A DNA stretch of 64,000 nt from Lysobacterales bacterium (lineage in GTDB: Bacteria > Pseudomonadota > Gammaproteobacteria > Xanthomonadales > Marinicellaceae), in NCBI GenBank assembly GCA_027067055.1, contig JAMOMK010000055.1, forward strand, positions 1 through 64,000, read 5' to 3'. The notes below the pieces were generated by a model. That model was not told the origin of the DNA. It was given only the letters and a program-made list of their open reading frames with translations, and made no database searches. This document shows, in pieces, positions 1-64,000 of the stretch. A program made the position numbers and the translations under genes. The stretch's first letter is position 1, and each line of letters begins with the position of its first letter.

Positions 1-105
1 CGATAGAAAGAAACCACCGCATCGAGATTAAGCCAGTTAAAACTGTCATATTTTAACTACAGGAATAATTTTATTCGTCAAATCAAGATTTAGTGGGAAA
101 TTTAG

Positions 106-125
106 TTTCTATATCGGGATTTGGG
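106..125. repeat. Solo terminal inverted repeat matching the 163-bp MITE
   Basis: The 20 bases TTTCTATATCGGGATTTGGG are identical to the right terminal repeat of the MITE at 1759-1921 and of its copy at 16749-16911. The sequence to the left does not match the MITE interior. The window begins with CGATAGAAAG, which resembles the left terminus CGATATAGAAAG, so this may be the right end of a shorter or different element that shares termini. It lies 28 bases upstream of the next gene and could carry or disturb its promoter. Confidence 0.6.
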
Positions 126-153
126 TAAGTAAATAAAAAATAAGGAAAAAATT

Positions 154-1305
154 ATGTTTCACTCAAAATTTTTATTAACGCTCATTGTGTTATATTTAAC
201 TGTTTTCAATGCCCATGCAGGCACGGTGACAGGTTTAACCAACTTTGTTGCTAATACCCCAGCGGTGGCAGCACAAGTTAATGGCAATTTTAACAATGTT
301 AAAATAGCCGTGGATGATAATGACAGCAATATCACAAGTAACGATACCGATATTGCCAATTTATTAGCAGCTGTAAACCAATTACAAACTGATTTAGCAA
401 CAGCCAACAGTCAAATCACAATGTTAACAAACTCTTTGGCGAATACTAATACAGTTATTGGTGATTTATCAAATGAAGTAGATACTCTCACAGCAAATTT
501 AGCCACAGCTAATACAACAATCGCTGCACACAATACCCGAATAACAACGATAGAAGGCAATAGTGTTTTAGACTTGGATGGTTTTTTAGTTTTATCCACA
601 TTTAATGGTTATGACACAGCAGAGTTTACCAATATCAATGTCCAAGTCAATAATGGCACTAATCAAACATCTGGAGCAGTTAATGGCTTGGGTAATTTAA
701 TAGTTGGTTACAATGAAAATAGTTCAACGGCATTAGAATTTTGTTCTGACCCTCAATATATTTCTGCGGTGGATTGTACTAATGGTGGTGAAACATGGGC
801 TAGAAATGTACGTCGAGGTTCACATAACTTAATCGTAGGTTATGCAAATTCTTACGATGATTTTGGTGCTATTATTTCTGGTAGCTTAAACATTAGTAAC
901 AACTCATATGCTAATGTTGTTGGCGGAAGAAATAATTATGCATCAGGATTTGTTTCAACAATTTCAGGAGGTGAAGACAATCAAGCAACAGGAGACTATT
1001 CATTATTAAGTGGTGGTCAAAGCAATCATGCAACAGGAGACCATTCATCAGTAAGTGGTGGTTTTGACAATCAAGCAGAAGGAGACTATTCATCAGTAAG
1101 TGGTGGTCAAAGCAATCATGCAACAGGAGTCCATTCATCAGTAAGTGGCGGTGGTGGCAATCAAGCAACAGGAATGGATTCATCAGTAAGTGGTGGTTTT
1201 AATAACGCAGCAGCAGGAAGCTGGTCATCGGTAAGTGGTGGTAACAGCAGAAACGTAACAGGAATAGATGACTGGCGTGCTGGCACTTTATTTGAAGACT
1301 TCTAA
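154..1305 (+). CDS. Secreted YadA-head-like repeat protein, no membrane anchor
   Basis: The 383-residue product starts with a signal peptide (residues 1-22, cleavage near AHA-G). Residues about 50-130 are rich in N, T, A and L in a heptad-like pattern (for example LLAAVNQLQTDLATANSQI) and probably form a coiled coil. A central region of about 100 residues holds a few Cys. Residues 268-372 are seven 15-residue units of the form SSVSGGxxNxATGxx, typical of the left-handed beta-roll head of trimeric autotransporter adhesins such as YadA. The C-terminal YadA anchor barrel is absent and the protein ends in DWRAGTLFEDF. Domain order (coiled coil before head) is the reverse of classical YadA. Inference: a secreted, possibly trimeric, surface or matrix protein. 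An AAGGAAAA ribosome site precedes the ATG. The downstream gene starts 11 bases after the stop and is probably co-transcribed. Confidence 0.75.
   Translation: MFHSKFLLTLIVLYLTVFNAHAGTVTGLTNFVANTPAVAAQVNGNFNNVKIAVDDNDSNITSNDTDIANLLAAVNQLQTDLATANSQITMLTNSLANTNTVIGDLSNEVDTLTANLATANTTIAAHNTRITTIEGNSVLDLDGFLVLSTFNGYDTAEFTNINVQVNNGTNQTSGAVNGLGNLIVGYNENSSTALEFCSDPQYISAVDCTNGGETWARNVRRGSHNLIVGYANSYDDFGAIISGSLNISNNSYANVVGGRNNYASGFVSTISGGEDNQATGDYSLLSGGQSNHATGDHSSVSGGFDNQAEGDYSSVSGGQSNHATGVHSSVSGGGGNQATGMDSSVSGGFNNAAAGSWSSVSGGNSRNVTGIDDWRAGTLFEDF
955..1269 (+). repeat. Seven 45-bp tandem repeats coding a beta-roll head
   Basis: Seven in-frame units of 45 bp encode the 15-residue SVSGG motif. Units 3-6 are nearly identical at the DNA level around 'tcatcagtaagtggtggt', so the array could expand or contract by recombination or slippage without breaking the frame. 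Confidence 0.85.
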
Positions 1306-1316
1306 GAGCAAATATT

Positions 1317-1700
1317 ATGAAAAAATTATTATTACTCGGATTAATCAGCTGGCAAGTCAGTGCAGCTGATTTAATCTTTAAAAACGGTTTTGAGAATGCT
1401 GCTTTGGTGGCTGGCTCAATAACTGGTTTAAACTCTGCTGGTCTTTCAATTAAGCTCAGTTTCGGAACTTCTGAACAGATACTTGTTATTGCAACAAGTG
1501 GTTCATTCACCTTTAGCCCAGAAGTGCCTATTGGTGCGAATTGGACCGTAGTGATTGAAACTCAGCCATCCAACCCTTGTACATTATCCAATGCATCAGG
1601 AACTATGACTGCATCAGGTGCTGGCAATGTTTTGGTCAGTTGTACTGATTCGGTTAATAACTGGGATGTGATGAACTGGGATGAAGGAACATGGCAATAG
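1317..1700 (+). CDS. Small secreted protein with N-terminal NGFE motif
   Basis: The 127-residue product has a signal peptide (MKKLLLLGLISWQVSA) followed at once by DLIFKNGFENA. This is the same short motif found at the C-terminus or near it in four other secreted proteins of this window (S8 protease, FG-GAP protein, giant beta-helix protein, BspA-like protein). The remainder resembles a small beta-sandwich: it is rich in S, T, V and G, and has a Cys pair in 'PCTLSNASG...VSCTD'. The phrase GAGNVLVSCT is like repeats found in secreted 'DUF4214/Ig-like' proteins, but I cannot assign a family. It lies 11 bases after the YadA-head-like gene. Function is unknown. Confidence 0.65.
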   Translation: MKKLLLLGLISWQVSAADLIFKNGFENAALVAGSITGLNSAGLSIKLSFGTSEQILVIATSGSFTFSPEVPIGANWTVVIETQPSNPCTLSNASGTMTASGAGNVLVSCTDSVNNWDVMNWDEGTWQ

Positions 1701-1758
1701 ATTAAAACCCCCACAGGGTAGGATCTATGTGTCCTACCCCAATGACATTTACTTAAGA

Positions 1759-1921
1759 CCCAAATCCCGATATAGAAAGTACGATGATAGCACAAGTTCT
1801 TGATGCACCTAGAAAACCCAGAAAAAGCTTCATCACCAATGAGGTGACTTTAGTTTTTCTTGATTTCCTATGCACATCAGTTACTTGCACTCTCAAACGC
1901 ATTTCTATATCGGGATTTGGG
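1759..1921. mobile_element. 163-bp MITE, copy 1 (20-bp TIRs, 5-bp TSD TAAGA)
   Basis: The element begins CCCAAATCCCGATATAGAAA and ends with the exact reverse complement. It is flanked by TAAGA on both sides (1754-1758 and 1922-1926), a 5-bp target-site duplication. The interior is also an imperfect palindrome (CAAGT..GATG..TAG..AGAAAAA pairs with its opposite arm around TCACCaatgaGGTGA), so the whole element could fold into one long hairpin. It encodes no transposase, so it is a non-autonomous miniature inverted-repeat element. A second 163-bp copy is at 16749-16911. Confidence 0.92.
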
Positions 1922-1966
1922 TAAGAGTTAACTTGTCGAATATTAACAGAATTGTTTCATAAGATT

Positions 1967-1994
1967 CGTCATTCCTGCGAAGGCAGGAATGACG
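1967..1994. repeat. Perfect 12-bp stem hairpin repeat
   Basis: CGTCATTCCTGC and GCAGGAATGACG form a perfect stem around a GAAG loop. Hairpins of this 'GTCATTCC' type recur in degenerate form near 17022 and in the palindrome at 37735-37842, so it is a dispersed intergenic repeat family. The rest of the 1701-2149 gap, outside this and the MITE, shows no gene. Confidence 0.7.
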
Positions 1995-2149
1995 GCACTT
2001 TTGTACGAAAAACCATATATGCCAACATGTTTTAGCTTAAGTAAGTGCCATTCGGGTGCTCCCCCTACGGTTATTCTATTTGATAATAATATTGCATTTC
2101 CATGTTAAAAGACAGATAATCCACCTACTTAAACCAATAACATTTTCTT

Positions 2150-3262
2150 ATGGATAATATCTTAATTGCTACAGTCGTCATTATCTTTTTTACCGCACTT
2201 TTATCTCGAATTGTGCAAAATTTTGATCGTGTGCTTAAATCAATTCGTGGTTTTCATGTGACGCTTGTACGCTTGGATAATAAGCGTATGTGGGGAAACG
2301 CTAAGATTTATGCAAATGGTTTAAAGCTATTGTTTTCTAAGCCTTATCAATCAAGTGGTGGTGCATGGGTTGATAGTTATATTTTCTATCAAGCGGATTT
2401 GGACAATTTAAAACTCATACTGCGTTACCACGACGAGCTTTCCCCTGAAAATAAAGAGCGCCGTTTAAAAGAAATTAAAAATGTATCAAAACCTGGTAAG
2501 TTTCGACGCTTTATACGGCAACTGCGTAATTTTATTAGTAATTTTCAGGAAGCATTTAGTGACACATTAAGCGTTTTTCTCAATCGCATGAAGTCCAGTG
2601 CTGGAGAGTTGATAAAAGCCAATGAGAAAAAGCTGAAACAAGTGGGATCTACCGCTATTGGGGCAGTTGGCAAAGAATACGATCAAATTTTGGAAGCGCA
2701 TATTAATAAAAAGGTTGTTGTATCAGTTGTTGATGGTGATAAGTCTTTAGAGTATGCTGGATTTTTAGGTGAATATTCAGCTAAATGGATTGCTTTGATG
2801 CATTGTGAAATTGAACAAGATTGGCATTTGCCATTAAATGATATGAACCGTTTGATTCTTAACCGCAATATAGATGTGGTTTTCAAGGTGATTTTAAAGA
2901 ATGATGAGTACGGTTTAGAAATCGAAATTAGTAATTATAGTCAAAGTGATATACGTTTAAAACGGATTAAAGGTGGCGAATTTACCAAAAATATCTACAA
3001 AACCATAAAACCCAATGAAACGATTCAAACAACATTAACAAAATTGCCTCAAGAGTTTTTTCCTGAAAAATGTTGTGAAATTGTGGATAAGAAAATTGAG
3101 AATGTCGCACCAGAACGTGGTGGTAAATACCACAATGATATTTGGGAAGACCTCAAAGGTAAATTGCCTGAACTTGATTTAATTTATAGTTGCAATAGAC
3201 GAGTAGATGTCTATGTACCTCGTACTATCGCAACAATAAGACATAGTGTTTCTATGCGTTAG
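2150..3262 (+). CDS. Membrane-anchored hypothetical protein
   Basis: The 370-residue product has one N-terminal membrane segment (residues 3-20, ILIATVVIIFFTALLSRI). Its cytoplasmic-type body is rich in Lys and Arg, with no lipobox or other signal. Residues 35-90 (FHVTLVRLDNKRMWGNAKIYANGLKLLF) look like a small beta domain, 115-185 are helical (LRNFISNFQEAFSDTLSVFLNRMK), and 190-345 return to beta-rich sequence ending VDVYVPRTIATIRHS. I do not recognise the family. It stands alone between the MITE/hairpin region and a convergent gene. The sequence shows no enzyme motif. Function is unassigned; a role in envelope maintenance would be a guess. Confidence 0.7.
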   Translation: MDNILIATVVIIFFTALLSRIVQNFDRVLKSIRGFHVTLVRLDNKRMWGNAKIYANGLKLLFSKPYQSSGGAWVDSYIFYQADLDNLKLILRYHDELSPENKERRLKEIKNVSKPGKFRRFIRQLRNFISNFQEAFSDTLSVFLNRMKSSAGELIKANEKKLKQVGSTAIGAVGKEYDQILEAHINKKVVVSVVDGDKSLEYAGFLGEYSAKWIALMHCEIEQDWHLPLNDMNRLILNRNIDVVFKVILKNDEYGLEIEISNYSQSDIRLKRIKGGEFTKNIYKTIKPNETIQTTLTKLPQEFFPEKCCEIVDKKIENVAPERGGKYHNDIWEDLKGKLPELDLIYSCNRRVDVYVPRTIATIRHSVSMR

Positions 3263-3308
3263 AATTAAAAAATATGAACGTCCTTGTCCACTATTTACGG
3301 TGTTATTA

Positions 3309-3998
3309 TTAATTAATTAAATATTCAATTGTGACGGTAGCATAAACATTATTGGTTCCAGGTATTATCACCGCATCACCAACAAAAGATTGAGCATCAC
3401 CTGGTGATGGTACAATGCTGGCATTTGTAGCAGAGCTAGTTATGCTTACTGCTTGCCCTAAACTAACACTAGATGCTTGAGCCAGAACTGTGGCTTTTTT
3501 GAAGGCATCCGCAGTAGCTGCAACCATTGCCTGCGACTGAATTTCTTCGGTGTTTTCTGCACGGAAACTAACACGGTCAATGCGCGTTGCACCAGCATCT
3601 ACTAATAAATCAATAATTGGTCCTATGTTGCTAATGGTTTCTACCGTTATTGTTAAAGAGTTGTTGACAGAGTAGCCAAGGAAAACACGACGGTTATCAT
3701 TCCAATCATACTTAGGTGAAATACTAAAATTTGATGTTTGAAGATTGCTATTATTAATCCCAGCATTGCTTAATTCACTTATGATGTTATTCATTATGAC
3801 ACTATTTTCACTGATTGCCTCATCTGCAGTTAGGGCTAGTGTCGAAACAGTTGTTGATATATGTCCCTGATTATTGTTAACTTCAAGCTTGGCAAAACCT
3901 GTGACCTGAATGGTGTTTTGTGTGGTTTCTGCTACAGCCGATATGCTCATTAATAATAGCGAGAGTATGATTATCATATTGTATTTAATGGTTTTCAT
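3309..3998 (-). CDS. SIMPL-domain (DUF541/YggE-like) periplasmic protein
   Basis: The 229-residue product has a signal peptide (MKTIKYNMIIILSLLLMSISAVA) and a full SIMPL domain. Visible family features are the start 'IQVTGFAKLEVNNNQGHISTTVSTLALTAD', the central SNFSISPKYDWNDNRRVFLGYSVNNSLTI block and the 'QAMVAATADAFKKATVLAQASSVSLG' helix. Family members such as YggE are periplasmic or outer-membrane-associated and linked to oxidative-stress resistance. The gene lies 75 bases downstream of the histidine kinase gene, in the same direction. It has its own promoter-like TATAAT (complement of 4033-4038) and a tandem TGTATCA site at 4060-4079 that matches the one before the mipA-like gene, so it is probably a target of the same regulator. 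Confidence 0.88.
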   Translation of the reverse strand: MKTIKYNMIIILSLLLMSISAVAETTQNTIQVTGFAKLEVNNNQGHISTTVSTLALTADEAISENSVIMNNIISELSNAGINNSNLQTSNFSISPKYDWNDNRRVFLGYSVNNSLTITVETISNIGPIIDLLVDAGATRIDRVSFRAENTEEIQSQAMVAATADAFKKATVLAQASSVSLGQAVSITSSATNASIVPSPGDAQSFVGDAVIIPGTNNVYATVTIEYLIN

Positions 3999-4059
3999 TT
4001 TTATGTTTCCTGTTATGTTAAAAAGTGATTCTATTATAAGTAAAAGAATTATAGAAAAC

Positions 4060-4079
4060 TGTATCAGTTTGTATCAGTT
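4060..4079 (-). promoter_or_regulatory. Tandem TGTATCAGTT repeat, probable response-regulator site
   Basis: Two perfect 10-bp direct repeats, TGTATCAGTT twice, overlap the end of the kinase gene and sit 21 bases upstream of a TATAAT (complement of 4033-4038) that would drive the SIMPL gene. The placement over the -35 position and the near-identical pair at 7510-7529 suggest activator sites for the OmpR-type regulator encoded at 5405-6103. The link to that regulator is inferred. Confidence 0.6.
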
Positions 4080-5405
4080 CGGACAAGCTCCAGTGATAAA
4101 AGGAAAAGAAACAGAAAAGCATGCACCTTTGTTTAAATTGTTTGATACAGTTATTTGTCCATTGTGTTTGCTGATGATACTTTTTGCAATAGCTAGTCCA
4201 AGCCCGTATCCGCTTTTTCTTTTGATGTTGTCAATTTTGATGAAAGGTTCAAATATACGTTCGATTATATCTGCATTTATTCCTGGGCCATCATCAATGA
4301 TATTTATGGTTAATGACTTGGCATTTATACTAACATTTATGTGGCATTGTTTTTCTGCAAAACTGATAGAGTTTCTCAAGATATTTGACAATGCTCTAAA
4401 CAATGAATGCTCATCACCCAAAATGATGGTTTCTATGTTGATATTCTTATCATGGTTTATTGTTATTTCAATTGTTTTTTCATGAACTGATTGGACTAAA
4501 TCATTGACTAATTCTATTATGCGGATATTCTTTTCTTCAATCTCTTCGATTTGATTTGCCTGTGCGTACAGTAACATTTCATCAATCAAATTTTCTAGTT
4601 CGGTTACATCAAGACGCATTTCATTGATGTTTTCTATCCATTTATGGTCTTGTGAATGTATTTCCAATGCTTCAAAGGCAAACTTTAACCGAGCAAGTGG
4701 GGTGCGTAATTCATGCGAAACAGCATTGGTTAAATCTCTTTGCCGTAGCATTAAGTTTTCTATTTCTTGGGTCATGGTGTCAAAAGCATCAGCTATTGGA
4801 AAGAGTGTGGAGTTTTTTGGCATGGTTAATCGTGTTGCAAAATCTCCTTTACCTATTTTGATTGCAGCAGCCTTTAAACACATTAATTGTTTAGCAAAAG
4901 GCTGGATGAGCAAGAATATAACCAAGGCAATTAAGCTATAAAAAAGTATAGGAATCCAACTGAAATTAGTCATTTTATGCTCAGTGGTATCAATTTCGAT
5001 TATATAAGCTGTGTTGTTGATTTGTTGATACAAAGAGATAGTATCATTTTCATCATAGAGACTAAGCGTTATTCCAGTTGCAAGCTGTTGCATAAGTTCT
5101 TCATTAGATGCAAAATTTTTTAGGTTTAGCAAAGATATATTTAGTTGGGTTAATTGGGATAGTCTATCTATTTCACTATGCCAGAGTTTGTGCTCTTGTT
5201 GGTCTAAGCTGTTTTGGATTAATGCAAAAACAGGTTGGTGAGATTTTATTACATCTTTGATGTATGCGTCCGAATCTGTTTGGTTAATAAAAAAATCTAA
5301 TAATGAACCTATAATGATAATACAAAGAACCAAAGCAAAATAAGCACGGTAAAATAACTGGTTAGAAAAATTTTGGGTTTCATTGGCTTGGCTTTTAACG
5401 ACCAT
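4074..5405 (-). CDS. Sensor histidine kinase (EnvZ/RstB type)
   Basis: The product is a 443-residue inner-membrane kinase. Membrane segments are at about residues 15-36 (FALVLCIIIIGSLLDFFI) and 153-173 (ILFYSLIALVIFLLIQPF), enclosing a ~115-residue periplasmic sensor. Then come HAMP (~174-225), the HisKA box NAVSHELRTPLARLKF with the phospho-accepting His, and a HATPase domain with N box SNILRNSISFAE, G1 IIDDGPGIN and G2 GYGLGLAIAKSI. The start is placed at ATG 5405, which overlaps the regulator's stop as TAATG. A longer frame would run 45 bases into the regulator gene. This is the last gene of the mipA-DUF3019-regulator-kinase run. The signal sensed is unknown; it is presumably envelope-related given the neighbours. 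Confidence 0.93.
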   Translation of the reverse strand: MVVKSQANETQNFSNQLFYRAYFALVLCIIIIGSLLDFFINQTDSDAYIKDVIKSHQPVFALIQNSLDQQEHKLWHSEIDRLSQLTQLNISLLNLKNFASNEELMQQLATGITLSLYDENDTISLYQQINNTAYIIEIDTTEHKMTNFSWIPILFYSLIALVIFLLIQPFAKQLMCLKAAAIKIGKGDFATRLTMPKNSTLFPIADAFDTMTQEIENLMLRQRDLTNAVSHELRTPLARLKFAFEALEIHSQDHKWIENINEMRLDVTELENLIDEMLLYAQANQIEEIEEKNIRIIELVNDLVQSVHEKTIEITINHDKNINIETIILGDEHSLFRALSNILRNSISFAEKQCHINVSINAKSLTINIIDDGPGINADIIERIFEPFIKIDNIKRKSGYGLGLAIAKSIISKHNGQITVSNNLNKGACFSVSFPFITGACPN

Positions 5406-6103
5406 TATTGACCCCAGGCAGTTGGTACAAATAAGTAGCCTTTTCCCCATATTGTTTTAATTTTTGTTGGATTATTGGCATCGTCATTTAATTTTTTTCT
5501 CAATCGTGATATTTTTATATCTATGGCTCTGTCTATACCATCATACCCAAATCCACGCAATGAATGGTATAAATTATCACGAGATAGGGTTATTCCTGCA
5601 TTTTCTGCAAATAGGTTGAGTAAATCAAATTCATGTGAGGTTAAAGAAATAGTTTCTTGACCAAGTATAACTGTTCTGGAGTTTTTGTTGATTATTAATT
5701 TGCCAAACTTCAAAGCTTTAGAATCTGAGGTAGTCTTGATGTCTTTATCACGTTTCAGCAAAGCTTTGATTCTAGCCAATAAAACTTGAGGTTCTACAGG
5801 TTTACTAACAAAGTCATCAGCACCTGTTTCAAACCCATCAATTTGATCTAAATCATCCCCAGATGCGGTAAGTATTAATATTCTACCAGCATAAAATTGG
5901 CGTAATTGGCTACAAACATCAATTCCACCAATATCGGGCAAGTCTAAATCTAAAATAATAATATCAGGTGTGTAGTTTTTACAAAAATTAATAGCTTCTG
6001 CACCGTAGGTAAATGAATTTACGATAAAGCCTGAGCGTTCAAAGAATGAGGCGATAAGTTTTGCAAGTCGTTTGTCGTCTTCAACTATGACTAATTTATT
6101 CAT
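5405..6103 (-). CDS. OmpR-family response regulator
   Basis: The 232-residue regulator has a receiver domain (residues 1-115) with the acidic pair VEDD, phospho-acceptor Asp in IIILDLDLPD, Thr in ILTASG and Lys in VSKPVEP. A winged-helix DNA-binding domain follows (about 130-230: ISLTSHEFDLLNLFAENAG, VDIKISRLRKKL-type recognition region, IKTIWGKGYLF). The start MNKLVIVED at 6103 is chosen over a Met six codons upstream because the receiver begins there and it overlaps the DUF3019 gene by 4 bases (ATGA type). It is translationally coupled to the kinase. It probably binds the tandem TGTATCA sites at 4060-4079 and 7510-7529. Confidence 0.94.
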   Translation of the reverse strand: MNKLVIVEDDKRLAKLIASFFERSGFIVNSFTYGAEAINFCKNYTPDIIILDLDLPDIGGIDVCSQLRQFYAGRILILTASGDDLDQIDGFETGADDFVSKPVEPQVLLARIKALLKRDKDIKTTSDSKALKFGKLIINKNSRTVILGQETISLTSHEFDLLNLFAENAGITLSRDNLYHSLRGFGYDGIDRAIDIKISRLRKKLNDDANNPTKIKTIWGKGYLFVPTAWGQ

Positions 6104-6522
6104 GGAGAGCCTAAGCTCCAAGGAAATCGACTTCTACGCTTTTGATATTTTCGATGTGGTTTTAATGATTTAAACTGCATGATGGCATTGGCTAAAGTGA
6201 CTTTAGTTAGTTCATCATTGATAAAATAGGTAATATTTTTATTGAAAACAAGCTTGTGTTGATAAAAACCTGAGTTGTTGTTTTGCCAACATTTTAAGTT
6301 GTTGTTGGTGCTATCTGTTTCAAGACAATAATTGCCATTAGTGTCACTTTTCCAGCTGATGTCTATGGTGCTCAGGCACGATAGCTCGCCCCTTGGTGCT
6401 ACGCATATGTGTGGTTCAATAGTGAGGACAACATTTTTTGCATTAAGTAATTGACTTGTACTCTGTGCATAAGAGCAAAAAACAAAAAACAAAAAACTAA
6501 ATATTAATATTTTTTTAGCCAC
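6100..6522 (-). CDS. DUF3019 family exported protein
   Basis: The product is about 140 residues. The GTG at 6522 is the preferred start. It follows the upstream stop by 4 bases and gives a compact signal peptide (VAKKILIFSFLFFVFCSYA). An ATG at 6576 would overlap the upstream gene by 50 bases and add an unlikely leader. The mature part has four Cys (HICVAPRGELSCL, GNYCLETD, LKCWQNN), probably two disulfides, and the Ig-like spacing of DUF3019. This family is typically encoded between MipA/OmpV genes and an OmpR-type two-component system in marine gammaproteobacteria, exactly as here. It may be a periplasmic partner of the sensor, but no function is established that I know of. Confidence 0.8.
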   Translation of the reverse strand: MAKKILIFSFLFFVFCSYAQSTSQLLNAKNVVLTIEPHICVAPRGELSCLSTIDISWKSDTNGNYCLETDSTNNNLKCWQNNNSGFYQHKLVFNKNITYFINDELTKVTLANAIMQFKSLKPHRKYQKRRSRFPWSLGSP

Positions 6523-6526
6523 TGTA

Positions 6527-7453
6527 TTAAAACCTGTAATAAAGCCCAGTGAAAACAATACTTTTACTGCTTTCATTTATAATTGGGCTATTTTTTATGG
6601 AGGAACTAAGATTGGTGTGTTTGATACTAGCAACTAGACTTAAATGATTGGTTAAACGATAGTTGGCAACTAAATTAATAAAAGTATCAATGCCTGATTT
6701 GGGCTGATAGTTTAAGTCAAAATATGGGTTTGATTGCCTATCAACACCATAATAATAATTAAGTAACCGCGAGCTTTTCCAATGGCCTCCAACGATGCTG
6801 GAAAATCGCCACTGATTTCTTTGCCAACTTTTACTAAATTCAAAAATCATGTCAGCTCCCAGATGTGTATTAGATGCGTCTTTTGTAGCTTGCAAGCTAA
6901 AATTGCCATAGTCAGTATTATAAAGCATTTCCAACCCAAGATTAACTGCTAAATCTTTGTCAGGGATACTAAAAGGAGCAAAAACATTTCCAAAAGCAAA
7001 GGGGTTGAGGCCTGGTTCTAAAGGAACAATGTCTGGAAGAGAAGTAAGGACGCTATTGTCACTAATGACTGCAAGCGGGTTATTGCCTGCAATAGATAAG
7101 CCAGCCTCAGAGCTAATTAAATTTATGCCAATATCATTAAGGAAAGAGTAATAAATTCGTTCACTATTATATGTGCCAATAATATTGATACCAAAATTGG
7201 CTTTATCAACAATCGTAAAACCTAATTCGCCATTGTCAAAAAAGAAACGTTTGCCATAAATTGAAACATCTAAAGTTATATGATTGGGAATATCATCAGA
7301 ACCTACAAATGGATTGCTGGAGTTGCCATAGCCAAAACCGATACCAAAGTCCCAAACACGTTCAATGCTTTCATTTTCATTGTTTTTAGTCATCCCAACA
7401 AAACTTAGCAGTATACAAAGTATTGTTAGTGTGATTTTAAAATAAGTTCTCAT
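6527..7453 (-). CDS. MipA/OmpV family outer-membrane protein
   Basis: The 308-residue product has a signal peptide (MRTYFKITLTILCILLSFVGMT). The family hallmark follows early in the mature part: WDFGIGFGYGNSSNPFVGSDD and then DVSIYGKRFFFDNGELGF. The rest alternates amphipathic beta strands and ends in the outer-membrane signature YYRF (terminal Phe). MipA-like proteins are barrels that scaffold murein enzymes (E. coli MipA) or act as porin-like OmpV. It is the first gene of the operon, with a TATAAT (complement of 7485-7490) and a tandem regulator site just upstream, so its expression is probably controlled by the two-component system encoded downstream. Confidence 0.85.
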   Translation of the reverse strand: MRTYFKITLTILCILLSFVGMTKNNENESIERVWDFGIGFGYGNSSNPFVGSDDIPNHITLDVSIYGKRFFFDNGELGFTIVDKANFGINIIGTYNSERIYYSFLNDIGINLISSEAGLSIAGNNPLAVISDNSVLTSLPDIVPLEPGLNPFAFGNVFAPFSIPDKDLAVNLGLEMLYNTDYGNFSLQATKDASNTHLGADMIFEFSKSWQRNQWRFSSIVGGHWKSSRLLNYYYGVDRQSNPYFDLNYQPKSGIDTFINLVANYRLTNHLSLVASIKHTNLSSSIKNSPIINESSKSIVFTGLYYRF

Positions 7454-7484
7454 TTAAACCGTTAACTTGTTTCGGAGAATGCTA

Positions 7485-7529
7485 TTATAGTAGATTGTAA
7501 CAAAAAATTTGTATCAAGTTGTATCAATT
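7485..7529 (-). promoter_or_regulatory. mipA operon promoter with tandem TGTATCA site
   Basis: On the minus strand a TATAAT (7485-7490) lies 32 bases upstream of the gene. It lacks a good -35, but two 10-bp direct repeats (TGTATCAAGT TGTATCAATT on the plus strand, 7510-7529) cover that position. This is the layout of a class-II activated promoter of an OmpR-type regulator. The same pair of sites occurs at 4060-4079. Confidence 0.6.
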
Positions 7530-7576
7530 TCATTTAAGTCTATAGCCCGAATATTTGCAAGACCATTTGAGCAATA

Positions 7577-8182
7577 TTATTTTTGTGAAAGTTCCAGCCA
7601 TAAATTGTGGATTTTACAAAACAATTCAGCTGTTTTCTCTGTATCATACATGGCTGAGTGTGCGCGAGAATTATCCCATTCTATTTGTGCCTCAGCTATC
7701 GCTCGTGCCAATACTGTTTGTCCATAAGCAAGGGCGGATAAAGTTACAGTATCTAGGCAGCTAAAAGGGTGAAAAGGATTGCGTTTTATGCCTGTGCGTT
7801 CTACTGCAGCATTGACAAATCCTAAGTCAAAATGAGCATTGTGCCCGACTAAGATAGCACGATTACAGCCAGCCTCTTTTAATGCTTTGCGAATAGGGGT
7901 GAATATTTTTCCTAGTGCTGCTGTTTCATTCATTGCCATGCGAAGAGGGTGGTCTAAGTCAATGCCTGTGACCTCTAACGATTTAGGGTCAATGTTTGAT
8001 CCCTCAAATGGTTCGACATACGCTGTGGTGACATCATCAAAAAATAATTCTCCCGTGTCTTTTTGTTTAATGATTACTGCTGCAATTTCAAGCAAGGCAT
8101 CTGTTTGTGAATTAAAGCCACCTGTTTCAACATCTACAACAACAGGAAGAAAGCCTCGGAATCTATTTTTAATTTGTGTCAT
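7577..8182 (-). CDS. rnt: Ribonuclease T
   Basis: The 201-residue product is a DEDDh-family 3'-5' exoribonuclease that trims tRNA and other stable RNA 3' ends. It acts as a homodimer in the cytoplasm. The catalytic set is visible: DVE in [12 protein letters not shown] (near residue 17), Asp in [12 protein letters not shown], and the [14 protein letters not shown] block with the general-base His and last Asp. Length and the N-terminus ([17 protein letters not shown]) match E. coli RNase T closely. It is a single gene divergent from ompA. Confidence 0.95.
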
Positions 8183-8317
8183 GCACTTATTTTATTCTAA
8201 TTTGCATGAAATCATGTATACATTTATAAGAATTGCATGAGCTTTTATTACTTTTTAAACAATTATGGTACAATCTACGCAATTATATATAGATATTTTA
8301 ATTTTGGAGATGAAGAT

Positions 8318-9466
8318 ATGAAAAAGATAGTAATAGGAATGAGTTTGGCTTTGGCTGCTGGTTCGGCTTTAGCTGGAGATTCAAGTTTTGATGATCGTGT
8401 GTATGTTACACCAAATGTAAGCTTTGTTAAGCCTGATAGCGATAAAAATGTTTCTTCTGCTTTGGAAATTGGTGTGTCATTGGGGAAGTTTATTAGTGAG
8501 AGGGTTTCTATGGACTTAGAGTTAAGTACATCTAAATTTGATAAAATTGGAGGTTTAGGTAGTATTACTGAAACAACTGTAGGTGTTATGGGACGCTATC
8601 ATTTTACGAAAACCTCTGGTTTTTTGCCTTATTTAGGTTTAGGTTTAGGGGGAAAGAAACACAGCGGTTTGGCAAGTAATGCACAAATCCACCAAGGTTT
8701 AACTTCTGCTGGTAATGATGCAGTATTGAATTTAGCTGCAGGTATGTCAAAAGAGTTAACTGATAGAGTTAAACTTAGAACCGAATTAAGGTATCAAATG
8801 GAAAACTCTGATGATTTGGCCTCTGGAGAAGATATTTTTGGCAATTATATGTTTAATGCTGGTTTATCAATGGCAATTGGTGAAGCATCTGAGCAAGCTA
8901 CAGTGACGAAACTAGTTGAACAGGCACCTGTTTTAGATAGTGATAATGATGGTGTAAGTGATGCAAATGATCGCTGTCCAAATTCAGCACCTGGAGCTAA
9001 AGTTGACTCAACAGGCTGTGCGATTGTTGTAGATGGTGATGATGACAGAGACGGTGTTGCAAATTCTAGAGACGTTTGTCCAAACTCTCAAGCAGGTGCG
9101 GTTGTTGGTAATGATGGTTGTGAAGTTAAAGTTGTTATCGAGTTACAAGGTGTACACTTTGATACAGATAAGTCAACTTTAAAGCCTGAGTCAATTTCAA
9201 TTTTAGATGCGGCGGTTAAAACTTTAGGAGATCACGGTACAATTTTGGTAGAAGTGGCAGGTCATACCGATTCACGTGCATCAGATGCTTACAACCAAGC
9301 TTTATCGCAAAGACGAGCTAAGGTTGTGTTTGATTATTTGACAGCTCACGGTATTAATGCAAATCGCATGACTTGGAAAGGTTATGGCGAGTCTCAACCC
9401 ATTGCTACTAACGAAACAGCAGATGGTCGAGCAAAAAATAGAAGAACCGAGCTTATTGTTAAGTAA
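8318..9466 (+). CDS. OmpA family outer-membrane protein
   Basis: The 382-residue product links the outer membrane to peptidoglycan. The start is ATG 8318, preceded by GGAGATG. It gives the signal peptide MKKIVIGMSLALAAGSALA; an in-frame upstream start would only add a 27-residue non-signal leader. Residues 20-200 form an 8-strand barrel. Residues 205-265 carry two thrombospondin-type-3-like calcium repeats (DSDNDGVSDANDRCPNS and DDDRDGVANSRDVCPNS). Residues 270-382 are the OmpA C-domain with VHFDTDKSTLKPES, the peptidoglycan-binding EVAGHTDSRASDAYNQALSQRRA region, and NRRTELIVK. A strong hairpin terminator follows 20 bases after the stop. Confidence 0.95.
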   Translation: MKKIVIGMSLALAAGSALAGDSSFDDRVYVTPNVSFVKPDSDKNVSSALEIGVSLGKFISERVSMDLELSTSKFDKIGGLGSITETTVGVMGRYHFTKTSGFLPYLGLGLGGKKHSGLASNAQIHQGLTSAGNDAVLNLAAGMSKELTDRVKLRTELRYQMENSDDLASGEDIFGNYMFNAGLSMAIGEASEQATVTKLVEQAPVLDSDNDGVSDANDRCPNSAPGAKVDSTGCAIVVDGDDDRDGVANSRDVCPNSQAGAVVGNDGCEVKVVIELQGVHFDTDKSTLKPESISILDAAVKTLGDHGTILVEVAGHTDSRASDAYNQALSQRRAKVVFDYLTAHGINANRMTWKGYGESQPIATNETADGRAKNRRTELIVK

Positions 9467-9485
9467 GTTTTTTCTTTATAAACAT

Positions 9486-9514
9486 AAAAAAACCTGCATT
9501 TTGCAGGTTTTTTT
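9486..9514. terminator. Rho-independent terminator after ompA
   Basis: AACCTGCA (9491-9498), a TTT loop and TGCAGGTT (9502-9509) form a stem. An A-run on the left and T-run on the right make it usable from both strands: for the OmpA gene and for the opposing transcript ending at 9551. Confidence 0.9.
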
Positions 9515-9550
9515 ATTTCAAATATATACGAGGCCTTAAATTAAATATTT

Positions 9551-10030
9551 TTACAATGCTAACTTGGCAAAATGGGATATTGGGAATCTCTCAGTAATTT
9601 CCATGATAAGTTTTTGATTGTTAAACACTTCATAGGTTCTTGAAAGTAGTTTTTTACCACATTCATACCCTGTTTGTTCAATACTAATAGATAACTCTTC
9701 CTTTTTATCTGTAATGTTCTTATAGGTTTCAATTTTGTATTTAGTCCACAGTGTTCCTATTGGGATGCTATGGTGAATTAAGTCTTTGACAAAGTTGTCA
9801 TTTAAGTTGTTCAAATAGATTTTCGATTCAGCACATAACCAATTAATTTTACTGTTCTTTCCTTGAAGGTATATTTTTCTTGTCATAAATGAAGAGTCTT
9901 CATTTGTAGTTTCATGTAATTTAATTACAGTAAGTTTTTCATGAGCAAGTAGTTCAATTAAGTCTGTAACTGTGCCATCAGTGTGCATTAACACTTGAAG
10001 TGATAGTGGAAAAGAAGATAAGTCTAACAT
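9551..10030 (-). CDS. Chorismate-lyase-like (DUF98/UbiC-fold) protein
   Basis: The product is about 159 residues from ATG 10028-10030, which falls 4 bases after the upstream stop. A Met 15 codons earlier would overlap that gene. Pattern matches to the chorismate pyruvate-lyase superfamily are VLMHTDGTVTDLIELLAHEKLTV at the start, MTRKIYLQGKNSKINWLCAESKIYLNNL in the centre with the conserved RxIxL and AES, then IPIGTLWTKY and the C-terminal GKKLLSRTYEVFNNQKLIMEITERFP. Such proteins convert chorismate to 4-hydroxybenzoate plus pyruvate, the first committed step of ubiquinone synthesis. The family is divergent, so the activity here is likely but not certain. It follows the patatin gene with the spacing of a co-transcribed pair. 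Confidence 0.7.
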   Translation of the reverse strand: MLDLSSFPLSLQVLMHTDGTVTDLIELLAHEKLTVIKLHETTNEDSSFMTRKIYLQGKNSKINWLCAESKIYLNNLNDNFVKDLIHHSIPIGTLWTKYKIETYKNITDKKEELSISIEQTGYECGKKLLSRTYEVFNNQKLIMEITERFPISHFAKLAL

Positions 10031-10034
10031 GAAA

Positions 10035-12257
10035 TTAAAAGCCTGTACCAAGTCGTAAATAAAATCTAAAATCACCGTTATTTGAATAGCCAGTTCCTAA
10101 GAATAAAACGGTGTTGACAACATCAAGTGAAATGCCTGCTGAATAACCATAGAGCATATCTTCAAATTTAATATGGTGCTGCCATACATTGCCGTAGTGA
10201 CCTTTGATGATGAGTTTTGGTGAACCGAATATGGGTAGGTCTATTTGTTCTAAATCAGTAAATGCACCGAATTCCATTACAATGGCATTTAACCCCAGAA
10301 GTGAATGTTGAGGGTAACCAGCAAAATTATCTAGTCCTCCATAAGCAAACAAAACTTCTCCATCATCTGCATTGTTGACAAAGTCTCCTTGAAAACCAAT
10401 ATGAAAAGCGGTGTTTTCAGAAATTGGGAAGCGTTGGAAAATATCAAAATTAAACCATTGGACATTATCAAACAAGCCGATTTCGGTTGTTAAATCAACT
10501 CCTGAACGGGCATAAATTGGTTTGTTAAGCGTATCGAGTCCATATCTGATTTTAACCCCTGTGGAGCGATCAATGGCTGTTTTAAATTCAGAACGATTTA
10601 TGACAGGAACAATATTTTGATCCATAAACCAAATGCCTGCTCGCAGTTCGCTGTTTTCAGTTAGATTGACTCCAGCATCAATACCAAAGGCAAAATCTTT
10701 TATATCGTATTCACCAGTGGGTTTTATATCAAATTCTTCAGGAATGTTTTGCCCAACCAGCGATGGGTTGAATATGTTTCCAAAAAATCGACGACTATCT
10801 TTTGACATAAGAATGTTAGCACTTAAAAAGTATTTATCAGCAAAGTCTAAGGGTTGGTTAAGTTCTGACTTCCATTGTAAAACAGCCCCAACACTAAAGT
10901 CATTTATCCATTCCCCGCCTTTGCGGTTTATATTGTATCGATGATGTCGTGCTAAAAGAGAAATTCGTGTATTGGAATCAAAGTCGTCAGCTACTTTTAA
11001 TCCAAACTTTAAATAATCTGGTCCCCAGTTTTTTTCAAGAATATGAAATTCTATGCCTTGTTTGTTTTTGTCATTTGTTACGACTTTGTAGGTAACTGTT
11101 AAAATGTCATTATCGACGGCAAGGTCATCAGCCAAATCTTGTATTTCTGCTACAACGAAGGATTTGTTGAGCAGTATTTTAGTTTTATGTCTTAGTCTTT
11201 CAACAGAGGTTCTTTGGTTGCCAGTAAAATGGACAAATTCAATTTTTTTCGGAATATCTTGAATAAGTATTCTTCTGCTATCTAAACTGGTTAAATAATC
11301 GTTTTCATTTAAACTCAAATGATCAAGCACTAATGACTTGGCTTTTACGCTTTGAATGCCTGCTTCAATAAATTCGGGATATTTGTCAAAGTCACCAGCA
11401 CCTAAATCTTTCAAAATAGGAGCAATTACAATGTCAGCTAAACCCAGAGATTGAATTGTGTTTTGTACTAATGCCACATCAACACTTTGGTATGAGACTG
11501 AAATTATAGAAGAGTTCTCATCAATTTTATTTAATGGCGATGAAATATTAACGGCGATAACGATATCGGCTCCCATTTGTCGGGCAACATCAACGGGCAG
11601 ATTGTTGAGAATGCCCCCATCAGCTAAAAATCGACCGTGGTGTTCAACAGGACCAAATACTAATGGAATTGCCATTGATGCACGCATTGCCATTGCTAAA
11701 TCACCGTGGTCAATAACATAGGGTTCAGCAGCATTAAGGTCGGTTGCTACAGCACGAAAAGGAATGGGGAATTTATCGAAATCTTGTGTTTTAATAGAGC
11801 CTACTATGCGTTGTAACTCTAGCATGATTTGTTGGCCTCCAGCAAAACCTTTGCCGCTACTTGGACCTGATTTAGATAAACCAAACTCTAGGTCTACGAA
11901 ATAATTTTTGTCTGCCTGTTTGGCACTGTAATTTTGATTGACACGATCTGTATTTGGACGAAAAACCCTATCCCAGTCAATAGATTTTACTACCCATTCA
12001 AGGTCATCTGTACTCATGCCGGTAGCATAAAGTCCACCGACAATACTTCCGATTGAAGTGCCAGCAATGTAATCAATGGGGATTTTTTTTTCTTCTAAAG
12101 CTCGCAACACTCCAATATGGGCCAATCCTCGTGCACCTCCACCCGATAACACCAGACCGATTTTGGGACGGTTGCTGTTATAAGCGCTGACGCTGAAGGT
12201 TGTTAAAATTAATACTGCGATTAAAAAAGCAGTTATTTTTCCCATTGTTTTATCCAT
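10035..12257 (-). CDS. Patatin-like phospholipase with outer-membrane barrel (PlpD-like, type Vd)
   Basis: The 740-residue product has a signal peptide (residues 6-25). The patatin domain (about 33-300) contains the oxyanion motif GGGARG (39-44), nucleophile Ser68 in GTSIG and catalytic Asp213 in ADGG. Residues ~325-410 form one POTRA-like domain (IEFVHFTGNQRTSVERLRHKTKILLNKSF). Residues 415-740 are a BamA/TamA-like beta-barrel ending RFYLRLGTGF with terminal Phe. This order is that of Pseudomonas PlpD, a type Vd autotransporter whose lipase is exposed at the surface. The start overlaps the MATE gene by 25 bases; an alternative ATG at 12245 overlaps by 13. RssA-type cytoplasmic lipases lack the barrel, so they are excluded. 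Confidence 0.9.
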   Translation of the reverse strand: MDKTMGKITAFLIAVLILTTFSVSAYNSNRPKIGLVLSGGGARGLAHIGVLRALEEKKIPIDYIAGTSIGSIVGGLYATGMSTDDLEWVVKSIDWDRVFRPNTDRVNQNYSAKQADKNYFVDLEFGLSKSGPSSGKGFAGGQQIMLELQRIVGSIKTQDFDKFPIPFRAVATDLNAAEPYVIDHGDLAMAMRASMAIPLVFGPVEHHGRFLADGGILNNLPVDVARQMGADIVIAVNISSPLNKIDENSSIISVSYQSVDVALVQNTIQSLGLADIVIAPILKDLGAGDFDKYPEFIEAGIQSVKAKSLVLDHLSLNENDYLTSLDSRRILIQDIPKKIEFVHFTGNQRTSVERLRHKTKILLNKSFVVAEIQDLADDLAVDNDILTVTYKVVTNDKNKQGIEFHILEKNWGPDYLKFGLKVADDFDSNTRISLLARHHRYNINRKGGEWINDFSVGAVLQWKSELNQPLDFADKYFLSANILMSKDSRRFFGNIFNPSLVGQNIPEEFDIKPTGEYDIKDFAFGIDAGVNLTENSELRAGIWFMDQNIVPVINRSEFKTAIDRSTGVKIRYGLDTLNKPIYARSGVDLTTEIGLFDNVQWFNFDIFQRFPISENTAFHIGFQGDFVNNADDGEVLFAYGGLDNFAGYPQHSLLGLNAIVMEFGAFTDLEQIDLPIFGSPKLIIKGHYGNVWQHHIKFEDMLYGYSAGISLDVVNTVLFLGTGYSNNGDFRFYLRLGTGF

Positions 12258-13534
12258 TTTCTATAATAAAGATGTATTGTTGTTGAACGTACGATAAAAA
12301 AACTAAGAAAAGCAATCCACAAACCGTGGTTATCGAATCTTCTTAATAAATACCATAAAGGAATATAACAAAAAAATGTTGCTATAACCATAGAATTACG
12401 CATAATTTTTGCATTAGTTGTTGCAATAAAAATGCCATCATAAACAAAACTTGGCATGGAAATTAATGGAATAATGATTAACCAAATAATATAATCATAA
12501 CTGTAATTTTGAACCGACTCAATTGAAGTTAGTAAGTAGATGAGCTGTTTGCCAAATATTAAGTATATTAGGCTAAATGATGCAGCTACAGTAAAAGATA
12601 GAATAAATACACTGCGAATAATTGCTTTAAACTGCTTTTTATCTCTCGCCCCATAATATTTGCCACACAAAGACTCAACAGCATGAGCAAAACCATCAAG
12701 ACCATAAGACATCAGGTAAAAAAAGTTCAATAATACTGCGTTGCCAGCTAGTGACAGTTCCCCCAAGCGGGCACTGCCTTTTGTCATGAGTGCAAAAACA
12801 GCCATTAAACATAAGGTGCGAATAAAAATATCGCGATTAAGCATGAAAAACTGTTTGATTTCTTCTTTTTGAGATAGCCATTTTTTCAATTGTTGTAAAC
12901 ACGGAACTTTGTATGTGGTTTTGAATAAAAAATAAATACCTGTTAAAAGTGCTAAATATTCTGAAATCAATGAGCCATAGGCAACACCTGCTATACCATA
13001 ATTAAATTTCATGACAAAAAGGTAATCAAGAAACATGTTCCCTACTTGATTAACCACCATTATGAGTAAAACAACTTTTGATTGCCCAATAGCTAAAAAA
13101 TAGCCAACAAATACATAAATTATTAAGGTGGCAGGAGCTGAAAATATCCGAATCGAAAAATAATCATGCGCCATATCTGCAATAACGCCTTTAGAGGTCG
13201 CAAAGTTGATGGAATAATGACCAAGCCATTTTTGAAAAATTAGTAATATCAGAGCGATGATGGCAGCAATGAGCAGGGCTTGGGTAAGTTGTAGATTTAT
13301 TTTGATTTGATTCTTTTCACCTGATGATTGTGCGATTAATCCCGTTGTACTCATCTTTAAAAAACCAAAGCCCCAAAACAACACATTAAAAATCGTAGCA
13401 CCAATATTGATGGCGGCTAGGTATTTAGGTGAGTCTAAATGACCTAGAATGGCAGTATCAACAATTCCAAGCATTGGAATGCTGATTGCTGAAAGTATCA
13501 TGGGTATGGCAATATTGAATATTTTTTTATACAT
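12233..13534 (-). CDS. MATE family efflux transporter (DinF-like)
   Basis: The 433-residue inner-membrane protein has about 12 hydrophobic segments in two halves. It begins with the typical IFNIAIPMILSAISIPMLGIVDTAILGHLDSPKYLAAI. The second half starts IFIRTLCLMAVFALMTKGSARLGELSLAGNAVLLNFFYLMSYGLDGFAHAVESLCGKYYGA, the sequence style of the DinF branch rather than NorM. MATE proteins export cationic compounds using Na+ or H+ gradients. The gene overlaps the patatin gene downstream, suggesting one transcript. Substrate is unknown. Confidence 0.92.
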   Translation of the reverse strand: MYKKIFNIAIPMILSAISIPMLGIVDTAILGHLDSPKYLAAINIGATIFNVLFWGFGFLKMSTTGLIAQSSGEKNQIKINLQLTQALLIAAIIALILLIFQKWLGHYSINFATSKGVIADMAHDYFSIRIFSAPATLIIYVFVGYFLAIGQSKVVLLIMVVNQVGNMFLDYLFVMKFNYGIAGVAYGSLISEYLALLTGIYFLFKTTYKVPCLQQLKKWLSQKEEIKQFFMLNRDIFIRTLCLMAVFALMTKGSARLGELSLAGNAVLLNFFYLMSYGLDGFAHAVESLCGKYYGARDKKQFKAIIRSVFILSFTVAASFSLIYLIFGKQLIYLLTSIESVQNYSYDYIIWLIIIPLISMPSFVYDGIFIATTNAKIMRNSMVIATFFCYIPLWYLLRRFDNHGLWIAFLSFFIVRSTTIHLYYRKWIKQWEK

Positions 13535-13610
13535 TCTTTACTTTTGGCACATGTAATTAAGACGAAGCTTTGATAAAATGATTTTATTATTTTTAAACAA
13601 GAATTAAATC

Positions 13611-14636
13611 ATGACAGATAATCGTTACCCTGTAAATAAACAACAATCTAAAATCAATAAATTAAAATTAAGCAAATGGCTGTTGATTTTATTTGTTTTG
13701 ATTAATATCGCCTTGATACTCTATTTTGATAGAGAGCCAGAATTATTTGATGTTAATAAAGTCGCTAAACAACGCGCAGATTTACATGGGCATCGTATGG
13801 TGACAGGTTTTACAACAACGGTCACCTTGCTAGAAGTGGCAGATACATTGTTGCATAAATCTGGAGGTTATTTAACCAACGATATACTACCTCCATCGGT
13901 AATTATGGATAATATTCCTAATTGGGAGTATGGGGTTTTAGTGCAAATTCGAGATTTGGCACGGACTCTGCGTAATGACTTTAGTCGTTCGCAGTCGCAG
14001 TCTTTGGAGGATGATGATTTAAAACAGTCGGACCCAAACTTTCATTACGATAATAACTCATGGCTCATGCCAAGAACTGAGGATCAATACTCTGATGCTA
14101 TAAAATCATTGCACAATTATTTAACCCGATTAAGTGATGATAATGATGCAGATGCACAATTTTACGCCCGTGCTGACAATTTAGTAACTTATTTAACTTT
14201 GGTTGAACGTCGTTTAGGTGGTCTTTCGCAAAAATTAAGTGCCAGTGTTGCCAAAGAGCGATTAAATACTGACCTCAGTGGAGATACCGCAGCAACACAA
14301 TCGACATATAAACCCAGTGAATTAAAAGTGAAGACAAATTGGTTTAAGATTGATGATAATTTTTATGAAGCGCGTGGGTCAACATGGGCATTGATACACT
14401 TTTTGCGAGCCATGGAAGTGGATTTTAAAGGTGTATTAGAAAAGAAAAATGCACAGATTAGTTTGCGCCAAATAATTCGTGAACTAGAGTCGACTCAAGA
14501 GTCGGTATGGACTCCAATGATTTTAAATGGTTCTGGATTTGGATTTTTTGCCAATCACTCATTGGTTATGGCATCTTATATCTCAAGAGCAAACGCAGGG
14601 ATTATTGATTTGCGTCAGTTGTTGGAAAATGGTTAG
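13611..14636 (+). CDS. DUF2333 family inner-membrane protein
   Basis: The 341-residue product has a single N-terminal membrane segment (residues 23-42, WLLILFVLINIALILYF). Its body shows the family pattern: GHRMVTGFTTTVTLLEVADTLLHKSGGYLTNDILPPSVIMDNIPNWEYGVLVQIRDLARTLRNDFSRSQSQS, and later FYEARGSTWALIHFLRAMEVDF. The protein is predicted to sit in the inner membrane with a periplasmic domain. The family is common in gammaproteobacteria and has no established function known to me. The S8 protease gene begins 21 bases downstream on the same strand. Confidence 0.88.
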   Translation: MTDNRYPVNKQQSKINKLKLSKWLLILFVLINIALILYFDREPELFDVNKVAKQRADLHGHRMVTGFTTTVTLLEVADTLLHKSGGYLTNDILPPSVIMDNIPNWEYGVLVQIRDLARTLRNDFSRSQSQSLEDDDLKQSDPNFHYDNNSWLMPRTEDQYSDAIKSLHNYLTRLSDDNDADAQFYARADNLVTYLTLVERRLGGLSQKLSASVAKERLNTDLSGDTAATQSTYKPSELKVKTNWFKIDDNFYEARGSTWALIHFLRAMEVDFKGVLEKKNAQISLRQIIRELESTQESVWTPMILNGSGFGFFANHSLVMASYISRANAGIIDLRQLLENG

Positions 14637-14657
14637 CATTTGACATACAATAAAGGG

Positions 14658-16124
14658 ATGAATAAAATATTACTTAGTTTACTGTTTGTATCAGTCATAG
14701 CTGCTGCAACTAATGGCAAAATCTCAAAACAACTGCAACTGGATTTGACGACTAAAGAATCTGTTGAAATGTATTTGTTGCTGAATAATGAGCATTCAAT
14801 CAAAACTTCATTGAGTACAAATAGAATACAAAGATTAAAGCATATTATTGCCCAATTAAAAGATAACGCCAAACAAAGCCAGCCCTTGATAGAGAAGCAA
14901 CTCATAAAGTATGCAGATGACTATCAGTTTTATTGGATAAATAACTCTGTATGGATCAAAGCATCTGCTCGCAATGCCCAGAATATTTTACAACAAAAAT
15001 CTATTCGCAAAGCCTTTGCTAATACATCACAAAAACTAGCAATAATTAAGGATGACTCACCTGTTAGTAAGTCTACATCATCGGTTGGTTGGGGTTCTAC
15101 CATGATAAATGCTCCCGCTGTTTGGGCCTTGGGTTTTAGAGGGCAAGGTGTCATAATTGCTGGGCAGGATACTGGCTACCAATGGGATCATGTGGCGTTA
15201 AAAGAAAAATATGCCGGTTGGAATGGCGTAAGTGTTGACCATAATTACAGCTGGCACGATGCCATACACACCCCCAACATTCCCTGTGTAGGCGGGCTAG
15301 GAAATCCCGTTAGTTGTGATGATCATGGCCATGGTACTCACACGATGGGAACTATGGTCGGAGATGATGAGGTTGGTAATCAAGTTGGTATTGCTCCTGA
15401 TGCCAAGTGGATTGGTTGTCGTAACATGAATCAAGGCATAGGTACACCGCAAACATATACCGAATGTTTTCAGTTTTTTCTTGAGCCAACAGACTTAAAT
15501 GGTCTAAATCCTGATGTGACAAAAGCTCCACATATTATTAACAACTCCTGGGGTTGCCCGCCTAGTGAGGGATGTACACAGCCAGATGCACTAGAATCAA
15601 TAGTCAACAATGTGGTAGATGCAGGTATTTTAGTTGTAGCTGCTGCTGGCAATAGTGGCTCAGGGTGTGGAACTGTAAAAGATCCAATCGCTATTTATGA
15701 CAAAACTTTTACCGTTGGCTCAACAACTTCGGCGGATGCTATTTCAGGTTTTAGTTCACGAGGCGCTGTAACTATTGATGGTAGTAATCGAATAAAACCA
15801 GATATTTCAGCTCCAGGACACTCAGTACGTTCAAGCACTATAGGTGGTGGTTATGGAAATATGAGTGGGACAAGTATGGCATCACCTCATGTGGCAGGAG
15901 TTGCAGCTTTATTAATTTCTGCCAACTCAAGTTTGGCAGGGCAGCCTGAACAATTAAAGCAAATCATATTAAACTCCAGCCTTGCAAAAACCTCAACTCA
16001 AGACTGTAATGGCATAGCAGGAACACAAATTCCAAACAATACTTTTGGGTGGGGTAGGGTAGATGCACTTGCTGCTGTTAACCAAGTCATGTTGGATTTT
16101 GTTTTTACAAATGGCTTTGAGTGA
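14658..16124 (+). CDS. Secreted S8 (subtilisin-like) serine protease with C-terminal NGFE
   Basis: The product is 488 residues from ATG 14658, preceded by AAAGGG; a TTG at 14640 is rejected. It has a signal peptide (MNKILLSLLFVSVIAAA) and a propeptide to about residue 135. The catalytic domain carries Asp171 (AGQDTG), His225 (DDHGHGTH), oxyanion Asn332 (AAAGNSGSG) and Ser406 (SGTSMASPHVAG). All triad residues are present, so it should be active. Cys pairs (IPCVGG/VSCDD, GCPPSEGC) suggest disulfides and an extracellular location. It ends exactly in FVFTNGFE, the motif shared with other exported proteins here. It may be co-transcribed with the DUF2333 gene. Confidence 0.94.
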   Translation: MNKILLSLLFVSVIAAATNGKISKQLQLDLTTKESVEMYLLLNNEHSIKTSLSTNRIQRLKHIIAQLKDNAKQSQPLIEKQLIKYADDYQFYWINNSVWIKASARNAQNILQQKSIRKAFANTSQKLAIIKDDSPVSKSTSSVGWGSTMINAPAVWALGFRGQGVIIAGQDTGYQWDHVALKEKYAGWNGVSVDHNYSWHDAIHTPNIPCVGGLGNPVSCDDHGHGTHTMGTMVGDDEVGNQVGIAPDAKWIGCRNMNQGIGTPQTYTECFQFFLEPTDLNGLNPDVTKAPHIINNSWGCPPSEGCTQPDALESIVNNVVDAGILVVAAAGNSGSGCGTVKDPIAIYDKTFTVGSTTSADAISGFSSRGAVTIDGSNRIKPDISAPGHSVRSSTIGGGYGNMSGTSMASPHVAGVAALLISANSSLAGQPEQLKQIILNSSLAKTSTQDCNGIAGTQIPNNTFGWGRVDALAAVNQVMLDFVFTNGFE

Positions 16125-16363
16125 ATGTTTTAAGTTTAAGGATGCTCTGTAATTTATTAGTGTTTCCTTATGTAAAATAGAAAAAAAACAATCACTGTTT
16201 TCAATAATATGTTATATTGCCAACACGTAACTGATTCCACTAACAAAACTTATATATACAGTAGTGCTTCTGCACATTCTGGCGTAATAATATCTTGATT
16301 TGTATATAGCTCTTTTATTGCAAAATCACAAATAAAAACACATTTATATTTAGGAGAATAAAA

Positions 16364-16726
16364 ATGAGAATTGACATGTTAAACAACATACTCAATGAAT
16401 TAAATAGTTCATCAGCGGATGTCGAAGCATCTGCAATTATTTCAACTGATGGTTTGATAATGGCTTCACAACTGCCTTCAAGTATCGACGAAGACAGAAT
16501 GGGGGCAATGAGTGCTGCAATGTTGTCTCTAGGTGACCGGACGGCTCAAGAATTAGAGCGAGGAGGCTTGGATCAAGTTCTTATTAAAGGTGGCAATGGT
16601 TATGTGTTAATGGTGAAAGCAGGAGAAGATGCTGTATTAACAGTTATGGCTAAAGCCAATGCAAAACTAGGATTGATTTTCTTAGACGTTAAGAGAGCTT
16701 CCAAAAAGACAGCAGAACTAATTTAA
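16364..16726 (+). CDS. Roadblock/LC7 domain protein (MglB-like)
   Basis: The 120-residue product is a single roadblock/LC7 domain. Visible elements are the N-terminal helix (DMLNNILNELNSSSADVEASAIISTDGLIMAS), the loop with conserved DGL, the long helix DRMGAMSAAMLSLGDRTAQELERGGLDQVLIKGGNGYVLMVKAG, and the last strand/helix. MglB-type proteins of this fold regulate small Ras-like GTPases as dimers. A GGAG ribosome site lies 7 bases upstream of the ATG. A Ras-like GTPase is encoded 2.3 kb away on the other strand (19033-19572), so this protein is a candidate GAP or effector for it. The 239-bp region upstream holds no gene. Confidence 0.88.
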   Translation: MRIDMLNNILNELNSSSADVEASAIISTDGLIMASQLPSSIDEDRMGAMSAAMLSLGDRTAQELERGGLDQVLIKGGNGYVLMVKAGEDAVLTVMAKANAKLGLIFLDVKRASKKTAELI

Positions 16727-16748
16727 ACTATTACTCAAGCTTCATATA

Positions 16749-16911
16749 CCCAAACCCCGATATAGAAAGTACGATGATAGCACAAGTCCTTGATGCACCT
16801 AGAAAACCCAGAAAAAGCTTCATCACCAATGAGGTGACTTTAGTTTTTCTTGATTTCCTATGCACATCAGTTACTTGCAATCTCAAACGCATTTCTATAT
16901 CGGGATTTGGG
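16749..16911. mobile_element. 163-bp MITE, copy 2 (5-bp TSD ATATA)
   Basis: This copy has the same length as 1759-1921 and is nearly identical to it; the only differences I see are single substitutions, one in the left terminal repeat. It is flanked by ATATA at 16744-16748 and 16912-16916. The two copies have different duplications, so they are independent insertions and the near-identity implies recent movement. The remaining ~230 bases up to 17145 contain a degenerate 'GGATTCCCGC..GCGAGGGTGGCA'-type hairpin repeat and no gene. Confidence 0.93.
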
Positions 16912-17145
16912 ATATAGTAAAAAACCTTTGTTATTCTAGCAAAGCTTTAGCGAGAGCAGGAGTCTAGTTTTTGGGTATTTAAAAGATTATGTTTAATGTA
17001 AATACTTTTTAAAGTTGGATTCCCGCATTTGTGAGGGTGGCAATAAAAAATCACGGTGTTCATGAAGGCGACAACGAGTAGCCAAGGTTTCCAAAATAAC
17101 TTTGGTTGTTGAGTTTATATTACTTAAAGGTCTAATTTAAATAGT

Positions 17146-18303
17146 CTAGCTTTTGCGCTTGAATATATGACCCAAGATACGACCAAATAGTTTAGATGAG
17201 TTTGCTGATGGCTTTTCTGTTCTTGTGTTGTTTTTTACTAATTCATTTAAATCTTTTATTTTGGCGTAATCTAAGGTGTTCATGGCTGTGTATAGCGAAA
17301 AAACATAGCGCTGAGGGATGTTTAATAAGTCAGCGGTTTCAATAAGAGAGATTCTTTGTCTTGACCAAACTGCAGCAATTGGGATGGCGTGTCTAAATAC
17401 TTTAAGTTGAGAAAAGTTAGGCCATAGGGACATAACTACAGGCTTTGTCAGGTTAGTGGACTCGGGTAATCTACCCTTGCTTGTTTTTATACATGTTTCC
17501 CAAATAAAATTGGTCGCATTTGCGGAGTATTCACTTTGTTGGCTTGTTGATTTGTTAAACCTTACACTAACGGGGCTGATTAGTGGGGTGGTTTGTAAAA
17601 GCTTTAGTCTGTTCTCACCTATGTTATAGTTTAGTGAGTTTTTATGAAAATCATAGGCGATACTTCCTAGGCTGCTCTTAATAACGGTGTTGGTCTTGTT
17701 TATGATGGCACTTTTTACGGCTTTGATTAAATGAAAGTAAAAGTATTTGTCTGTTTTAAAGTATATGTGTTTTAAGTCATCTTTTTCTGGATTGATGTCT
17801 TTGTTGTTTCCAACGTATCTTTGAGACTTGTACTGGAGGTGACCGTCATCTTCGGCGTTTTCATCATCAATAGCATTGTAAAGGTTTCTATGTGCCTGAT
17901 CTTTGTGTTTGATTTTAGTAACTATTTTTGGCCTAGTGTCTACAATCGGTTGTTCAACAGTTTTAAATGTTTTGCTATGGGCGCTGTCAATAGCATCTTT
18001 TAACTCGGTAACATTAAGAGGTTTTTTAACTAAAATTAAACGACTGTTTTTTGGTAGATGCGCTTCATTGATATAGATTCCAATTATATATTGTTGTTGA
18101 GCTTCTGCATTATTTAATATTTCAGCATCATATTGTTTATCTAAATCGATAATATAAATATGAATATTTTTATTAGAAAGAGCCAATTTGGCATTTTGGC
18201 AAAGGTTTGAGTTAATAAAATAGGCTAATGTATTTTCCGTGAGTGCATCTAAATTACTCAGTACGATATTGGCTTTATTTTTTTGTTTGTTGGGTTTGAG
18301 CAA
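17146..18303 (-). CDS. Pseudo-receiver protein of the GTPase cluster (paralogue of 19590-21131)
   Basis: In this 385-residue product, residues 1-105 resemble a degenerate response-regulator receiver: an IHIYIIDLDKQYD strand, an exposed loop, and a LVKKPLNVTELKDAIDSA end with the Lys-Pro of receiver strand 5. The acidic pocket of an active receiver is not evident. After a charged linker come 'YVGNNKDINPEK..IYFKTDKYFYFHLIKAVK' and a C-terminal helical block (WPNFSQLKVFRHAIPIAAVWSRQRISLIETADLLNIPQRYVFSLYTAM). Both are shared with the paralogue, which has VGSNKDINP and WPNYTKLLVFRYVVQITATW in the same order. It is the last gene of the operon, 96 bases after the preceding one. It is probably a scaffold or output protein; function is unknown. 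Confidence 0.7.
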   Translation of the reverse strand: MLKPNKQKNKANIVLSNLDALTENTLAYFINSNLCQNAKLALSNKNIHIYIIDLDKQYDAEILNNAEAQQQYIIGIYINEAHLPKNSRLILVKKPLNVTELKDAIDSAHSKTFKTVEQPIVDTRPKIVTKIKHKDQAHRNLYNAIDDENAEDDGHLQYKSQRYVGNNKDINPEKDDLKHIYFKTDKYFYFHLIKAVKSAIINKTNTVIKSSLGSIAYDFHKNSLNYNIGENRLKLLQTTPLISPVSVRFNKSTSQQSEYSANATNFIWETCIKTSKGRLPESTNLTKPVVMSLWPNFSQLKVFRHAIPIAAVWSRQRISLIETADLLNIPQRYVFSLYTAMNTLDYAKIKDLNELVKNNTRTEKPSANSSKLFGRILGHIFKRKS

Positions 18304-18399
18304 ATTAATTTTTTCTAGTAGTAGTGAGTTGTATAAGCATAAATGATTAATCGAATTTTTTCTAGCAATAAAGTGCTGATTTTAAAAAATCATTTTACT

Positions 18400-19029
18400 T
18401 TAGCTATCGCCATAACGCAAATATAAGACCCAAATCAGATTGACCATTTCTGGTTGATTAAAAAATGGTACTCCCTCGATAACTAGAACAAAAACTTCAT
18501 TGTTGATATTTAACGGCCAAAAACCTAAACAGCTATTTCCTGATGCATCAACGATAGACCATGCCTGAGAGTTCAGGCCTAGTTTGTCGTTAATATTTTG
18601 GGCTCTTCTTTTGTGCATTATTGCAATATCAGCTGAGAGAACCGAAATCTCTTCCTGCATTTCAATGGGGAATCCATTGTTAGCGATACATAAGCCTTGC
18701 GAGTCACATAACAAGGCTTTTTCTTTGTTGGAAAACTTACTAATTATAGTGTTTAGTAAGTTTTCAAAATCTCCTGATGGTGCAGTAATTTCAGTATCTA
18801 CAACTTGAACTAAGTGTTGTTTTTTACATTGTTCGATTTTATAACTTAAGTTTTCAGAATTGCTTGTATTAAAAACATGTTGCAAGTTTGGTGAGTTTAC
18901 CTCCAGTGACTTGTCGTTGGAGAATAACTTTTTTAAAACATCTTTTTGCCAGTTTTCAGCATTGTCTTGGGCTAAAAAATAGGCACCAGCTGGTGTTGGT
19001 AAAATATATTGTGTGACAAAATTTGACAT
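18400..19029 (-). CDS. Roadblock-like regulatory protein next to a Ras-like GTPase
   Basis: In this 209-residue product, residues ~85-209 look like a roadblock/LC7 domain: FENLLNTIISKFSNKEKALLCDSQGLCIANNGFP, then QEEISVLSADIAIMHKRRAQNIN, then the sandwich strands SIVDASGNSCLGFWPLNINNEVFVLVIEGVPFF. The first 80 residues (TQYILPTPAGAYFLAQDN) are specific to this lineage. The gene starts 3 bases after the GTPase stop, so the two are translationally linked and probably form a GTPase/GAP-like pair. The domain call rests on pattern only and is weaker than that for 16364-16726. Confidence 0.6.
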   Translation of the reverse strand: MSNFVTQYILPTPAGAYFLAQDNAENWQKDVLKKLFSNDKSLEVNSPNLQHVFNTSNSENLSYKIEQCKKQHLVQVVDTEITAPSGDFENLLNTIISKFSNKEKALLCDSQGLCIANNGFPIEMQEEISVLSADIAIMHKRRAQNINDKLGLNSQAWSIVDASGNSCLGFWPLNINNEVFVLVIEGVPFFNQPEMVNLIWVLYLRYGDS

Positions 19030-19032
19030 ATG

Positions 19033-19572
19033 TTAAATTGAAATTTTAGGGTCTAAGGTATAGAGTAATGTTTCAACCATTAAAGATATATCTTTTTTTG
19101 ATCTAGCATCTACCTCGTATATAGGAATAACTGGCAGCCCTTCATTTAAAACTTTTTGGTAATCCTCAAGATTGTATTGTTTATTAATTTCTTGTTTTGT
19201 TATACCAACAACAACGCTGGTTTTATTGATAAAGTTTTTAAAGCTTGATAGGAAAAATTTTAAATTGTCGATAGCTTTTACATCACTACCATCAATTAGT
19301 AGTAAAAGACCAATACCTCCATTTGTTAGTATTTCCCACATGAAATCAAATCGTTTTTGCCCTGGTGTGCCATATAGATGAATACGGGTGCTATCTTGTA
19401 AAATTATGGCACCATAATCCAATGCTACTGTTGTTGAGTCTTTTAAGTCTTTTGTTTCATCGGAAGCAGATTCTTCTGTTCTGACAGTGGGGATATCGCT
19501 AATCGAGGTGATGGCAGTTGTTTTACCTGCTCCAACAGGGCCTGAAAATATAATTTTATGATTTGCTTTCAT
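19033..19572 (-). CDS. Ras-like small GTPase (COG2229/Srp102-type)
   Basis: The 179-residue product has P-loop GPVGAGKTT near residues 11-19, switch-II YGTPGQKRF in place of the usual DTAGQ, GITKQE at the position of NKxD and DARSK as the G5 loop. This is the pattern of bacterial GTPases encoded with roadblock proteins. Such GTPases act as polarity or motility switches (MglA in Myxococcus is a related example). In this subfamily the G4 Asp is replaced, so nucleotide choice should be tested. It lies in an operon between the two pseudo-receiver genes and immediately before a roadblock-like gene. Confidence 0.88.
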   Translation of the reverse strand: MKANHKIIFSGPVGAGKTTAITSISDIPTVRTEESASDETKDLKDSTTVALDYGAIILQDSTRIHLYGTPGQKRFDFMWEILTNGGIGLLLLIDGSDVKAIDNLKFFLSSFKNFINKTSVVVGITKQEINKQYNLEDYQKVLNEGLPVIPIYEVDARSKKDISLMVETLLYTLDPKISI

Positions 19573-19589
19573 TGTTTAAAGTTATTTAG

Positions 19590-21131
19590 TTATTTGCGAA
19601 ATATATGAGATAGAATTTTTGAAAATACTGCCCTCCTTTTCTTTGTAAAAGATGTCTTACTCTTTTTAGTTACATTATTAGTTTTTGCACACTTTATTGC
19701 AAGCATAGCATTGAATAAGGTGAAAATATATCGTTGTGGTATATTTAGCTGTGTTGATGTGTCTATGAGAGATAGGTGGTGTGTTGCCCAGGTTGCTGTA
19801 ATCTGCACCACATACCTAAAAACTAACAGCTTGGTATAATTAGGCCATGTTCTCATTTCTACTACTTGAGTCAGGCTAGTGTCACGAGGAATTCTTCCTT
19901 TGCTTGCTATTATTGCAGCTTCCCATATTAAACTTTCTGCATCAACTGTGTTTGGTTTGATGTTCTTTGTGGGAGTATTAATTTTTAATAAAGAAATGCT
20001 TGCTTCTAAAAACAACGGGCTATATTTAATAAATCTCAATTTGGTCGAACTAAAGTCGTGATAAATTAGGTTTGTTTTATACTCAAATAAAAAGCTACCA
20101 AATAGTGTCTTAAGATGGGTGTCAGCTTTTTTGGAGCGACCTAGCTTTACTGCTTTAGCAAGATGATGGAATATGTATTTTTTAGGGGTGAGATATACCT
20201 TTTCCAGCTCTTTGGGGTTGTTAGGGTTTATGTCTTTATTTGAACCAACATGTTTGTGGGCTTTGTACTGGTTTAAAGTATCTAATTCAACCGAGCCTTT
20301 TAGTGCTGCACTTAAGTGGCTTTTTTGACTGGAGCTAGATTTGTTGCGTGTTTTTAAGGAAAAACCAGTCGTTTCTGACTTTAGGTTTTCTGTTGGTTCC
20401 TTATTGCCGTCTGTCACAGTGGTTTGGTTGTTTATATCTTCATTATCATGTGTATGTGGAATATGATTTATGTCTTCTTGCTTTTCTTTGGGTTTTAATA
20501 GTGTGTCATCGTATTCTACTGGAGCTTGCCCATGTCCAAATGAGTCTTTTTTTCCATCGTGCTGGATATGATTGATGATTTCTTGTTCAATCTCCTGTGT
20601 TAGTCGCCTATCCTCATCCTCATTAAAAGTTTGGTTGGTGATTTCTTGGTCTAGTTCCATCGTTAACTGCTTTTCATCAATTTCTGCAATGGCTTGTTTA
20701 AAAGCATCCTCATAAAGGGCATGATTTGTGGTTTTTTGCAAGAGTGTTTCTATGGATTGGTTGCTGTCCTTTACTAAAGTTGTTTGTTCTGTTTTTGTTT
20801 CTTGTAATTGTAGTCTAATGGTGTTGATTTGTTGTTTTAACAGTGCAGCTTTGACAGGCTTGGTTATGCTGTATATGTTTTCACCAAATAAAGGTGAGCT
20901 TGATTGATTGTGGAATATTATGGCATACTGACTGTTGTTTTTTAGGTTGCTAAGAACCTGCTTGTCATGATTTCTATCTAAATCAATAATGTGAACATCG
21001 GTATTGTTACTTTTTGATTGTAATTCTGCTTTATCACACAAGCCACTACCAAAAAAAAAGTTTAAGGTATTTTTGGTGGTGTCATCAAGGTTGTTTAAAC
21101 TAACTTGAAGCTTGTTGTTGAAATCACTCAT
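19590..21131 (-). CDS. Large pseudo-receiver protein of the GTPase cluster
   Basis: The 513-residue paralogue of 17146-18303 shares an N-terminal receiver-like fold (LNNLDDTTKNTLNFFFGSGLC.., VHIIDLDRNHD, ITKPVKAALLKQQINTI) and the same VGSNKDINP and WPNYTKLLVFRYVVQITATWATHHLSLIDTSTQLNIPQRYIFTLF blocks. It differs by an acidic, low-complexity insert of ~150 residues (about 110-260). That insert has repeated pieces such as MELDQEITNQTFNED / LTQEIEQEIINHI, likely a disordered or coiled scaffold. It starts with an overlap (TAATG) on the preceding gene. The Lys/Arg-rich C-terminus could contact membrane or DNA. No catalytic motif was seen. Confidence 0.7.
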   Translation of the reverse strand: MSDFNNKLQVSLNNLDDTTKNTLNFFFGSGLCDKAELQSKSNNTDVHIIDLDRNHDKQVLSNLKNNSQYAIIFHNQSSSPLFGENIYSITKPVKAALLKQQINTIRLQLQETKTEQTTLVKDSNQSIETLLQKTTNHALYEDAFKQAIAEIDEKQLTMELDQEITNQTFNEDEDRRLTQEIEQEIINHIQHDGKKDSFGHGQAPVEYDDTLLKPKEKQEDINHIPHTHDNEDINNQTTVTDGNKEPTENLKSETTGFSLKTRNKSSSSQKSHLSAALKGSVELDTLNQYKAHKHVGSNKDINPNNPKELEKVYLTPKKYIFHHLAKAVKLGRSKKADTHLKTLFGSFLFEYKTNLIYHDFSSTKLRFIKYSPLFLEASISLLKINTPTKNIKPNTVDAESLIWEAAIIASKGRIPRDTSLTQVVEMRTWPNYTKLLVFRYVVQITATWATHHLSLIDTSTQLNIPQRYIFTLFNAMLAIKCAKTNNVTKKSKTSFTKKRRAVFSKILSHIFRK

Positions 21132-21547
21132 TATAATTTTCGCACCACATCTGCTGTAAGTAATTTACCAATATTGCCAAAATTTAGAAGTGATTGATTC
21201 AAGTCTTTCACGACTTGATTTTTATCAATGCCTTTGGCAAGTGATTTTGTCAAAAAAACAGTTTGTTGACTTGTTAGTTTTTTTCTATATTTGTTTAGCA
21301 TTCTACTCTTGTACTTATCTCCCTTGTGACCAAGTGCGGTAAATAAATCGACAATTGCAGTAAACAATACATTTTTCTGTGTACTGTTAATATTATGTTC
21401 TATCCTTTGTTGGTGCAGGATTAAGTCACTATTGTTACGTGCCAAGGCAAAGCACAAGACTGATGATAATTCAGCTTCCTGATAGTTAACATACGAATAG
21501 TTTGATTTGCGCAAAAATGCGGGATCAATATAAATTTCTTCTTTCAT
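21131..21547 (-). CDS. Hypothetical protein, first gene of the GTPase operon
   Basis: The 138-residue helical protein has an N-terminal stretch (YIDPAFLRKSNYSYVNYQEAELSSVLCFALARNNSDLILHQQRI) and a C-terminal half with pairs of basic residues (YKSRMLNKYRKKLTSQQTVFLTKSLAKGIDKN). There is no signal peptide, membrane segment or motif I can name. It overlaps the next gene by one base, so it belongs to the roadblock/GTPase system and may be specific to it. Its upstream region has an inverted TGTTAAC repeat that may be the operon's operator. Confidence 0.65.
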   Translation of the reverse strand: MKEEIYIDPAFLRKSNYSYVNYQEAELSSVLCFALARNNSDLILHQQRIEHNINSTQKNVLFTAIVDLFTALGHKGDKYKSRMLNKYRKKLTSQQTVFLTKSLAKGIDKNQVVKDLNQSLLNFGNIGKLLTADVVRKL

Positions 21548-21581
21548 GCCCTAATTCTAGCACACGGACGATTGAAATGTA

Positions 21582-21614
21582 TGTTAACCGTAATGAAGTT
21601 GACATTAGTTAACA
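21582..21614. promoter_or_regulatory. Inverted TGTTAAC repeat upstream of the GTPase operon
   Basis: TGTTAACCGTAATG (21582-21595) faces CATTAGTTAACA (21603-21614) across 7 bases. A third ATGTTAAC lies on the minus strand around 21649-21656. Three copies of one 8-mer within 75 bases in front of an operon suggest binding sites for a dimeric regulator. The identity of that regulator is unknown. Confidence 0.45.
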
Positions 21615-21649
21615 TTGGTCATGTGCTAAATTAGTATGTTAGGACTAGG

Positions 21650-23551
21650 TTAACATCTATCAAGGTTAATGTCCTCGATTGTTTCTGATAATTCTAGCCA
21701 TTCGTTTTCTAGTTGCTGCATATTCTTTTTTATTATGGATAAATTTATCGTTGTTTGTTTAAGCTTGTCGGTATTTTCGGGTGAGTAAGCAGATTCGCTG
21801 TGTAAAAATGTATTAAGTTTTAAGCTTTGTTTTTCAAGTTTATCCATCTCTTTTTCTAGTTGTCGAATTTTTTGGCGTAAAGGTTTTTGGTTTTGGCGAA
21901 TAAGTGCAGCATCTTGACGCTGTTGTTTTTTGCTGTTAGTTGCTGTCTTAGAACTGGAACTAGTGGATTCCATTCGGTTCTTGCGTGTTTCATTTGCCCA
22001 GTGATAGTAGTCTGTTAAGTCACCTTCAAAGGTGGTAACTTTGCCGTCGGCAACCAGCAACAACTTGTCTATCACCGTTGAAAGCAGGTGTCTATCATGT
22101 GATACCAGAATCATCGCTCCTTCAAAACTTTGTAAGGCAACGGCAATTGCGTGGCGCATTTTGATGTCTAAATGATTAGTAGGCTCATCAAGTAATAATA
22201 AATTTGGTTTTTCATAGACAACTAAGGCAAGAACCAAGCGCGCTTTTTCACCACCAGAAAAATTTATGATAGGTTCTTTTGCCATGTCATTGTGAAAATC
22301 AAAGCCACCTAAATAATTGCGTGCTTGTTGTTCAGATATTTCCTTATCAAGCATTTTCAAATGTTCAATTGGAGAATGATCCAGATGCAATTGTTCAATT
22401 TGATGTTGGGCAAAGTAACCAATTTTTAGTTCTTTTGCATGGGTGATTCCACCACTTTGTGCTTGAAGCTCTTTGGCAATCAATTTGATTAATGTTGATT
22501 TACCTGCGCCATTAAAGCCAAGCAGTCCAATTTTGTCCCCTTTTTCAACCATAGTTGAAATATTGTCTAAAATAGTGACATCGCCATAACCAGCAGAGGC
22601 TTTATCAATTTTGACTAATTGTTGTGGGATAAAGCCTTCAATTTTAAAATTAAAATTAAAGGGAGAGTCCAACTGTGCCGCACCAATCAATTCCATACGT
22701 TCCAATGCTTTGATTCGTGATTGTGCTTGTTTGGCCTTGGTGGCTTGGTAACGAAATCGCTCAATGTATTTATTCATGTGCGAAATTTGACGTTGTTGTG
22801 ATTCAAACTGTGATTGTTGTTGGGCGAGCTTTTCTGCTCTTATTTGTTCAAAGCTATCGTAATTGCCAGTGTATTGGGTTAATTGGCTGTGCTCAATATT
22901 AATAATTTGGTTACAAACAGCATTAAGGAAGTCTCTATCATGCGAAATTAACAAGACAATGCCCTGATACTTTTTTAACCAAGACTCAAGCCAGATAATG
23001 GCTTCCAAGTCCAAATGATTGGTAGGTTCATCCAGTAACAAAATATCCGAGCGACACATTAAAGCTTGTGCCAAATTCAAACGCATACGCCAACCACCCG
23101 AAAATGAATTGACAGGATTGCTCTCTTGTTCGGTGGTAAAGCCTAAACCATTGAGTAACTTTGCCGCGCGAGCTGTGGCAGTATAGCCATCAATTTGTTG
23201 CATATCATCGTAAAGATTGGCAAGTTTTACAGCATCATTATTGCTTTCAGCTGTGGTGATAGCTTTTTCTAATTGACGAAATTCGGCATCACCATTGATA
23301 ACATAGTCGATAGCAGATTCTTGTGAATTAGCAATCTCTTGAGCTACATGTGCCATGATTAGCTTGTTTGAAACGTAAAAATCACCATTGTCAGAATGTA
23401 ATTCTCCCAATATTAATTTAAATAAACTGGTCTTACCTGTGCCATTTGCTCCCGTGATCCCTACCTTGACTTTCGAGTTGATGGTTATGTTGACGTCTTT
23501 AAATAATTCTTTTTTCCCCCTTCGCAAGGACATGCCTGTAAACTTTAACAT
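21650..23551 (-). CDS. yheS: ABC-F family ATPase YheS
   Basis: The 633-residue product has two ATP-binding cassettes and no membrane segments. The first has Walker A GANGTGKTS, signature NSFSGGWRMRLNLAQAL and Walker B LLLDEPTNHLD. The linker contains the RFRYQATKAKQAQSRIKALERME helix of the ABC-F P-site tRNA interaction motif. The second has GFNGAGKST, FSGGEKARLVLAL and LLLDEPTNHLD. A coiled-coil C-terminal tail runs from about 545. It aligns along its length with E. coli YheS, including GDAEFRQLE, AKQAQSRIKALERMELI and GYGDVTILD. ABC-F proteins act on ribosomes. It overlaps the HutG-like gene by 7 bases. Confidence 0.95.
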   Translation of the reverse strand: MLKFTGMSLRRGKKELFKDVNITINSKVKVGITGANGTGKTSLFKLILGELHSDNGDFYVSNKLIMAHVAQEIANSQESAIDYVINGDAEFRQLEKAITTAESNNDAVKLANLYDDMQQIDGYTATARAAKLLNGLGFTTEQESNPVNSFSGGWRMRLNLAQALMCRSDILLLDEPTNHLDLEAIIWLESWLKKYQGIVLLISHDRDFLNAVCNQIINIEHSQLTQYTGNYDSFEQIRAEKLAQQQSQFESQQRQISHMNKYIERFRYQATKAKQAQSRIKALERMELIGAAQLDSPFNFNFKIEGFIPQQLVKIDKASAGYGDVTILDNISTMVEKGDKIGLLGFNGAGKSTLIKLIAKELQAQSGGITHAKELKIGYFAQHQIEQLHLDHSPIEHLKMLDKEISEQQARNYLGGFDFHNDMAKEPIINFSGGEKARLVLALVVYEKPNLLLLDEPTNHLDIKMRHAIAVALQSFEGAMILVSHDRHLLSTVIDKLLLVADGKVTTFEGDLTDYYHWANETRKNRMESTSSSSKTATNSKKQQRQDAALIRQNQKPLRQKIRQLEKEMDKLEKQSLKLNTFLHSESAYSPENTDKLKQTTINLSIIKKNMQQLENEWLELSETIEDINLDRC

Positions 23552-24315
23552 AAAGCATTCACCGCACGAATTAATAATGTTTTGAGTTGCTCTGCTTTGT
23601 TTACATCATAGCGGTTGCTGTTTTCATCCATATAATTAATTTGTGACAGCTCAATTTGAATGGCATGAATGTTCTCCTCTGGATTACCGTATTGACGGGT
23701 AATGTAACCGCCTTTAAAACGCTCATTAAAGACATATGAGTATCGACTTTGGGCTTTTAAAACGGCTTCAAATTTATCTGAAATTGCTTGAGAGCAACTC
23801 TTGCCACTGTTAGTGCCAATATTTATATCTGGTAATTGCCCCTCAAAAAAACGTGACACCTGTGATTTTATGCTATGGCAATCAACTAAAATAGCAAAGC
23901 CGTGTTGTTGTTTTATGGTTTCTAATTTATCTTTGATAATTTGGTGGTAGGGTTGCCAGTATTGTTCGATTCGCCTTTGAATTTCTGCTTGGTGAGGTTT
24001 AGATTTGTATAATTCTTCCTCTTCAAAACTGGTCGTTGGACACAGTTCAGTTCCAGATTGTCCTGGATATAAGGGTTTATTGTCTGCTGGTCGGTTCATG
24101 TCAATGACATAACGTGAAATATTGGTTTTGAGTAAGCTAATATCAAAATCTTTAGCAAAACTAAATAACTGTGCGACAAAAAAATCTCGGTCAGGAGAAT
24201 TTAAAGCAAACTCGTGCATCTTATCCGCTATATCATCAGGAATAACATTGCCATCGTGAGGTATAGAAAATAAAATTGGTGAGTTACGGTGGTGAAATAG
24301 ATAATCTTTTTGCAC
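23545..24315 (-). CDS. N-formylglutamate amidohydrolase family protein
   Basis: The 256-residue product is a zinc hydrolase of the HutG/FGase family. Features are SIPHDGNVIPDDI (metal His-Asp), DRDFFVAQLF, NISRYVIDMNRP, the FAILVDCHSIKSQ block with the second metal ligands, and GGYITRQYGNPEENIHAIQIELSQINYMDE near the C-terminus. In histidine degradation this enzyme releases formate from N-formylglutamate. No other hut genes are present here, so a broader N-formyl amino acid or aromatic-acid role is possible. The ABC-F gene overlaps it downstream, which suggests co-transcription. Start ATG is at the usual position for the family. Confidence 0.88.
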   Translation of the reverse strand: MQKDYLFHHRNSPILFSIPHDGNVIPDDIADKMHEFALNSPDRDFFVAQLFSFAKDFDISLLKTNISRYVIDMNRPADNKPLYPGQSGTELCPTTSFEEEELYKSKPHQAEIQRRIEQYWQPYHQIIKDKLETIKQQHGFAILVDCHSIKSQVSRFFEGQLPDINIGTNSGKSCSQAISDKFEAVLKAQSRYSYVFNERFKGGYITRQYGNPEENIHAIQIELSQINYMDENSNRYDVNKAEQLKTLLIRAVNALC

Positions 24316-24373
24316 TTAATCTTGTCAATGTTTAATAGCGATGCATCTTAACACAGACAGTAAAAAAGTGCAT

Positions 24374-24401
24374 TTGAGTGAAAGCAAATTATATGTATAA
24401 T
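24374..24401 (+). promoter_or_regulatory. Probable promoter of ovoA
   Basis: TTGAGT (24374-24379) and TATAAT (24396-24401) are separated by 16 bases. The TATAAT overlaps an in-frame ATG at 24400, which argues that translation starts at the later ATG, 24433. Confidence 0.55.
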
Positions 24402-24432
24402 GGTCAAGTCTTTTTTTACAGAAAAACTCATT

Positions 24433-26502
24433 ATGGAAATATCAAAAACTCCCATCATTAACACAGAAAATCCTGATGAAAAACGTGCGGAAATTAAAGC
24501 CTATTTCAACGAAACCTTTGATGTTTATGAAAAGCTCTTTGAGATTATTGTTGACGACAAAGGTTATTTTGAACGAGCCGATAGATTAAGACACCCGTTA
24601 ATTTTCTATTTTGGTCATACAGCAACATTTTTTGTTAATAAACTTCGGGTTGCAAAAATAATCTCTGAGCGTGTTTGCTCACGTATGGAGGCACAACTGG
24701 CAATTGGCGTAGATGAAATGTCATGGGATGATTTGGATGAACAAAATTATGACTGGCCTACAGTTGCTGAGGTGAAAGACTACCGCAATAAGGTTCGAGA
24801 AATGGTTAATGGTCTAATTGATGAATTGCCCCTAGATATTCCAATCAAGTGGCAAGATCCATTTTGGATAATTTTGATGGGCATCGAACATGAACGTATT
24901 CATCTAGAAACCTCTTCGGTGTTAATTCGCCAACTGCCATTGGATTACCTCAAACCACATAAGGGTTGGGTAATTTATGACGATGACAATGAAGTAGTAG
25001 AAAATAAACTCTTACCAATTGAAGATGGCACTGTTAAACAAGGTAAATCTGAACCATCAGAAACTTATGGATGGGATAATGAATACGGTCTTAAGATAAC
25101 CGATGTGGCAGCCTTTAAAGCCAGTAAATATTTGGTCAGTAATAAAGAGTTTTTAGCTTTTGTCGAAGATGGAGCTTATCAGGTTGAAGAATGGTGGACT
25201 AAGGAAGGCTGGGAGTGGCTGAACTTTAAACAAGCCAAATCTCCTTCTTTTTGGGTAAAAACAGAAAAGGGTTTTAAATACCGTGCCATGGCGGAAGAAA
25301 TAGACATGCCTTGGAGTTGGCCTGTTGATGTTAATTATTTGGAAGCCAAAGCCTTTTGTAATTGGTTAGGTGCGAAAAAAGGCAAAAAACTACGCCTGCC
25401 AACCGAACCCGAATATTTACGCATTTATGATGAAAATGTTTATGGCGATGCTGCCAATATTAATTTAGAGGTTGCCGCATCATCCTGTCCAGTTGATGAA
25501 TATAAGCAAGGCGATTTTTATGATGTTATCGGCAATGTCTGGCAATGGAGCGAATCGGCTATTGACGGACTCAAAGGCTTTAAAGTGCATCCTGCCTACG
25601 ATGATTTTTCTGTTCCGACCTTTGATGGCAAACACAACCTCATCAAAGGAGGTAGTTGGATTGCCACAGGAAATGAAATTTTACGTGAAGCGCGTTATGC
25701 CTTTCGTCGGCATTTTTTCCAGCATGCAGGCTTTCGTTATATTGAGTCCGATTCGCTAGTCGATGGCGAATATAATATGTATGAAACCGACTCTTTGATT
25801 TCACAATACCTCGAATTTCACTACGGTAAAGACTATTTCGGCATCAAAAACTTCCCTAAAGCCTGTATCGAAAAAATACAGCCATTGGTAAATCAAACTG
25901 GCAAAGCCTTAGATATTGGTTGTGCTGTTGGGCGCAGTAGTTTTGAATTGACACGCTATTTTGATAAAGTCGATGCTTTGGATTTCTCCACTCGATTTAT
26001 TCTCAATGCCATCAACCTACGCGATAAAGGTAAGGTGCGCTATCTCATTGATGACGAAGGTGAACTAGCAACACTTAAAGAATTTAGATTAGAAGAGTTA
26101 GGTTTAGGTGACAAAGCCAATAATGTAGAATTCACCCAAGGCGATGCCTGCAACCTCAAAGATAAATACAGCGATTATGATTTAATCTTCGCTGGCAATT
26201 TAATCGACAGATTGTACGAACCCAAAGTTTTCCTCAAAGACATGATACACCGTTTAAATCAAAACGGCTTGTTGGTATTAACCTCGCCCTACACATGGCT
26301 AGAAGAATACACCGAAAAAGAAAATTGGCTAGGTGGCAAGAAAATCAACGGTGAAAACTTCACCACACTAGATGGCTTGCACGAATGTTTGGATGAAGAC
26401 TTCGAGTTTGTCGAAAAACACGACATCCCCTTTGTAATCCGAGAAACCAGAAGAAAACATCAGTTGACAATCGCACAGATGACGATATGGCGAAAGAAGT
26501 GA
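24433..26502 (+). CDS. ovoA: Bifunctional ovothiol biosynthesis enzyme OvoA
   Basis: The product is 689 residues from ATG 24433. An ATG at 24400 is in frame but sits inside the -10 hexamer. It is a three-domain protein. A DinB-like N-domain carries the iron-binding HxxxHxE (IEHERIHLE, near residue 156). A formylglycine-generating-enzyme-like sulfoxide synthase domain shows NKEFLAFVEDGAY, KLRLPTEPEY, DVIGNVWQW and IKGGSW. A C-terminal SAM methyltransferase shows ALDIGCAVGRSSFELTRYF and, later, LIFAGNLIDRLYEPKVFLKDM. OvoA joins cysteine to histidine C5 and methylates the product, making the thiol-histidine antioxidant ovothiol A. Full length and all three domains are intact. The separate C-S lyase step is not encoded in this window. 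Confidence 0.94.
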   Translation: MEISKTPIINTENPDEKRAEIKAYFNETFDVYEKLFEIIVDDKGYFERADRLRHPLIFYFGHTATFFVNKLRVAKIISERVCSRMEAQLAIGVDEMSWDDLDEQNYDWPTVAEVKDYRNKVREMVNGLIDELPLDIPIKWQDPFWIILMGIEHERIHLETSSVLIRQLPLDYLKPHKGWVIYDDDNEVVENKLLPIEDGTVKQGKSEPSETYGWDNEYGLKITDVAAFKASKYLVSNKEFLAFVEDGAYQVEEWWTKEGWEWLNFKQAKSPSFWVKTEKGFKYRAMAEEIDMPWSWPVDVNYLEAKAFCNWLGAKKGKKLRLPTEPEYLRIYDENVYGDAANINLEVAASSCPVDEYKQGDFYDVIGNVWQWSESAIDGLKGFKVHPAYDDFSVPTFDGKHNLIKGGSWIATGNEILREARYAFRRHFFQHAGFRYIESDSLVDGEYNMYETDSLISQYLEFHYGKDYFGIKNFPKACIEKIQPLVNQTGKALDIGCAVGRSSFELTRYFDKVDALDFSTRFILNAINLRDKGKVRYLIDDEGELATLKEFRLEELGLGDKANNVEFTQGDACNLKDKYSDYDLIFAGNLIDRLYEPKVFLKDMIHRLNQNGLLVLTSPYTWLEEYTEKENWLGGKKINGENFTTLDGLHECLDEDFEFVEKHDIPFVIRETRRKHQLTIAQMTIWRKK

Positions 26503-26761
26503 TTGTTATTTGGCTAACGCCACAGCTCCGCTGTTTTAAGGGACGCAGAGAGCGCGAAGGAGCGCAAAGATACGCAGAGGAAAATATAATTAACAGGGTG
26601 AAAGAGAAACTAACGTGTTCCCACGCTTCGCGTGTGTTTAGTAAAGGTACATGGTTTACAGTTGTTAATTTTGAAAAAGCTTAAATAATAATTTCAAAAT
26701 TGCACTGATTGGTTTTAATTGGGTTACAATACAATTAGGCAACAACAATCAGGACGGGTTT
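26503..26761. other. Intergenic region with rRNA-like 'CGCAGAG' repeat
   Basis: This stretch has a repeat of the type 'ACGCAGAGAGCGCGAAGGAGCGCAAAGATACGCAGAG' (about 26543-26579). Degenerate relatives lie at 37123-37165 and 37931-37944. The only open frame, starting inside ovoA, is made of this repeat and has no protein-like features. The end of the stretch contains the ribosome site AGGACGG before the next gene. Confidence 0.6.
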
Positions 26762-28690
26762 GTGTTAACAATATCTTCATTTATAAAGCTGTTAAAAGAG
26801 TCTTTTAGAGACTTGTTCCCCATTATTTTGGTTATCTTGTTTTTTCAACTGGCTATTATTCAAAGCATTCCACTAGGTTGGGAAAGCACAGCCATTGGCT
26901 TGGTTATCGTAGGCATTGGTTTAGCCATTTTCTTACTTGGGTTGGAAGTGGGAATTTTCCCAGTAGGAGAGGGTTTAGCAAAGGATTTTGCTAATAAAGG
27001 TTCAATAGGGTGGATTATTTTATTTACTTTTTTGATAGGTTTTGGTACCACTGTTGCAGAGCCAGCTCTTTTGGTTATTGCTGACAAAGCTTCTTTTGTC
27101 AGTGGTGGTCGCATTGATTCCTTTACTCTACGCATGGTGGTGGCTTTTTCTGTTGGGTTTGCTATTGTACTTGGCGTTTGGAGGATTATCAAAGGTCATC
27201 CAATTCATTACTATATTATAGCTGGCTATGCTTTAGTTATTGCTGCAACAACATTTGCTCCATCTGAGATTGTTGGTCTTGCTTATGATTTGGGCGGAGT
27301 CACAACTTCTACGATTACAGTGCCTTTGGTTGCAGCACTGGGCATTGGTTTAGCTTCGACAATTGAGGGCAGAAATCCGATACTTGATGGCTTTGGTTTA
27401 ATTGCTTTTGCATCACTAACGCCCATGATTTTTGTACAGTTTTATGGAATTTACGTCTATCAATTTGTAGATGCGGTGGAGCTTGTTGGATCAATTAGTC
27501 ATCAAATTGGCACTTCTACAGTGACAGGTTTTGAGTTTGATCTTGCTGGGATGCTTAAAGGCATTCTCAATATTTTCTTTGATGTGTTGCCTATCTTGGC
27601 AATCATCTTCTTTTTCCAATATGTGGTACTTAAAAAGAAGGTGGAAAACTTAAAAGAAGTGCTGATTGGTTTTGGTCTAGTAATTATTGGACTATATGCT
27701 TTTGTTTTGGGTTTGGAAATGGGGCTTTTTACCTTAGGTGAAACAATGGCATTTCAATTAACTCAGCAAAATAACAATATAATTATTTATACTTTTGCTT
27801 TTGCCATTGGTTTTTCAACCACAATGGCAGAACCGTCATTAATAGCTATTGCAAAAAAAGCCAAAGAAATAAGTGATGAAAGAGTCAACGATTTTGTTTT
27901 GCGCATATTTGTTGCATTTGGAGTTGCCATCGGCATAGCTCTTGGTGCTTATCGTATCGTCAATGGTGGTGAAATTGTTTATTATATTGTTATAGGCTAT
28001 ATTTTTGTTATATTTTTAACATTCATGGCTCCTAAATATATTGTTCCTATTGCCTATGATAGTGGTGGAGTAACTACTTCAACGGTCACAGTGCCACTTG
28101 TGGCAGCTCTTGGCTTGGGACTTGCTACCAATATTGCTGGCAGAGACCCACTTATTGATGGCTTTGGGTTGATTGCTTTTGCTTCACTATTTCCTATTCT
28201 TACTGTTATGATTTATGGGATTATTGTTGATAGGATAGGGGTTAAAGGTAAAAAAGAGTTGTTGGCCGTTAAATTGGGCGAACTTCGTTATGCATTGGCA
28301 GATGCAAATAACATGAGATTATCGACGATAAATATTCATGAAACAGATAAGAGGCATTCTTTTAGAGCACGTTTTTCAACTGTTCATGTTATTGTTCCAA
28401 AAGAAAAAGAAGAAAAAGCTTTGCTCGTAGCTAAAGCTGCGGGGGCAACTGGGGTCACCATTATGGATGCTCATGGTATGGGATTAAAGAAAATGACAAA
28501 TTTTTATAACAGGTTAAACAGTGGCAATACCGATGTTAATCTTATGTTCATAACCTTAAGCAAGCGAGTCGACAAAATGGTTCAAAGAATCATGTTGGAA
28601 CTTGATATTGTTGGAGAAGGAGCTGGTATTGTTTACTCTCAGCCTATTTCTCACCTTAAAGGTTTGACTTTATCTATTGATGACTTTTAG
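26762..28690 (+). CDS. Duplicated DUF1538 membrane protein with PII-like C-terminus
   Basis: The 642-residue product starts at GTG, with AGGACGG upstream. Two homologous membrane halves (about residues 10-245 and 265-500) each carry the repeat '[24 protein letters not shown]..[20 protein letters not shown]', along with [14 protein letters not shown] in half 1 and [14 protein letters not shown] in half 2. The last ~130 residues ([33 protein letters not shown]...[16 protein letters not shown]) have the layout of PII-like signalling domains. It is likely an inner-membrane transporter or channel gated by the PII-like module. The substrate is unknown. Transcription is independent of ovoA as far as can be seen. 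Confidence 0.82.
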
Positions 28691-28856
28691 CCACTCTTGT
28701 AAAAAGTCAAAATGGTGTTTATGTGTGGGTGATTTGCTTAAGTTTGAGGGTTCGCCTGTTTTATTATAGCAGCTTTGTTTTAAACTGAAATAAGAAAAAT
28801 AGTGTATTAAAGAGGGTGTAATCAGTTAAAATCAACAGCTGAAAAAAATAAATTGA

Positions 28857-29981
<1,125 letters not shown>

Positions 29982-29989
29982 GGTCAATG

Positions 29990-30898
29990 ATGAAAAGTTT
30001 AAAAATCTTTATAGTATTAATAGCATTTACATTCAGTGTGAGTGCAAAAAAAGAAGCCGAAACAAAACTAAGTTGGGATGCGATTAAAGTCGCTGATAAT
30101 CTTTATATGCTTATCGGCGTGGGTGGATTCACTGGTGGTAATTTAGCCATTTCTGTTGGTGATGATGGTGTGATTCTAATTGACGATGCCATGCCATCAA
30201 CCTTAGATATTATGAACAAAGCTTTAGCAAAAATTACACCAAACTCAATTGACTTTCTGATAAATACCCACATTCATGGCGATCACACAGGCAATAATGA
30301 GGTGATGGGAAAAAATGGTGCCCGAATCGTAGCGCACAAAAACATGCGCAGACATCTACTAAGCAAAGGTGTGCGAGGTGCTGATGGTAAGAAGATGGAT
30401 GCACCCAAGAAATCCCTACCCGTTATTACCTTTTCTGAATCAATGGACTTCCATTTAAACGGATTGGATGCCCACGTTTTCCACCTTCCACATGCCCACA
30501 CCGATGGTGATGCTGCGGTACATTTTACCAATGTTAATGTCATCCACATGGGCGACACGATGTTTAATAAAATCTTCCCTTTTATGGATTTTAGCAGTGG
30601 TGGTACATTAGATGGCTATATCGAAGCACAAAAAACTGTCTTAGGATTGGTTGATGAAAACACCAAAATCATCCCAGGACACGGCGTACTAGCCAACAAA
30701 AAAGACCTAGAAAACTCAATTACCATGCTAGAAGATGCTCGTGCAATAATAGGTAAACTAGTCGATGAAGACAAAACCGAAGAAGAGGTTGTCAAGCTCA
30801 ACCCACTCGCCAAATACGATGCCTGGAGCTGGGGCTTTATCACCACAGAAAAAATGACCAAGCAGGTTTATAAGGGTGTGAGTTTGAGTGGTGAGTAA
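29990..30898 (+). CDS. Exported metallo-beta-lactamase-fold hydrolase
   Basis: The product is 302 residues from ATG 29990, which has GAGG 6 bases upstream; an ATG at 29978 overlaps the tgt stop as ATGA. The signal peptide is MKSLKIFIVLIAFTFSVSA. The MBL fold shows the zinc motif THIHGDHTGNN, then LPHAHTDGDAAVHF, HMGDTMFNKIFPF and PGHGVLANK, so all metal ligands are present. This class includes periplasmic quinoprotein-relay and cyclase-like hydrolases rather than clear antibiotic hydrolases. Substrate is unknown. It is probably translated from the tgt transcript. Confidence 0.85.
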   Translation: MKSLKIFIVLIAFTFSVSAKKEAETKLSWDAIKVADNLYMLIGVGGFTGGNLAISVGDDGVILIDDAMPSTLDIMNKALAKITPNSIDFLINTHIHGDHTGNNEVMGKNGARIVAHKNMRRHLLSKGVRGADGKKMDAPKKSLPVITFSESMDFHLNGLDAHVFHLPHAHTDGDAAVHFTNVNVIHMGDTMFNKIFPFMDFSSGGTLDGYIEAQKTVLGLVDENTKIIPGHGVLANKKDLENSITMLEDARAIIGKLVDEDKTEEEVVKLNPLAKYDAWSWGFITTEKMTKQVYKGVSLSGE

Positions 30899-30939
30899 AG
30901 ATTGTTTTAGATTTTTAGATAATCTACTAGTTCTAAAAG

Positions 30940-31172
30940 GTTGACTAAACAGACTGTGAAAGTATTCTGGTGACGAGTAAAAATGGCATAAATTTCGCTA
31001 CTTTTCGTTGAAAAACTTGGAATTAGCCAGCTAGTCACGGCGTTTTCCGCCTCAATTAGCAAAATTTCTACTCATTTTTCTTTCGCCACATAATACTTTC
31101 ACAGTCTGTAAAGCCAATTACCCGACACGAGTATCTTTTAAGACTCGTGTCGGGTAGTTGACTTTAGTCAAC
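30940..31172. repeat. REP palindrome pair (BIME) interrupted by a MITE
   Basis: The left arm starts GTTGACTAAA (30940-30949) and is broken by the 30950-31108 element. It resumes TAAAGCCAATTACCCGA. The right arm ends with GTAGTTGACTTTAGTCAAC (31154-31172). It is the same palindrome as 31938-32007 and the half at 32554-32576. The rest of the 30899-31241 gap has a TATAAT near 31207 that may serve the next gene. Confidence 0.85.
30950..31108. mobile_element. 159-bp MITE inserted in a REP palindrome (TSD TAAA)
   Basis: Terminal inverted repeats CAGACTGTGAAAGTATT and AATACTTTCACAGTCTG enclose 159 bp without coding capacity. TAAA flanks both sides (30946-30949, 31109-31112). The uninterrupted palindrome at 31938 reads GACTAAAGCC at the same point, so it serves as an empty-site reference. 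The ends could also be read as a TA duplication with slightly asymmetric repeats. Confidence 0.88.
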
Positions 31173-31241
31173 ACAAAGAACCGAATTTCCAAAATTAATA
31201 GTGTGTTATAATTTTGCATTATCCCTTTTAAGTTATAAGTC

Positions 31242-31853
31242 ATGAAAATATTAACAACACTGTTTTTACTTGCTCTTAGCTTTACTAGCCTATCGCAGAA
31301 TTTACAGTTTTTCGATAGAGAAATGATTGTAAAGCATAAGATAAAAGAAATTTGGGAACAAATTTCAGATACTGAAAAAGGTACAGAGGATTGGATGCCT
31401 TGTCCTAATTATTATTACAAGTTTGATAAGAATGGTAATATTGTTGGAGAAGGTATGGGACGTGTGCCTACAACAGTTGGTTACAAATATAATGATAAAA
31501 ATGAAATGGTTGATATTTTTTGGCAAGATTACAGGTCTAAAAAGGTTGAACATTATTTTAGTTCTGACTATGATGATTCTGCTATGTTTCTAGAGCAACT
31601 AAAAGAAACTGAAGAAAGAATAAGCCCAATGCTAAATACTAAAGTGAGTTATAGCAAGAATCCAAAATTTAATGTTTCTGATAACTGCGCATTAATAAAT
31701 GCAGAGTATATTTTATCTGTAAAAGATGAAAAAAATGGATTGCCAATATTTTTAGAAGGAAAATTCAATAAAAAGCTCGATATTTCTCCAATGGGTCAAA
31801 TCGAATCTCCAAAAAATCTCTATTTCTACTATGTCTATAAGTACTATAAATAA
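31242..31853 (+). CDS. Exported hypothetical protein
   Basis: The 203-residue product has a signal peptide (MKILTTLFLLALSFTSLSQ). The mature sequence is rich in Y, K, D and N, with beta-hairpin phrases such as YYYKFDKNGNIVGEGMGRVPTTVGYKYNDKNEMVDIFWQDY, a 'toothbrush' pattern common in secreted Bacteroidota proteins. It has one Cys pair (WMPC, DNCAL). I recognise no family and no enzyme motif. The gene lies between two REP palindromes and is more A+T-rich than its neighbours to the left, so acquisition by transfer is plausible but not shown. Confidence 0.65.
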   Translation: MKILTTLFLLALSFTSLSQNLQFFDREMIVKHKIKEIWEQISDTEKGTEDWMPCPNYYYKFDKNGNIVGEGMGRVPTTVGYKYNDKNEMVDIFWQDYRSKKVEHYFSSDYDDSAMFLEQLKETEERISPMLNTKVSYSKNPKFNVSDNCALINAEYILSVKDEKNGLPIFLEGKFNKKLDISPMGQIESPKNLYFYYVYKYYK

Positions 31854-31937
31854 GTCTCTTTATTTTCTAAGTTTTGGATTCGATTCCACCAAGTAAGTAT
31901 TGTATAAGATGTTTCAATAATTTAACTGTTCTAAAAG

Positions 31938-32007
31938 GTTGACTAAAGCCAACTACCCGATACGAACCTTAAAAGATACTGGTGTCGGGTAGTTGGCTTT
32001 AGTCAAC
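31938..32007. repeat. Intact REP palindrome (BIME) upstream of RAYT
   Basis: Positions 31938-31960 and 31985-32007 are exact 23-base inverted repeats. The right arm contains GTAG followed by TTGGCTTTAGTCAA, a hairpin with an internal mismatch. That is the classic REP form: a GTAG foot and an imperfect stem. It lies 21 bases before the transposase gene that probably recognises it. Confidence 0.9.
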
Positions 32008-32028
32008 ATAATAAGTTAAAATAAATTG

Positions 32029-32544
32029 ATGAAACAACAGTTACCACATTTTAGTCAAAAACACTCATACCAGTTCGTAACATTTAGAACAAGAGATAGT
32101 GTGGATGAATTTCTTTCTCGACTAAAAGCATCAGAGCAAGAAAACGAATCTGCAAAGCAAATGAAAATTGATGCTTATCTTGATACTTCCAAAAATGGTC
32201 GACACTTAAATGGTGAAATAATAGAGGTAGTTATTGAGCATTGTAAAAATTTGGAACCAGAATGTTATAAATTAATTTGCCTAAGTGTGATGCCAAATCA
32301 TATTCATATATTATTTGAACAATACCAAAACCTTGGAGAAGTAATTTGTAAGCTAAAAGGTGGTTTGGCATATATAATAAATAAGAAATTAAATCTTAAA
32401 GGTTCATTTTGGGAACGTGATTATTATGATAGAACCATACGCGATGAAAGGCATTTGCTAACAACTTATGACTACATAGAAAATAATGCTCGAAAAGCCA
32501 GTCTTAAAGATGCCAAGAGTCGATTTTATAGTTGTTACCAATGA
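32029..32544 (+). CDS. REP-associated tyrosine transposase (RAYT)
   Basis: The 171-residue Y1 transposase of the IS200/IS605-related RAYT class starts at ATG 32029; a TTG 3 bases earlier is unnecessary. The HUH metal motif is visible as VMPNHIHILFE. Downstream come KGGLAYIINKKLNLKGSFWERDYYDRTIRDERHL and the helix with the candidate nucleophile Tyr (LLTTYDYIENNARKASL). It is flanked by REP palindromes at 31938-32007 and 32554-32576, the hallmark that separates RAYTs from ordinary IS200 elements. It probably acts in single-strand cleavage at the GTAG foot of these REPs. The reading frame is intact. Confidence 0.93.
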   Translation: MKQQLPHFSQKHSYQFVTFRTRDSVDEFLSRLKASEQENESAKQMKIDAYLDTSKNGRHLNGEIIEVVIEHCKNLEPECYKLICLSVMPNHIHILFEQYQNLGEVICKLKGGLAYIINKKLNLKGSFWERDYYDRTIRDERHLLTTYDYIENNARKASLKDAKSRFYSCYQ

Positions 32545-32553
32545 TTTATAAGT

Positions 32554-32576
32554 GTTGACTAAAGCCAACTACCCGA
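32554..32576. repeat. Single REP downstream of RAYT
   Basis: This is identical over 23 bases to the left arm at 31938-31960 and inverted relative to the right arm 31985-32007. The RAYT gene is thus bracketed by REPs. The matching right arm is missing here, so this half may be decayed. Confidence 0.88.
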
Positions 32577-32674
32577 AATGAGTTTTAAAATAAAACTGAA
32601 GCTGGTTTCTATTTAAGTCATGGTTTTTATGGATTTAGATTGCGTTAGAAATGTTCAAATACAGTGCAAATATC

Positions 32675-32944
32675 ATACGAGTTTTCATATCGTAAGTGAG
32701 TGATTTCTTAGCGCTGGGTTGGATTATTATTAAATACGTGGTTTTTTAGCCCAGATGGGTTTAGAAATTTCTTTAATCGATGCTAATAAAATGCGAGTTT
32801 ATGAATTATAAATAAGTATTTTTTAGTTTCTAGAAAGCTTTCTATTTAAACTGAGGTTTTTATGGATTTAGATTGCGTTAGAAGTTTTCAAGGTCAATTT
32901 TAAGAAAATACGAGTTTATATATGATAAGTGAATAATTTTTTAG
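32675..32944. repeat. Three degenerate tandem copies of a ~115-bp unit
   Basis: The phrase 'ATACGAGTTTtcATAT..TAAGTGA..ATTT.TTAG' occurs at 32675-32711, 32788-32826 and 32905-32944. The phrase 'GGTTTTTATGGATTTAGATTGCGTTAGAA' occurs around 32621 and 32861. Together these show a degenerate duplication or triplication filling most of the gap between the RAYT and the tRNA. No gene was seen here. Confidence 0.65.
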
Positions 32945-32986
32945 AATTGAGATTGGAAACTTATGATGTGATATAAACCATAAAAA

Positions 32987-33063
32987 TGGTGGTTATGGGT
33001 GGACTTGAACCACCGACCCCGGCATTATGAATGCCGTGCTCTAACCAGCTGAGCTACATAACC
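32987..33063 (-). tRNA. tRNA-Met (CAT), elongator type
   Basis: Read on the minus strand, the sequence has acceptor GGTTATG/CATAACC, D-arm TAGCTCAGCTGGTTAGAGCA, anticodon arm GGCA-TTCATAA-TGCC, T-arm with GGTTCAAGTCC and an encoded CCA end. It starts with a G-C pair (so not initiator-like) and resembles E. coli elongator tRNA-Met. A CAT anticodon could also be a tRNA-Ile2 precursor modified by TilS, but the body resembles Met. Confidence 0.9.
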
Positions 33064-33142
33064 ATTTTGATTTGTGACTTACCTTGAGGGCGTGCATTTT
33101 CGACCTTATAGTAAATTTTGTCAAGTACATTTTTTGAAAAAT

Positions 33143-33583
33143 TTAGATTTCTTCGGTAATTTTATCGACTTGGGAATTTAAGGCTTTAATACAACTTTGT
33201 AAGTGCTCTGTTTGTTGTGGGTTTAATGTTTCCAGTAAGCATTTTTCAAAAGCGATCGCCTTGGGCTTTACTTGATTAATTAATGCGGTTCCTTCTTTTG
33301 TTAATTTATATCTTCGAGCTCTTTTGTCCTTATCGCAGGCTTGTTGAGAAATAAAACCTCTGTCCTCTAATGACTTCATGGTTCGTGAGACTCTGACCTT
33401 ATCCATTTGGCTTTTAATTGTTAACTCTTTTGCGGTTTGATTGCACTTATCAGACAACAAGGCCAGCACCCGCCATTGAGCAATGGTGATGTTGTGTTGC
33501 TCTCTATAATATTTGGCAATTCCTGTACTTATTTTGTTGCTCAATACAGATAACTGGTAAGGTAAAAATTTATTTAATTCCAT
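33143..33583 (-). CDS. MarR family regulator of tyrosine catabolism
   Basis: The 146-residue product is a winged-helix MarR protein. Features are helix 1 (LSVLSNKISTGIAKYY), HTH TAKELTIKSQMDKVRVSRTMKSLEDRGFI, wing DKRARRYKLTKEG, and a C-terminal dimer helix. It is divergent from hpd. The intergenic region holds two 16-base palindromes (33587-33632), which are the likely binding sites. It probably represses or controls hpd-hmgA in response to tyrosine-derived metabolites; the ligand is inferred. Confidence 0.88.
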   Translation of the reverse strand: MELNKFLPYQLSVLSNKISTGIAKYYREQHNITIAQWRVLALLSDKCNQTAKELTIKSQMDKVRVSRTMKSLEDRGFISQQACDKDKRARRYKLTKEGTALINQVKPKAIAFEKCLLETLNPQQTEHLQSCIKALNSQVDKITEEI

Positions 33584-33586
33584 AAT

Positions 33587-33632
33587 AGTTTCAATTGTAA
33601 CTAATTTTACTTAAATAGTTTCATTTGAAACT
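33587..33632. promoter_or_regulatory. Two palindromic MarR-type operators
   Basis: AGTTTCAATTGTAACT (33587-33602) has one mismatch and AGTTTCATTTGAAACT (33617-33632) is a perfect palindrome. Their centres are 30 bases apart, almost three helical turns, in the divergent marR/hpd promoter region. This is the typical form of MarR-family sites. Confidence 0.75.
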
Positions 33633-33677
33633 AATAATACTTAAGATAACCCTAATTTCTCAATAAGGTTGTTTATT

Positions 33678-34712
33678 ATGACAAATCAAAACACAAATAC
33701 AATCAATGGATTTGGTTTTATTGAATATGCATCACAAAATCCTAAGGATTTAGACACATTGTTTAGACGTTTAGGTTTTAGTGCCATTAAAAAGCATAAG
33801 ACAAAAGACATGACACTGTTTAGGCAAGGAAGTATTGATTTTATTTTAAATAATGAAAAACAAAGCTTTGCAGAACGGTTTACTAAGGAACATGGTCCTT
33901 GTGCCAATGGGTTTTCTATTGTCTTTGATGATGCAAAAGCTGCATTGCAACATGCCTTAGATAATGGCTCGGAAGAAATAAAAGGGGATTTAAACTTACC
34001 AGCTGTTAAAGGTATTGGTGGGGCTGTTTTGTATTTAGTGGATAAACAAAATTATAAAGATTTACTTGATAATGATTTTGATGAGATCACTGGAATGAAT
34101 CAATACCCAAATGGTGTTGGTCTCACTTTTATTGATCACTTAACTCATAATGTTTATTACGGTAATATGGAAAAGTGGGGGCAATATTATGTAGATTTAT
34201 TTGATTTCGAACAAATCCGCTATTTTGATATTAAAGGTTCTCAAACAGGATTAACCTCAAAGGCCATGCGTTCACCCAATAGTTCGGTAAAAATTCCTTT
34301 AAATGAATCACCCGATAAAAAATCGCAAATTAATGAATATATCGATGAATATAATGGCGAAGGCATTCAGCATATTGCCCTTTATACTGATAATATCTAC
34401 GAAACAATTGAGTCAATTCATGCCGCTGGAGTGGATTTTTTAGTTACTCCTGCAACCTATTATTCAATAATTGATAAAAGAGTATCTAAGCATGAAGAAG
34501 ATATTCCAAGATTGCAAAAAAATAGTATTTTAATAGATGCGGATGAAGAAACGGGCGAGAAGATTTTATTACAGATATTTACTCAAAATTGCATTGGGCC
34601 TATATTTTTCGAGATTATTCAACGTAAAGGCAATGATGGTTTTGGCGAAGGTAATTTTCAAGCTTTGTTTGATTCTATTGAACTTGATCAAAAGAAAAGA
34701 GGATTTTTATAA
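33678..34712 (+). CDS. hpd: 4-Hydroxyphenylpyruvate dioxygenase
   Basis: The product is 344 residues from ATG 33678. It converts 4-hydroxyphenylpyruvate to homogentisate using non-haem iron. Iron ligands are His in GLTFIDHLTHNVY, His in GEGIQHIALYTDNIY and Glu in FFEIIQRKGNDGFG. The C-terminal helix with GEGNFQALFDSIELDQKKRG is characteristic. The stop overlaps the hmgA start by one base (TAATG), so the two are coupled. It is likely controlled by the divergent MarR protein through the palindromes just upstream. Confidence 0.96.
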   Translation: MTNQNTNTINGFGFIEYASQNPKDLDTLFRRLGFSAIKKHKTKDMTLFRQGSIDFILNNEKQSFAERFTKEHGPCANGFSIVFDDAKAALQHALDNGSEEIKGDLNLPAVKGIGGAVLYLVDKQNYKDLLDNDFDEITGMNQYPNGVGLTFIDHLTHNVYYGNMEKWGQYYVDLFDFEQIRYFDIKGSQTGLTSKAMRSPNSSVKIPLNESPDKKSQINEYIDEYNGEGIQHIALYTDNIYETIESIHAAGVDFLVTPATYYSIIDKRVSKHEEDIPRLQKNSILIDADEETGEKILLQIFTQNCIGPIFFEIIQRKGNDGFGEGNFQALFDSIELDQKKRGFL

Positions 34713-35842
34713 TGAAAAACTGGATACAAACATTTAAACAAGAAGGTAAAGTGGCAAGACAAGCCCACTATGATTTACCCGAAGGGACTTATGAACGCGA
34801 AGTAGGTAAAGAGGGTTTTTTTGGGCCTGTAGCTCACTTTTATCATAAAAACATGCCAACAGGTTGGAGTGATTTTGAGGGAGACTTACAACCACGAGCA
34901 TTTGATACCAAGAAAATAATCGAGATTGAAACTAGCCCATACAAATCACCAATTATCATGCACAATGCTTCGATTAAAGTGCGTATGTTAAAAATCAATG
35001 CAAGCATGAATCACTTAGTTAGCAATGCTGATGGCGATGAATTGTTATTTGTTCACAACGGTAATTTAGACATTTATTGTGATTACGGGCATATAAAATT
35101 ATCCGAAGGTGATTATTTCATGTTGCCACGATGCACTAAATGGCGTGTGGAAACCTCAGAACTATGTGAAATTTTAATGATAGAATGTACTAATGCCCAT
35201 TATCAATTTCCTGATAAAGGCTTGCTTGGTCCTAATGCAATTGTTGATCCTGCGGTTTTAGAAGTTCCTGCTATCAATGAAAAGTTCAGAGCGCAACAGA
35301 ATGATGAGGAAACATGGACGCATTTAATTAAACATAAAAATAAAATGAGTTGTCAGATTTTCCCGTTTAATCCACTAGATGCTGTGGGTTGGCGCGGTAA
35401 TCTAATGCCGATTAAATTGAACTGGCGTGATATTTCACCTTTGTTAAGTCATAAATACCATGTGCCACCATCGGCTCACACAACATTTATGGGTAACCGA
35501 TTTTTAATTTGTACCTTTGTTCCACGTTTGTTTGAAACGGCAGAAAAAGCCTTAAAGATACCCTTTTTTCACAACAATGATGATTATGACGAAGTGTTGT
35601 TTTATCATATGGGTAGTTTCTTCTCACGTGACAATATTCACCCTGGTATGATAACTTATCATCCACAAGGATTTACTCATGGCCCACATCCTGGCGCCAT
35701 GAAAAAAGCCTTTAAACAAGATAATGCCATGACGGATGAAGTGGCAGTGATGATAGACACCCGTGATCCATTGGAAATTACCAGCGAATTAGAACAAACC
35801 GAGTGGAAAGAATATATTGATAGTTGGAAACCAAAAAAATAA
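34712..35842 (+). CDS. hmgA: Homogentisate 1,2-dioxygenase
   Basis: The 376-residue cupin-fold iron dioxygenase cleaves homogentisate to maleylacetoacetate. Recognisable parts are the N-terminal YDLPEGTYEREVGKEGFFGPVAHFYHKNMPTGW, the NADGDELLFVHNGNLDIYCDYG cupin strand, the EVLFYHMGSFFSRDNIHPGMITYHPQGFTHGPHPGA segment with metal-binding His/Glu, and the MIDTRDPLEIT end. It is shorter than the ~440-residue human/Pseudomonas form and matches the shorter bacterial branch. It is coupled to hpd upstream. The product should feed the isomerase, whose gene is broken at 37969-38175. Confidence 0.93.
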   Translation: MKNWIQTFKQEGKVARQAHYDLPEGTYEREVGKEGFFGPVAHFYHKNMPTGWSDFEGDLQPRAFDTKKIIEIETSPYKSPIIMHNASIKVRMLKINASMNHLVSNADGDELLFVHNGNLDIYCDYGHIKLSEGDYFMLPRCTKWRVETSELCEILMIECTNAHYQFPDKGLLGPNAIVDPAVLEVPAINEKFRAQQNDEETWTHLIKHKNKMSCQIFPFNPLDAVGWRGNLMPIKLNWRDISPLLSHKYHVPPSAHTTFMGNRFLICTFVPRLFETAEKALKIPFFHNNDDYDEVLFYHMGSFFSRDNIHPGMITYHPQGFTHGPHPGAMKKAFKQDNAMTDEVAVMIDTRDPLEITSELEQTEWKEYIDSWKPKK

Positions 35843-35844
35843 CC

Positions 35845-36044
35845 GTAGTGGAGTCCCTTGTGGGCTCTTTGGCTAGTTAAAAATAAATGAGTTGTAAGGT
35901 GGGCTTGCCCACCAAATTTAATACTGCTTGATTATCGAAACAACCCAAACACTATTGGTGGTAAAGCCCATCTTACGATAATGTGTAATCAATTAACAAA
36001 ACTGAATACGATCAAACAAAGGCACCCACAAGGGATGCCACTAC
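35845..36044. repeat. Nested inverted repeats (REP/BIME-like) between hmgA and fah
   Basis: The outer arms GTAGTGGAGTCCCTTGTGGG (35845-35864) and, in reverse complement, GTAGTGGCATCCCTTGTGGG (36025-36044) enclose inner arms built on GTAAGGTGGGC..GCCCACC (35896-35915) and its inverted partner near 35955-35977. Each arm has a GTAG or GTAA foot and a small hairpin, as REPs do, but the sequence differs from the RAYT-linked REPs of 31-32.5 kb. Confidence 0.75.
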
Positions 36045-36057
36045 AAGAGATAAAAAT

Positions 36058-37038
36058 ATGAAATTAGCAACATTAAATAATGGTTCACGCGATGGACAAT
36101 TAATTGTCGTTAGTCGTGACAATACAAATGCAGTTATAGTTAATGAAATTGCCACAACCATGCAACAAGCTTTGGATGATTGGGCAGAATTATCACCACA
36201 ATTGACAGAAGTTTATGATAAATTAAATAACGATGAAATGGCGGATGCCTTTGATTTAGATTTACAAATGCTTGATGCACCGATGCCACGCTCCCATCAG
36301 TTTTTAGATGGAAGTGCTTATTTGGCTCATGTCGAACGTGTTCGTAAAGCCCGTGGTGCTGAAATGCCACCGAGTTTTTTGGTTGACCCATTGATGTACC
36401 AGGGCACAAGTGATAGTTTTTTAGCAGCTCATGCTGATGTTGTTGTCACTAGCGAAGATTACGGTATTGACTTTGAATCAGAAGTCGCTGTGATTGTTGA
36501 TGATGTACCGATGGCTGTATCTGTAGAAGAGGCTGCTAATCACATTAAACTGGTTTGTATCTTAAATGATGTGTCCTTGCGTAATTTGATTCCAGCAGAG
36601 TTAGCTAAAGGTTTTGGTTTTTTACAATCTAAGCCACCAACTGCATTATCGCCTTTCTTTGTGACACCTGATGAGTTGGGTGGTGCATGGCAAGACACAA
36701 AACTGCATTTACCTTTGCATACACGTTATAACGGCGAATGGTTTGGTTTCCCTGATGCGGGTGTGGACATGCAATTCAATTTTGCACAATTAATTGCTCA
36801 TGCAGCCAAAACAAGACCATTATCAGCAGGAGCCATGATTGGTTCAGGAACAATTGCCAATGAAGATGAATCACTTGGTTCTTCATGTTTAGCTGAAAAA
36901 CGCGTATTAGAAATAATTAAAGATGGCAAAGCCACCACTCCATTTATGAGTTTTGGTGATGATGTAGAAATCAAAATGTTGGCAGAGAATGGCGATAATA
37001 TATTTGGAACTATTCATAATACTATTGTGAAAGCCTAA
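36058..37038 (+). CDS. Fumarylacetoacetate hydrolase family protein
   Basis: The 326-residue product is an FAA-fold hydrolase for the last step of homogentisate breakdown (fumarylacetoacetate to fumarate and acetoacetate). Features are MYQGTSDSF, the metal-site block YGIDFESEVAVIVDDVP, the KPPTALSPFFVTPDELG loop, and the C-terminal IGSGTIANEDESLGSSCLAEKRVLEII. It lies 215 bases downstream of hmgA, the gap being filled with palindromic repeats, and is probably part of the same transcription unit. The two-domain FahA of animals is longer; this is the short bacterial type. Confidence 0.9.
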   Translation: MKLATLNNGSRDGQLIVVSRDNTNAVIVNEIATTMQQALDDWAELSPQLTEVYDKLNNDEMADAFDLDLQMLDAPMPRSHQFLDGSAYLAHVERVRKARGAEMPPSFLVDPLMYQGTSDSFLAAHADVVVTSEDYGIDFESEVAVIVDDVPMAVSVEEAANHIKLVCILNDVSLRNLIPAELAKGFGFLQSKPPTALSPFFVTPDELGGAWQDTKLHLPLHTRYNGEWFGFPDAGVDMQFNFAQLIAHAAKTRPLSAGAMIGSGTIANEDESLGSSCLAEKRVLEIIKDGKATTPFMSFGDDVEIKMLAENGDNIFGTIHNTIVKA

Positions 37039-37258
37039 AAGTAATTGTCTTTAGAACGGTCATTGCGAGGAGGAACGACGTGGCAATCTCATTGGGTATC
37101 GTGGTTTTATTTAAAACTGCTAAGGAACGCAGAGGTTCGCAGAGGATACACGAAGATACAGAGAGATTTAATTAAAATGATATTTAGAATAGGTTTGGAT
37201 TTGACAGTGATGTGATATTGGTTAAATATTGTTCTAGGAAAATAATGAGGATTTAGTT
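37039..37258. other. Repeat-rich intergenic region after fah
   Basis: It contains 'GGTCATTGCGAGGAGGAACGACGTGGCAATC' (~37058-37088), a common dispersed repeat type, followed by a degenerate 'GAACGCAGAGG..CGCAGAGGATACACGAAG' repeat like that at 26543. No gene was seen. Confidence 0.5.
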
Positions 37259-37612
37259 ATGGAAACATGCGCATGTTGCGGATATAAAACAATTGGTGAA
37301 AAAGGTAATTATGAGATATGTCATATATGCTATTGGGAAGATGACTCTGTTCAGGAAGCAGACCCTTGGTTTGAAGGAGGAGCAAATAAACCTTCACTTT
37401 TTCAGGCTCAGTTAAGTTTTAAAAAATTTGGGGCTATAGAAGAAAGGTTTTTAGGATATGTTAAGAAAATTAAAAAAAATGATATTAAGAACTTAGAATG
37501 GCGAGAGTTAAGAGAAGGTGATAAATTATTTGTCTCTACTCCAAAAGAAATTGAAGAAGTTTGGGGCGCTAGTGAAGCTATTTCATATGATTATTGGCTT
37601 AGAAGCAAATAA
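37259..37612 (+). CDS. CPCC-family cysteine-rich protein
   Basis: The 117-residue product has the family's N-terminal Cys cluster: METCACCGYKTIGEKGNYEICHICYWEDD (normally CPCCGY..CPVCFWEDD). Here both prolines are changed (CACC, CHIC), but all four zinc-type cysteines remain. It continues with the expected GGANKPSLFQAQLSFKKFGA. The family is small and cytoplasmic and has no established function that I know. It is often found singly in accessory regions, as here among repeats and toxin-antitoxin genes. Confidence 0.82.
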   Translation: METCACCGYKTIGEKGNYEICHICYWEDDSVQEADPWFEGGANKPSLFQAQLSFKKFGAIEERFLGYVKKIKKNDIKNLEWRELREGDKLFVSTPKEIEEVWGASEAISYDYWLRSK

Positions 37613-37734
37613 GGAAATTGTGTTTTATGAGGCTTGTATAATAAACTTTTATTGTTGCAAAACGCTAGTTAAAACTATGCACTTTTAGTGCAAGGCTTTA
37701 GCTGATACACATTTGAATTTTTAAAAGAAACTCT

Positions 37735-37842
37735 GTCATTCCCTTGAAAAAGGGAATCCAGTTACTCGATTTTTGAAAAATATAATATTTTAAATTACAC
37801 ATCGAGTACTAAAAGCTGGATCCCCGTATTCGCGAGGATGAC
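37735..37842. repeat. Long imperfect palindrome of the GTCATTCC type
   Basis: The left arm GTCATTCCCTTGAAAAAGGG with ATCCAG..CTCGA (37735-37771 region) pairs with TCGAG..CTGGATCCCC..GCGAGGATGAC (37803-37842). It is related to the hairpin at 1967-1994. Small hairpins TGCACttttaGTGCA and ATGGACtttcaGTCCAT lie on either side. It has no coding content. The 37613-38304 gap consists of these repeats and the pseudogene below. Confidence 0.65.
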
Positions 37843-37968
37843 AAAAACTTTCAATCTTTTAACCAACCTATGGACTTTCAGTCCATTGTCATAGTCGTTG
37901 AATTAAAAAATAATCAAAGTCTTTTTCCTCAGCGTCTCTGCGAGAAATAAACAACAAGAATAAATACT

Positions 37969-38175
37969 ATGAAACTTTACAGCTATTGTCGCAGTGCCGC
38001 TGCATATCGAGAATGAAGTGCTTTAAACATTAAGCAATTGGTATATGAATACAAAGTCGATCATTTGGTTAAAGATGGAGGTGAGCATTTGCAAGGTGCC
38101 TATAAAACGATAAATCCACAATCACTTGTGCCAGCACTATAAACAGATGACGGTGCAATTTTTCAATCGGTATAA
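37969..38175 (+). pseudogene. maiA: Maleylacetoacetate isomerase (maiA) remnant
   Basis: Read in one frame from ATG 37969, the sequence gives MKLYSYCRSAAAYRE-stop-SALNIKQLVYEYKVDHLV then KDGGEHLQGAYKTINPQS, LVPAL-stop-TDDGAIFQS. This is the N-terminal thioredoxin-like part of a zeta-class glutathione transferase / maleylacetoacetate isomerase (compare the usual MKLYSYFRSSAAYRVRIALN.. and NPQGLVPALETDDG). In-frame stops are at codons 16 (TGA 38014) and 58 (TAA 38140). Homology ends near codon 69; the C-terminal ~140 residues are gone. It is the missing step between hmgA and fah just upstream, so it was probably once part of this cluster. Confidence 0.85.
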
Positions 38176-38304
38176 CACTTCGTATTTTGATTTATATGAA
38201 TAAATGTGTATAGAGTAAATTATAATTAACAGAAAATTTGATATCTATAGATAACATCGTTTTAAAAGTATATACTTGGATATACTTAATTATTAAAAGC
38301 TAAA

Positions 38305-38553
38305 ATGCTATCAAAAATACAAAAATGGGGAAATTCTCAGGGCATCAGAATACCTTTAAAAATTCTCAAAAACTCACACATTGGTATTGGTGAAGAAGTT
38401 GAAATTGTGGTGGATGATGGTAGGATTATCTTAACCCCAACTCATAAAATTCATGGTAAATATGCCATCAAAGATTTAGTTGCAGAAATGCCTGTCGATT
38501 ATGAGGTTGAAGAGCTCAATTGGGATGAGCCTATAGGAAAAGAAGAGTGGTAG
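38305..38553 (+). CDS. mazE: MazE-like antitoxin (AbrB/SpoVT fold)
   Basis: The 82-residue product has an N-terminal swapped-hairpin DNA-binding domain (MLSKIQKWGNSQGIRIPLKILKNSHIGIGEEVEIVVDDGRIILTP) with the diagnostic KWGNSQGIRIP. An acidic tail (VAEMPVDYEVEELNWDEPIGKEEW) follows, which in MazE occupies the toxin active site. The toxin gene overlaps its end by 7 bases, the usual toxin-antitoxin coupling. It probably autoregulates the pair. Confidence 0.93.
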   Translation: MLSKIQKWGNSQGIRIPLKILKNSHIGIGEEVEIVVDDGRIILTPTHKIHGKYAIKDLVAEMPVDYEVEELNWDEPIGKEEW

Positions 38554-38885
38554 ATTATTGCCCACAAAAAGGAGATTTTGTCGTGGTGAATTTTAATCCT
38601 CAATCAGGACACGAACAAAATGGCCGAAGACCAGCTTTGGTTGTGAGTAACAAATTATTCAATAAAGCCACAGGTATGACGATGGTCTGCCCAATAACCA
38701 ATACTGATCGTAAAATACCATTTCATGTTAGTGTTAAGGATAAATCTTCATTGACTGGCTTTGTTATGGTCGAGCAAATGAAATCTATAGATTACAAAGC
38801 CAGAAAAGTAAAGTTTATAGAAGAGGCTCATCAACAAATTGTGGATGATGTTTTGAGTTTGTTAGATGCGTGTATTTATCAGTAA
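38547..38885 (+). CDS. mazF: MazF/PemK-type endoribonuclease toxin
   Basis: The product is 112 residues, starting at GTG 38547 inside the antitoxin's end. Conserved features are KGDFVVVNFNPQSGHEQNGRRPALVVSNKLFNKATG (with the catalytic Arg in RRPALV), MTMVCPITNT, and SLTGFVMVEQMKSIDYKARKVKF with the catalytic Thr/Ser region. It is full length, so likely an active mRNA interferase. It lies directly after the decayed maiA gene. Confidence 0.93.
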   Translation: MVDYCPQKGDFVVVNFNPQSGHEQNGRRPALVVSNKLFNKATGMTMVCPITNTDRKIPFHVSVKDKSSLTGFVMVEQMKSIDYKARKVKFIEEAHQQIVDDVLSLLDACIYQ

Positions 38886-38949
38886 TTATTTATTTTCTCA
38901 AATTGAAATAATATGCTAAAATTAGAAATCAAACCAACGAGTTAAACTC

Positions 38950-39198
38950 ATGAAAACCAAAATAGATAGTTTTTTGCAAGGAAGAATTACCATTGATCCA
39001 GATTTATGTAATGGTAAGCCAACAATTCGTGGGAAAAGAATTACTGTGCAGACAATTGTTGAGTTTTTAAGTGTGGGAGAATCACATGATGAGATTCTCA
39101 AGCAATTTCCTTCTTTAGATGAAAATGATATACAGGCTTGCTTACAGTTTGCAAGTCAATTGATGAATCATAAATATATGCTGAAAGAAATTGCTTAA
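38950..39198 (+). CDS. DUF433 antitoxin
   Basis: The 82-residue DUF433 protein has a small helical DNA-binding fold: GRITIDPDLCNGKPTIRGKRITVQTIVEFLSVGESHDEILKQFPSLDENDIQACLQFA. The motif NGKPTIRGxRIxVxxI is diagnostic. It is paired with a DUF5615 PIN-like gene 2 bases downstream. Such pairs act as VapBC-like toxin-antitoxin modules. Confidence 0.93.
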   Translation: MKTKIDSFLQGRITIDPDLCNGKPTIRGKRITVQTIVEFLSVGESHDEILKQFPSLDENDIQACLQFASQLMNHKYMLKEIA

Positions 39199-39200
39199 TT

Positions 39201-39542
39201 GTGCCTAAATATTTAATAGATGTTAATCTTCCTAGTCGTTTTGCCTTATGGGCATCGGATGAGTATCAACATGTAATAAATATTAGTGATACATTAAAAG
39301 ATAGCGAAATTTGGGAAATTGCCAAAAAAGAAAACCAGACTATCGTAACTAAAGATGCTGATTTTTCTGAATTAGTATTACTTAATGACCCTCCACCTAG
39401 AGTTATTCACATTAAATTCGGTAATATGAAAATAAATGATTTTCATCAATTGCTCAATAAAATATGGCCTGAGGTTTGTGATTTAAGTAATAATTATAAA
39501 CTTGTCAGGGTATATAAGGATAAACTCGAAGGAATTGATTGA
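39201..39542 (+). CDS. DUF5615 PIN-like toxin
   Basis: The product is 113 residues and starts at GTG 39201, 2 bases after the antitoxin stop. PIN-like acidic residues are visible: LIDVNLP near the N-terminus, DSEIWEIAKKENQTIVTKDADF in the centre with the Asp pair, and the VIHIKFGN strand. DUF5615 proteins are probable ribonucleases neutralised by DUF433 partners. The frame is intact. The following membrane protein gene overlaps its stop, but that overlap may be fortuitous. Confidence 0.9.
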   Translation: MPKYLIDVNLPSRFALWASDEYQHVINISDTLKDSEIWEIAKKENQTIVTKDADFSELVLLNDPPPRVIHIKFGNMKINDFHQLLNKIWPEVCDLSNNYKLVRVYKDKLEGID

Positions 39543-39544
39543 GT

Positions 39545-39979
39545 ATGAAATATTTTTTATTACTCATTCTAGCAATAATTGCTTCATTAACGGGTTTTGT
39601 TGTTCACGTTTTTACAGTTGAATGGTTACCTGATTGGATTAGCAGCCAAATGCAAGGGATTGAAGTGAAGCCATCATGGGCGGTTCGTTATGTGGCTGGA
39701 ATTACTGCGATTGAATATGGCATTGCTACAATTGTTCTGTATCATTTGGCTCGTGATAAGCTGATTCAATTGGGTAAACTAAGAGCTTCAGTTTTTTTAT
39801 CTATTTTGTTATTGGCATTAAATGCCATTCTTATACGTCAGCCATTAATGGATTACTTAATAGGCAATCCATTGATAGTTGTGGTGGTTCAAAATGGTTT
39901 TATTTGGTTGTCATGGATTTTATTATCATTTATTACGGTTTATGGCTATGAATTCATTCAAGCTAAATTTGACAGTTAA
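39545..39979 (+). CDS. Four-TM hypothetical membrane protein
   Basis: The product is about 144 residues from ATG 39545; a TTG at 39539 overlaps the toxin gene. Four hydrophobic segments are visible (KYFLLLILAIIASLTGFVVHVF, VAGITAIEYGIATIVLYHLA, VFLSILLLALNAIL, IVVVVQNGFIWLSWILLSFITVYGYEFI). The topology and length recall small DoxX/YccF-like proteins, but I cannot assign a family. It precedes the signal peptidase gene by 29 bases in the same direction, so co-expression is likely. Confidence 0.7.
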   Translation: MKYFLLLILAIIASLTGFVVHVFTVEWLPDWISSQMQGIEVKPSWAVRYVAGITAIEYGIATIVLYHLARDKLIQLGKLRASVFLSILLLALNAILIRQPLMDYLIGNPLIVVVVQNGFIWLSWILLSFITVYGYEFIQAKFDS

Positions 39980-40008
39980 ACTTTTAGAATTAAAAAGAGA
40001 AAAATATT

Positions 40009-40866
40009 ATTAATAAAAAACCAAATAAATGGATAGCTGGATTATTGGGTATTTTTTTGCCCTCATTTGGGTTGTTGTATATTGTAAAGCCTTTTTGGGC
40101 TTTGATTGTTTTTTTCTTTTCTCTGACCTTTGGATTTATTAGTTTTGCTTATGTATCCTATGCCAATGAATTATATTTTATAGGACTTGTTTGGATTATT
40201 CGATTAAGTATTGGTGTTTATGTTTTCAATACTGCAAAATCATTGGTTAAACAACGTTTTTGGTATAGTCGTTGGTATGGATTAATGACAATATTTTTGC
40301 TTATAATTTTCCCATTGATACTTTTTAGGATTTTTTACTTTGGTCTTTATACTATTCCAGCAGAATCTATGTCTCCTACATTGGAAGTTGGCGATAGTAT
40401 TGTTGTTTCTAAAAAGGGTTGTGGTAATTACAAAATTTTTAACAAAGAGGTTTTTAGACACATTTCTACCAATGATTGCACAATTAAGTTAGGAGATGTT
40501 ATTGTGTTTGAGTACCCTAATGATAGGTCAGTTCCTTATATTAAGCGTGTTATTGGTCTGCCGGGTGATACGGTTAGTTACCAAGAAAAGGTTTTAACTG
40601 TGAATGGTGAAGTCATTGAACATAAGATTTTATTCAATGGTGTCTCTGAGATACTAATTGAAGAAAATTTAGGTGATAAAAGTTATCAGATAAAACATAG
40701 GAATCGTTCTTATCTTAAAGATGGTGAATGGCATGTTCCTGAAAATCATTATTTTGTACTTGGTGATAATCGAGACAATTCTGCTGACTCTCGTATGTGG
40801 GGATTCGTCCCAAAAGAAAATATAATTGGCAAACTCTACTATACATTTAACAAATCAAAAAAATGA
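40009..40866 (+). CDS. lepB: Signal peptidase I with probable ATT start
   Basis: The S26 peptidase removes signal peptides at the inner-membrane outer face. The catalytic Ser is in PAESMSPTLEVGDSIVVSK, the Lys in YIKRVIGLPGD; the box GDNRDNSADSRMWGFVP closes the domain. Two or three membrane segments precede. Starts available by the usual rules are only a TTG at 40045, within the first hydrophobic segment and without a ribosome site. Extending upstream in frame gives NKKPNKWIAGLLGIFLPSFGLL, a protein-like N-terminus, opened by ATT 40009 with AAAGAGA about 8 bases upstream. No ATG, GTG or TTG lies in that stretch. AUU starts are known (infC). The next gene overlaps its stop (ATGA). Confidence 0.82.
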   Translation: MNKKPNKWIAGLLGIFLPSFGLLYIVKPFWALIVFFFSLTFGFISFAYVSYANELYFIGLVWIIRLSIGVYVFNTAKSLVKQRFWYSRWYGLMTIFLLIIFPLILFRIFYFGLYTIPAESMSPTLEVGDSIVVSKKGCGNYKIFNKEVFRHISTNDCTIKLGDVIVFEYPNDRSVPYIKRVIGLPGDTVSYQEKVLTVNGEVIEHKILFNGVSEILIEENLGDKSYQIKHRNRSYLKDGEWHVPENHYFVLGDNRDNSADSRMWGFVPKENIIGKLYYTFNKSKK

Positions 40867-41972
40867 ATAATGATTTTTCTCAACTTGCTATGGCTAATTT
40901 TTCTGCTTCCTTTAAGGGGCAGAAGTTAACTAGTATGCATAACACTAATCCACAACCTTTTAGCCAAAATGAACTTGAGCAAACTATTGGTTGTTCATTT
41001 GCTTCTTTGTTGAATGATGTGGATTTGGGTTTTGCTCCTGATGAAGGTAATTTGGCTTTGCGCCAAACTTTGTCTGAATTTCATTATGATGGCATTAAGG
41101 CAGAGGAATTGATGACTTTTGCTGGAGCGCAAGAGGCGTTATTTTGTGTTTATAATGCTTTGTTGCAAGCAAATGATAAAGTTTTGGTTGTTGCACCTGT
41201 GTATGAACCCTTATTGCAGATACCTAAAAACATGGGTTGTGATGTGAATATTATTGAGTTAAATGGGTGTGATAATTGGTCATTAGATTTCACTCAGGTT
41301 GAAGATCATTTTAAAGCAGGTACTCGCTTATTTGTCATTAACTATCCTCATAATCCTACAGGTGCAACATTGAGTCATAAGGAGTTGAGTGATTTGGTTG
41401 AACTGTGTCGTCAATACGATGTTTGGTTGTTATCCGATGAGGTTTTTCGAGGTTTAGAACACGCTAAACAAGATCAATTGCCAACTGTTGCTGATAGTTA
41501 TGAGAAGGGCATTAGTGTTGGCGTGATTTCCAAAGGCTATGCCATTCCAGGAATTCGAGTAGGGTGGATGGCTTGTCAAAATGATGAACTATGTAATGCG
41601 GTTAATAATGTTAAAGGCTATTTGTCGGTATGCAACTCTCAATTGGATGAACGTGTTGCCAGTGAAGTATTAAAGTTTCCAGAAAATTTAACAAAACGCA
41701 ATTTGTCCTTAATTTTACCTAATAAAGAACGCATAACTCAGTTAACTCAATTGTTAGAACATGAAATTGACATTGTTATTCCGCGTGTTGGTTGCTGTGT
41801 TTTTGCTCAATTAAGAGACGCAGACATATCAACAAAAGCTCTTGCAAGGGAGATAGCGGCGCAGACTGGCTTTTTAATTTTCCCATCAAATTTGTTTTGC
41901 ACAACACAAAAAGGTTTTCGTATTGGTTTTGGTCAGAAACAGTTTAGTGAATTTGTCAAAGCGTGCGTGTGA
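40863..41972 (+). CDS. PLP-dependent aminotransferase, class I/II
   Basis: The 369-residue fold-type-I enzyme has substrate/PLP motifs GAQEALFCVYNALL, NYPHNPTGATLS, LLSDEVFRGLEH, and Schiff-base Lys in GVISKGYAIPGIRVGWM. It is most like the capreomycidine-synthase/valine-pyruvate-type transaminases of marine bacteria, so the amino-group donor cannot be named. It overlaps the lepB stop by 4 bases (ATGA), indicating one transcript. The phytanoyl-CoA-dioxygenase-like gene follows after 82 bases. Confidence 0.88.
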   Translation: MNNDFSQLAMANFSASFKGQKLTSMHNTNPQPFSQNELEQTIGCSFASLLNDVDLGFAPDEGNLALRQTLSEFHYDGIKAEELMTFAGAQEALFCVYNALLQANDKVLVVAPVYEPLLQIPKNMGCDVNIIELNGCDNWSLDFTQVEDHFKAGTRLFVINYPHNPTGATLSHKELSDLVELCRQYDVWLLSDEVFRGLEHAKQDQLPTVADSYEKGISVGVISKGYAIPGIRVGWMACQNDELCNAVNNVKGYLSVCNSQLDERVASEVLKFPENLTKRNLSLILPNKERITQLTQLLEHEIDIVIPRVGCCVFAQLRDADISTKALAREIAAQTGFLIFPSNLFCTTQKGFRIGFGQKQFSEFVKACV

Positions 41973-42054
41973 TAAAGTTGATGGTTATCAAACAAATATT
42001 CAGCATAAGGCTCTAAAATCTTTTTCTTAAATTGATTTAAGGTAAAATCTCTTC

Positions 42055-42828
42055 ATGAAGTATACTAATCTGATTTCTGCACAAGAACTGCAATTTTTCC
42101 AAAAAAACGGATATTTGGTTAAACGTGAATTTGTTGATTTGTCTGTGGTTGAAGCCATCCAAAACAAAGTGCTTGAGCATCTTAAAAATAGAGTTAAGCC
42201 TTTTGAACTAGAACAAGAAGTGCATTATCCAGGCTCACCCAAAACCAAAGAAGAGCAGGGTGGTGATACCATCAGACGCTTGTTATTGGCTTATTCTCGT
42301 GATGTGGTTTTTGCACAATGGCAAATGAGCCATAAAGCAACGCGTGTTTTAAAGGCATTGTTTGATTCAGAAACGCTATATTTAGTTCAGTCACACCACA
42401 ATTGCATTATGACTAAACAGCCTCGCTATTCATCAGAAACACATTGGCATAAAGACACACGGTATTGGGATTTTGAAAACCAGCAGTTAATCAATACCTG
42501 GTTACCACTAGGTGATGAAACACTTGAGAATGGTTGTTTGCAAGTCATTCCTGGCTCTCATTTATGGGACGCTCCCAAAGACAGACTTGATGAGCGTTTA
42601 TTTTTGCGTAAAGATTTAGCCAGCAATCAAGAGTGGTTGGAAAAATCTATTGATGTTGAGTTAAATAGGGGGGATTTATTGTTTTTTCATGCAGCGATTT
42701 TTCACGCTGCAGGCAGAAATAAAACTCAACAATCTAAAAATGCACTAGTTTCGACTTATCACAGTGAAAAAAATCAGGAAATAGTCAGTCCATTTCCTGA
42801 TTTGAAGCCAGTTAAGGTATTGGATTAA
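42055..42828 (+). CDS. Phytanoyl-CoA dioxygenase (PhyH) family protein
   Basis: The 257-residue product is an Fe(II)/2-oxoglutarate oxygenase. The metal triad is visible as HWHKDTRYWDF (HxD) and the distal His in LFFHAAIFHAAGRN, with the 2-oxoglutarate-binding Arg downstream. The N-terminal LSAQELQFFQKNGYLVKREFVD is typical of the family. Substrates in this family vary (fatty acyl, ectoine, small hydroxyl compounds) and cannot be inferred. It is convergent with the lipoprotein gene that overlaps its last bases. Confidence 0.88.
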   Translation: MKYTNLISAQELQFFQKNGYLVKREFVDLSVVEAIQNKVLEHLKNRVKPFELEQEVHYPGSPKTKEEQGGDTIRRLLLAYSRDVVFAQWQMSHKATRVLKALFDSETLYLVQSHHNCIMTKQPRYSSETHWHKDTRYWDFENQQLINTWLPLGDETLENGCLQVIPGSHLWDAPKDRLDERLFLRKDLASNQEWLEKSIDVELNRGDLLFFHAAIFHAAGRNKTQQSKNALVSTYHSEKNQEIVSPFPDLKPVKVLD

Positions 42829-44102
42829 AATATCTTAACTTTTTTTGCTGTTTCTTCACAGAGTTCATTCAATAACCATGATTTGAGGTTTTCAATATCG
42901 CGGTCGCTATTGGGGTTGTATAATTCAATGGTGGCAATTTTATAGCTTTGATTCTGCATCTTGCCCCTAACACGAGTGCCTCCTGATTTTGTCACGCGTA
43001 GTCTACTTGCTGTTTGCTTTAAGGCATCATAAAATTGCAGATAGCCTGGCGAATATTTTTTGACAAAAATCTGTGGGCAGTGAGATTCTTTAAAAGTCAC
43101 TTTACCATCAAACAGGGAAGAGTTAACATTATTGACTATTCTTGTGCCGTTACCATTAAGTTGCACAGTAGAGCCTTTGACAAATGCATCTGCAGTGAGC
43201 ATGTGCATTAGCATTGATTTGACACTGTCCTTGTTCTCTGCATTTATTAGAAATTTATAAACCCAACCTAAAGCTTCTTTGTCATCTTTAAAATTTGGTA
43301 TGGATATTTCTTCAAGTTGAGAAAAAGCCCCTTTAGCTTGTTTTTCAGTTTTGATTGCTTGTAAGTTTGGTATTTTTTGTAACTCGGCATAGCTGTAGTT
43401 TTTTGATTCAATTGTTTGACATTTTTCACTCTCGTCAATAAAACGATTAAATGGTGAGTTAATGTTTTCTCGATAAAAGCGGATGACTTTGAGGCACTGT
43501 TTTGTGTCAACTCGGTTGTTTCCTATTTTTTGTACATACTTTGTTTGCATATTTATTTTGAAAGAATCAGGAGAATACCAAAACACTTCTTTTGCCTCGT
43601 CATCAGAAGGAATAGAGATAACGGGCTCAAAGTCAACAAAGTCTCGGTAACTTGGAAATAATTGAGTAATATCTTTTGTCACCAATTCAATCATTTTTGA
43701 CTCTTTTGGTAAGGGTAGACCAAAAATTTGTGTGGTTAATGGTTTAATCGCTGCAAAATCATAATTTTCACCATTAACTTCAAAACGAACAAATCCTCCA
43801 ACTTTTAACTCGGCATCTGGAAATTCAGCAATTTTAGCATTGGTTTTATAGGAAAAGCCTTTTTGCCAACGTTTGCGCAATTGATAAGTTGAGAAGTTTC
43901 CTGCATTATCGGATAGTTTTATATCATAACGTCCCTTTTTCTTCAAAAATGATAACACTTGTTTATCAGTTGGTTTGGATGAAAAGGATGTTTTTAATGG
44001 TTCGTTTGTATCGATTTCCTCTACGTTTTCACCCCCACAAGCTGTCAATAAAAATAGGCTTGTAACAAGCAAAAATGCTGTTAATGTGTTTTCCCCAATC
44101 AT
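42825..44102 (-). CDS. Large exported lipoprotein
   Basis: The product is about 425 residues from ATG 44102. GTG codons slightly upstream overlap the preceding stop. The signal peptide has a lipobox, FLLVTSLFLLTAC-GG, so the protein is a lipoprotein. The +2 Gly fits outer-membrane sorting. The body is soluble, with no family I recognise: residues ~40-200 mixed alpha/beta (KRWQKGFSYKTNAKIAEFPDAELKVGGFVRFEV), and a C-terminal half with NNVNSSLFDGKVTFKESHCP and LRVTKSGGTRVRGKMQNQSYKIATIELYNP. It starts 5 bases after the BspA-like gene and is probably its partner. Confidence 0.78.
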   Translation of the reverse strand: MIGENTLTAFLLVTSLFLLTACGGENVEEIDTNEPLKTSFSSKPTDKQVLSFLKKKGRYDIKLSDNAGNFSTYQLRKRWQKGFSYKTNAKIAEFPDAELKVGGFVRFEVNGENYDFAAIKPLTTQIFGLPLPKESKMIELVTKDITQLFPSYRDFVDFEPVISIPSDDEAKEVFWYSPDSFKINMQTKYVQKIGNNRVDTKQCLKVIRFYRENINSPFNRFIDESEKCQTIESKNYSYAELQKIPNLQAIKTEKQAKGAFSQLEEISIPNFKDDKEALGWVYKFLINAENKDSVKSMLMHMLTADAFVKGSTVQLNGNGTRIVNNVNSSLFDGKVTFKESHCPQIFVKKYSPGYLQFYDALKQTASRLRVTKSGGTRVRGKMQNQSYKIATIELYNPNSDRDIENLKSWLLNELCEETAKKVKIF

Positions 44103-44107
44103 TTTAT

Positions 44108-45187
44108 TCACCACTGTAATGTTATTGTTTTAGTGTTGTCGATATCAAGCCACTGTTGCTTTATCCATTGGTCATCAATAAGATAGCTCACCTGAACTTG
44201 TAAAACACCTAAATCGTTTCTGATGTGGATGCGCATGTTTTCTTTATTGTTTTTATCCATGCCTTTGACGATAAGGTGAGGTTCTTGATCTAAGGTGTCG
44301 AGTTTAACCTCTGAAAAGTCATAGGAGATTTGTTGTTTTGCTGTTTTAACTATAATGACTTCTTCAAAACTGTTTTTAAAAAGAATATCACAAGCAAAAG
44401 TATGACCTCCATCGGTTATAGTCCAAGTATCATTAGCGATAAGGCTTGCACGTGCATTTTGAGCATCCAATGAACAGTATTGAGAAAAACCTCCATTAAA
44501 CGAGATATTAGGTTTTACAACTTGTGCATCCCAAGAAATTAATAAGGCATCATAATTTGTTGATGATAATGTCACTCCTGCAAACATATTAAAGAAATTA
44601 GTTACATTGATAACATTCCATGAACTAATATCTTCATCAAATGATGTTGCGCTAATAAACATTGAGCTTAAACTACTTATATTACTTGTATCCCAATTCC
44701 AATCTGCCATTCCATTGCCAATATTAGTGGCATTAACAAACATAAATGACAGGTTCGTACAATTAGTTAAATTAGGGGTGTCTAAGGCATTATTGACTAA
44801 ATTGCTGGCTCCATCAAAAGCTTTATTCATAGAAGTCCATGCATTGGTTCCCCATTGATCAATAGATAAAATTTTATCTTTTTCAACTCCACTATTGATG
44901 TAAATACGAGGAAATGTTCCAAATATGCGAATAGTATGAACTCCTGCACTGCCATAATCGTGCACGGCATCCCCTGTAACTCCTGTTTGATCAGGAATCA
45001 TATCATTATCCCAATCAATTGAATAATTATAGGTTTCGCCAATGACTGTTGGAATAGTAATCACTGTATCAGATGTAGTTGTTTCCCATGTAGTGACAAA
45101 ATGATCACTTGGCGCGGCAAATAAGCTGTTAGCATAGAATATTGTTGCTAAAATAGTTAAGAATTTAATTGTCAATAAACGGAGCAT
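44108..45187 (-). CDS. Secreted BspA/DUF285-type leucine-rich protein with NSFE motif
   Basis: In the 359-residue product, the signal peptide (residues 1-24) is followed by a PKD-like strand region (TWETTTSDTVITIPTVIGETYNYSIDWDNDMIPDQTG) and DUF285 repeats of the 'MF..AT.FDxDISSWNVxNVTNFxxMF' kind (about 125-215). At ~275 is DILFKNSFEEV, the NGFE-type motif with N-to-S change. It is not terminal here: ~85 residues with an Ig-like tail (YDFSEVKLDTLDQEPHLIVKGMD.. IRNDLGVLQVQVSYLIDD) follow. The gene is divergent from a TPR-type regulator gene, and 45253-45285 holds a likely binding site. DUF285 proteins elsewhere are surface adhesins. Confidence 0.8.
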   Translation of the reverse strand: MLRLLTIKFLTILATIFYANSLFAAPSDHFVTTWETTTSDTVITIPTVIGETYNYSIDWDNDMIPDQTGVTGDAVHDYGSAGVHTIRIFGTFPRIYINSGVEKDKILSIDQWGTNAWTSMNKAFDGASNLVNNALDTPNLTNCTNLSFMFVNATNIGNGMADWNWDTSNISSLSSMFISATSFDEDISSWNVINVTNFFNMFAGVTLSSTNYDALLISWDAQVVKPNISFNGGFSQYCSLDAQNARASLIANDTWTITDGGHTFACDILFKNSFEEVIIVKTAKQQISYDFSEVKLDTLDQEPHLIVKGMDKNNKENMRIHIRNDLGVLQVQVSYLIDDQWIKQQWLDIDNTKTITLQW

Positions 45188-45252
45188 TTAGGTTTCCTCT
45201 GTAATTCCTATTTTTAAAGGTGCTACTATAATGTGCAGTATGAAAAAATCCC

Positions 45253-45285
45253 TGACCAATTGCTGACTATTTCCTGACTAATTGC
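45253..45285. promoter_or_regulatory. Three 11-bp phased TGAC repeats (putative regulator box)
   Basis: TGACCAATTGC, TGACTATTTCC and TGACTAATTGC stand in a row with exact 11-bp steps between the divergent BspA-like operon and the 45420-47693 regulator gene. Eleven-bp direct repeats are how OmpR/PhoB-type winged-helix domains bind in tandem. This regulator has such a domain, and the paralogous locus has a similar array at 59092-59124. Confidence 0.6.
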
Positions 45286-45419
45286 TAAACCCTTGTATTT
45301 ATTGATTTTCTTGTGTGTATTGTTTTTTGTATTTTTAATTGAGTTTGTATTGTTTTAATGTATATTTTTTTAGTAATACGTTATTATTAACCTGTATTTT
45401 TCAATTAGCTTTTCATTCA

Positions 45420-47693
45420 ATGCACTTTAAAATAAATGATTTTTCTTATAATGACTCCAATGGGCAAGTCACTAAAGGCCAAGAAAAAATTCAGTTAACA
45501 AAGATTCAAAAAAAACTTTTTGATTATTTTCTAGCACATCCAAAAACCACCCTTTCCAAACAAACTTTAATGGATGAAGTGTGGGGACGCACTGTAACTG
45601 AAAATTCAATTGAAAAAACCTTATCAAAGTTACGTAATATTATTGAAGACAATCCATTAAAACCTGAAATATTAATCACTCACTTTGGTCATGGTATTAG
45701 TTTTGAAGGAAAAGTCAGTTGTATAAATGAGCAGGAATCTAAAACCAATGAATCCGAAAAATCTAATCATAAAAACCAACCAAAACTACTGTTTGCATTG
45801 ATTGCACTTGTGCTCATGGCATTGTTATGGATTTTTTATCCATTCAATCAAAAACAACAAAAACCCATTATGCAAAGTATAGCAAAGAATCAACGAATTC
45901 TGGTTTTGCCGATGGAGTTTAAAGCGGGTAGCGTTAATCAAAAGGATGAAAAAAATATTAACCACCTTATGCAATCTGAGTTGACACAACTGGATAGCGA
46001 AGGTGTGGTTTTATTTAACAATGAGGGAGTGAATAATAATAAAGTATTGAATAAACATTGGCAAATTGATAACAGTTTAATCTTTATGCAAACTCGAGTG
46101 AGTAAAAATGGGGCTATATACGATGCTGTTGTTGAATTGTCTAATGGTGTTAATACCTTGAAAAAAGTTAAAATTAGTGCCACTAACTTGCTCGATTTAG
46201 CCACGGCGCAAACTCAGTTGATTTCCGATCTGCATCAGGGGGTTACTATTGATAAAAATAATAACAAAGAACCCGACAAATATTTACAAGCCCTTGATTT
46301 CATTGAAAATAAAAAATGGCAATCAGCACAGAAACTATTGGAAGAGATTTTAGATAATAATGACAAGGATTTTCAAGCTCGTTTTAGTTTGGCACAGGTG
46401 TATTACGAACTAAAGGCATTTGATAAAGCCATTGCTCAGTTACAAACACTTAAATCAACGTCCTATTACCGCAACCACAGTGCTCAAATTGAACTGGAGT
46501 TGACAGAAAACTTCATTCGCCAAGATAAACACAAAAAAATTATTGCAGATTTAACGGCTTATCTCAGTTCACACTTAAGCATTGGCAAAGTCAAAAAAGC
46601 CAAGATAATGCAACGTTTAGCGGATGCGTATGTGGCTGTAGGTAATACAGCTGAGGCATTGAAGTTCTATAAACAATCTGTTTTGGATATTAATGACAAG
46701 CTGTTCCCTGAATATTTTACTCGCAGTTATTTCGGACAAGCCAGAATTGCTAATCAAGTTTCAACCGGTAAGGGTGTCTATGAGTTGTTTAGTAAAGCGT
46801 TACATTATGCCAAACAAGAAAACAATATTGCCCATCAGGCAACCATTCTTGACAGTCTTTCAGTTTTACTTTTTCATAGTAATCAGTGGCAAAAGGGTTT
46901 GCAATTAAAAAGAGAATCCATTGCACTAATGGAACTAATTGATGATAAAAGTATTGCCATGGGAACTGGTTTGGGCGTTTTAGCTTCTTATTTGTTAGAG
47001 CGTGGCTTGTTTAATGAAGGGCGAGAAGTGGTGGATAGAATAAAAAATATAGCCGATGAAATTAAATCCGATCACTTGACTTTAATTTATAACCATTATG
47101 ATATTTCTCTAGAAATGAATGCGGGTAATTTTGATTATTGCCAGAGAGAAATAGATAAAGAATTTGCTTTGGCAAAAAAGATTAATGACTTTGCCATGAT
47201 GCTTAACAATGTGTTTTTACAGATGGAATTGTTGTTGGCTCGAAAAGATACATTAAATTTTTTGAGTATCTGGCAAGAAAAAAATAAATTGTTTCAACAA
47301 CCAGGACTGGAGCGTTATCAAATATTTATGGACTTATATTTGGCTCGTTACTATGAAATGGTCGGTAATGATGAAAAGGCAATAGAACTGATTGCTAAAG
47401 TTTCTGAGTTGGCTAAACAAAGCAGCGACTTTAAGTTTTTAAGTGATGCACAAGTCACCCTGGCAAAAATTTATTTACAATCAAATCCTCAAAAAGCATT
47501 GGATATTCTCATGGCGCTAGAACAATACAATCCAAATCCAAACCCTTACCTCGAAGTTAAGGCCAAAGCTTTAGCCAAACTAGATAAAAAAACACAAGCA
47601 TTAAGTCTGATGATGGAAGCCAAAGCAGCTTATAATGAAGCATGGAAACCTGAGAACCAAGCTTTACTAGAAGAGCTCCAACAATCTATTTGA
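45420..47693 (+). CDS. Membrane-spanning CadC-like regulator with TPR domain (A)
   Basis: The product is 757 residues from ATG 45420; an upstream Met would add a hydrophobic leader not shared with the paralogue. The N-terminal OmpR-type winged helix (residues ~1-100, QLTKIQKKLFDYFLAHPKTTLSKQTLMDEVWGRTVTENSIEKTLSKLRNIIEDNP..HFGHGISF) is followed by one membrane helix near 125-145 (LLFALIALVLMALLWIFYPF), then about 600 residues of periplasmic helical TPR repeats. ToxR/CadC-type proteins bind DNA from the membrane and sense the outside. The paralogue at 59209-61446 matches along the whole length. The gene is divergent from a secreted-protein operon. It ends at a strong hairpin terminator (47776-47799). 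Confidence 0.85.
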   Translation: MHFKINDFSYNDSNGQVTKGQEKIQLTKIQKKLFDYFLAHPKTTLSKQTLMDEVWGRTVTENSIEKTLSKLRNIIEDNPLKPEILITHFGHGISFEGKVSCINEQESKTNESEKSNHKNQPKLLFALIALVLMALLWIFYPFNQKQQKPIMQSIAKNQRILVLPMEFKAGSVNQKDEKNINHLMQSELTQLDSEGVVLFNNEGVNNNKVLNKHWQIDNSLIFMQTRVSKNGAIYDAVVELSNGVNTLKKVKISATNLLDLATAQTQLISDLHQGVTIDKNNNKEPDKYLQALDFIENKKWQSAQKLLEEILDNNDKDFQARFSLAQVYYELKAFDKAIAQLQTLKSTSYYRNHSAQIELELTENFIRQDKHKKIIADLTAYLSSHLSIGKVKKAKIMQRLADAYVAVGNTAEALKFYKQSVLDINDKLFPEYFTRSYFGQARIANQVSTGKGVYELFSKALHYAKQENNIAHQATILDSLSVLLFHSNQWQKGLQLKRESIALMELIDDKSIAMGTGLGVLASYLLERGLFNEGREVVDRIKNIADEIKSDHLTLIYNHYDISLEMNAGNFDYCQREIDKEFALAKKINDFAMMLNNVFLQMELLLARKDTLNFLSIWQEKNKLFQQPGLERYQIFMDLYLARYYEMVGNDEKAIELIAKVSELAKQSSDFKFLSDAQVTLAKIYLQSNPQKALDILMALEQYNPNPNPYLEVKAKALAKLDKKTQALSLMMEAKAAYNEAWKPENQALLEELQQSI

Positions 47694-47775
47694 TAGCTTA
47701 TTCATCTAAATGGGTGTCGCACCTATCGTCTGATACTTCAATGATGTGATATTTATGAATAGCATTTTTGATAGG

Positions 47776-47799
47776 GGCACTTCTATGAATCGAAGTGCC
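47776..47799. terminator. Bidirectional hairpin terminator
   Basis: GGCACTTC (47776-47783) and GAAGTGCC (47792-47799) form a perfect 8-bp stem. A T-rich stretch lies on the right and A/T-rich sequence on the left. It sits between the convergent genes ending at 47693 and 47828. Confidence 0.8.
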
Positions 47800-47827
47800 T
47801 TTATTGGCTTGGAGTGTAATAAAAAGT

Positions 47828-48667
47828 TTATCTTTTCTTCTTTACTCGGGTCTTTTTCACTGTTTTTTTACGCCCATTTTTCTTAGTCGTTACTTTTCTA
47901 GTCTTTTTAACAGTTGTATTGCCATTTCTATGATGGGTTACTTTTTTTGTTTTCTTAACGGTTGTTGTTCTGCCATTGTGTCTAACGGTGACTCTTTTAG
48001 TCACTCTTTTGGATGTGCGAGGTTTGTATTTAATACGATTAATGGTTCTGACATGGCTCACTCTTTTAACAACAAACGTGTTTCTCGCTGTATAACGTAC
48101 AATTCTATTTCTGTAAACAGTGCGATGTAATGGGCGAAAAGGTCTCCACCAACGGGGATAAATTCCAAATCGGAAACGTGAATGATAAGGTCGGTAAACT
48201 GGACGAAAAATCCAGCCAATAATTGGCCATGTTCTAACATGCACATGTGTTGGGTGGTAATAATAGTTTTCACCATAAATAAGGGTATTGCCTCGAACTT
48301 GCATATTATAGTCATCACCTGACTTTTCGACTTCTATGGTGGCTACGTCTTGAAATTCATCTTGACCAATTGCTGCTTGTAGTATTATCAGGTGAGCATC
48401 GCCTGCTACTTCTTCAACTAGCCGAATATAGTCTACCTCTCCATTACCATCTAAATCTAGATTGTTAATGCCTTCATCCGGATCATTCAACGCTTTTTCA
48501 AAACCTTCAAGATTCTTTGTTTCTGCAAATAATTCACTAACGGCTTGTAAATCTAAACCATCAGCCGCCTCAGATGTCGGAGCAATAATGGTGACATTGT
48601 CTTTAGCAAAGCTGTGTGGCAAACTCATCATGAGCATAATTGCTATTAAAATTTTAAGTTTTTTCAT
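47828..48667 (-). CDS. Secreted protein with very basic repeat tail
   Basis: The 279-residue product has a signal peptide (MKKLKILIAIMLMMSLPHSFA). The first half has a Ca-binding-like DLDGNGEVDYIRLVEEVAGDAHLIILQAAIGQDEFQDVATIEV stretch. Then comes a Trp/Arg/His-rich region (HPTHVHVRTWPIIGWIFRPVYRPYHSRF). The last ~80 residues are almost only K, R, T, V, H and N, in TVKKTKKVTHHRNG / TTVKKTRKVTTKKNG repeats. The 'DLDGNG-DYIRV..LQ.PLG.NE.QDVATIEV' pattern is one I associate with Bacteroidota secreted proteins. The basic tail may bind DNA, polysaccharide or the membrane. Function is unknown; it could be a horizontally acquired surface protein. Confidence 0.72.
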   Translation of the reverse strand: MKKLKILIAIMLMMSLPHSFAKDNVTIIAPTSEAADGLDLQAVSELFAETKNLEGFEKALNDPDEGINNLDLDGNGEVDYIRLVEEVAGDAHLIILQAAIGQDEFQDVATIEVEKSGDDYNMQVRGNTLIYGENYYYHPTHVHVRTWPIIGWIFRPVYRPYHSRFRFGIYPRWWRPFRPLHRTVYRNRIVRYTARNTFVVKRVSHVRTINRIKYKPRTSKRVTKRVTVRHNGRTTTVKKTKKVTHHRNGNTTVKKTRKVTTKKNGRKKTVKKTRVKKKR

Positions 48668-48727
48668 TGTATTTTCCTCGTAATTAAAAAATAAGATTTG
48701 GGTGCTACTATCAAATTACAGCATTAA

Positions 48728-50026
48728 TTATTCAAAACCATCGCTAAAAATAATATCATTTTGTTGAAAGACATAACCCGCTCCTGCTTCTGTGTCTTTT
48801 TCATTGTCTAGCCAAGCGCCAGCGGCAACTGAGTCCACACCTAATTCAATTGATTTTCCTAATTCAGATTGTGTTGAAGTGGAAGTTGGTACAAATGTGT
48901 TGATTTCTTGCCAGTTGGGACCTACTTTACGGTACATGTAAATTTTGCCATTATTAACTGAACTGCTTGATAATTTTCTTGGTGCTGAGACGATTGCAAG
49001 GTTTCCTGATAAATCAACAGCCGTGCCATATTTATCAAAATTAGCAGCATCACTTGCAATTAGTGTAAAAGACTTATCCCATGAAGAAGTCGTGTTATTG
49101 TAATCATAAATAAAAGCAGCACCTGCTGATGAGCCACCAGTATCTTGCCCAATTGCTCCGATAATCACCTTTCCATTATCAAGTTTGACACTGTAGCCAA
49201 ATGAATCGTTTGCTACTCCAGCGGTATCAATGATTTTATTGGTTAATAAAAAGGAATCAATACCTTTTGCAGAGGTGTCAGAAAAGACATAAGCCGCTCC
49301 TTTTCCACCATGACCAAAGGCACCAATTAAGGCTTTACCTAAACTAAGGCTGACAGAAAAACCAAACTTATCATTAACAGCGGCATCGTTTGCCAGTAGT
49401 TGAGCTGGGTCGGTATTCCATGACCCCATTTGGAATGAAAAAATATAGGCAGCTCCTGCATTAGATACTGCCGAGCTTTTATCTTTATATGCACCAACTA
49501 AAGCCTTATCCCCCAGTAGACTAACTGAGATTCCAAAATTGGCGTTGATTACTTGAGTTGCCACAGAACTCATGTCCAACTGTTCTGTTTGATTCCAGTT
49601 GGTTCCATCAAAATCAAAAATATAAGCAGTCCCAGTATTTCCCACAGCATTAACAGTTTTATAGGGTGCTCCAACAAGCAAACGATTGCCATCCAAGCTA
49701 ATCGAATGTCCGAATTCATCATTGTCACTGGCATTTAAAGCTGTGATAATAGCCGTTTCTTGCCAACTACTGCCATCAAAAGTATAAATATAGACAGCTC
49801 CATTATTAGACAATCCACCTGAATCATAAAAAGGTGCTCCAAATGCAGCAATATTTCCTGAAATACTTGCAGATGTGCCAAGATGGTCTTGAGTAAGTCC
49901 GTCGCTGGCAAGTAGCTTATTTACTGTTATTCCATTGATTTGTTGAATGCTTTTATTATCTATTTCTTGTTGAGCATTCACTGCCAATGAAAATAGCATT
50001 AGGGTGAATAATAAATTGTTTTTCAT
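48728..50026 (-). CDS. Secreted FG-GAP beta-propeller protein ending in SDGFE
   Basis: The 432-residue product has a signal peptide (MKNNLLFTLMLFSLAVNA). About seven FG-GAP/integrin-alpha-type repeats follow, each like 'FGHSISLDGNRLLVGAPYKTVNAVGNTGTAYIFDFDGTNWNQTEQL', 50-60 residues apart, enough for a seven-bladed propeller. The protein stops exactly in NDIIFSDGFE, the motif also terminal in the S8 protease. It is the last gene of the eight-gene operon, 17 bases after the DUF3592 gene. Likely an exported carbohydrate- or protein-binding propeller. Confidence 0.88.
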   Translation of the reverse strand: MKNNLLFTLMLFSLAVNAQQEIDNKSIQQINGITVNKLLASDGLTQDHLGTSASISGNIAAFGAPFYDSGGLSNNGAVYIYTFDGSSWQETAIITALNASDNDEFGHSISLDGNRLLVGAPYKTVNAVGNTGTAYIFDFDGTNWNQTEQLDMSSVATQVINANFGISVSLLGDKALVGAYKDKSSAVSNAGAAYIFSFQMGSWNTDPAQLLANDAAVNDKFGFSVSLSLGKALIGAFGHGGKGAAYVFSDTSAKGIDSFLLTNKIIDTAGVANDSFGYSVKLDNGKVIIGAIGQDTGGSSAGAAFIYDYNNTTSSWDKSFTLIASDAANFDKYGTAVDLSGNLAIVSAPRKLSSSSVNNGKIYMYRKVGPNWQEINTFVPTSTSTQSELGKSIELGVDSVAAGAWLDNEKDTEAGAGYVFQQNDIIFSDGFE

Positions 50027-50043
50027 AATTATTTTCTCTGTAT

Positions 50044-50646
50044 TTAATGATTTAACGGATTAACTGAATTTGGTTGACCTAAATGTTTATCTTTTTTATC
50101 TTCTAATCGTTTTTGTGATAGATGTCTAAATTGTCTTATAGATTTATTCAGGCTGTATAAAGCTAATAAGGCAATTAGAAACATGATGATTTCAAATCGG
50201 TTATTGCTATTGGGTAATTTATCTCGAAATAAAAAAGAACGTGTTGGTGGGTTTTTGCTAATATTAACCTTTATTCTTTGCCCTTTTTGTAAATAGGTGT
50301 TGATGGCTTCATAGGCATCTGTTCTACCATTGGCTATGATATAATTTCCCAAATTACTGATTTTATCTGACTCATAGGTCGTCCCCATAGAGTCGTACTG
50401 GTATTGTGCATGAACGTAGTAGGTGTGAGTGGTTCTATTAGCTAATGGCCCTTGATTTTTTTTAATTTTATCAACTACTTTTGATTGGGTGATTATGGCA
50501 GTGCCTTCATACCATAGTGTTTCATCAAATTTAAATAAAAATTCAGTAATAGGTCGATGAAAAGCGATAAATAAAAACAATAGTGCCATCAATATTTCAG
50601 CAGTCATTTCTTTTATCAGTTTTGATTTTTGTTGTTTTATAGTCAT
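50044..50646 (-). CDS. DUF3592 domain membrane protein (1)
   Basis: In the 200-residue product, two membrane segments flank a ~90-residue extracytoplasmic domain (FETLWYEGTAIITQSKVVDKIKKNQG..YYVHAQYQYDSMGTTYESDKISNLGNYIIANGRTDAYEAINTYLQKGQRIKVNISKNPPTRSFL). This is the family's Y-x-Y..G..Y-S-D pattern ending in V-x-x-NPxxP. The gene overlaps the preceding DUF3592 gene by 4 bases. The C-terminal tail is polar and cytoplasmic. Related to 50643-51143 and 58433-58996 in the same operon. Confidence 0.82.
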   Translation of the reverse strand: MTIKQQKSKLIKEMTAEILMALLFLFIAFHRPITEFLFKFDETLWYEGTAIITQSKVVDKIKKNQGPLANRTTHTYYVHAQYQYDSMGTTYESDKISNLGNYIIANGRTDAYEAINTYLQKGQRIKVNISKNPPTRSFLFRDKLPNSNNRFEIIMFLIALLALYSLNKSIRQFRHLSQKRLEDKKDKHLGQPNSVNPLNH

Positions 50647-51143
50647 CTCATCCTATTTCTTAAAATCAAGCCAAAAATTACAATAAAGAAAAGTCCAACG
50701 ATAAGCGGAATAAAAGTCCAAATGTTTGCTCCTGTCTCTATAACCGCTGTTTTAGGGTCTTTAGGGTCATAGTAAATACTGATTTTATTTCCTTTTTGGT
50801 AGGGAGAGTTGTCTAACCATTGTTGTGCAATAAAGCGATTTTTTAAGCGACTTTTAATGATAGCACCATCACCATAGCTGTATTTTTCTGACTGATAGTG
50901 TTGACCATGTACTTGGTATTGGTACAAAGCTGAGACTTCAAAAGTGGTTTGTTTGCTCGTTGTGCTATTGGAAGAGCTACGTGTCTCGATTAAATTTATT
51001 TTAGTCACTGTTGCTTCGGTTTTCTGCCAATCCCTAGTTTGCTGTGCCAGTAAGATAAACCTGACACCAAAAAACACCAGTACCAAGCCGATAATCAGCG
51101 GTATGAAAAGCATGTTATTAATAGAGTAAGCGGGTCTTCTCAT
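50643..51143 (-). CDS. DUF3592 domain membrane protein (2)
   Basis: The 166-residue product has membrane helices at residues 11-31 (FIPLIIGLVLVFFGVRFILL) and 140-160 (IWTFIPLIVGLFFIVIFGLIL). Between them is the DUF3592 domain (TEATVTKINLIETRSS..FEVSALYQYQVHGQHYQSEKYSYGDGAIIKSRLKNRFIAQQWLDNSPYQKGNKISIYYDPKDPKTAVIETG). The conserved IYYDPKDPKTAVI is a hallmark. It overlaps both neighbouring genes by 4 bases (50643-50646 and 51140-51143), so it is strongly coupled. Function of the family is unknown. Confidence 0.85.
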   Translation of the reverse strand: MRRPAYSINNMLFIPLIIGLVLVFFGVRFILLAQQTRDWQKTEATVTKINLIETRSSSNSTTSKQTTFEVSALYQYQVHGQHYQSEKYSYGDGAIIKSRLKNRFIAQQWLDNSPYQKGNKISIYYDPKDPKTAVIETGANIWTFIPLIVGLFFIVIFGLILRNRMR

Positions 51144-52177
51144 AATTGATTTGTTTTGAGTGTGTGTATATACTGTTTTAATTGCTGGACTTCTTCTCCA
51201 AACTCTCCATTGAGTATGTATTTGATTTTCTTTCTGTCTTGCATGACGATTTTAATTTCACGCATGTTATTACGAGAATACCTCTCTCCGAGTCTAAATA
51301 CTCTGAGTTGTTTAATTTCATCCAATGTGATTTCGGAATTAACCCGCAAACTGCCATCTTCATTGGTACTTAAATCCAATAATCTGTTGGTCGTTAATTT
51401 CAAAATATGTGATGATTTCATCACATTAAGTACACTGGTTCCAGCACACAATGCAGTTATGATGTCTTCGTTTTGAAGATAGGAAGGCGCTGCATTTGGA
51501 TTAACACTTGTGAGTATTTTATGGACGTTTGCAAAGACTTTCTGGTGGTTGTTATTTAAAGTTAAATTAGGAAAATTTCGGACAGTAATAAATTTAATCA
51601 GGCTTTCTTTGCCATCCAGTGTTTTAAAATAGAAGTAAGTTGATGCAAATTTTCCTGGATAGATATCAAACTGTGTAAAATTAGCCATGGGGATTTTATT
51701 TTCAAGTTCATTATCCCGTGAGAACATGAACACGTTTTTATGGCTAAACTTTATGTTTCGTTTATTGGTAGCAAACTGTTCAAGAATTTCTTCATCTTTA
51801 TCGAGATAAGATGCTTTAGCTCTGGGATTGTATTTTAAGACAATCGCGACAAAGGTGTTGTCCAATGTTATTGCATCAATCAAACGCGAAATAGTGGATT
51901 GATAGTATTTTTTTTTACCTCGTACCAGCAGATTTAATTGCATATGAAATGGCTTTATTTGTGAACATTCACAATAAGAAATATCAGCAATTGTATAGTC
52001 TTCCTTTATTTTTGATTTTCCAAAAAAGGGAAAACTACAGCGAATAACACGTTGCATACTCGTTATTCCAAGTATACCTCGTGCACCACACCTAGTGACC
52101 ACGAGTGTTTCTTCACCCGACCTTAAGTGTTCGGCAAAGACCTTTTGTAAATTGTTATGGGTAACGAAAAGTGGCAT
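51140..52177 (-). CDS. Triple PH-like-domain protein (A)
   Basis: The 345-residue product has no signal or membrane segment. It seems to hold three similar modules (about 1-120, 130-235, 236-345), each with a 'SYLDxDExI...GT' lead and strands ending in a helix (FAEHLRSGEETLVVTRCGARGILGITSMQRVI; SYLDKDEEILEQFATNKRNIKFSHKNVFMFSR; SYLQNEDIITALCAGTSVLNVMKSSHILKLTTNRLLDL). This is a pattern of bacterial PH-like domains. Its paralogue is the next gene, 52203-53222. It overlaps the DUF3592 gene downstream by 4 bases. Inference: a cytoplasmic-face scaffold; function unknown. Confidence 0.62.
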   Translation of the reverse strand: MPLFVTHNNLQKVFAEHLRSGEETLVVTRCGARGILGITSMQRVIRCSFPFFGKSKIKEDYTIADISYCECSQIKPFHMQLNLLVRGKKKYYQSTISRLIDAITLDNTFVAIVLKYNPRAKASYLDKDEEILEQFATNKRNIKFSHKNVFMFSRDNELENKIPMANFTQFDIYPGKFASTYFYFKTLDGKESLIKFITVRNFPNLTLNNNHQKVFANVHKILTSVNPNAAPSYLQNEDIITALCAGTSVLNVMKSSHILKLTTNRLLDLSTNEDGSLRVNSEITLDEIKQLRVFRLGERYSRNNMREIKIVMQDRKKIKYILNGEFGEEVQQLKQYIHTLKTNQL

Positions 52178-52202
52178 AATGTTTTTTCAATTAGGGTTTT
52201 AG

Positions 52203-53222
52203 TTAAACAGTTAATAATTCACGGAGAATGGCGACTTGTTGATTAAATTGTTCGGTTGTTGTGTATTTGTGTTTACTGTTATCATCTAAAATGATTTTTA
52301 TTTCATAGATTGCACCACCCGATGTCTCACCTCTGTTTCGGGTAATTTTGCTTGATTTAATAGTCGCTAAATCGATAATTAACTGTGTTTCTAATTCACC
52401 TTTGTCATCCACTTTTAAATCCAATAACCGTTTATCAGTTAGCTTTAAAACATGTGATGGGTTAATCGCTCCAAATACACTGGTTCCCGCTCTTAATGTT
52501 GCCATTAATTTTTCATTGTTTAAATAATCCGGTCTTGATTGGCTGCCTGCATCTTTGAGAAGTCGCTCAATGGTTTTGGTCAGGCTTTGTGGATTGGTTG
52601 ACTCTGTTTGTAAAAAAGAATAGCCATTAGTATCAATATTTATCAAGAATTGGGTTCCATCTCTGTAGTGAAACAAGAGGTTTTGGGATTCCATTTTTCC
52701 AGGGTAGGAATCAAACAAAACAATCTCCGTTAATGCTGCTTTACTTTCCAACTCATTGTTTTTGTTAAACTGAAACAGGTTTTTTGTGCTGATTTTGTAA
52801 GTATTTTGCTTGTTCGCAAACTGTTCAATAATCTCTTCATCGCTATCCAAATAACTGGGTCTGGCATTACCATTTTTTTCTAAAATGATAGCTGCAAACT
52901 TTTGGGCTAAGGTCTTGGAATCTACCATTGGTGAAATAGTAGAGTTGAAGGTTTTCTTTTCACCTTTGGCATCAATGTTTAAGGTCATGGTGTATTGGTT
53001 TTTCTGTGTGCATTCGCAAGAAAAAATATCTGATATCATGAACTCTTCCTTTATTTTGGATTTTCCAAAAAAGGGGAAGTTAGTATGAATAATGCGGTTT
53101 TGGTCAGTAATCCCAAGAACTCCACGAGCTCCAGACATAGTGACTACTAGTGCATTTTCTCCAGGGTTTAGATGTTCTGCAAAGACTTTTTGTAGGTTTT
53201 TTTCGGTAACGATGAAAGGCAT
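52203..53222 (-). CDS. Triple PH-like-domain protein (B)
   Basis: The 339-residue paralogue of 51140-52177 is homologous from end to end: MPFIVTEKNLQKVFAEHLNPGENALVVTMSGARGVLGIT.. against MPLFVTHNNLQKVFAEHLRSGEETLVVTRCGARGILGIT... It shows the same three-module layout, with SYLDSDEEIIEQFANKQNTYKIS and DYLNNEKLMATLRAGTSVFGAINPSHVLKLTDKRLLDL. The two genes are 25 bases apart in tandem, a clear duplication. Both copies retain every module, suggesting a heteromer. Not assigned to a named family. Confidence 0.65.
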   Translation of the reverse strand: MPFIVTEKNLQKVFAEHLNPGENALVVTMSGARGVLGITDQNRIIHTNFPFFGKSKIKEEFMISDIFSCECTQKNQYTMTLNIDAKGEKKTFNSTISPMVDSKTLAQKFAAIILEKNGNARPSYLDSDEEIIEQFANKQNTYKISTKNLFQFNKNNELESKAALTEIVLFDSYPGKMESQNLLFHYRDGTQFLINIDTNGYSFLQTESTNPQSLTKTIERLLKDAGSQSRPDYLNNEKLMATLRAGTSVFGAINPSHVLKLTDKRLLDLKVDDKGELETQLIIDLATIKSSKITRNRGETSGGAIYEIKIILDDNSKHKYTTTEQFNQQVAILRELLTV

Positions 53223-53245
53223 AAGTTTTCCTCAATTAAGTTTGG

Positions 53246-54097
53246 TTAAATTTTTTTATAAATGATATAGGCAATAATGCCCATAATGATAATTGGTAAT
53301 CGCCCAAATTTGACGGTGATAAAAAATAGCAAGCCAATCAACAAAACACAGAGTAAAAGGTAAAGCAGAATCAACCATACTCCTCTCCACATAAGTTTCT
53401 TTGGATTATCTCGGGCTAGAATTTCTTGTTTACTTAATTCTAGTTCTTGACTAATAGGTTTGTTTTCGATACTTTTTACTAATTTAAGCAGGTGTCGAAA
53501 CCGCTGGTTTAATAACTCAGTTTCAAAATCATCTAAATTGGCAAATGTTGTGCCAAAGGTGAGTTTTTCAGGGATTAAAACCATTCCCCACGCTAGGATT
53601 TTTGTCTTTTCATCTGTTAAATTTTGCAAAGTGTTCTGTACTTCGGCATCATTAATAAGTGAGTGAGCAAACAACTCATCAGGTGAATAGACTTCTTTAT
53701 TCAAGTAGTCCATATTAATTCGTTTGAATTTTTTATAACGCATTATCCATTTGGTGATTCTTTTTATCCATTTTCCTTTAATTTTTTTGGCTATCACTAA
53801 GCGTGTTTTTTGCTTAACTGACAATTCTGTTTTCATTCGAATGCCTTGAAAAGTACGGTATCTGACTTGATGATCATTGTCTATGCCTTGGTACCTAGTG
53901 CGTTTCAACATCGAAAATGTACATTTTATTTCTTTACCATTAATGACGCCTTTGTATTTTGCAAAAGCAAGAATCCCATCATCAAAGGGTTTAAATCCAA
54001 TTGATTCAAATTGTTGGGTAAGGTATTGACGGATTAATTCTTTTCCACCAATACCTACAACCGAGCCAATGGATTTGAGTTGCGGTTTACTTATCAT
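53246..54097 (-). CDS. Membrane-anchored hypothetical protein of the surface operon
   Basis: The 283-residue product is mostly cytoplasmic, with a hydrophobic hairpin at its C-terminus (MWRGVWLILLYLLLCVLLIGLLFFITVKFGRLPIIIMGIIAYIIY), so it is a tail-anchored membrane protein. The N-terminal half is a beta-rich domain (DGILAFAKYKGVINGKEIKCTFSMLKRTRYQGIDNDHQVRYRTFQGIRMKTELSVKQKTRLVIAKK). The middle half is helical. No family assigned. It overlaps the giant beta-helix gene by 11 bases and precedes the PH-like pair by 23 bases, placing it firmly in the operon. Confidence 0.65.
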   Translation of the reverse strand: MISKPQLKSIGSVVGIGGKELIRQYLTQQFESIGFKPFDDGILAFAKYKGVINGKEIKCTFSMLKRTRYQGIDNDHQVRYRTFQGIRMKTELSVKQKTRLVIAKKIKGKWIKRITKWIMRYKKFKRINMDYLNKEVYSPDELFAHSLINDAEVQNTLQNLTDEKTKILAWGMVLIPEKLTFGTTFANLDDFETELLNQRFRHLLKLVKSIENKPISQELELSKQEILARDNPKKLMWRGVWLILLYLLLCVLLIGLLFFITVKFGRLPIIIMGIIAYIIYKKI

Positions 54098-57000
54098 GAC
54101 TTATCCACGCAGATTGGTTTATTTCTTGATTGATAGTATCCACATATACATGACGGTAACGTACCGTGTTATTTTCTTTGTCTATTTGTATAAAGTGATA
54201 AATAGTAGAACCGTCATCAATAAAATAATAATGCGATTTCAAACTGTCTTGTTGATCAAAGGCTATGACGGCTTGATACAGTTGTTTGTTTAATGACGTT
54301 TCAAAACCGTTTTGGAAAATAATTTCAAGTAAGCTGGTGGCAATCGCTGTGTTATTGCTGGGATCTGTATCGGTTAAAAATGGCGCAGGATTGAGTGTGG
54401 CCTGAACCGAGAGTGATACCGTTGGTGTTGCTGTGGCTAATATATCGACACTGAACTGTATTTGACTATTGGCATCAATACTCACCATTTCAGATATATC
54501 TCCCATTCCTGCTGTTTGTGAACAGTATTGAACCGCTGCTAGACATTGCCAATTAACATAGCTTAATCCGACTGGTTCGGTTGATTGCAGTACAGCTTGG
54601 TGGATGTTTATTGGACTGTTATTGGTCAATGTGAAAACCAAATTAGTCACTGTAGACGTGTTGAATGTTGGATTATTGGGCGTAATACTTATGCTAATAT
54701 CTCCTGATGTATCATCATCATCTATTCGTGCAAATGGTGGGTTAACTGTGCTTGTAGCGATTAATGCATTGTTTGTAGTAGTTAAATTGATGGTTAATAT
54801 TTCAAGACCTTCAGAGTCAATGTCATCCAATACATTGATAGGAATAATTACCGAACTAGCAAGAGCGGGGATAGTCGCAACACCGATGCCAGTTGGAGTT
54901 GGAGCCATGTAGTCAACCCCAGGAGTTGGGGGGCCTGCTAAAAAGTAATTTGTTTCAGTATCAGTTTCACTTACACCTCCTGTGAGAGTTAATTCAAACC
55001 CACCATTAGTGGAAGGCTCGGCTAAATCCTGAGAGTTACTTACTGAGACTTCACCATTTTCATCATCATTGATTTGAATACTCAGTCCATTAGTCATAGC
55101 ATCAATACTCACCGTAGCTAACCCTCCGCTTATAGTGGTAATGGTAATAGTTAAATCTTCAGCAGCTTCAATAAAATTGTCATCAATGGGATTAATGCTT
55201 ATATCTACAGAGTTATTTAAGGCAGAGAGAACGACTGAGCCAGATAATGCCATATAATCAGAATTAACTGTAGCAGTGTTTCCATTGTAAGTGTAATCTA
55301 TTATTATGTCTTGAAGGTCACTTAATGGTACATCATTTGGCGGAGCCATATCTTTCAGTAACTTAAATCTTAGGGTGGCAGCTGTTGCAGGCTCACTGGC
55401 ATGATTAATGACTTCCAGAGCAATTTTACTATTTAAATCATTATCTGTATTAATGAAATCCAAAACTTGAATTGGGATAGCATCATAGTTTGCATCATTA
55501 CTTAAAACCGAATATAAAACTGAATAATTGACATCTCCATCACTGATAAAATCATCAACGCCTTGAATGGTTACGGTTTGAGATTGATTCCAATTAACAG
55601 CAGTAAAGGTTAATTGTGCCGGAGCATTAACAGTTCCTTCATTAAGATTAGTGCTGGCAAAAGCTACATCTACATCATCTGTAGGTTGTGCGAGTAATCT
55701 AACACCAAGAATAACACCGTTCGAGTTCTCACTGGTGGTATTGCCACCACCGACACTGACTCTGGCTGCACTCAATGCTATTGATGCCTCATCCGCTCCT
55801 ATATATGGGAATGTATTATTACGAATATCACCATCAATATCAGTGCTGGTACTAATAACATGTATTCCTGCATAATCATTATCCCCATTGGCTGTATTGG
55901 CTAAATGATAATCTTCATTAACTTTATCAACAAAATCGGCAAATTTATCCAAACTATAATAATCACTATCAGTAAAATTTTTATAGGATTGCAAATCAGT
56001 AAATTCTTGTGAAAACCATTCAATTAAATTTGTAGCTAATCCATTTGCATAGAGATTATAGTTTATGTTTATATTATCACTTGATTGTAAGGAACCAAAA
56101 TTAATGGATAAGACAACATCATTAAATGTATCAATAATATTATTAATAATGTCTAAATTAGTCGTATCATTACCAGTCGATGCTAAGGTTTTAATGCCGA
56201 AAAGATGAGCTACAAGTGTGTTATGGTAAATATTCCAATAACTACTAGAGTTCTCTAGTAGAATATCTGTAACCGAATGAATAAAATTGTTTTTTATCAG
56301 GGCTCGATAGTTTTCTTCCCCGCTACTATTGTTAATATATATACCAAAACAATTTGTACCACCTCCACTACATGTACTAATTTTATTTAATTCAATAACG
56401 GTAGGATAAAATTGAGTTGATAGAACATTAAAAATTTCGATTGCCCTATAATTTAAATGACTGGAATCAATGGTATTACCGCTAATTGTTTGACCGTGCA
56501 TATTATCAATGGAAATAGCAGAATTTCTTTGAGAGTTAAATGTGTTGTTAGTAATTGTGTTTTTGTAAAAGCCATAGGAGTCAGATTCAACCGTAATACC
56601 AGTGCCACCATCTGTAAACAAGCATCCTTCAATCGTATTGCCTTTGGATTGTTCAATGGTAATGCCACCATTGTTTATTCCAATCATTTCAAAATCGATA
56701 TTTTTAATGACAAAGAAATAAGAATTAATTAATTTAATCACATTGTTTTCTGAGCCAGGGCCCTTAGAGGTTAATAGTGGGTGGTTACCTGGGTTAGCAG
56801 CTGCAATAGTAATAATGTCAAAGTAATTTTGTTTAACTATATTGCTGATATAAGCTTTAGTTGCATAAGTGCCTGCTCTAATTTTAAACTTTACTTCACC
56901 TTTTGTGCCTCGATGATATAAATTATCAAATGCTTCTTGCGGTGTTAAAAAATCAGGAGAGCTTCCCCCAACTGTATAAAATGAACCATTATTTGAATCA

Positions 57001-58436
57001 ATATTATCTAACGGCACAACAACAAGAGGGGATTGATCGGCACCAACATAAACATTGATGCTCGTGCGAATATCTCCATCAATGTCATCTACAACTTCAT
57101 CTTGAGGGTGAGCCACTAAATCAGCATCAGCAATCAGTAATAATGGTAAATGCAAGTCATTAATGTCACCTGATGTCGTTCCTAAAAATAATATAAATCT
57201 ACTCAAGCCTACATTCGGATGGATCGCTTGTACATGTGTTTGAAAACCATCAAAAGTTGCATAGTTATCACTAACTCCAGGGCTGCTTTCTCCCCATGAG
57301 ACTAATGTGCTGCCAGAGGTATATATGTTATTATCAACAAGTTGTGAAATTCCATCAATATTAGAATCAAGAGGAACACTCAATGTGATACCACCACCAG
57401 TGTTCATTATTATATTATTTATTATACTGAGTTGGGTTGTCGCTGAAACGAGAATGCCAATATCAGTTGCCTGTTCTGTTCTAATAGAGTTATGCATAAA
57501 CTTGATGCGATCACCCAATTGAGCTGCAATACTATTGCCATTTGGGTTGGTTATTGAGATAAAGTTATTATAAACAAGCATATTTCCTGAACTATCATTG
57601 TTTAAAACCATGCCAAAAACACCTTTTTGTGAAATATTTATTTTGTTATTTCTAATTATTGCAATACCTTCAAAATCTAAAGCAATATAATCCATAGAAG
57701 TGAATGTTGATAATGCATCAATAAAGTTGTTATTTTCAATGACCGAATCAATATCATCTATTTTTACATTTATTCCTCGATTTGCTTGCCCAGAAAATGT
57801 ATTGTTTTTAATAATGATTGAAGGTATTGAAAAGCCACCAAGAAACCCTTTTATCCCTTGAAATCCTAAACTAAAAGTATTTCCATCTATAATAAATCCT
57901 TCACTAATTCCACTGGCGCTAGAGATAGAGCTAAATAGTAACAACTCATTCCTGAGATCAAAATTTGAAGACGGTACTAACCCTTGAAATGTACAATTAG
58001 CTACAGTCACTGAATCACTATTATTGACAATGTATAAAATAGTTTGAGCATCAGAATTTGTCGCTTCAAAACGAATACCTACAAAGCTAATAAATTCCAC
58101 ACTTTCAAGTTTGACAATCCAATTGTTAGCCAAGACCTGCGTGGAATTTTTCCATATAACATTCGCTGTAGGGCTCGCACGTTTGAAAACCACTCGATCA
58201 GTTGTGTTTGCCATTGTTCTATCAATCGAGTTCATGGTAATTTGTTCATCATAGGTTCCTGTTCTTATCCTGAAACTTACCGGTGCTGATATACCATTGA
58301 CCTCTAAATCCGCAACTGCTGCTGCAATAGAGCTGTAATCTTCACTGCCACTTTGGTTGATGAAATAATCACCAGCTAAAGGTGCTGCTTGAGAAACAAA
58401 GCTAAGGAAAATAGATAATAATAGTATTTTTTTCAT
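54087..58436 (-). CDS. Giant secreted beta-helix protein with Calx-beta-like domains and NGFE motif
   Basis: The product is about 1449 residues from ATG 58436, which overlaps the DUF3592 stop as ATGA. It starts with a signal peptide (MKKILLLSIFLSFVSQA). Two right-handed parallel beta-helix sections follow (~20-440 and ~470-880), with short 'IxNNxFxGxxxxGIxVxxxxxxxIxxNxF' turns (NosD-like). Calx-beta-like repeats come next at ~890-1290 (VGGGNTTSENSNGVILGVRLLAQPTDDVDVAFAS...). A DUF11-type Ig domain (~1290-1370) is followed by EIIFQNGFETSLNK. After that motif comes a further ~70-residue tail ending INQSAWISHDK, as in the BspA-like protein. Likely an extracellular adhesin or polysaccharide-binding protein. 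It carries no catalytic motif. Confidence 0.85.
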   Translation of the reverse strand: MKKILLLSIFLSFVSQAAPLAGDYFINQSGSEDYSSIAAAVADLEVNGISAPVSFRIRTGTYDEQITMNSIDRTMANTTDRVVFKRASPTANVIWKNSTQVLANNWIVKLESVEFISFVGIRFEATNSDAQTILYIVNNSDSVTVANCTFQGLVPSSNFDLRNELLLFSSISSASGISEGFIIDGNTFSLGFQGIKGFLGGFSIPSIIIKNNTFSGQANRGINVKIDDIDSVIENNNFIDALSTFTSMDYIALDFEGIAIIRNNKINISQKGVFGMVLNNDSSGNMLVYNNFISITNPNGNSIAAQLGDRIKFMHNSIRTEQATDIGILVSATTQLSIINNIIMNTGGGITLSVPLDSNIDGISQLVDNNIYTSGSTLVSWGESSPGVSDNYATFDGFQTHVQAIHPNVGLSRFILFLGTTSGDINDLHLPLLLIADADLVAHPQDEVVDDIDGDIRTSINVYVGADQSPLVVVPLDNIDSNNGSFYTVGGSSPDFLTPQEAFDNLYHRGTKGEVKFKIRAGTYATKAYISNIVKQNYFDIITIAAANPGNHPLLTSKGPGSENNVIKLINSYFFVIKNIDFEMIGINNGGITIEQSKGNTIEGCLFTDGGTGITVESDSYGFYKNTITNNTFNSQRNSAISIDNMHGQTISGNTIDSSHLNYRAIEIFNVLSTQFYPTVIELNKISTCSGGGTNCFGIYINNSSGEENYRALIKNNFIHSVTDILLENSSSYWNIYHNTLVAHLFGIKTLASTGNDTTNLDIINNIIDTFNDVVLSINFGSLQSSDNININYNLYANGLATNLIEWFSQEFTDLQSYKNFTDSDYYSLDKFADFVDKVNEDYHLANTANGDNDYAGIHVISTSTDIDGDIRNNTFPYIGADEASIALSAARVSVGGGNTTSENSNGVILGVRLLAQPTDDVDVAFASTNLNEGTVNAPAQLTFTAVNWNQSQTVTIQGVDDFISDGDVNYSVLYSVLSNDANYDAIPIQVLDFINTDNDLNSKIALEVINHASEPATAATLRFKLLKDMAPPNDVPLSDLQDIIIDYTYNGNTATVNSDYMALSGSVVLSALNNSVDISINPIDDNFIEAAEDLTITITTISGGLATVSIDAMTNGLSIQINDDENGEVSVSNSQDLAEPSTNGGFELTLTGGVSETDTETNYFLAGPPTPGVDYMAPTPTGIGVATIPALASSVIIPINVLDDIDSEGLEILTINLTTTNNALIATSTVNPPFARIDDDDTSGDISISITPNNPTFNTSTVTNLVFTLTNNSPINIHQAVLQSTEPVGLSYVNWQCLAAVQYCSQTAGMGDISEMVSIDANSQIQFSVDILATATPTVSLSVQATLNPAPFLTDTDPSNNTAIATSLLEIIFQNGFETSLNKQLYQAVIAFDQQDSLKSHYYFIDDGSTIYHFIQIDKENNTVRYRHVYVDTINQEINQSAWISHDK

Positions 58437-58996
58437 GAGTTTTTTCTCCATGGAAGATTTTCAGGTTTGATAACATCAAAAGCGATAAGTGTGAGTAAAA
58501 TAGCAAAGCCAAGGAAAGCGATGGCGAAAATTGTAGGGAAAAAAGAAGCATTTTTTTGGCTGATGCTGGCTATTTCGGGTTTGTTAGGGTTGTAAAAAAC
58601 CGTCACGGCTGTTCCTACTTTATAAACTAATGCGGCTTTTCTGGCATCGGCTTTATTTTTGAATGTTCGGCTTGTTCCATCTGAAATTGACCTGCCCCTA
58701 CCTGAGATAATATTTAAATTAAAATTCTTACTGGTATAATCAACACCATTAACTCGATAGCTGTATTCTATTCGTTGTAAATAAACCAGATCCGATCGAG
58801 GTGAAAAGGTGCTTTGCCTATGTTTACGGTAGATCGTGTGTTCTTGCACTCCTGAAAACAAGACAATACCTTTGACTGATTGCCAACCTCCCGTATTTAT
58901 TCTATCTAGATATTTATTAATGGAACTGATGACAACAGCTATGGCAAGTGGCAAAATAACAATGGCAATCAACTTTCTTTTAAGTACCAAACTCAT
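58433..58996 (-). CDS. DUF3592 domain membrane protein (3), first gene of the operon
   Basis: The 187-residue product has two membrane helices (ILPLAIAVVISSINKYL, and PTIFAIAFLGFAILLTLIAFDVI) around a DUF3592 domain (GWQSVKGIVLFSGVQEHTIYRKHRQS..YLQRIEYSYRVNGVDYTSKNFNLNIISGRGRSISDGT..ALVYKVGTAVTVFYNPNKPEIASIS). The FYNPNKPEIA signature fits. It is the promoter-proximal gene of the eight-gene operon and overlaps the giant gene by 4 bases. A 212-bp divergent region with phased repeats separates it from the regulator gene. Confidence 0.82.
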   Translation of the reverse strand: MSLVLKRKLIAIVILPLAIAVVISSINKYLDRINTGGWQSVKGIVLFSGVQEHTIYRKHRQSTFSPRSDLVYLQRIEYSYRVNGVDYTSKNFNLNIISGRGRSISDGTSRTFKNKADARKAALVYKVGTAVTVFYNPNKPEIASISQKNASFFPTIFAIAFLGFAILLTLIAFDVIKPENLPWRKNS

Positions 58997-59091
58997 GATG
59001 AAATATTCTTGGTAATTGTACTAGTTTTCATTTTCATTTTTTATTTATTGATTTGAATGGTTTAATTCTAAGGAAAGTAAATAATTCATAT

Positions 59092-59124
59092 CAGAAAATT
59101 TGGTGAATTTTTAGTGAATTTATC
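59092..59124. promoter_or_regulatory. Three 11-bp phased GTGAATTT-type repeats
   Basis: CAGAAAATTTG (59092-59102), GTGAATTTTTA (59103-59113) and GTGAATTTATC (59114-59124) are in step with an 11-bp period. They lie between the surface operon (first gene at 58996) and the regulator starting at 59209. The period matches tandem OmpR-type winged-helix sites and the array at 45253-45285. It may serve both divergent promoters. Confidence 0.6.
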
Positions 59125-59208
59125 TTAAAACTAGCTAAATTGAAGGCATTAACATAAAATAACTTTATTCGAGAAATATAATAAAACAAAACTAATCATA
59201 ATAACTTT

Positions 59209-61446
59209 ATGCCCCTTCAAATCGATAGTTTTAGCTATGATGAAGCCACTGGAATCATCAAAAAGCAGCATAAAGAGTACAAGTTAACTAAACTCCAAAA
59301 GAAACTATTTGATTACTTTCTTGCACACCCTAAGCAAATTATTGATAAAGAAACCTTGATGCAGGAAGTGTGGGGACGAATCGTCACCGATAATACTATT
59401 AATAAGTTTATTTCAGCTTTGCGACTCTATGCTGAAGAGGATTCATCTCAGCCCAAAGTTATTGTCACCCATTTTGGACATGGCATTAGTTTTGAGGGTA
59501 ATATTGTGCAACAAGGGTTGGTTACCAAGAAAAATTTATCCCTTTGGTCTGTTATGTCTGTTGCCTTACTGTTAATTATTATCTCTTTGGTTTATTTCTT
59601 CAATCACAACCCTAAAAGCCCTAACAATGCAGAAAAAATTCAAATCGATCACGTGCTTATCCTGCCAACCGATTATGAAAATTTAAAGGTAGATGATATC
59701 CAGAAGCAAGGTTTAGCAGAATTGATGCAATCAGTTTTGAAAATCTCTGATTCAGAAGGTCAAGTGCTATTTGGTAAACGAACACAGAGTAACCGTGATG
59801 CTATTGAGAAGTATTGGCGCTTGGATAAAAAGCTTGTCGTGCTACAATCCAGAGTGCAAAAAAATGGAGAAACCTATCAAGCTATCATTAATTTATCACA
59901 GGGCAATAAAACCTTAGATAAGGCAATTATTAAAGGCAATAGTTTGGCAGATTTAATGCAAGGTCAAATTAACTTTATTGCCCAATATCAATCGGGTGGT
60001 GAAAATAAAATAACCACAAGCATTGATGATGATTTTATTAGAGCAATGGCTTTTGTTAAAAAAAGAGATTTTAAACATGCCCAAAAATTATTAAGAAGTG
60101 TTGTTGAAGATAATGCTGAGAATGACCAAGCCCGTTTTCAATTGGCACAAGTGAATGCACAATTAAAAGAGTATAACAAAAGCTTAGCTCAACTTCATAC
60201 ACTTAAAGCAACAGTTTTTTATACTACTAATAGCACTGAAGTTGAATTAGCGGTTGCTGAAGTTTTATTTAAACAAAACAAATACCAAAACATCATTGAT
60301 AATTTAAAACAATACCAAGTACAGAACTTGGATGTCAGTGAGGTAAAGAAAGCCAAAATCAAGCTACAAATGGCAGATGCCTATATTGCCATTGGAGAAA
60401 TTCAAAATGCCATGAAGTTTTATAAACAAGCAATAGTGCATGTGAATTCAGAATTTAACCCTAATATTTTTGCCCAAAGTTATTATGGACAAGGAAGAGT
60501 TTTAGAAAGCCAATCTAACGCCCAAGACACCTTTAGTTACTTTGAGAAAGCTTTAGCCTATGCTCAAGAAGCAAATGATTACACAATACAAATACTCGCC
60601 TTGGATGAAATGGCTAAGATTTTACTCGTTGGTAACGAATGGGAAAAAGGATTGGCTTTAAAAAAGCAAGCCATAGAAATTATGGAGATGGAAGATGACA
60701 AAGGTAAAGTTTCTCAAGGTTTAGGGACATTAGCAGCTTTCTTAATACAGACAGGGCACTTTAGTCAGGCAAAAGAAATAAATGATCGACTCGGACGCAT
60801 CGCAAAGGAACTCAAAAATGATAGTTTATTACTGACTTATTTACATTACGATAGTATTGTATTGATGAACTTCTTTAAATTTGAAAATGCTCGAAGTCAA
60901 ATTGATAAGCACCTAAAAATTGCTCAAAACAGTAAAAATTTAGCTATGCAACTGGATAATGCCTTTTTAGAATTTGAATTGCGTCTTGCACAAAAAGACC
61001 TATCAAACTTCAAAGCCGAATGGGGCAGGCGTACGCAATTAATTAAAGACATGGGTTTTGAACGCTATCAAGTGTATATGGACTTTTACTTGGCACGCTA
61101 TTACAAACAAATAGATAAAGCAGATAAAGCTATTGAAATTATCAACAAAATTTCTGAACAAGCTAAAGCCAATAATGACATAAAAATATTGGTTGATGCA
61201 CAAAATCAATTAGCTGAAATATACACGAAAACAGACCCTAAAAAAGCTTTGGATATTTTAAATAACATCGAACAATATCAGCCCGATGCTAACCCATATT
61301 TGGAACTTAAAGCACTAGCTTTAGTTAAGTTAGGACGAAAACTAGAGGCATTAAACCTTCTTAATCAAGCTAAACTTGTTTTTCATGAAGCCTGGAAGTC
61401 TGAAAATGAAATATTGCTAGAGCAGTTAAAACAAGAGGTGAATTAA
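59209..61446 (+). CDS. Membrane-spanning CadC-like regulator with TPR domain (B)
   Basis: The 745-residue paralogue of 45420-47693 has winged helix ~1-95 (YKLTKLQKKLFDYFLAHPKQIIDKETLMQEVWGRIVTDNTINKFISALRLYAEEDSSQPKVIVTHFGHGISF) and one membrane helix at ~106-125 (SVMSVALLLIIISLVYFF). Periplasmic TPR-rich sequence follows to the end, including the unit QARFQLAQVNAQLKEYNKSLAQLHTLKATVFY, shared with the paralogue. No receiver or kinase partner is present, so it should act like ToxR/CadC. It is divergent from the eight-gene surface operon, whose promoter it most likely controls. Its stop overlaps the ispB stop by 4 bases (convergent). Confidence 0.86.
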   Translation: MPLQIDSFSYDEATGIIKKQHKEYKLTKLQKKLFDYFLAHPKQIIDKETLMQEVWGRIVTDNTINKFISALRLYAEEDSSQPKVIVTHFGHGISFEGNIVQQGLVTKKNLSLWSVMSVALLLIIISLVYFFNHNPKSPNNAEKIQIDHVLILPTDYENLKVDDIQKQGLAELMQSVLKISDSEGQVLFGKRTQSNRDAIEKYWRLDKKLVVLQSRVQKNGETYQAIINLSQGNKTLDKAIIKGNSLADLMQGQINFIAQYQSGGENKITTSIDDDFIRAMAFVKKRDFKHAQKLLRSVVEDNAENDQARFQLAQVNAQLKEYNKSLAQLHTLKATVFYTTNSTEVELAVAEVLFKQNKYQNIIDNLKQYQVQNLDVSEVKKAKIKLQMADAYIAIGEIQNAMKFYKQAIVHVNSEFNPNIFAQSYYGQGRVLESQSNAQDTFSYFEKALAYAQEANDYTIQILALDEMAKILLVGNEWEKGLALKKQAIEIMEMEDDKGKVSQGLGTLAAFLIQTGHFSQAKEINDRLGRIAKELKNDSLLLTYLHYDSIVLMNFFKFENARSQIDKHLKIAQNSKNLAMQLDNAFLEFELRLAQKDLSNFKAEWGRRTQLIKDMGFERYQVYMDFYLARYYKQIDKADKAIEIINKISEQAKANNDIKILVDAQNQLAEIYTKTDPKKALDILNNIEQYQPDANPYLELKALALVKLGRKLEALNLLNQAKLVFHEAWKSENEILLEQLKQEVN

Positions 61447-62432
61447 TTATTTCGGTGACAAGCAAAATCACAGAGAAATAATAAAGCATTTTTAGCATCG
61501 CTTTGTGGTAAATCAAGCAATTGTTGCTTGGCTAAAAGTGCAAACTCATTTGCTTTATCTTGAGTGTATTTTAATGCTGGGGTTTCATTGATGCGTTTTT
61601 GAATGGTTTTGAGGTGTTTGATGGATTGTGATTTTATCGCATCGCTAATCACTTGTTTATCGCCTTGGTTGCCATTTTCAAGTAAATAGATTAGGGGTAA
61701 GGTTAATTTTCCTTCGGCTAAATCATCACCAATATTTTTGTCCAACTCATTATTGTCAACGGCATAATCCAACATATCATCAGCAATTTGAAATGCCATA
61801 CCGAGGTTTTCGCCATAGGCTGCCATTTTAGTTATTGTTTCTTTATCTGCCTCACTGATTAATGCGCTTAACTCACAACCCGCTTCAAAGAGTTGAGCTG
61901 TCTTGTTTTTAATCACTTGGTAATACTCATCTTCGGTAATTTCTAAATTGCCAATGTTGAGTAGTTGTAAAACTTCACCTTCAGAAATGGTGTTGGTGGC
62001 ATTAGCAAGGATATTCATCACTTGCAAGTTTTCAATAGTTACCATCATCTGAAAGGCGCGAGAATAGAGAAAATCACCCACTAAAACACTGGCAGAATTG
62101 CCCCAAACTTCATTGGCTGTTTTATTGCCACGGCGCATATCGGATTCATCAACAACATCATCATGTAATAGAGTTGCAGTATGAATAAATTCAATAATAG
62201 CAGCCAATTGAATGTGATTTTTTCCTTTATAACCAAAAGCTTGTGCCATTAGTACGACCAGCATAGGACGGAGGCGTTTGCCACCAGAGTTAATAATGTA
62301 TTCTGAAATTTGACGGATTAACACCACATGCGAATCTAATGAATTGCGAATGGTTTGATTCACCAATAACATGTCGTCATGGGTTACTTTCAGTACATCT
62401 TCTACACTTTTAATCGGATTGTTATCTGTCAA
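61443..62432 (-). CDS. ispB: Octaprenyl diphosphate synthase
   Basis: The 329-residue polyprenyl synthase builds the isoprenoid side chain of ubiquinone. The first Asp-rich motif is LLHDDVVDESDMRRGNKTANEVWG, the second is AFQIADDMLDY, with K/R and the GGKRLRPMLVVLMAQAF region near residues 50-65. The length fits the long-chain (C40) E. coli IspB class. It is a stand-alone gene, convergent with the regulator. A ubiquinone link to the chorismate-lyase-like protein at 9551 is possible but distant. Confidence 0.95.
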   Translation of the reverse strand: MTDNNPIKSVEDVLKVTHDDMLLVNQTIRNSLDSHVVLIRQISEYIINSGGKRLRPMLVVLMAQAFGYKGKNHIQLAAIIEFIHTATLLHDDVVDESDMRRGNKTANEVWGNSASVLVGDFLYSRAFQMMVTIENLQVMNILANATNTISEGEVLQLLNIGNLEITEDEYYQVIKNKTAQLFEAGCELSALISEADKETITKMAAYGENLGMAFQIADDMLDYAVDNNELDKNIGDDLAEGKLTLPLIYLLENGNQGDKQVISDAIKSQSIKHLKTIQKRINETPALKYTQDKANEFALLAKQQLLDLPQSDAKNALLFLCDFACHRNN

Positions 62433-62546
62433 CTTACTGTGGATTAATTAAAAATTGTTATTATACTTAATTTATGAATTATTACTTGGATTTATGATTT
62501 AAAACGCTATATTAGTCACTTCTAATTTGATTTTGTAAATTTAACC

Positions 62547-63716
62547 ATGACAGCAACCAGTGGGCTCAACTCAACAGAAAAAAAAGCAGCCTTCTCAATT
62601 GCTTTGTTGATAGCACTGCGCATGTATGGTTTGTTTTTGATTATGCCTGTGTTTAGTGTTTATGCTAAAACACTGCCTCAATCGACGCCTTTATTAATTG
62701 GATTAGCTTTGGGTATTTATGGTTTAACGCAAGCACTGTTGCAAATACCTCTAGGCTTGGCTTCTGATTTTTTTGGGCGCAAAAAAATACTCACCATTGG
62801 TTTACTTACCTTCATAGCTGGCAGCATTGTTGCTGCTTTATCTACCACAATTTATGGTATTGTTTTAGGTCGAGCGATTCAAGGCATGGGAGCTATTGCT
62901 TCAACAGGCATGGCATTGGTAGCCGATGTCTCTCGACCTGAACAACGCACTAAAATGATGGCAACTATTGGTATGAGTATTGGCATGGCATTTATGCTAG
63001 CATTTATTACAGGCCCTATACTGTTTGGTTGGTTTGGCATGTCCGGACTGTTTTGGATAACAGCAGGACTGGCAACACTTGCTTTGATGCAATTGCACAT
63101 TTTTGTCGAAGAACCCAAAAAGCACATCAAAAAAGGGTTTAGCTTTTCAGAAATGTTGCATACCCTAAAAGACATGCAGTTGATTTCACTTAATTTATCG
63201 GTCTTTGTTTTACACGCAGTGATGACAGCTGTCTTTGTGGTGTTACCTTTGATTTTAGTTGAGCAATTAGATTTTGCGGCTAAGCAACACTGGAAAATGT
63301 ATTTACCGGTGCTATTAATTTCAATGGTATTTTTTATTCCAATGATAATTATCCATGAAAAACGTAAAAAATACTTTCAGTTTGTCACCTTTGCCTTGGT
63401 TGGTTTGGCTTTATCGCAAGTGATGATGGGATTGTTTAACTCTAGTTTGATGCTTATTGCGGCAATGTTGGTTATATATTTTGCCTTCTTTAATTTTTTG
63501 GAAGCCGCAATGCCAGCGATGTTATCACGTATAGCGGGTGAAAAATACCGAGGAGCCGCCATGGGAGGTTATTCAACTTCACAGTTTTTAGGCGCTTTTG
63601 TGGGATCTTCACTGGCAGGGATTATGATGACATCAGGATATACTCATGTTTTTTACGGAACAGCAGTGCTAGTGATTTTAGCAGCTGTGGCAATATTTCT
63701 AGTTAGGCAGAAATAA
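62547..63716 (+). CDS. MFS transporter upstream of ssb
   Basis: The 389-residue major facilitator has 12 hydrophobic segments and the loop-2/3 motif GLASDFFGRKKILTIG. Another family cue is the central IQGMGAIASTGMALVADVSRPEQRTKMM motif (GRxxQGxGAA type). It resembles YajR without the C-terminal YAM domain. An MFS gene placed between ispB and ssb is typical of several gammaproteobacteria. Substrate is unknown. Confidence 0.9.
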   Translation: MTATSGLNSTEKKAAFSIALLIALRMYGLFLIMPVFSVYAKTLPQSTPLLIGLALGIYGLTQALLQIPLGLASDFFGRKKILTIGLLTFIAGSIVAALSTTIYGIVLGRAIQGMGAIASTGMALVADVSRPEQRTKMMATIGMSIGMAFMLAFITGPILFGWFGMSGLFWITAGLATLALMQLHIFVEEPKKHIKKGFSFSEMLHTLKDMQLISLNLSVFVLHAVMTAVFVVLPLILVEQLDFAAKQHWKMYLPVLLISMVFFIPMIIIHEKRKKYFQFVTFALVGLALSQVMMGLFNSSLMLIAAMLVIYFAFFNFLEAAMPAMLSRIAGEKYRGAAMGGYSTSQFLGAFVGSSLAGIMMTSGYTHVFYGTAVLVILAAVAIFLVRQK

Positions 63717-63761
63717 TTTTTCTTTTTTAATTGTTTTTGTTACAATCCCACATTCTTAAGC

Positions 63762-63781
63762 AATTGCTCAAAAGAGCAATT
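63762..63781 (+). other. Hairpin in the ssb leader
   Basis: AATTGCTC and GAGCAATT form a perfect 8-bp stem with an AAAA loop, 37 bases before the ssb start. A TACAAT (63741-63746) 15 bases before it could be a -10. The hairpin may be a leader structure or operator; a weak terminator for the MFS gene is the alternative. No T-run follows on the plus strand. Confidence 0.45.
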
Positions 63782-63817
63782 ATACATAAAACTCGAAAAT
63801 TATAGAGGAGATAGAAA

Positions 63818-64000
63818 ATGGCAAGAGGAATCAATAAAGTAATCGTTGTAGGAAATATGGGGCAAGATCCTGACGTGCGTTACACTACAGGTGGGGCTGC
63901 TGTAACCAATATTTCAGTAGCAACTTCAGAACAATGGAAAGACAAAAACACAGGTGAAGATGTTGTTAAAACTGAATGGCACCGTATTGTGTTTTTTGGA
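63818..64000 (+). CDS. ssb: Single-stranded DNA-binding protein, 5' part
   Basis: The first 61 codons are present and run off the window's end. The N-terminal OB fold reads [47 protein letters not shown], then [10 protein letters not shown], as in E. coli SSB (Trp and Phe stacking residues visible). The GAGGAG ribosome site is 8 bases upstream. Function: coats single-stranded DNA in replication, repair and recombination. Confidence 0.96.

Follow-up and report, generated by a model that had tools for sequence, protein, structure and literature searches.

A close known counterpart of the proteins described here is CadC of E. coli, which according to PMC9214523 consists of an N-terminal OmpR/PhoB-type winged helix, a membrane helix and a periplasmic part in which an alpha/beta domain precedes a helical TPR domain. 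CadC responds to acid pH with lysine, and its Cad1 site, which has a quasi-palindromic core rich in AT, is placed in PMC5430869 at -153 to -113. PsaE/PsaF, and MarT/FidL with MisL, are described as winged-helix proteins that are tethered to the membrane and regulate surface structures (PMC9214523, PMC6657601), and regulators of the PsaE/PsaF type work with a partner encoded alongside, mostly a lipocalin-like one (PMC9214523). The way in which ToxR-like proteins link the sensing of a signal to the activation of genes was called not well understood in PMC6657601. PhoB is described in PMC3348028 as binding the direct repeats of the pho box in tandem.

Here we describe two predicted membrane regulators, A (45420..47693, + strand, 757 aa) and B (59209..61446, + strand, 745 aa), in a window of 64,000 nucleotides from a Marinicella relative of the Lysobacterales. 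Both are intact open reading frames, and their 41% identity (311/758 aligned positions) bears out the paralogy proposed in an earlier note on this DNA. The longest frame of A begins at a TTG at 45339, and from the alignment with B its real start is likely the ATG at 45420. The winged helix of both matches Trans_reg_C (PF00486; A 44.6 bits, B 43.4 bits, cut-off 26.2). A winged-helix search among solved structures matched the domains of PhoB (E 1.5e-18) and CadC (E 6e-18). In B, whose AlphaFold2 model has a mean pLDDT of 90, one membrane helix is predicted at 116-132, at the position of CadC's helix in the alignment, followed by a predicted alpha/beta domain of strands and helices (149-262) and by the TPR helices; the architecture of A is the same. 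The predicted TPR part takes up about 470 residues (274-744 of B) and not the ~600 given previously. A profile match to E. coli CadC (hhalign probability 98.5%, E 2.8e-15) spans the winged helix, the membrane segment and the alpha/beta domain and extends past the latter into the first helices, which together with the PF00486 scores agrees with the earlier assignment to the CadC/ToxR type. Pfam gave no match above cut-off for the alpha/beta domain in three family members, CadC_C1 (PF18500), present in E. coli CadC, was not detected in A or B, and neither had a Pfam match to a receiver or kinase domain at E up to 0.1. By VIA-align, structures similar to the TPR superhelix include MalT domain III, Rap and NprR (Z about 20-22 over 336-351 residues), and TPR proteins of eukaryotes, among them APPBP2 and a subunit of the APC/C, scored higher (Z 24-25). 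When the whole model was searched with Foldseek, the best 50 matches were all TPR-rich proteins and CadC was not among them, a result that bears on the relationship in neither direction. The predicted order of winged helix, membrane helix, alpha/beta domain and TPR superhelix is CadC-like in both regulators.

Regulator A faces two minus-strand genes, for a predicted exported DUF285/BspA-like (PARCEL) protein (cargo A1, 44108..45187), in which the motif LFKNSFE is followed by a tail, and for a predicted lipoprotein (cargo A2, 42825..44114), whose LTAC lipobox was recognized by eye and which belongs to no family above cut-off, in agreement with the BspA-like protein and the lipoprotein named in the earlier note. 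The tail of A1 lies at 44111..44359 (-). A tail-domain model had an AlphaFold2 pLDDT of 77, and the best PDB match to its fold had an E of 1.9. Regulator B faces eight minus-strand genes, from 58996 to 48728. The first, adjoining the regulator, codes for a DUF3592 membrane protein (58433..58996) and the second (54087..58451) for a predicted exported beta-helix protein of 1454 aa with the motif IFQNGFE and a tail of 75 aa (54090..54314). Gene 3 (53246..54097) has a hydrophobic C terminus and no Pfam match above cut-off, and genes 4 (52203..53222) and 5 (51140..52177), which by eye resemble relatives of each other, have no Pfam match either. Gene 6 (50643..51143) is a second DUF3592 protein of the membrane, gene 7 (50044..50646) is DUF3592-like below the Pfam cut-off, and gene 8 (48728..50026) encodes a predicted exported FG-GAP repeat protein with the C-terminal end IIFSDGFE. 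The eight genes had been described as an operon of large secreted proteins; the gene number stands, but only genes 2 and 8 look like exported repeat proteins, the others being three DUF3592 membrane proteins, one of them below cut-off, and three proteins without a Pfam match above cut-off.

The arrangement had also been called duplicated, which in the sense of two copies did not hold. A two-copy system was rejected, since BLAST found eight family regulators in this genome, matched along their whole length, and a profile search added a divergent ninth (C86), at first left out of the family, of 948 aa and matching the profile in two stretches. All eight BLAST-found regulators adjoin predicted secreted-protein operons. 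C86 faces two predicted exported proteins, both without the motif, and no array scoring 6.5 was found there. Our locus set covers 66 family regulators from this genome and 19 relatives, and leaves aside some relatives listed by the profile search (short contigs and a handful besides). The clades of A and B are sisters (support 0.96) and each contains proteins of several species. Cargo types were common to different family loci.

Is the linkage to secreted proteins a property of the family? For 55/66 family regulators, a gene at most three places away encoded a protein bearing a C-terminal motif of the IFx[DN][GS]FE type, with orthologous loci, which are not independent, included in the count. 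A first, strict motif gave 44/66, the relaxed one taking in variants seen among the misses, and at least 4 of the 11 regulators without a nearby motif protein lie on contigs under 9 kb. The same test was positive for 13/24 other winged-helix regulators and for 23/223 background genes, the latter from 394 kb of this genome only; 7/24 of the other winged-helix regulators had a motif protein as direct neighbour. In these analyses genes were called as the longest ORF and signal peptides by a crude rule or by eye. The association of TPR-CadC paralogues with secreted-protein operons thus withstands, in other genomes, the refuting check set in the earlier note, and it is not unique to the TPR-bearing subfamily. 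A co-directional upstream gene was present at 25/66 family regulators. Type II secretion was considered as the machine behind the motif and rejected, as GspD scored above cut-off in 38/41 genomes, including four of five genomes without motif sites, and does not discriminate. Among the matches listed in open-access literature on CadC/ToxR with TPRs, sorting signals and BspA-like/DUF285 proteins, we found no description of the TPR-bearing winged-helix family or of the motif.

Between regulator A and its cargo lies an operator-like array (45251..45283, -) of three 11-bp direct repeats, AATTAGTCAGG, AAATAGTCAGC and AATTGGTCAGG, read towards the cargo, and a -10-like element, TATAGT (45225..45230, -), lies 22 bp past the last TCA, ahead of the cargo start codon at 45187. 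The array at B (59094..59126, -) reads towards the operon as two AATTCAC units and a third, degenerate one, TTTTC, its TC core repeating at 11-bp steps, and the -10-like element of the facing operon, TAGAAT (59065..59070, -), has the same 22-bp offset. The GTCAG pattern of array A and the pattern of array B each occur once in the 3.4-Mb genome, so that no wider regulon of either regulator was found at the stringency used; the reversed control for B also gave one site. Tandem 11-bp direct repeats in the style of PhoB boxes, clade-specific and oriented to the cargo gene, are found at many family loci. A period of 11 was the best in 33/66 family upstream regions, another period being best in the other half, and it reached z>=3.5 in 21/66 of them compared with 0/60 background promoters and 2/26 other winged-helix genes. 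Intergenic period-11 arrays were found in 56/355 at family loci, against at most 15/355 at any other period from 8 to 15, and in 9/103 at control loci and 5/147 in the background. From 59 such arrays (the 56 and three in the window) we kept by hand the 43 that have a cargo or divergent gene downstream, and each was then set in the orientation of that gene. A TC phase could be set in 40 of these (not in C71, C102 and L060 distal), and a strong -10 hexamer stands exactly 22 bp past the array in 24/40, any other offset accounting for at most 5/40. In this genome arrays were found at 7/8 BLAST-found family loci, six by the array scan and one (C10) by the blind pattern described below, and the intergenic scan found none at C32.

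We consider it quite probable, judging from these sequences, that A and B are CadC-type one-component membrane regulators which serve as dedicated local activators of the adjoining secreted-protein operon through the 11-bp arrays. The cytoplasmic winged helix would bind the row of direct repeats head to tail, like PhoB, and the bound array just upstream of the cargo -10 would recruit RNA polymerase and activate transcription, A and B having what appears to be one operator each in the genome. The control of the facing operon suggested in the earlier note gains support from the operator-like arrays, which keep a fixed register to the promoter of the cargo. Could the regulator instead be a repressor, blocking the cargo promoter until it is relieved? 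In principle a protein sitting directly before the -10 can stand in the way of polymerase, yet a repressor site requires no fixed register, and the single array-to--10 distance with one orientation is the layout of an activator standing in place of a -35 element; we therefore regard repression as very unlikely.

The array-plus-(-10) pattern was also searched blindly in 41 genomes, where it gave 120 sites and its reverse 3. The motif was present in 22/39 first downstream genes examined against 8/343 background genes, and 7/48 examined sites fall inside a called gene. The 40 follow-up stretches cover the sites of G000, G008, G009 and G010 outside stretches already in the set, most or all sites of G012, G016, G019 and G021 and one of G018, and several of the blind-search stretches overlap loci already in the family set. 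A gap scan at blind sites is biased to 22, because 40 of its loci were picked by that very pattern. This genome has five strict-pattern sites, A's among them and B's not. One match precedes a pst/phoU operon, an expected PhoB target, which indicates that the arrangement is that of PhoB-type sites. It might then be asked whether PhoB, through phosphate control, or another response regulator binds the arrays, with the membrane regulators as bystanders. However, the array sequence varies by regulator clade and tracks winged-helix similarity, neither the A- nor the B-type pattern recurs elsewhere in the genome and arrays are enriched at family loci, and we find this explanation highly improbable.

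Operator similarity follows winged-helix similarity (34 of 35 hand-made pairs used; Mantel r 0.60, 0/5000 permutations). TPR similarity follows the operators almost equally (r 0.55) and among pairs below 60% winged-helix identity r drops to 0.35; much of this correlation is therefore explained by whole loci having descended together. Perhaps the linkage is a by-product of regulator and cargo having been duplicated jointly as cassettes, with no regulatory bond needed. The sister relationship of the A and B clades (0.96), with several species in each, and the cargo types common to loci would fit this. Nevertheless, the orientation and register of the array towards the cargo are kept at loci with a co-directional or convergent regulator (L011, L068, L077) and also in stretches without a family regulator, and we give cassette duplication as the sole explanation hardly any credence. 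Since some arrays lie in stretches that hold no family regulator, a rule of one regulator for one neighbour does not cover every case. The sequence evidence supports the family, architecture, linkage, arrays, array orientation and 22-bp register of the A/B-type system; direct control of neighbouring operons by family regulators is well supported at the sequence level, and each family regulator probably switches on its own neighbours.

A periplasmic ligand would set regulator activity, most likely a peptide or protein held in the superhelix and possibly derived from the cargo. It may equally well be as not that the regulator activates the operon while its TPRs read an outside cue (peptide, sugar, ion or stress) unrelated to the state of the cargo, a reading that fits what the local-activator explanation says about the DNA. 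The response of CadC itself (PMC5430869) and the likeness to MalT domain III, Rap and NprR (Z about 20-22) fit an outside cue. On its own it leaves unexplained why the cargo tails are concentrated at regulator loci, though cassette duplication could explain that. Matches to the A-type tail in this genome all lie at family-regulator loci (8/8), and in total 23/30, compared with the BLAST and profile matches, have a whole or partial family regulator no more than about 8 kb away; the other seven, some on short contigs, are in G009 (three), G004 (two), G003 and G007 (one each). The B-type tail was found only here and in 2/40 relatives, each time with a family regulator at the locus. This distribution could reflect sensing of surface proteins by the TPRs, as the earlier note proposed, and equally duplication of whole cassettes. 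We hypothesize, as a rather unlikely case, that the superhelix acts in the periplasm as a receptor for the C-terminal portion of the regulator's own cargo, forming a secretion circuit that monitors itself. The IFx[DN][GS]FE motif would mark a common export or processing step, the extra tail that cargo at regulator loci bears behind it, kept in or released into the periplasm, would report cargo exit, and with every regulator matched to the tail of its own cargo the cell surface would be served by parallel feedback loops insulated from one another.

What had seemed an odd gene pair becomes a class whose promoters follow a rule that can be read from the sequence. With at least eight paralogues, most of which have a clade-specific array at a fixed register, a single genome offers a natural experiment in how DNA specificity, insulation and sensing work. 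The promoter rule also marks many secreted proteins that share the C-terminal motif, which would offer a way into a route of export or anchoring in Lysobacterales; the literature matches listed held no description of such a route.

Compared with the known systems, A and B are like CadC in domain order, and both adjoin their operon as cadC lies beside cadBA. Their TPR domain of about 470 residues is longer than the helical domain of the 512-residue CadC, the Cad1 site contains no 11-bp tandem array beside the -10, and the A/B family, unlike CadC, has many paralogous loci with secreted cargo. PsaE/PsaF and MarT/FidL also adjoin their target genes. Unlike at those loci, the genes after A (47828-48667) and after B (61443-62432) are both convergent, and no co-component-type partner gene was found adjoining or overlapping A or B in the same reading direction. 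The RRNPP receptors NprR and Rap and MalT domain III are receptors of small ligands or peptides, and both the RRNPP receptors and MalT are cytoplasmic; what they have in common with A and B is the fold of the TPR superhelix only, which shows no common ligand. PhoB has a similar winged helix, and the array-plus-(-10) pattern stands before the pst operon as well, whereas A and B lack a receiver domain and are predicted to be membrane-bound. Like the pho box, the putative operators at A/B-type loci are 11-bp direct repeats in tandem that point to the promoter, and they differ from it in having three or four clade-specific repeats, the last TC(A) of which lies 22 bp before the -10.

Both regulators, A (45420-47693) and B (59209-61446), are intact, match the Trans_reg_C winged helix and TPR models and are 41-42% identical over their whole length. 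In an AlphaFold2 model of B built from 65 family members (mean pLDDT 90), residues 1-101 form the winged helix, 116-132 a helix at the place of the membrane segment, 149-262 an alpha/beta domain and 274-744 the TPR superhelix. Opposite A lie genes for a predicted exported DUF285/BspA-like protein and a predicted lipoprotein (cargo start 45187), and opposite B a minus-strand run of eight genes (operon start 58996), among them one for a beta-helix protein of 1454 residues and one for an FG-GAP protein, the rest encoding membrane proteins and proteins without a known family. The observation in the earlier note that two regulators diverge from secreted-protein operons thus stands, with the cargo being predicted as exported. 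The window also encodes, at 47828-48667, a very basic predicted exported protein without a Pfam match, look-alikes of which adjoin A- and B-type regulators in loci L059, L063 and L069. The same note had seen a duplicated pair; the paralogy is borne out and the copy number of two is not. In the 3.42 Mb of this genome (145 contigs), a whole-length search found eight members, namely A, B and six others, three of them 36-40% and three 22-24% identical to A; in a ninth row the winged helix alone matched. A family profile search added C86, a divergent, longer member of 948 residues (G000:C86:31079-33925, L230) with an insertion preceding the TPRs, which faces two predicted exported proteins, both without the C-terminal motif described below; by eye, one of these ends like an IPTL-CTERM signal. 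According to our gene calls, predicted exported proteins are encoded in the neighbouring operon at all eight whole-length loci, seven of them divergent and one (C102) co-directional. Named relatives come mainly from Lysobacterales and Marinicella assemblies, the best match to B reaching 74%. In a tree of 65 members, A groups with four relatives' proteins and B with three (support 1.0 each), and the two clades are sisters (0.96), so the A/B split predates these species.

Many cargo proteins share an IFx[DN][GS]FE-type motif, which among 81 motif proteins near family regulators lies at the extreme C terminus in 57 and about 70-115 residues earlier in 24. With a relaxed motif, such a protein was encoded within three genes of 55/66 family regulators, 13/24 other winged-helix regulators and 23/223 background genes (strict motif: 44/66, 11/24 and 21/223), and the association proposed in the earlier note therefore extends to homologues elsewhere. 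Family scans covered 71 of the 81 proteins, the longest and one short one being omitted, and found DUF285 in 19, choice-of-anchor Q in nine and three FG-GAP models in five each; those nine choice-of-anchor Q matches are to NCBIfam models and fall on the protein bodies, as do matches to M36 peptidases of the myxosortase/rhombosortase type (2/71). A strictly C-terminal IFxNGFE-kind motif at the stop codon occurs at 48 sites in this genome (for example window 48728-50026), where the reversed pattern has zero, and in 36 of 41 Lysobacterales genomes with at most 72 sites each, five having none; it resembles a signal for export or anchoring. DUF3592-like proteins are encoded within three genes of 12/68 family regulators, while the 343 background genes include a single gene of this kind, and the window holds three membrane proteins of this type (50044-50646, 50643-51143 and 58433-58996). 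Elsewhere, the window encodes at 24400-26502 a protein that combines DinB, FGE-sulfatase and methyltransferase domains and resembles ovothiol synthase, and at 26762-28690 one in which DUF1538 occurs together with a P-II domain.

Could the regulators control the operons they face? Upstream of family regulators, tandem direct repeats of 11 bp are visible. Period 11 ranks best in 33/66 family upstream regions and reaches z>=3.5 in 21/66, compared with 0/60 background promoters and 2/26 other winged-helix genes. Per intergenic stretch, period-11 arrays number 56/355 at family loci, 9/103 at control loci and 5/147 in the background, and each other period from 8 to 15 at most 15/355 at family loci. 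Seven of the eight own-genome loci carry an array (A, B, C71, C102, C103, C114 and C10); the search of the C32 and C86 loci found none. Read in the cargo-gene sense, 40/43 kept arrays have a TC or TCA core, and their direction follows the cargo also at loci with a co-directional or convergent regulator (L011, L068, L077). In 24/40 arrays the last TC(A) is followed at exactly 22 bp by a strong -10 hexamer (any other offset, at most five), as in TATAGT (45230-45225) for A's cargo and TAGAAT (59070-59065) for B's operon. TGATGA-type 11-bp arrays also lie between other winged-helix regulators and a cargo gene (L117, L123, L129), so the arrangement may extend past the A/B subfamily.

A blind search of 41 genomes with TCA-8-TCA-8-TCA-22-TANNNT gave 120 sites against three for the reversed pattern; the two genera with most family members account for 106 of the 120, and in the 394-kb background the pattern had zero occurrences. 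We examined 48 sites, spread over 40 stretches of which some overlap loci already in the family set. Seven fall within a called gene, and for 39 a gene begins between -60 and +150; 22 of these 39 genes begin 24-39 bases past the site, and 22/39 encode the motif, compared with 8/343 background genes. Motif-free site-led genes include a DUF3592 gene and a second one resembling it, the former (in L192) being DUF3592 by Pfam and the latter (in L213) by resemblance alone; a further match leads a pst operon that also encodes PhoU and a PhoR-like kinase, a textbook target of PhoB. Many sites have no family regulator within the stretch examined, so some control must act in trans or come from other regulators; arrays precede predicted exported proteins in stretches without a full-length family regulator at G000:C10:19352 and G000:C10:21327 (L190) and in G009 C38 and C68 (L195, L196).

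Array sequences differ by clade (GTCAG in A's, AATTCAC in B's, AATCAG in that of C103). Across 34 pairs, operator similarity correlates with winged-helix identity (Mantel r 0.60, 0/5000 permutations as high). Common descent accounts for part of this, since TPR identity gives r 0.55 and pairs below 60% winged-helix identity only r 0.35. The A pattern with at most one mismatch occurs once in the genome (reversed control, none), and the B pattern with at most two also once (reversed control, one). The winged helix resembles the solved structures of PhoB and CadC, and PhoB binds the direct repeats of the pho box in tandem, as described in PMC3348028. We consider it probable, as the simplest mechanism, that the regulator is a membrane-bound local activator, which would align on tandem repeats beside the neighbouring cargo promoter and recruit polymerase to it. 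The DNA side of this mechanism is well supported by sequence, the arrays and the 22-bp register giving independent evidence for the control suggested in the earlier note; binding to the array and activation we infer.

Compared with solved structures, the superhelix of the TPR domain is similar to MalT domain III, NprR and Rap (Z 20-22), several eukaryotic TPR proteins scoring above these (Z 24-25), and helical repeats generally give high scores. Our best lead on what the domain may sense is the cargo tails, the segments C-terminal to the motif. One tail of 85 positions has 30 matches in 7/41 genomes, all seven from a single genus. In our genome all eight matches lie at five family-regulator loci, and by hand comparison of places 23/30 have a family regulator, or part of one, nearby, the other seven (three in G009 and four others) lying away from any. 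B's tail differs, and all three of its occurrences are at loci that hold a family regulator, although that of one relative (L076) is only 20-21% identical and not close to B. Such a distribution is compatible with a feedback loop and fits simple duplication of cassettes as well, and we regard a circuit in which the TPR domain would sense the cargo tails as unlikely. C86, with neither motif nor array, and the tail matches away from regulators slightly lower the odds of this circuit and of the local activator alike.

Control of surface structures by membrane-tethered regulators has precedents in PsaE, which acts on the PsaA fimbriae, and in MarT, which acts on the autotransporter MisL (PMC6657601, PMC9214523). 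CadC has the same overall architecture as the family regulators, and we file the system as a variant within the CadC/ToxR kind.
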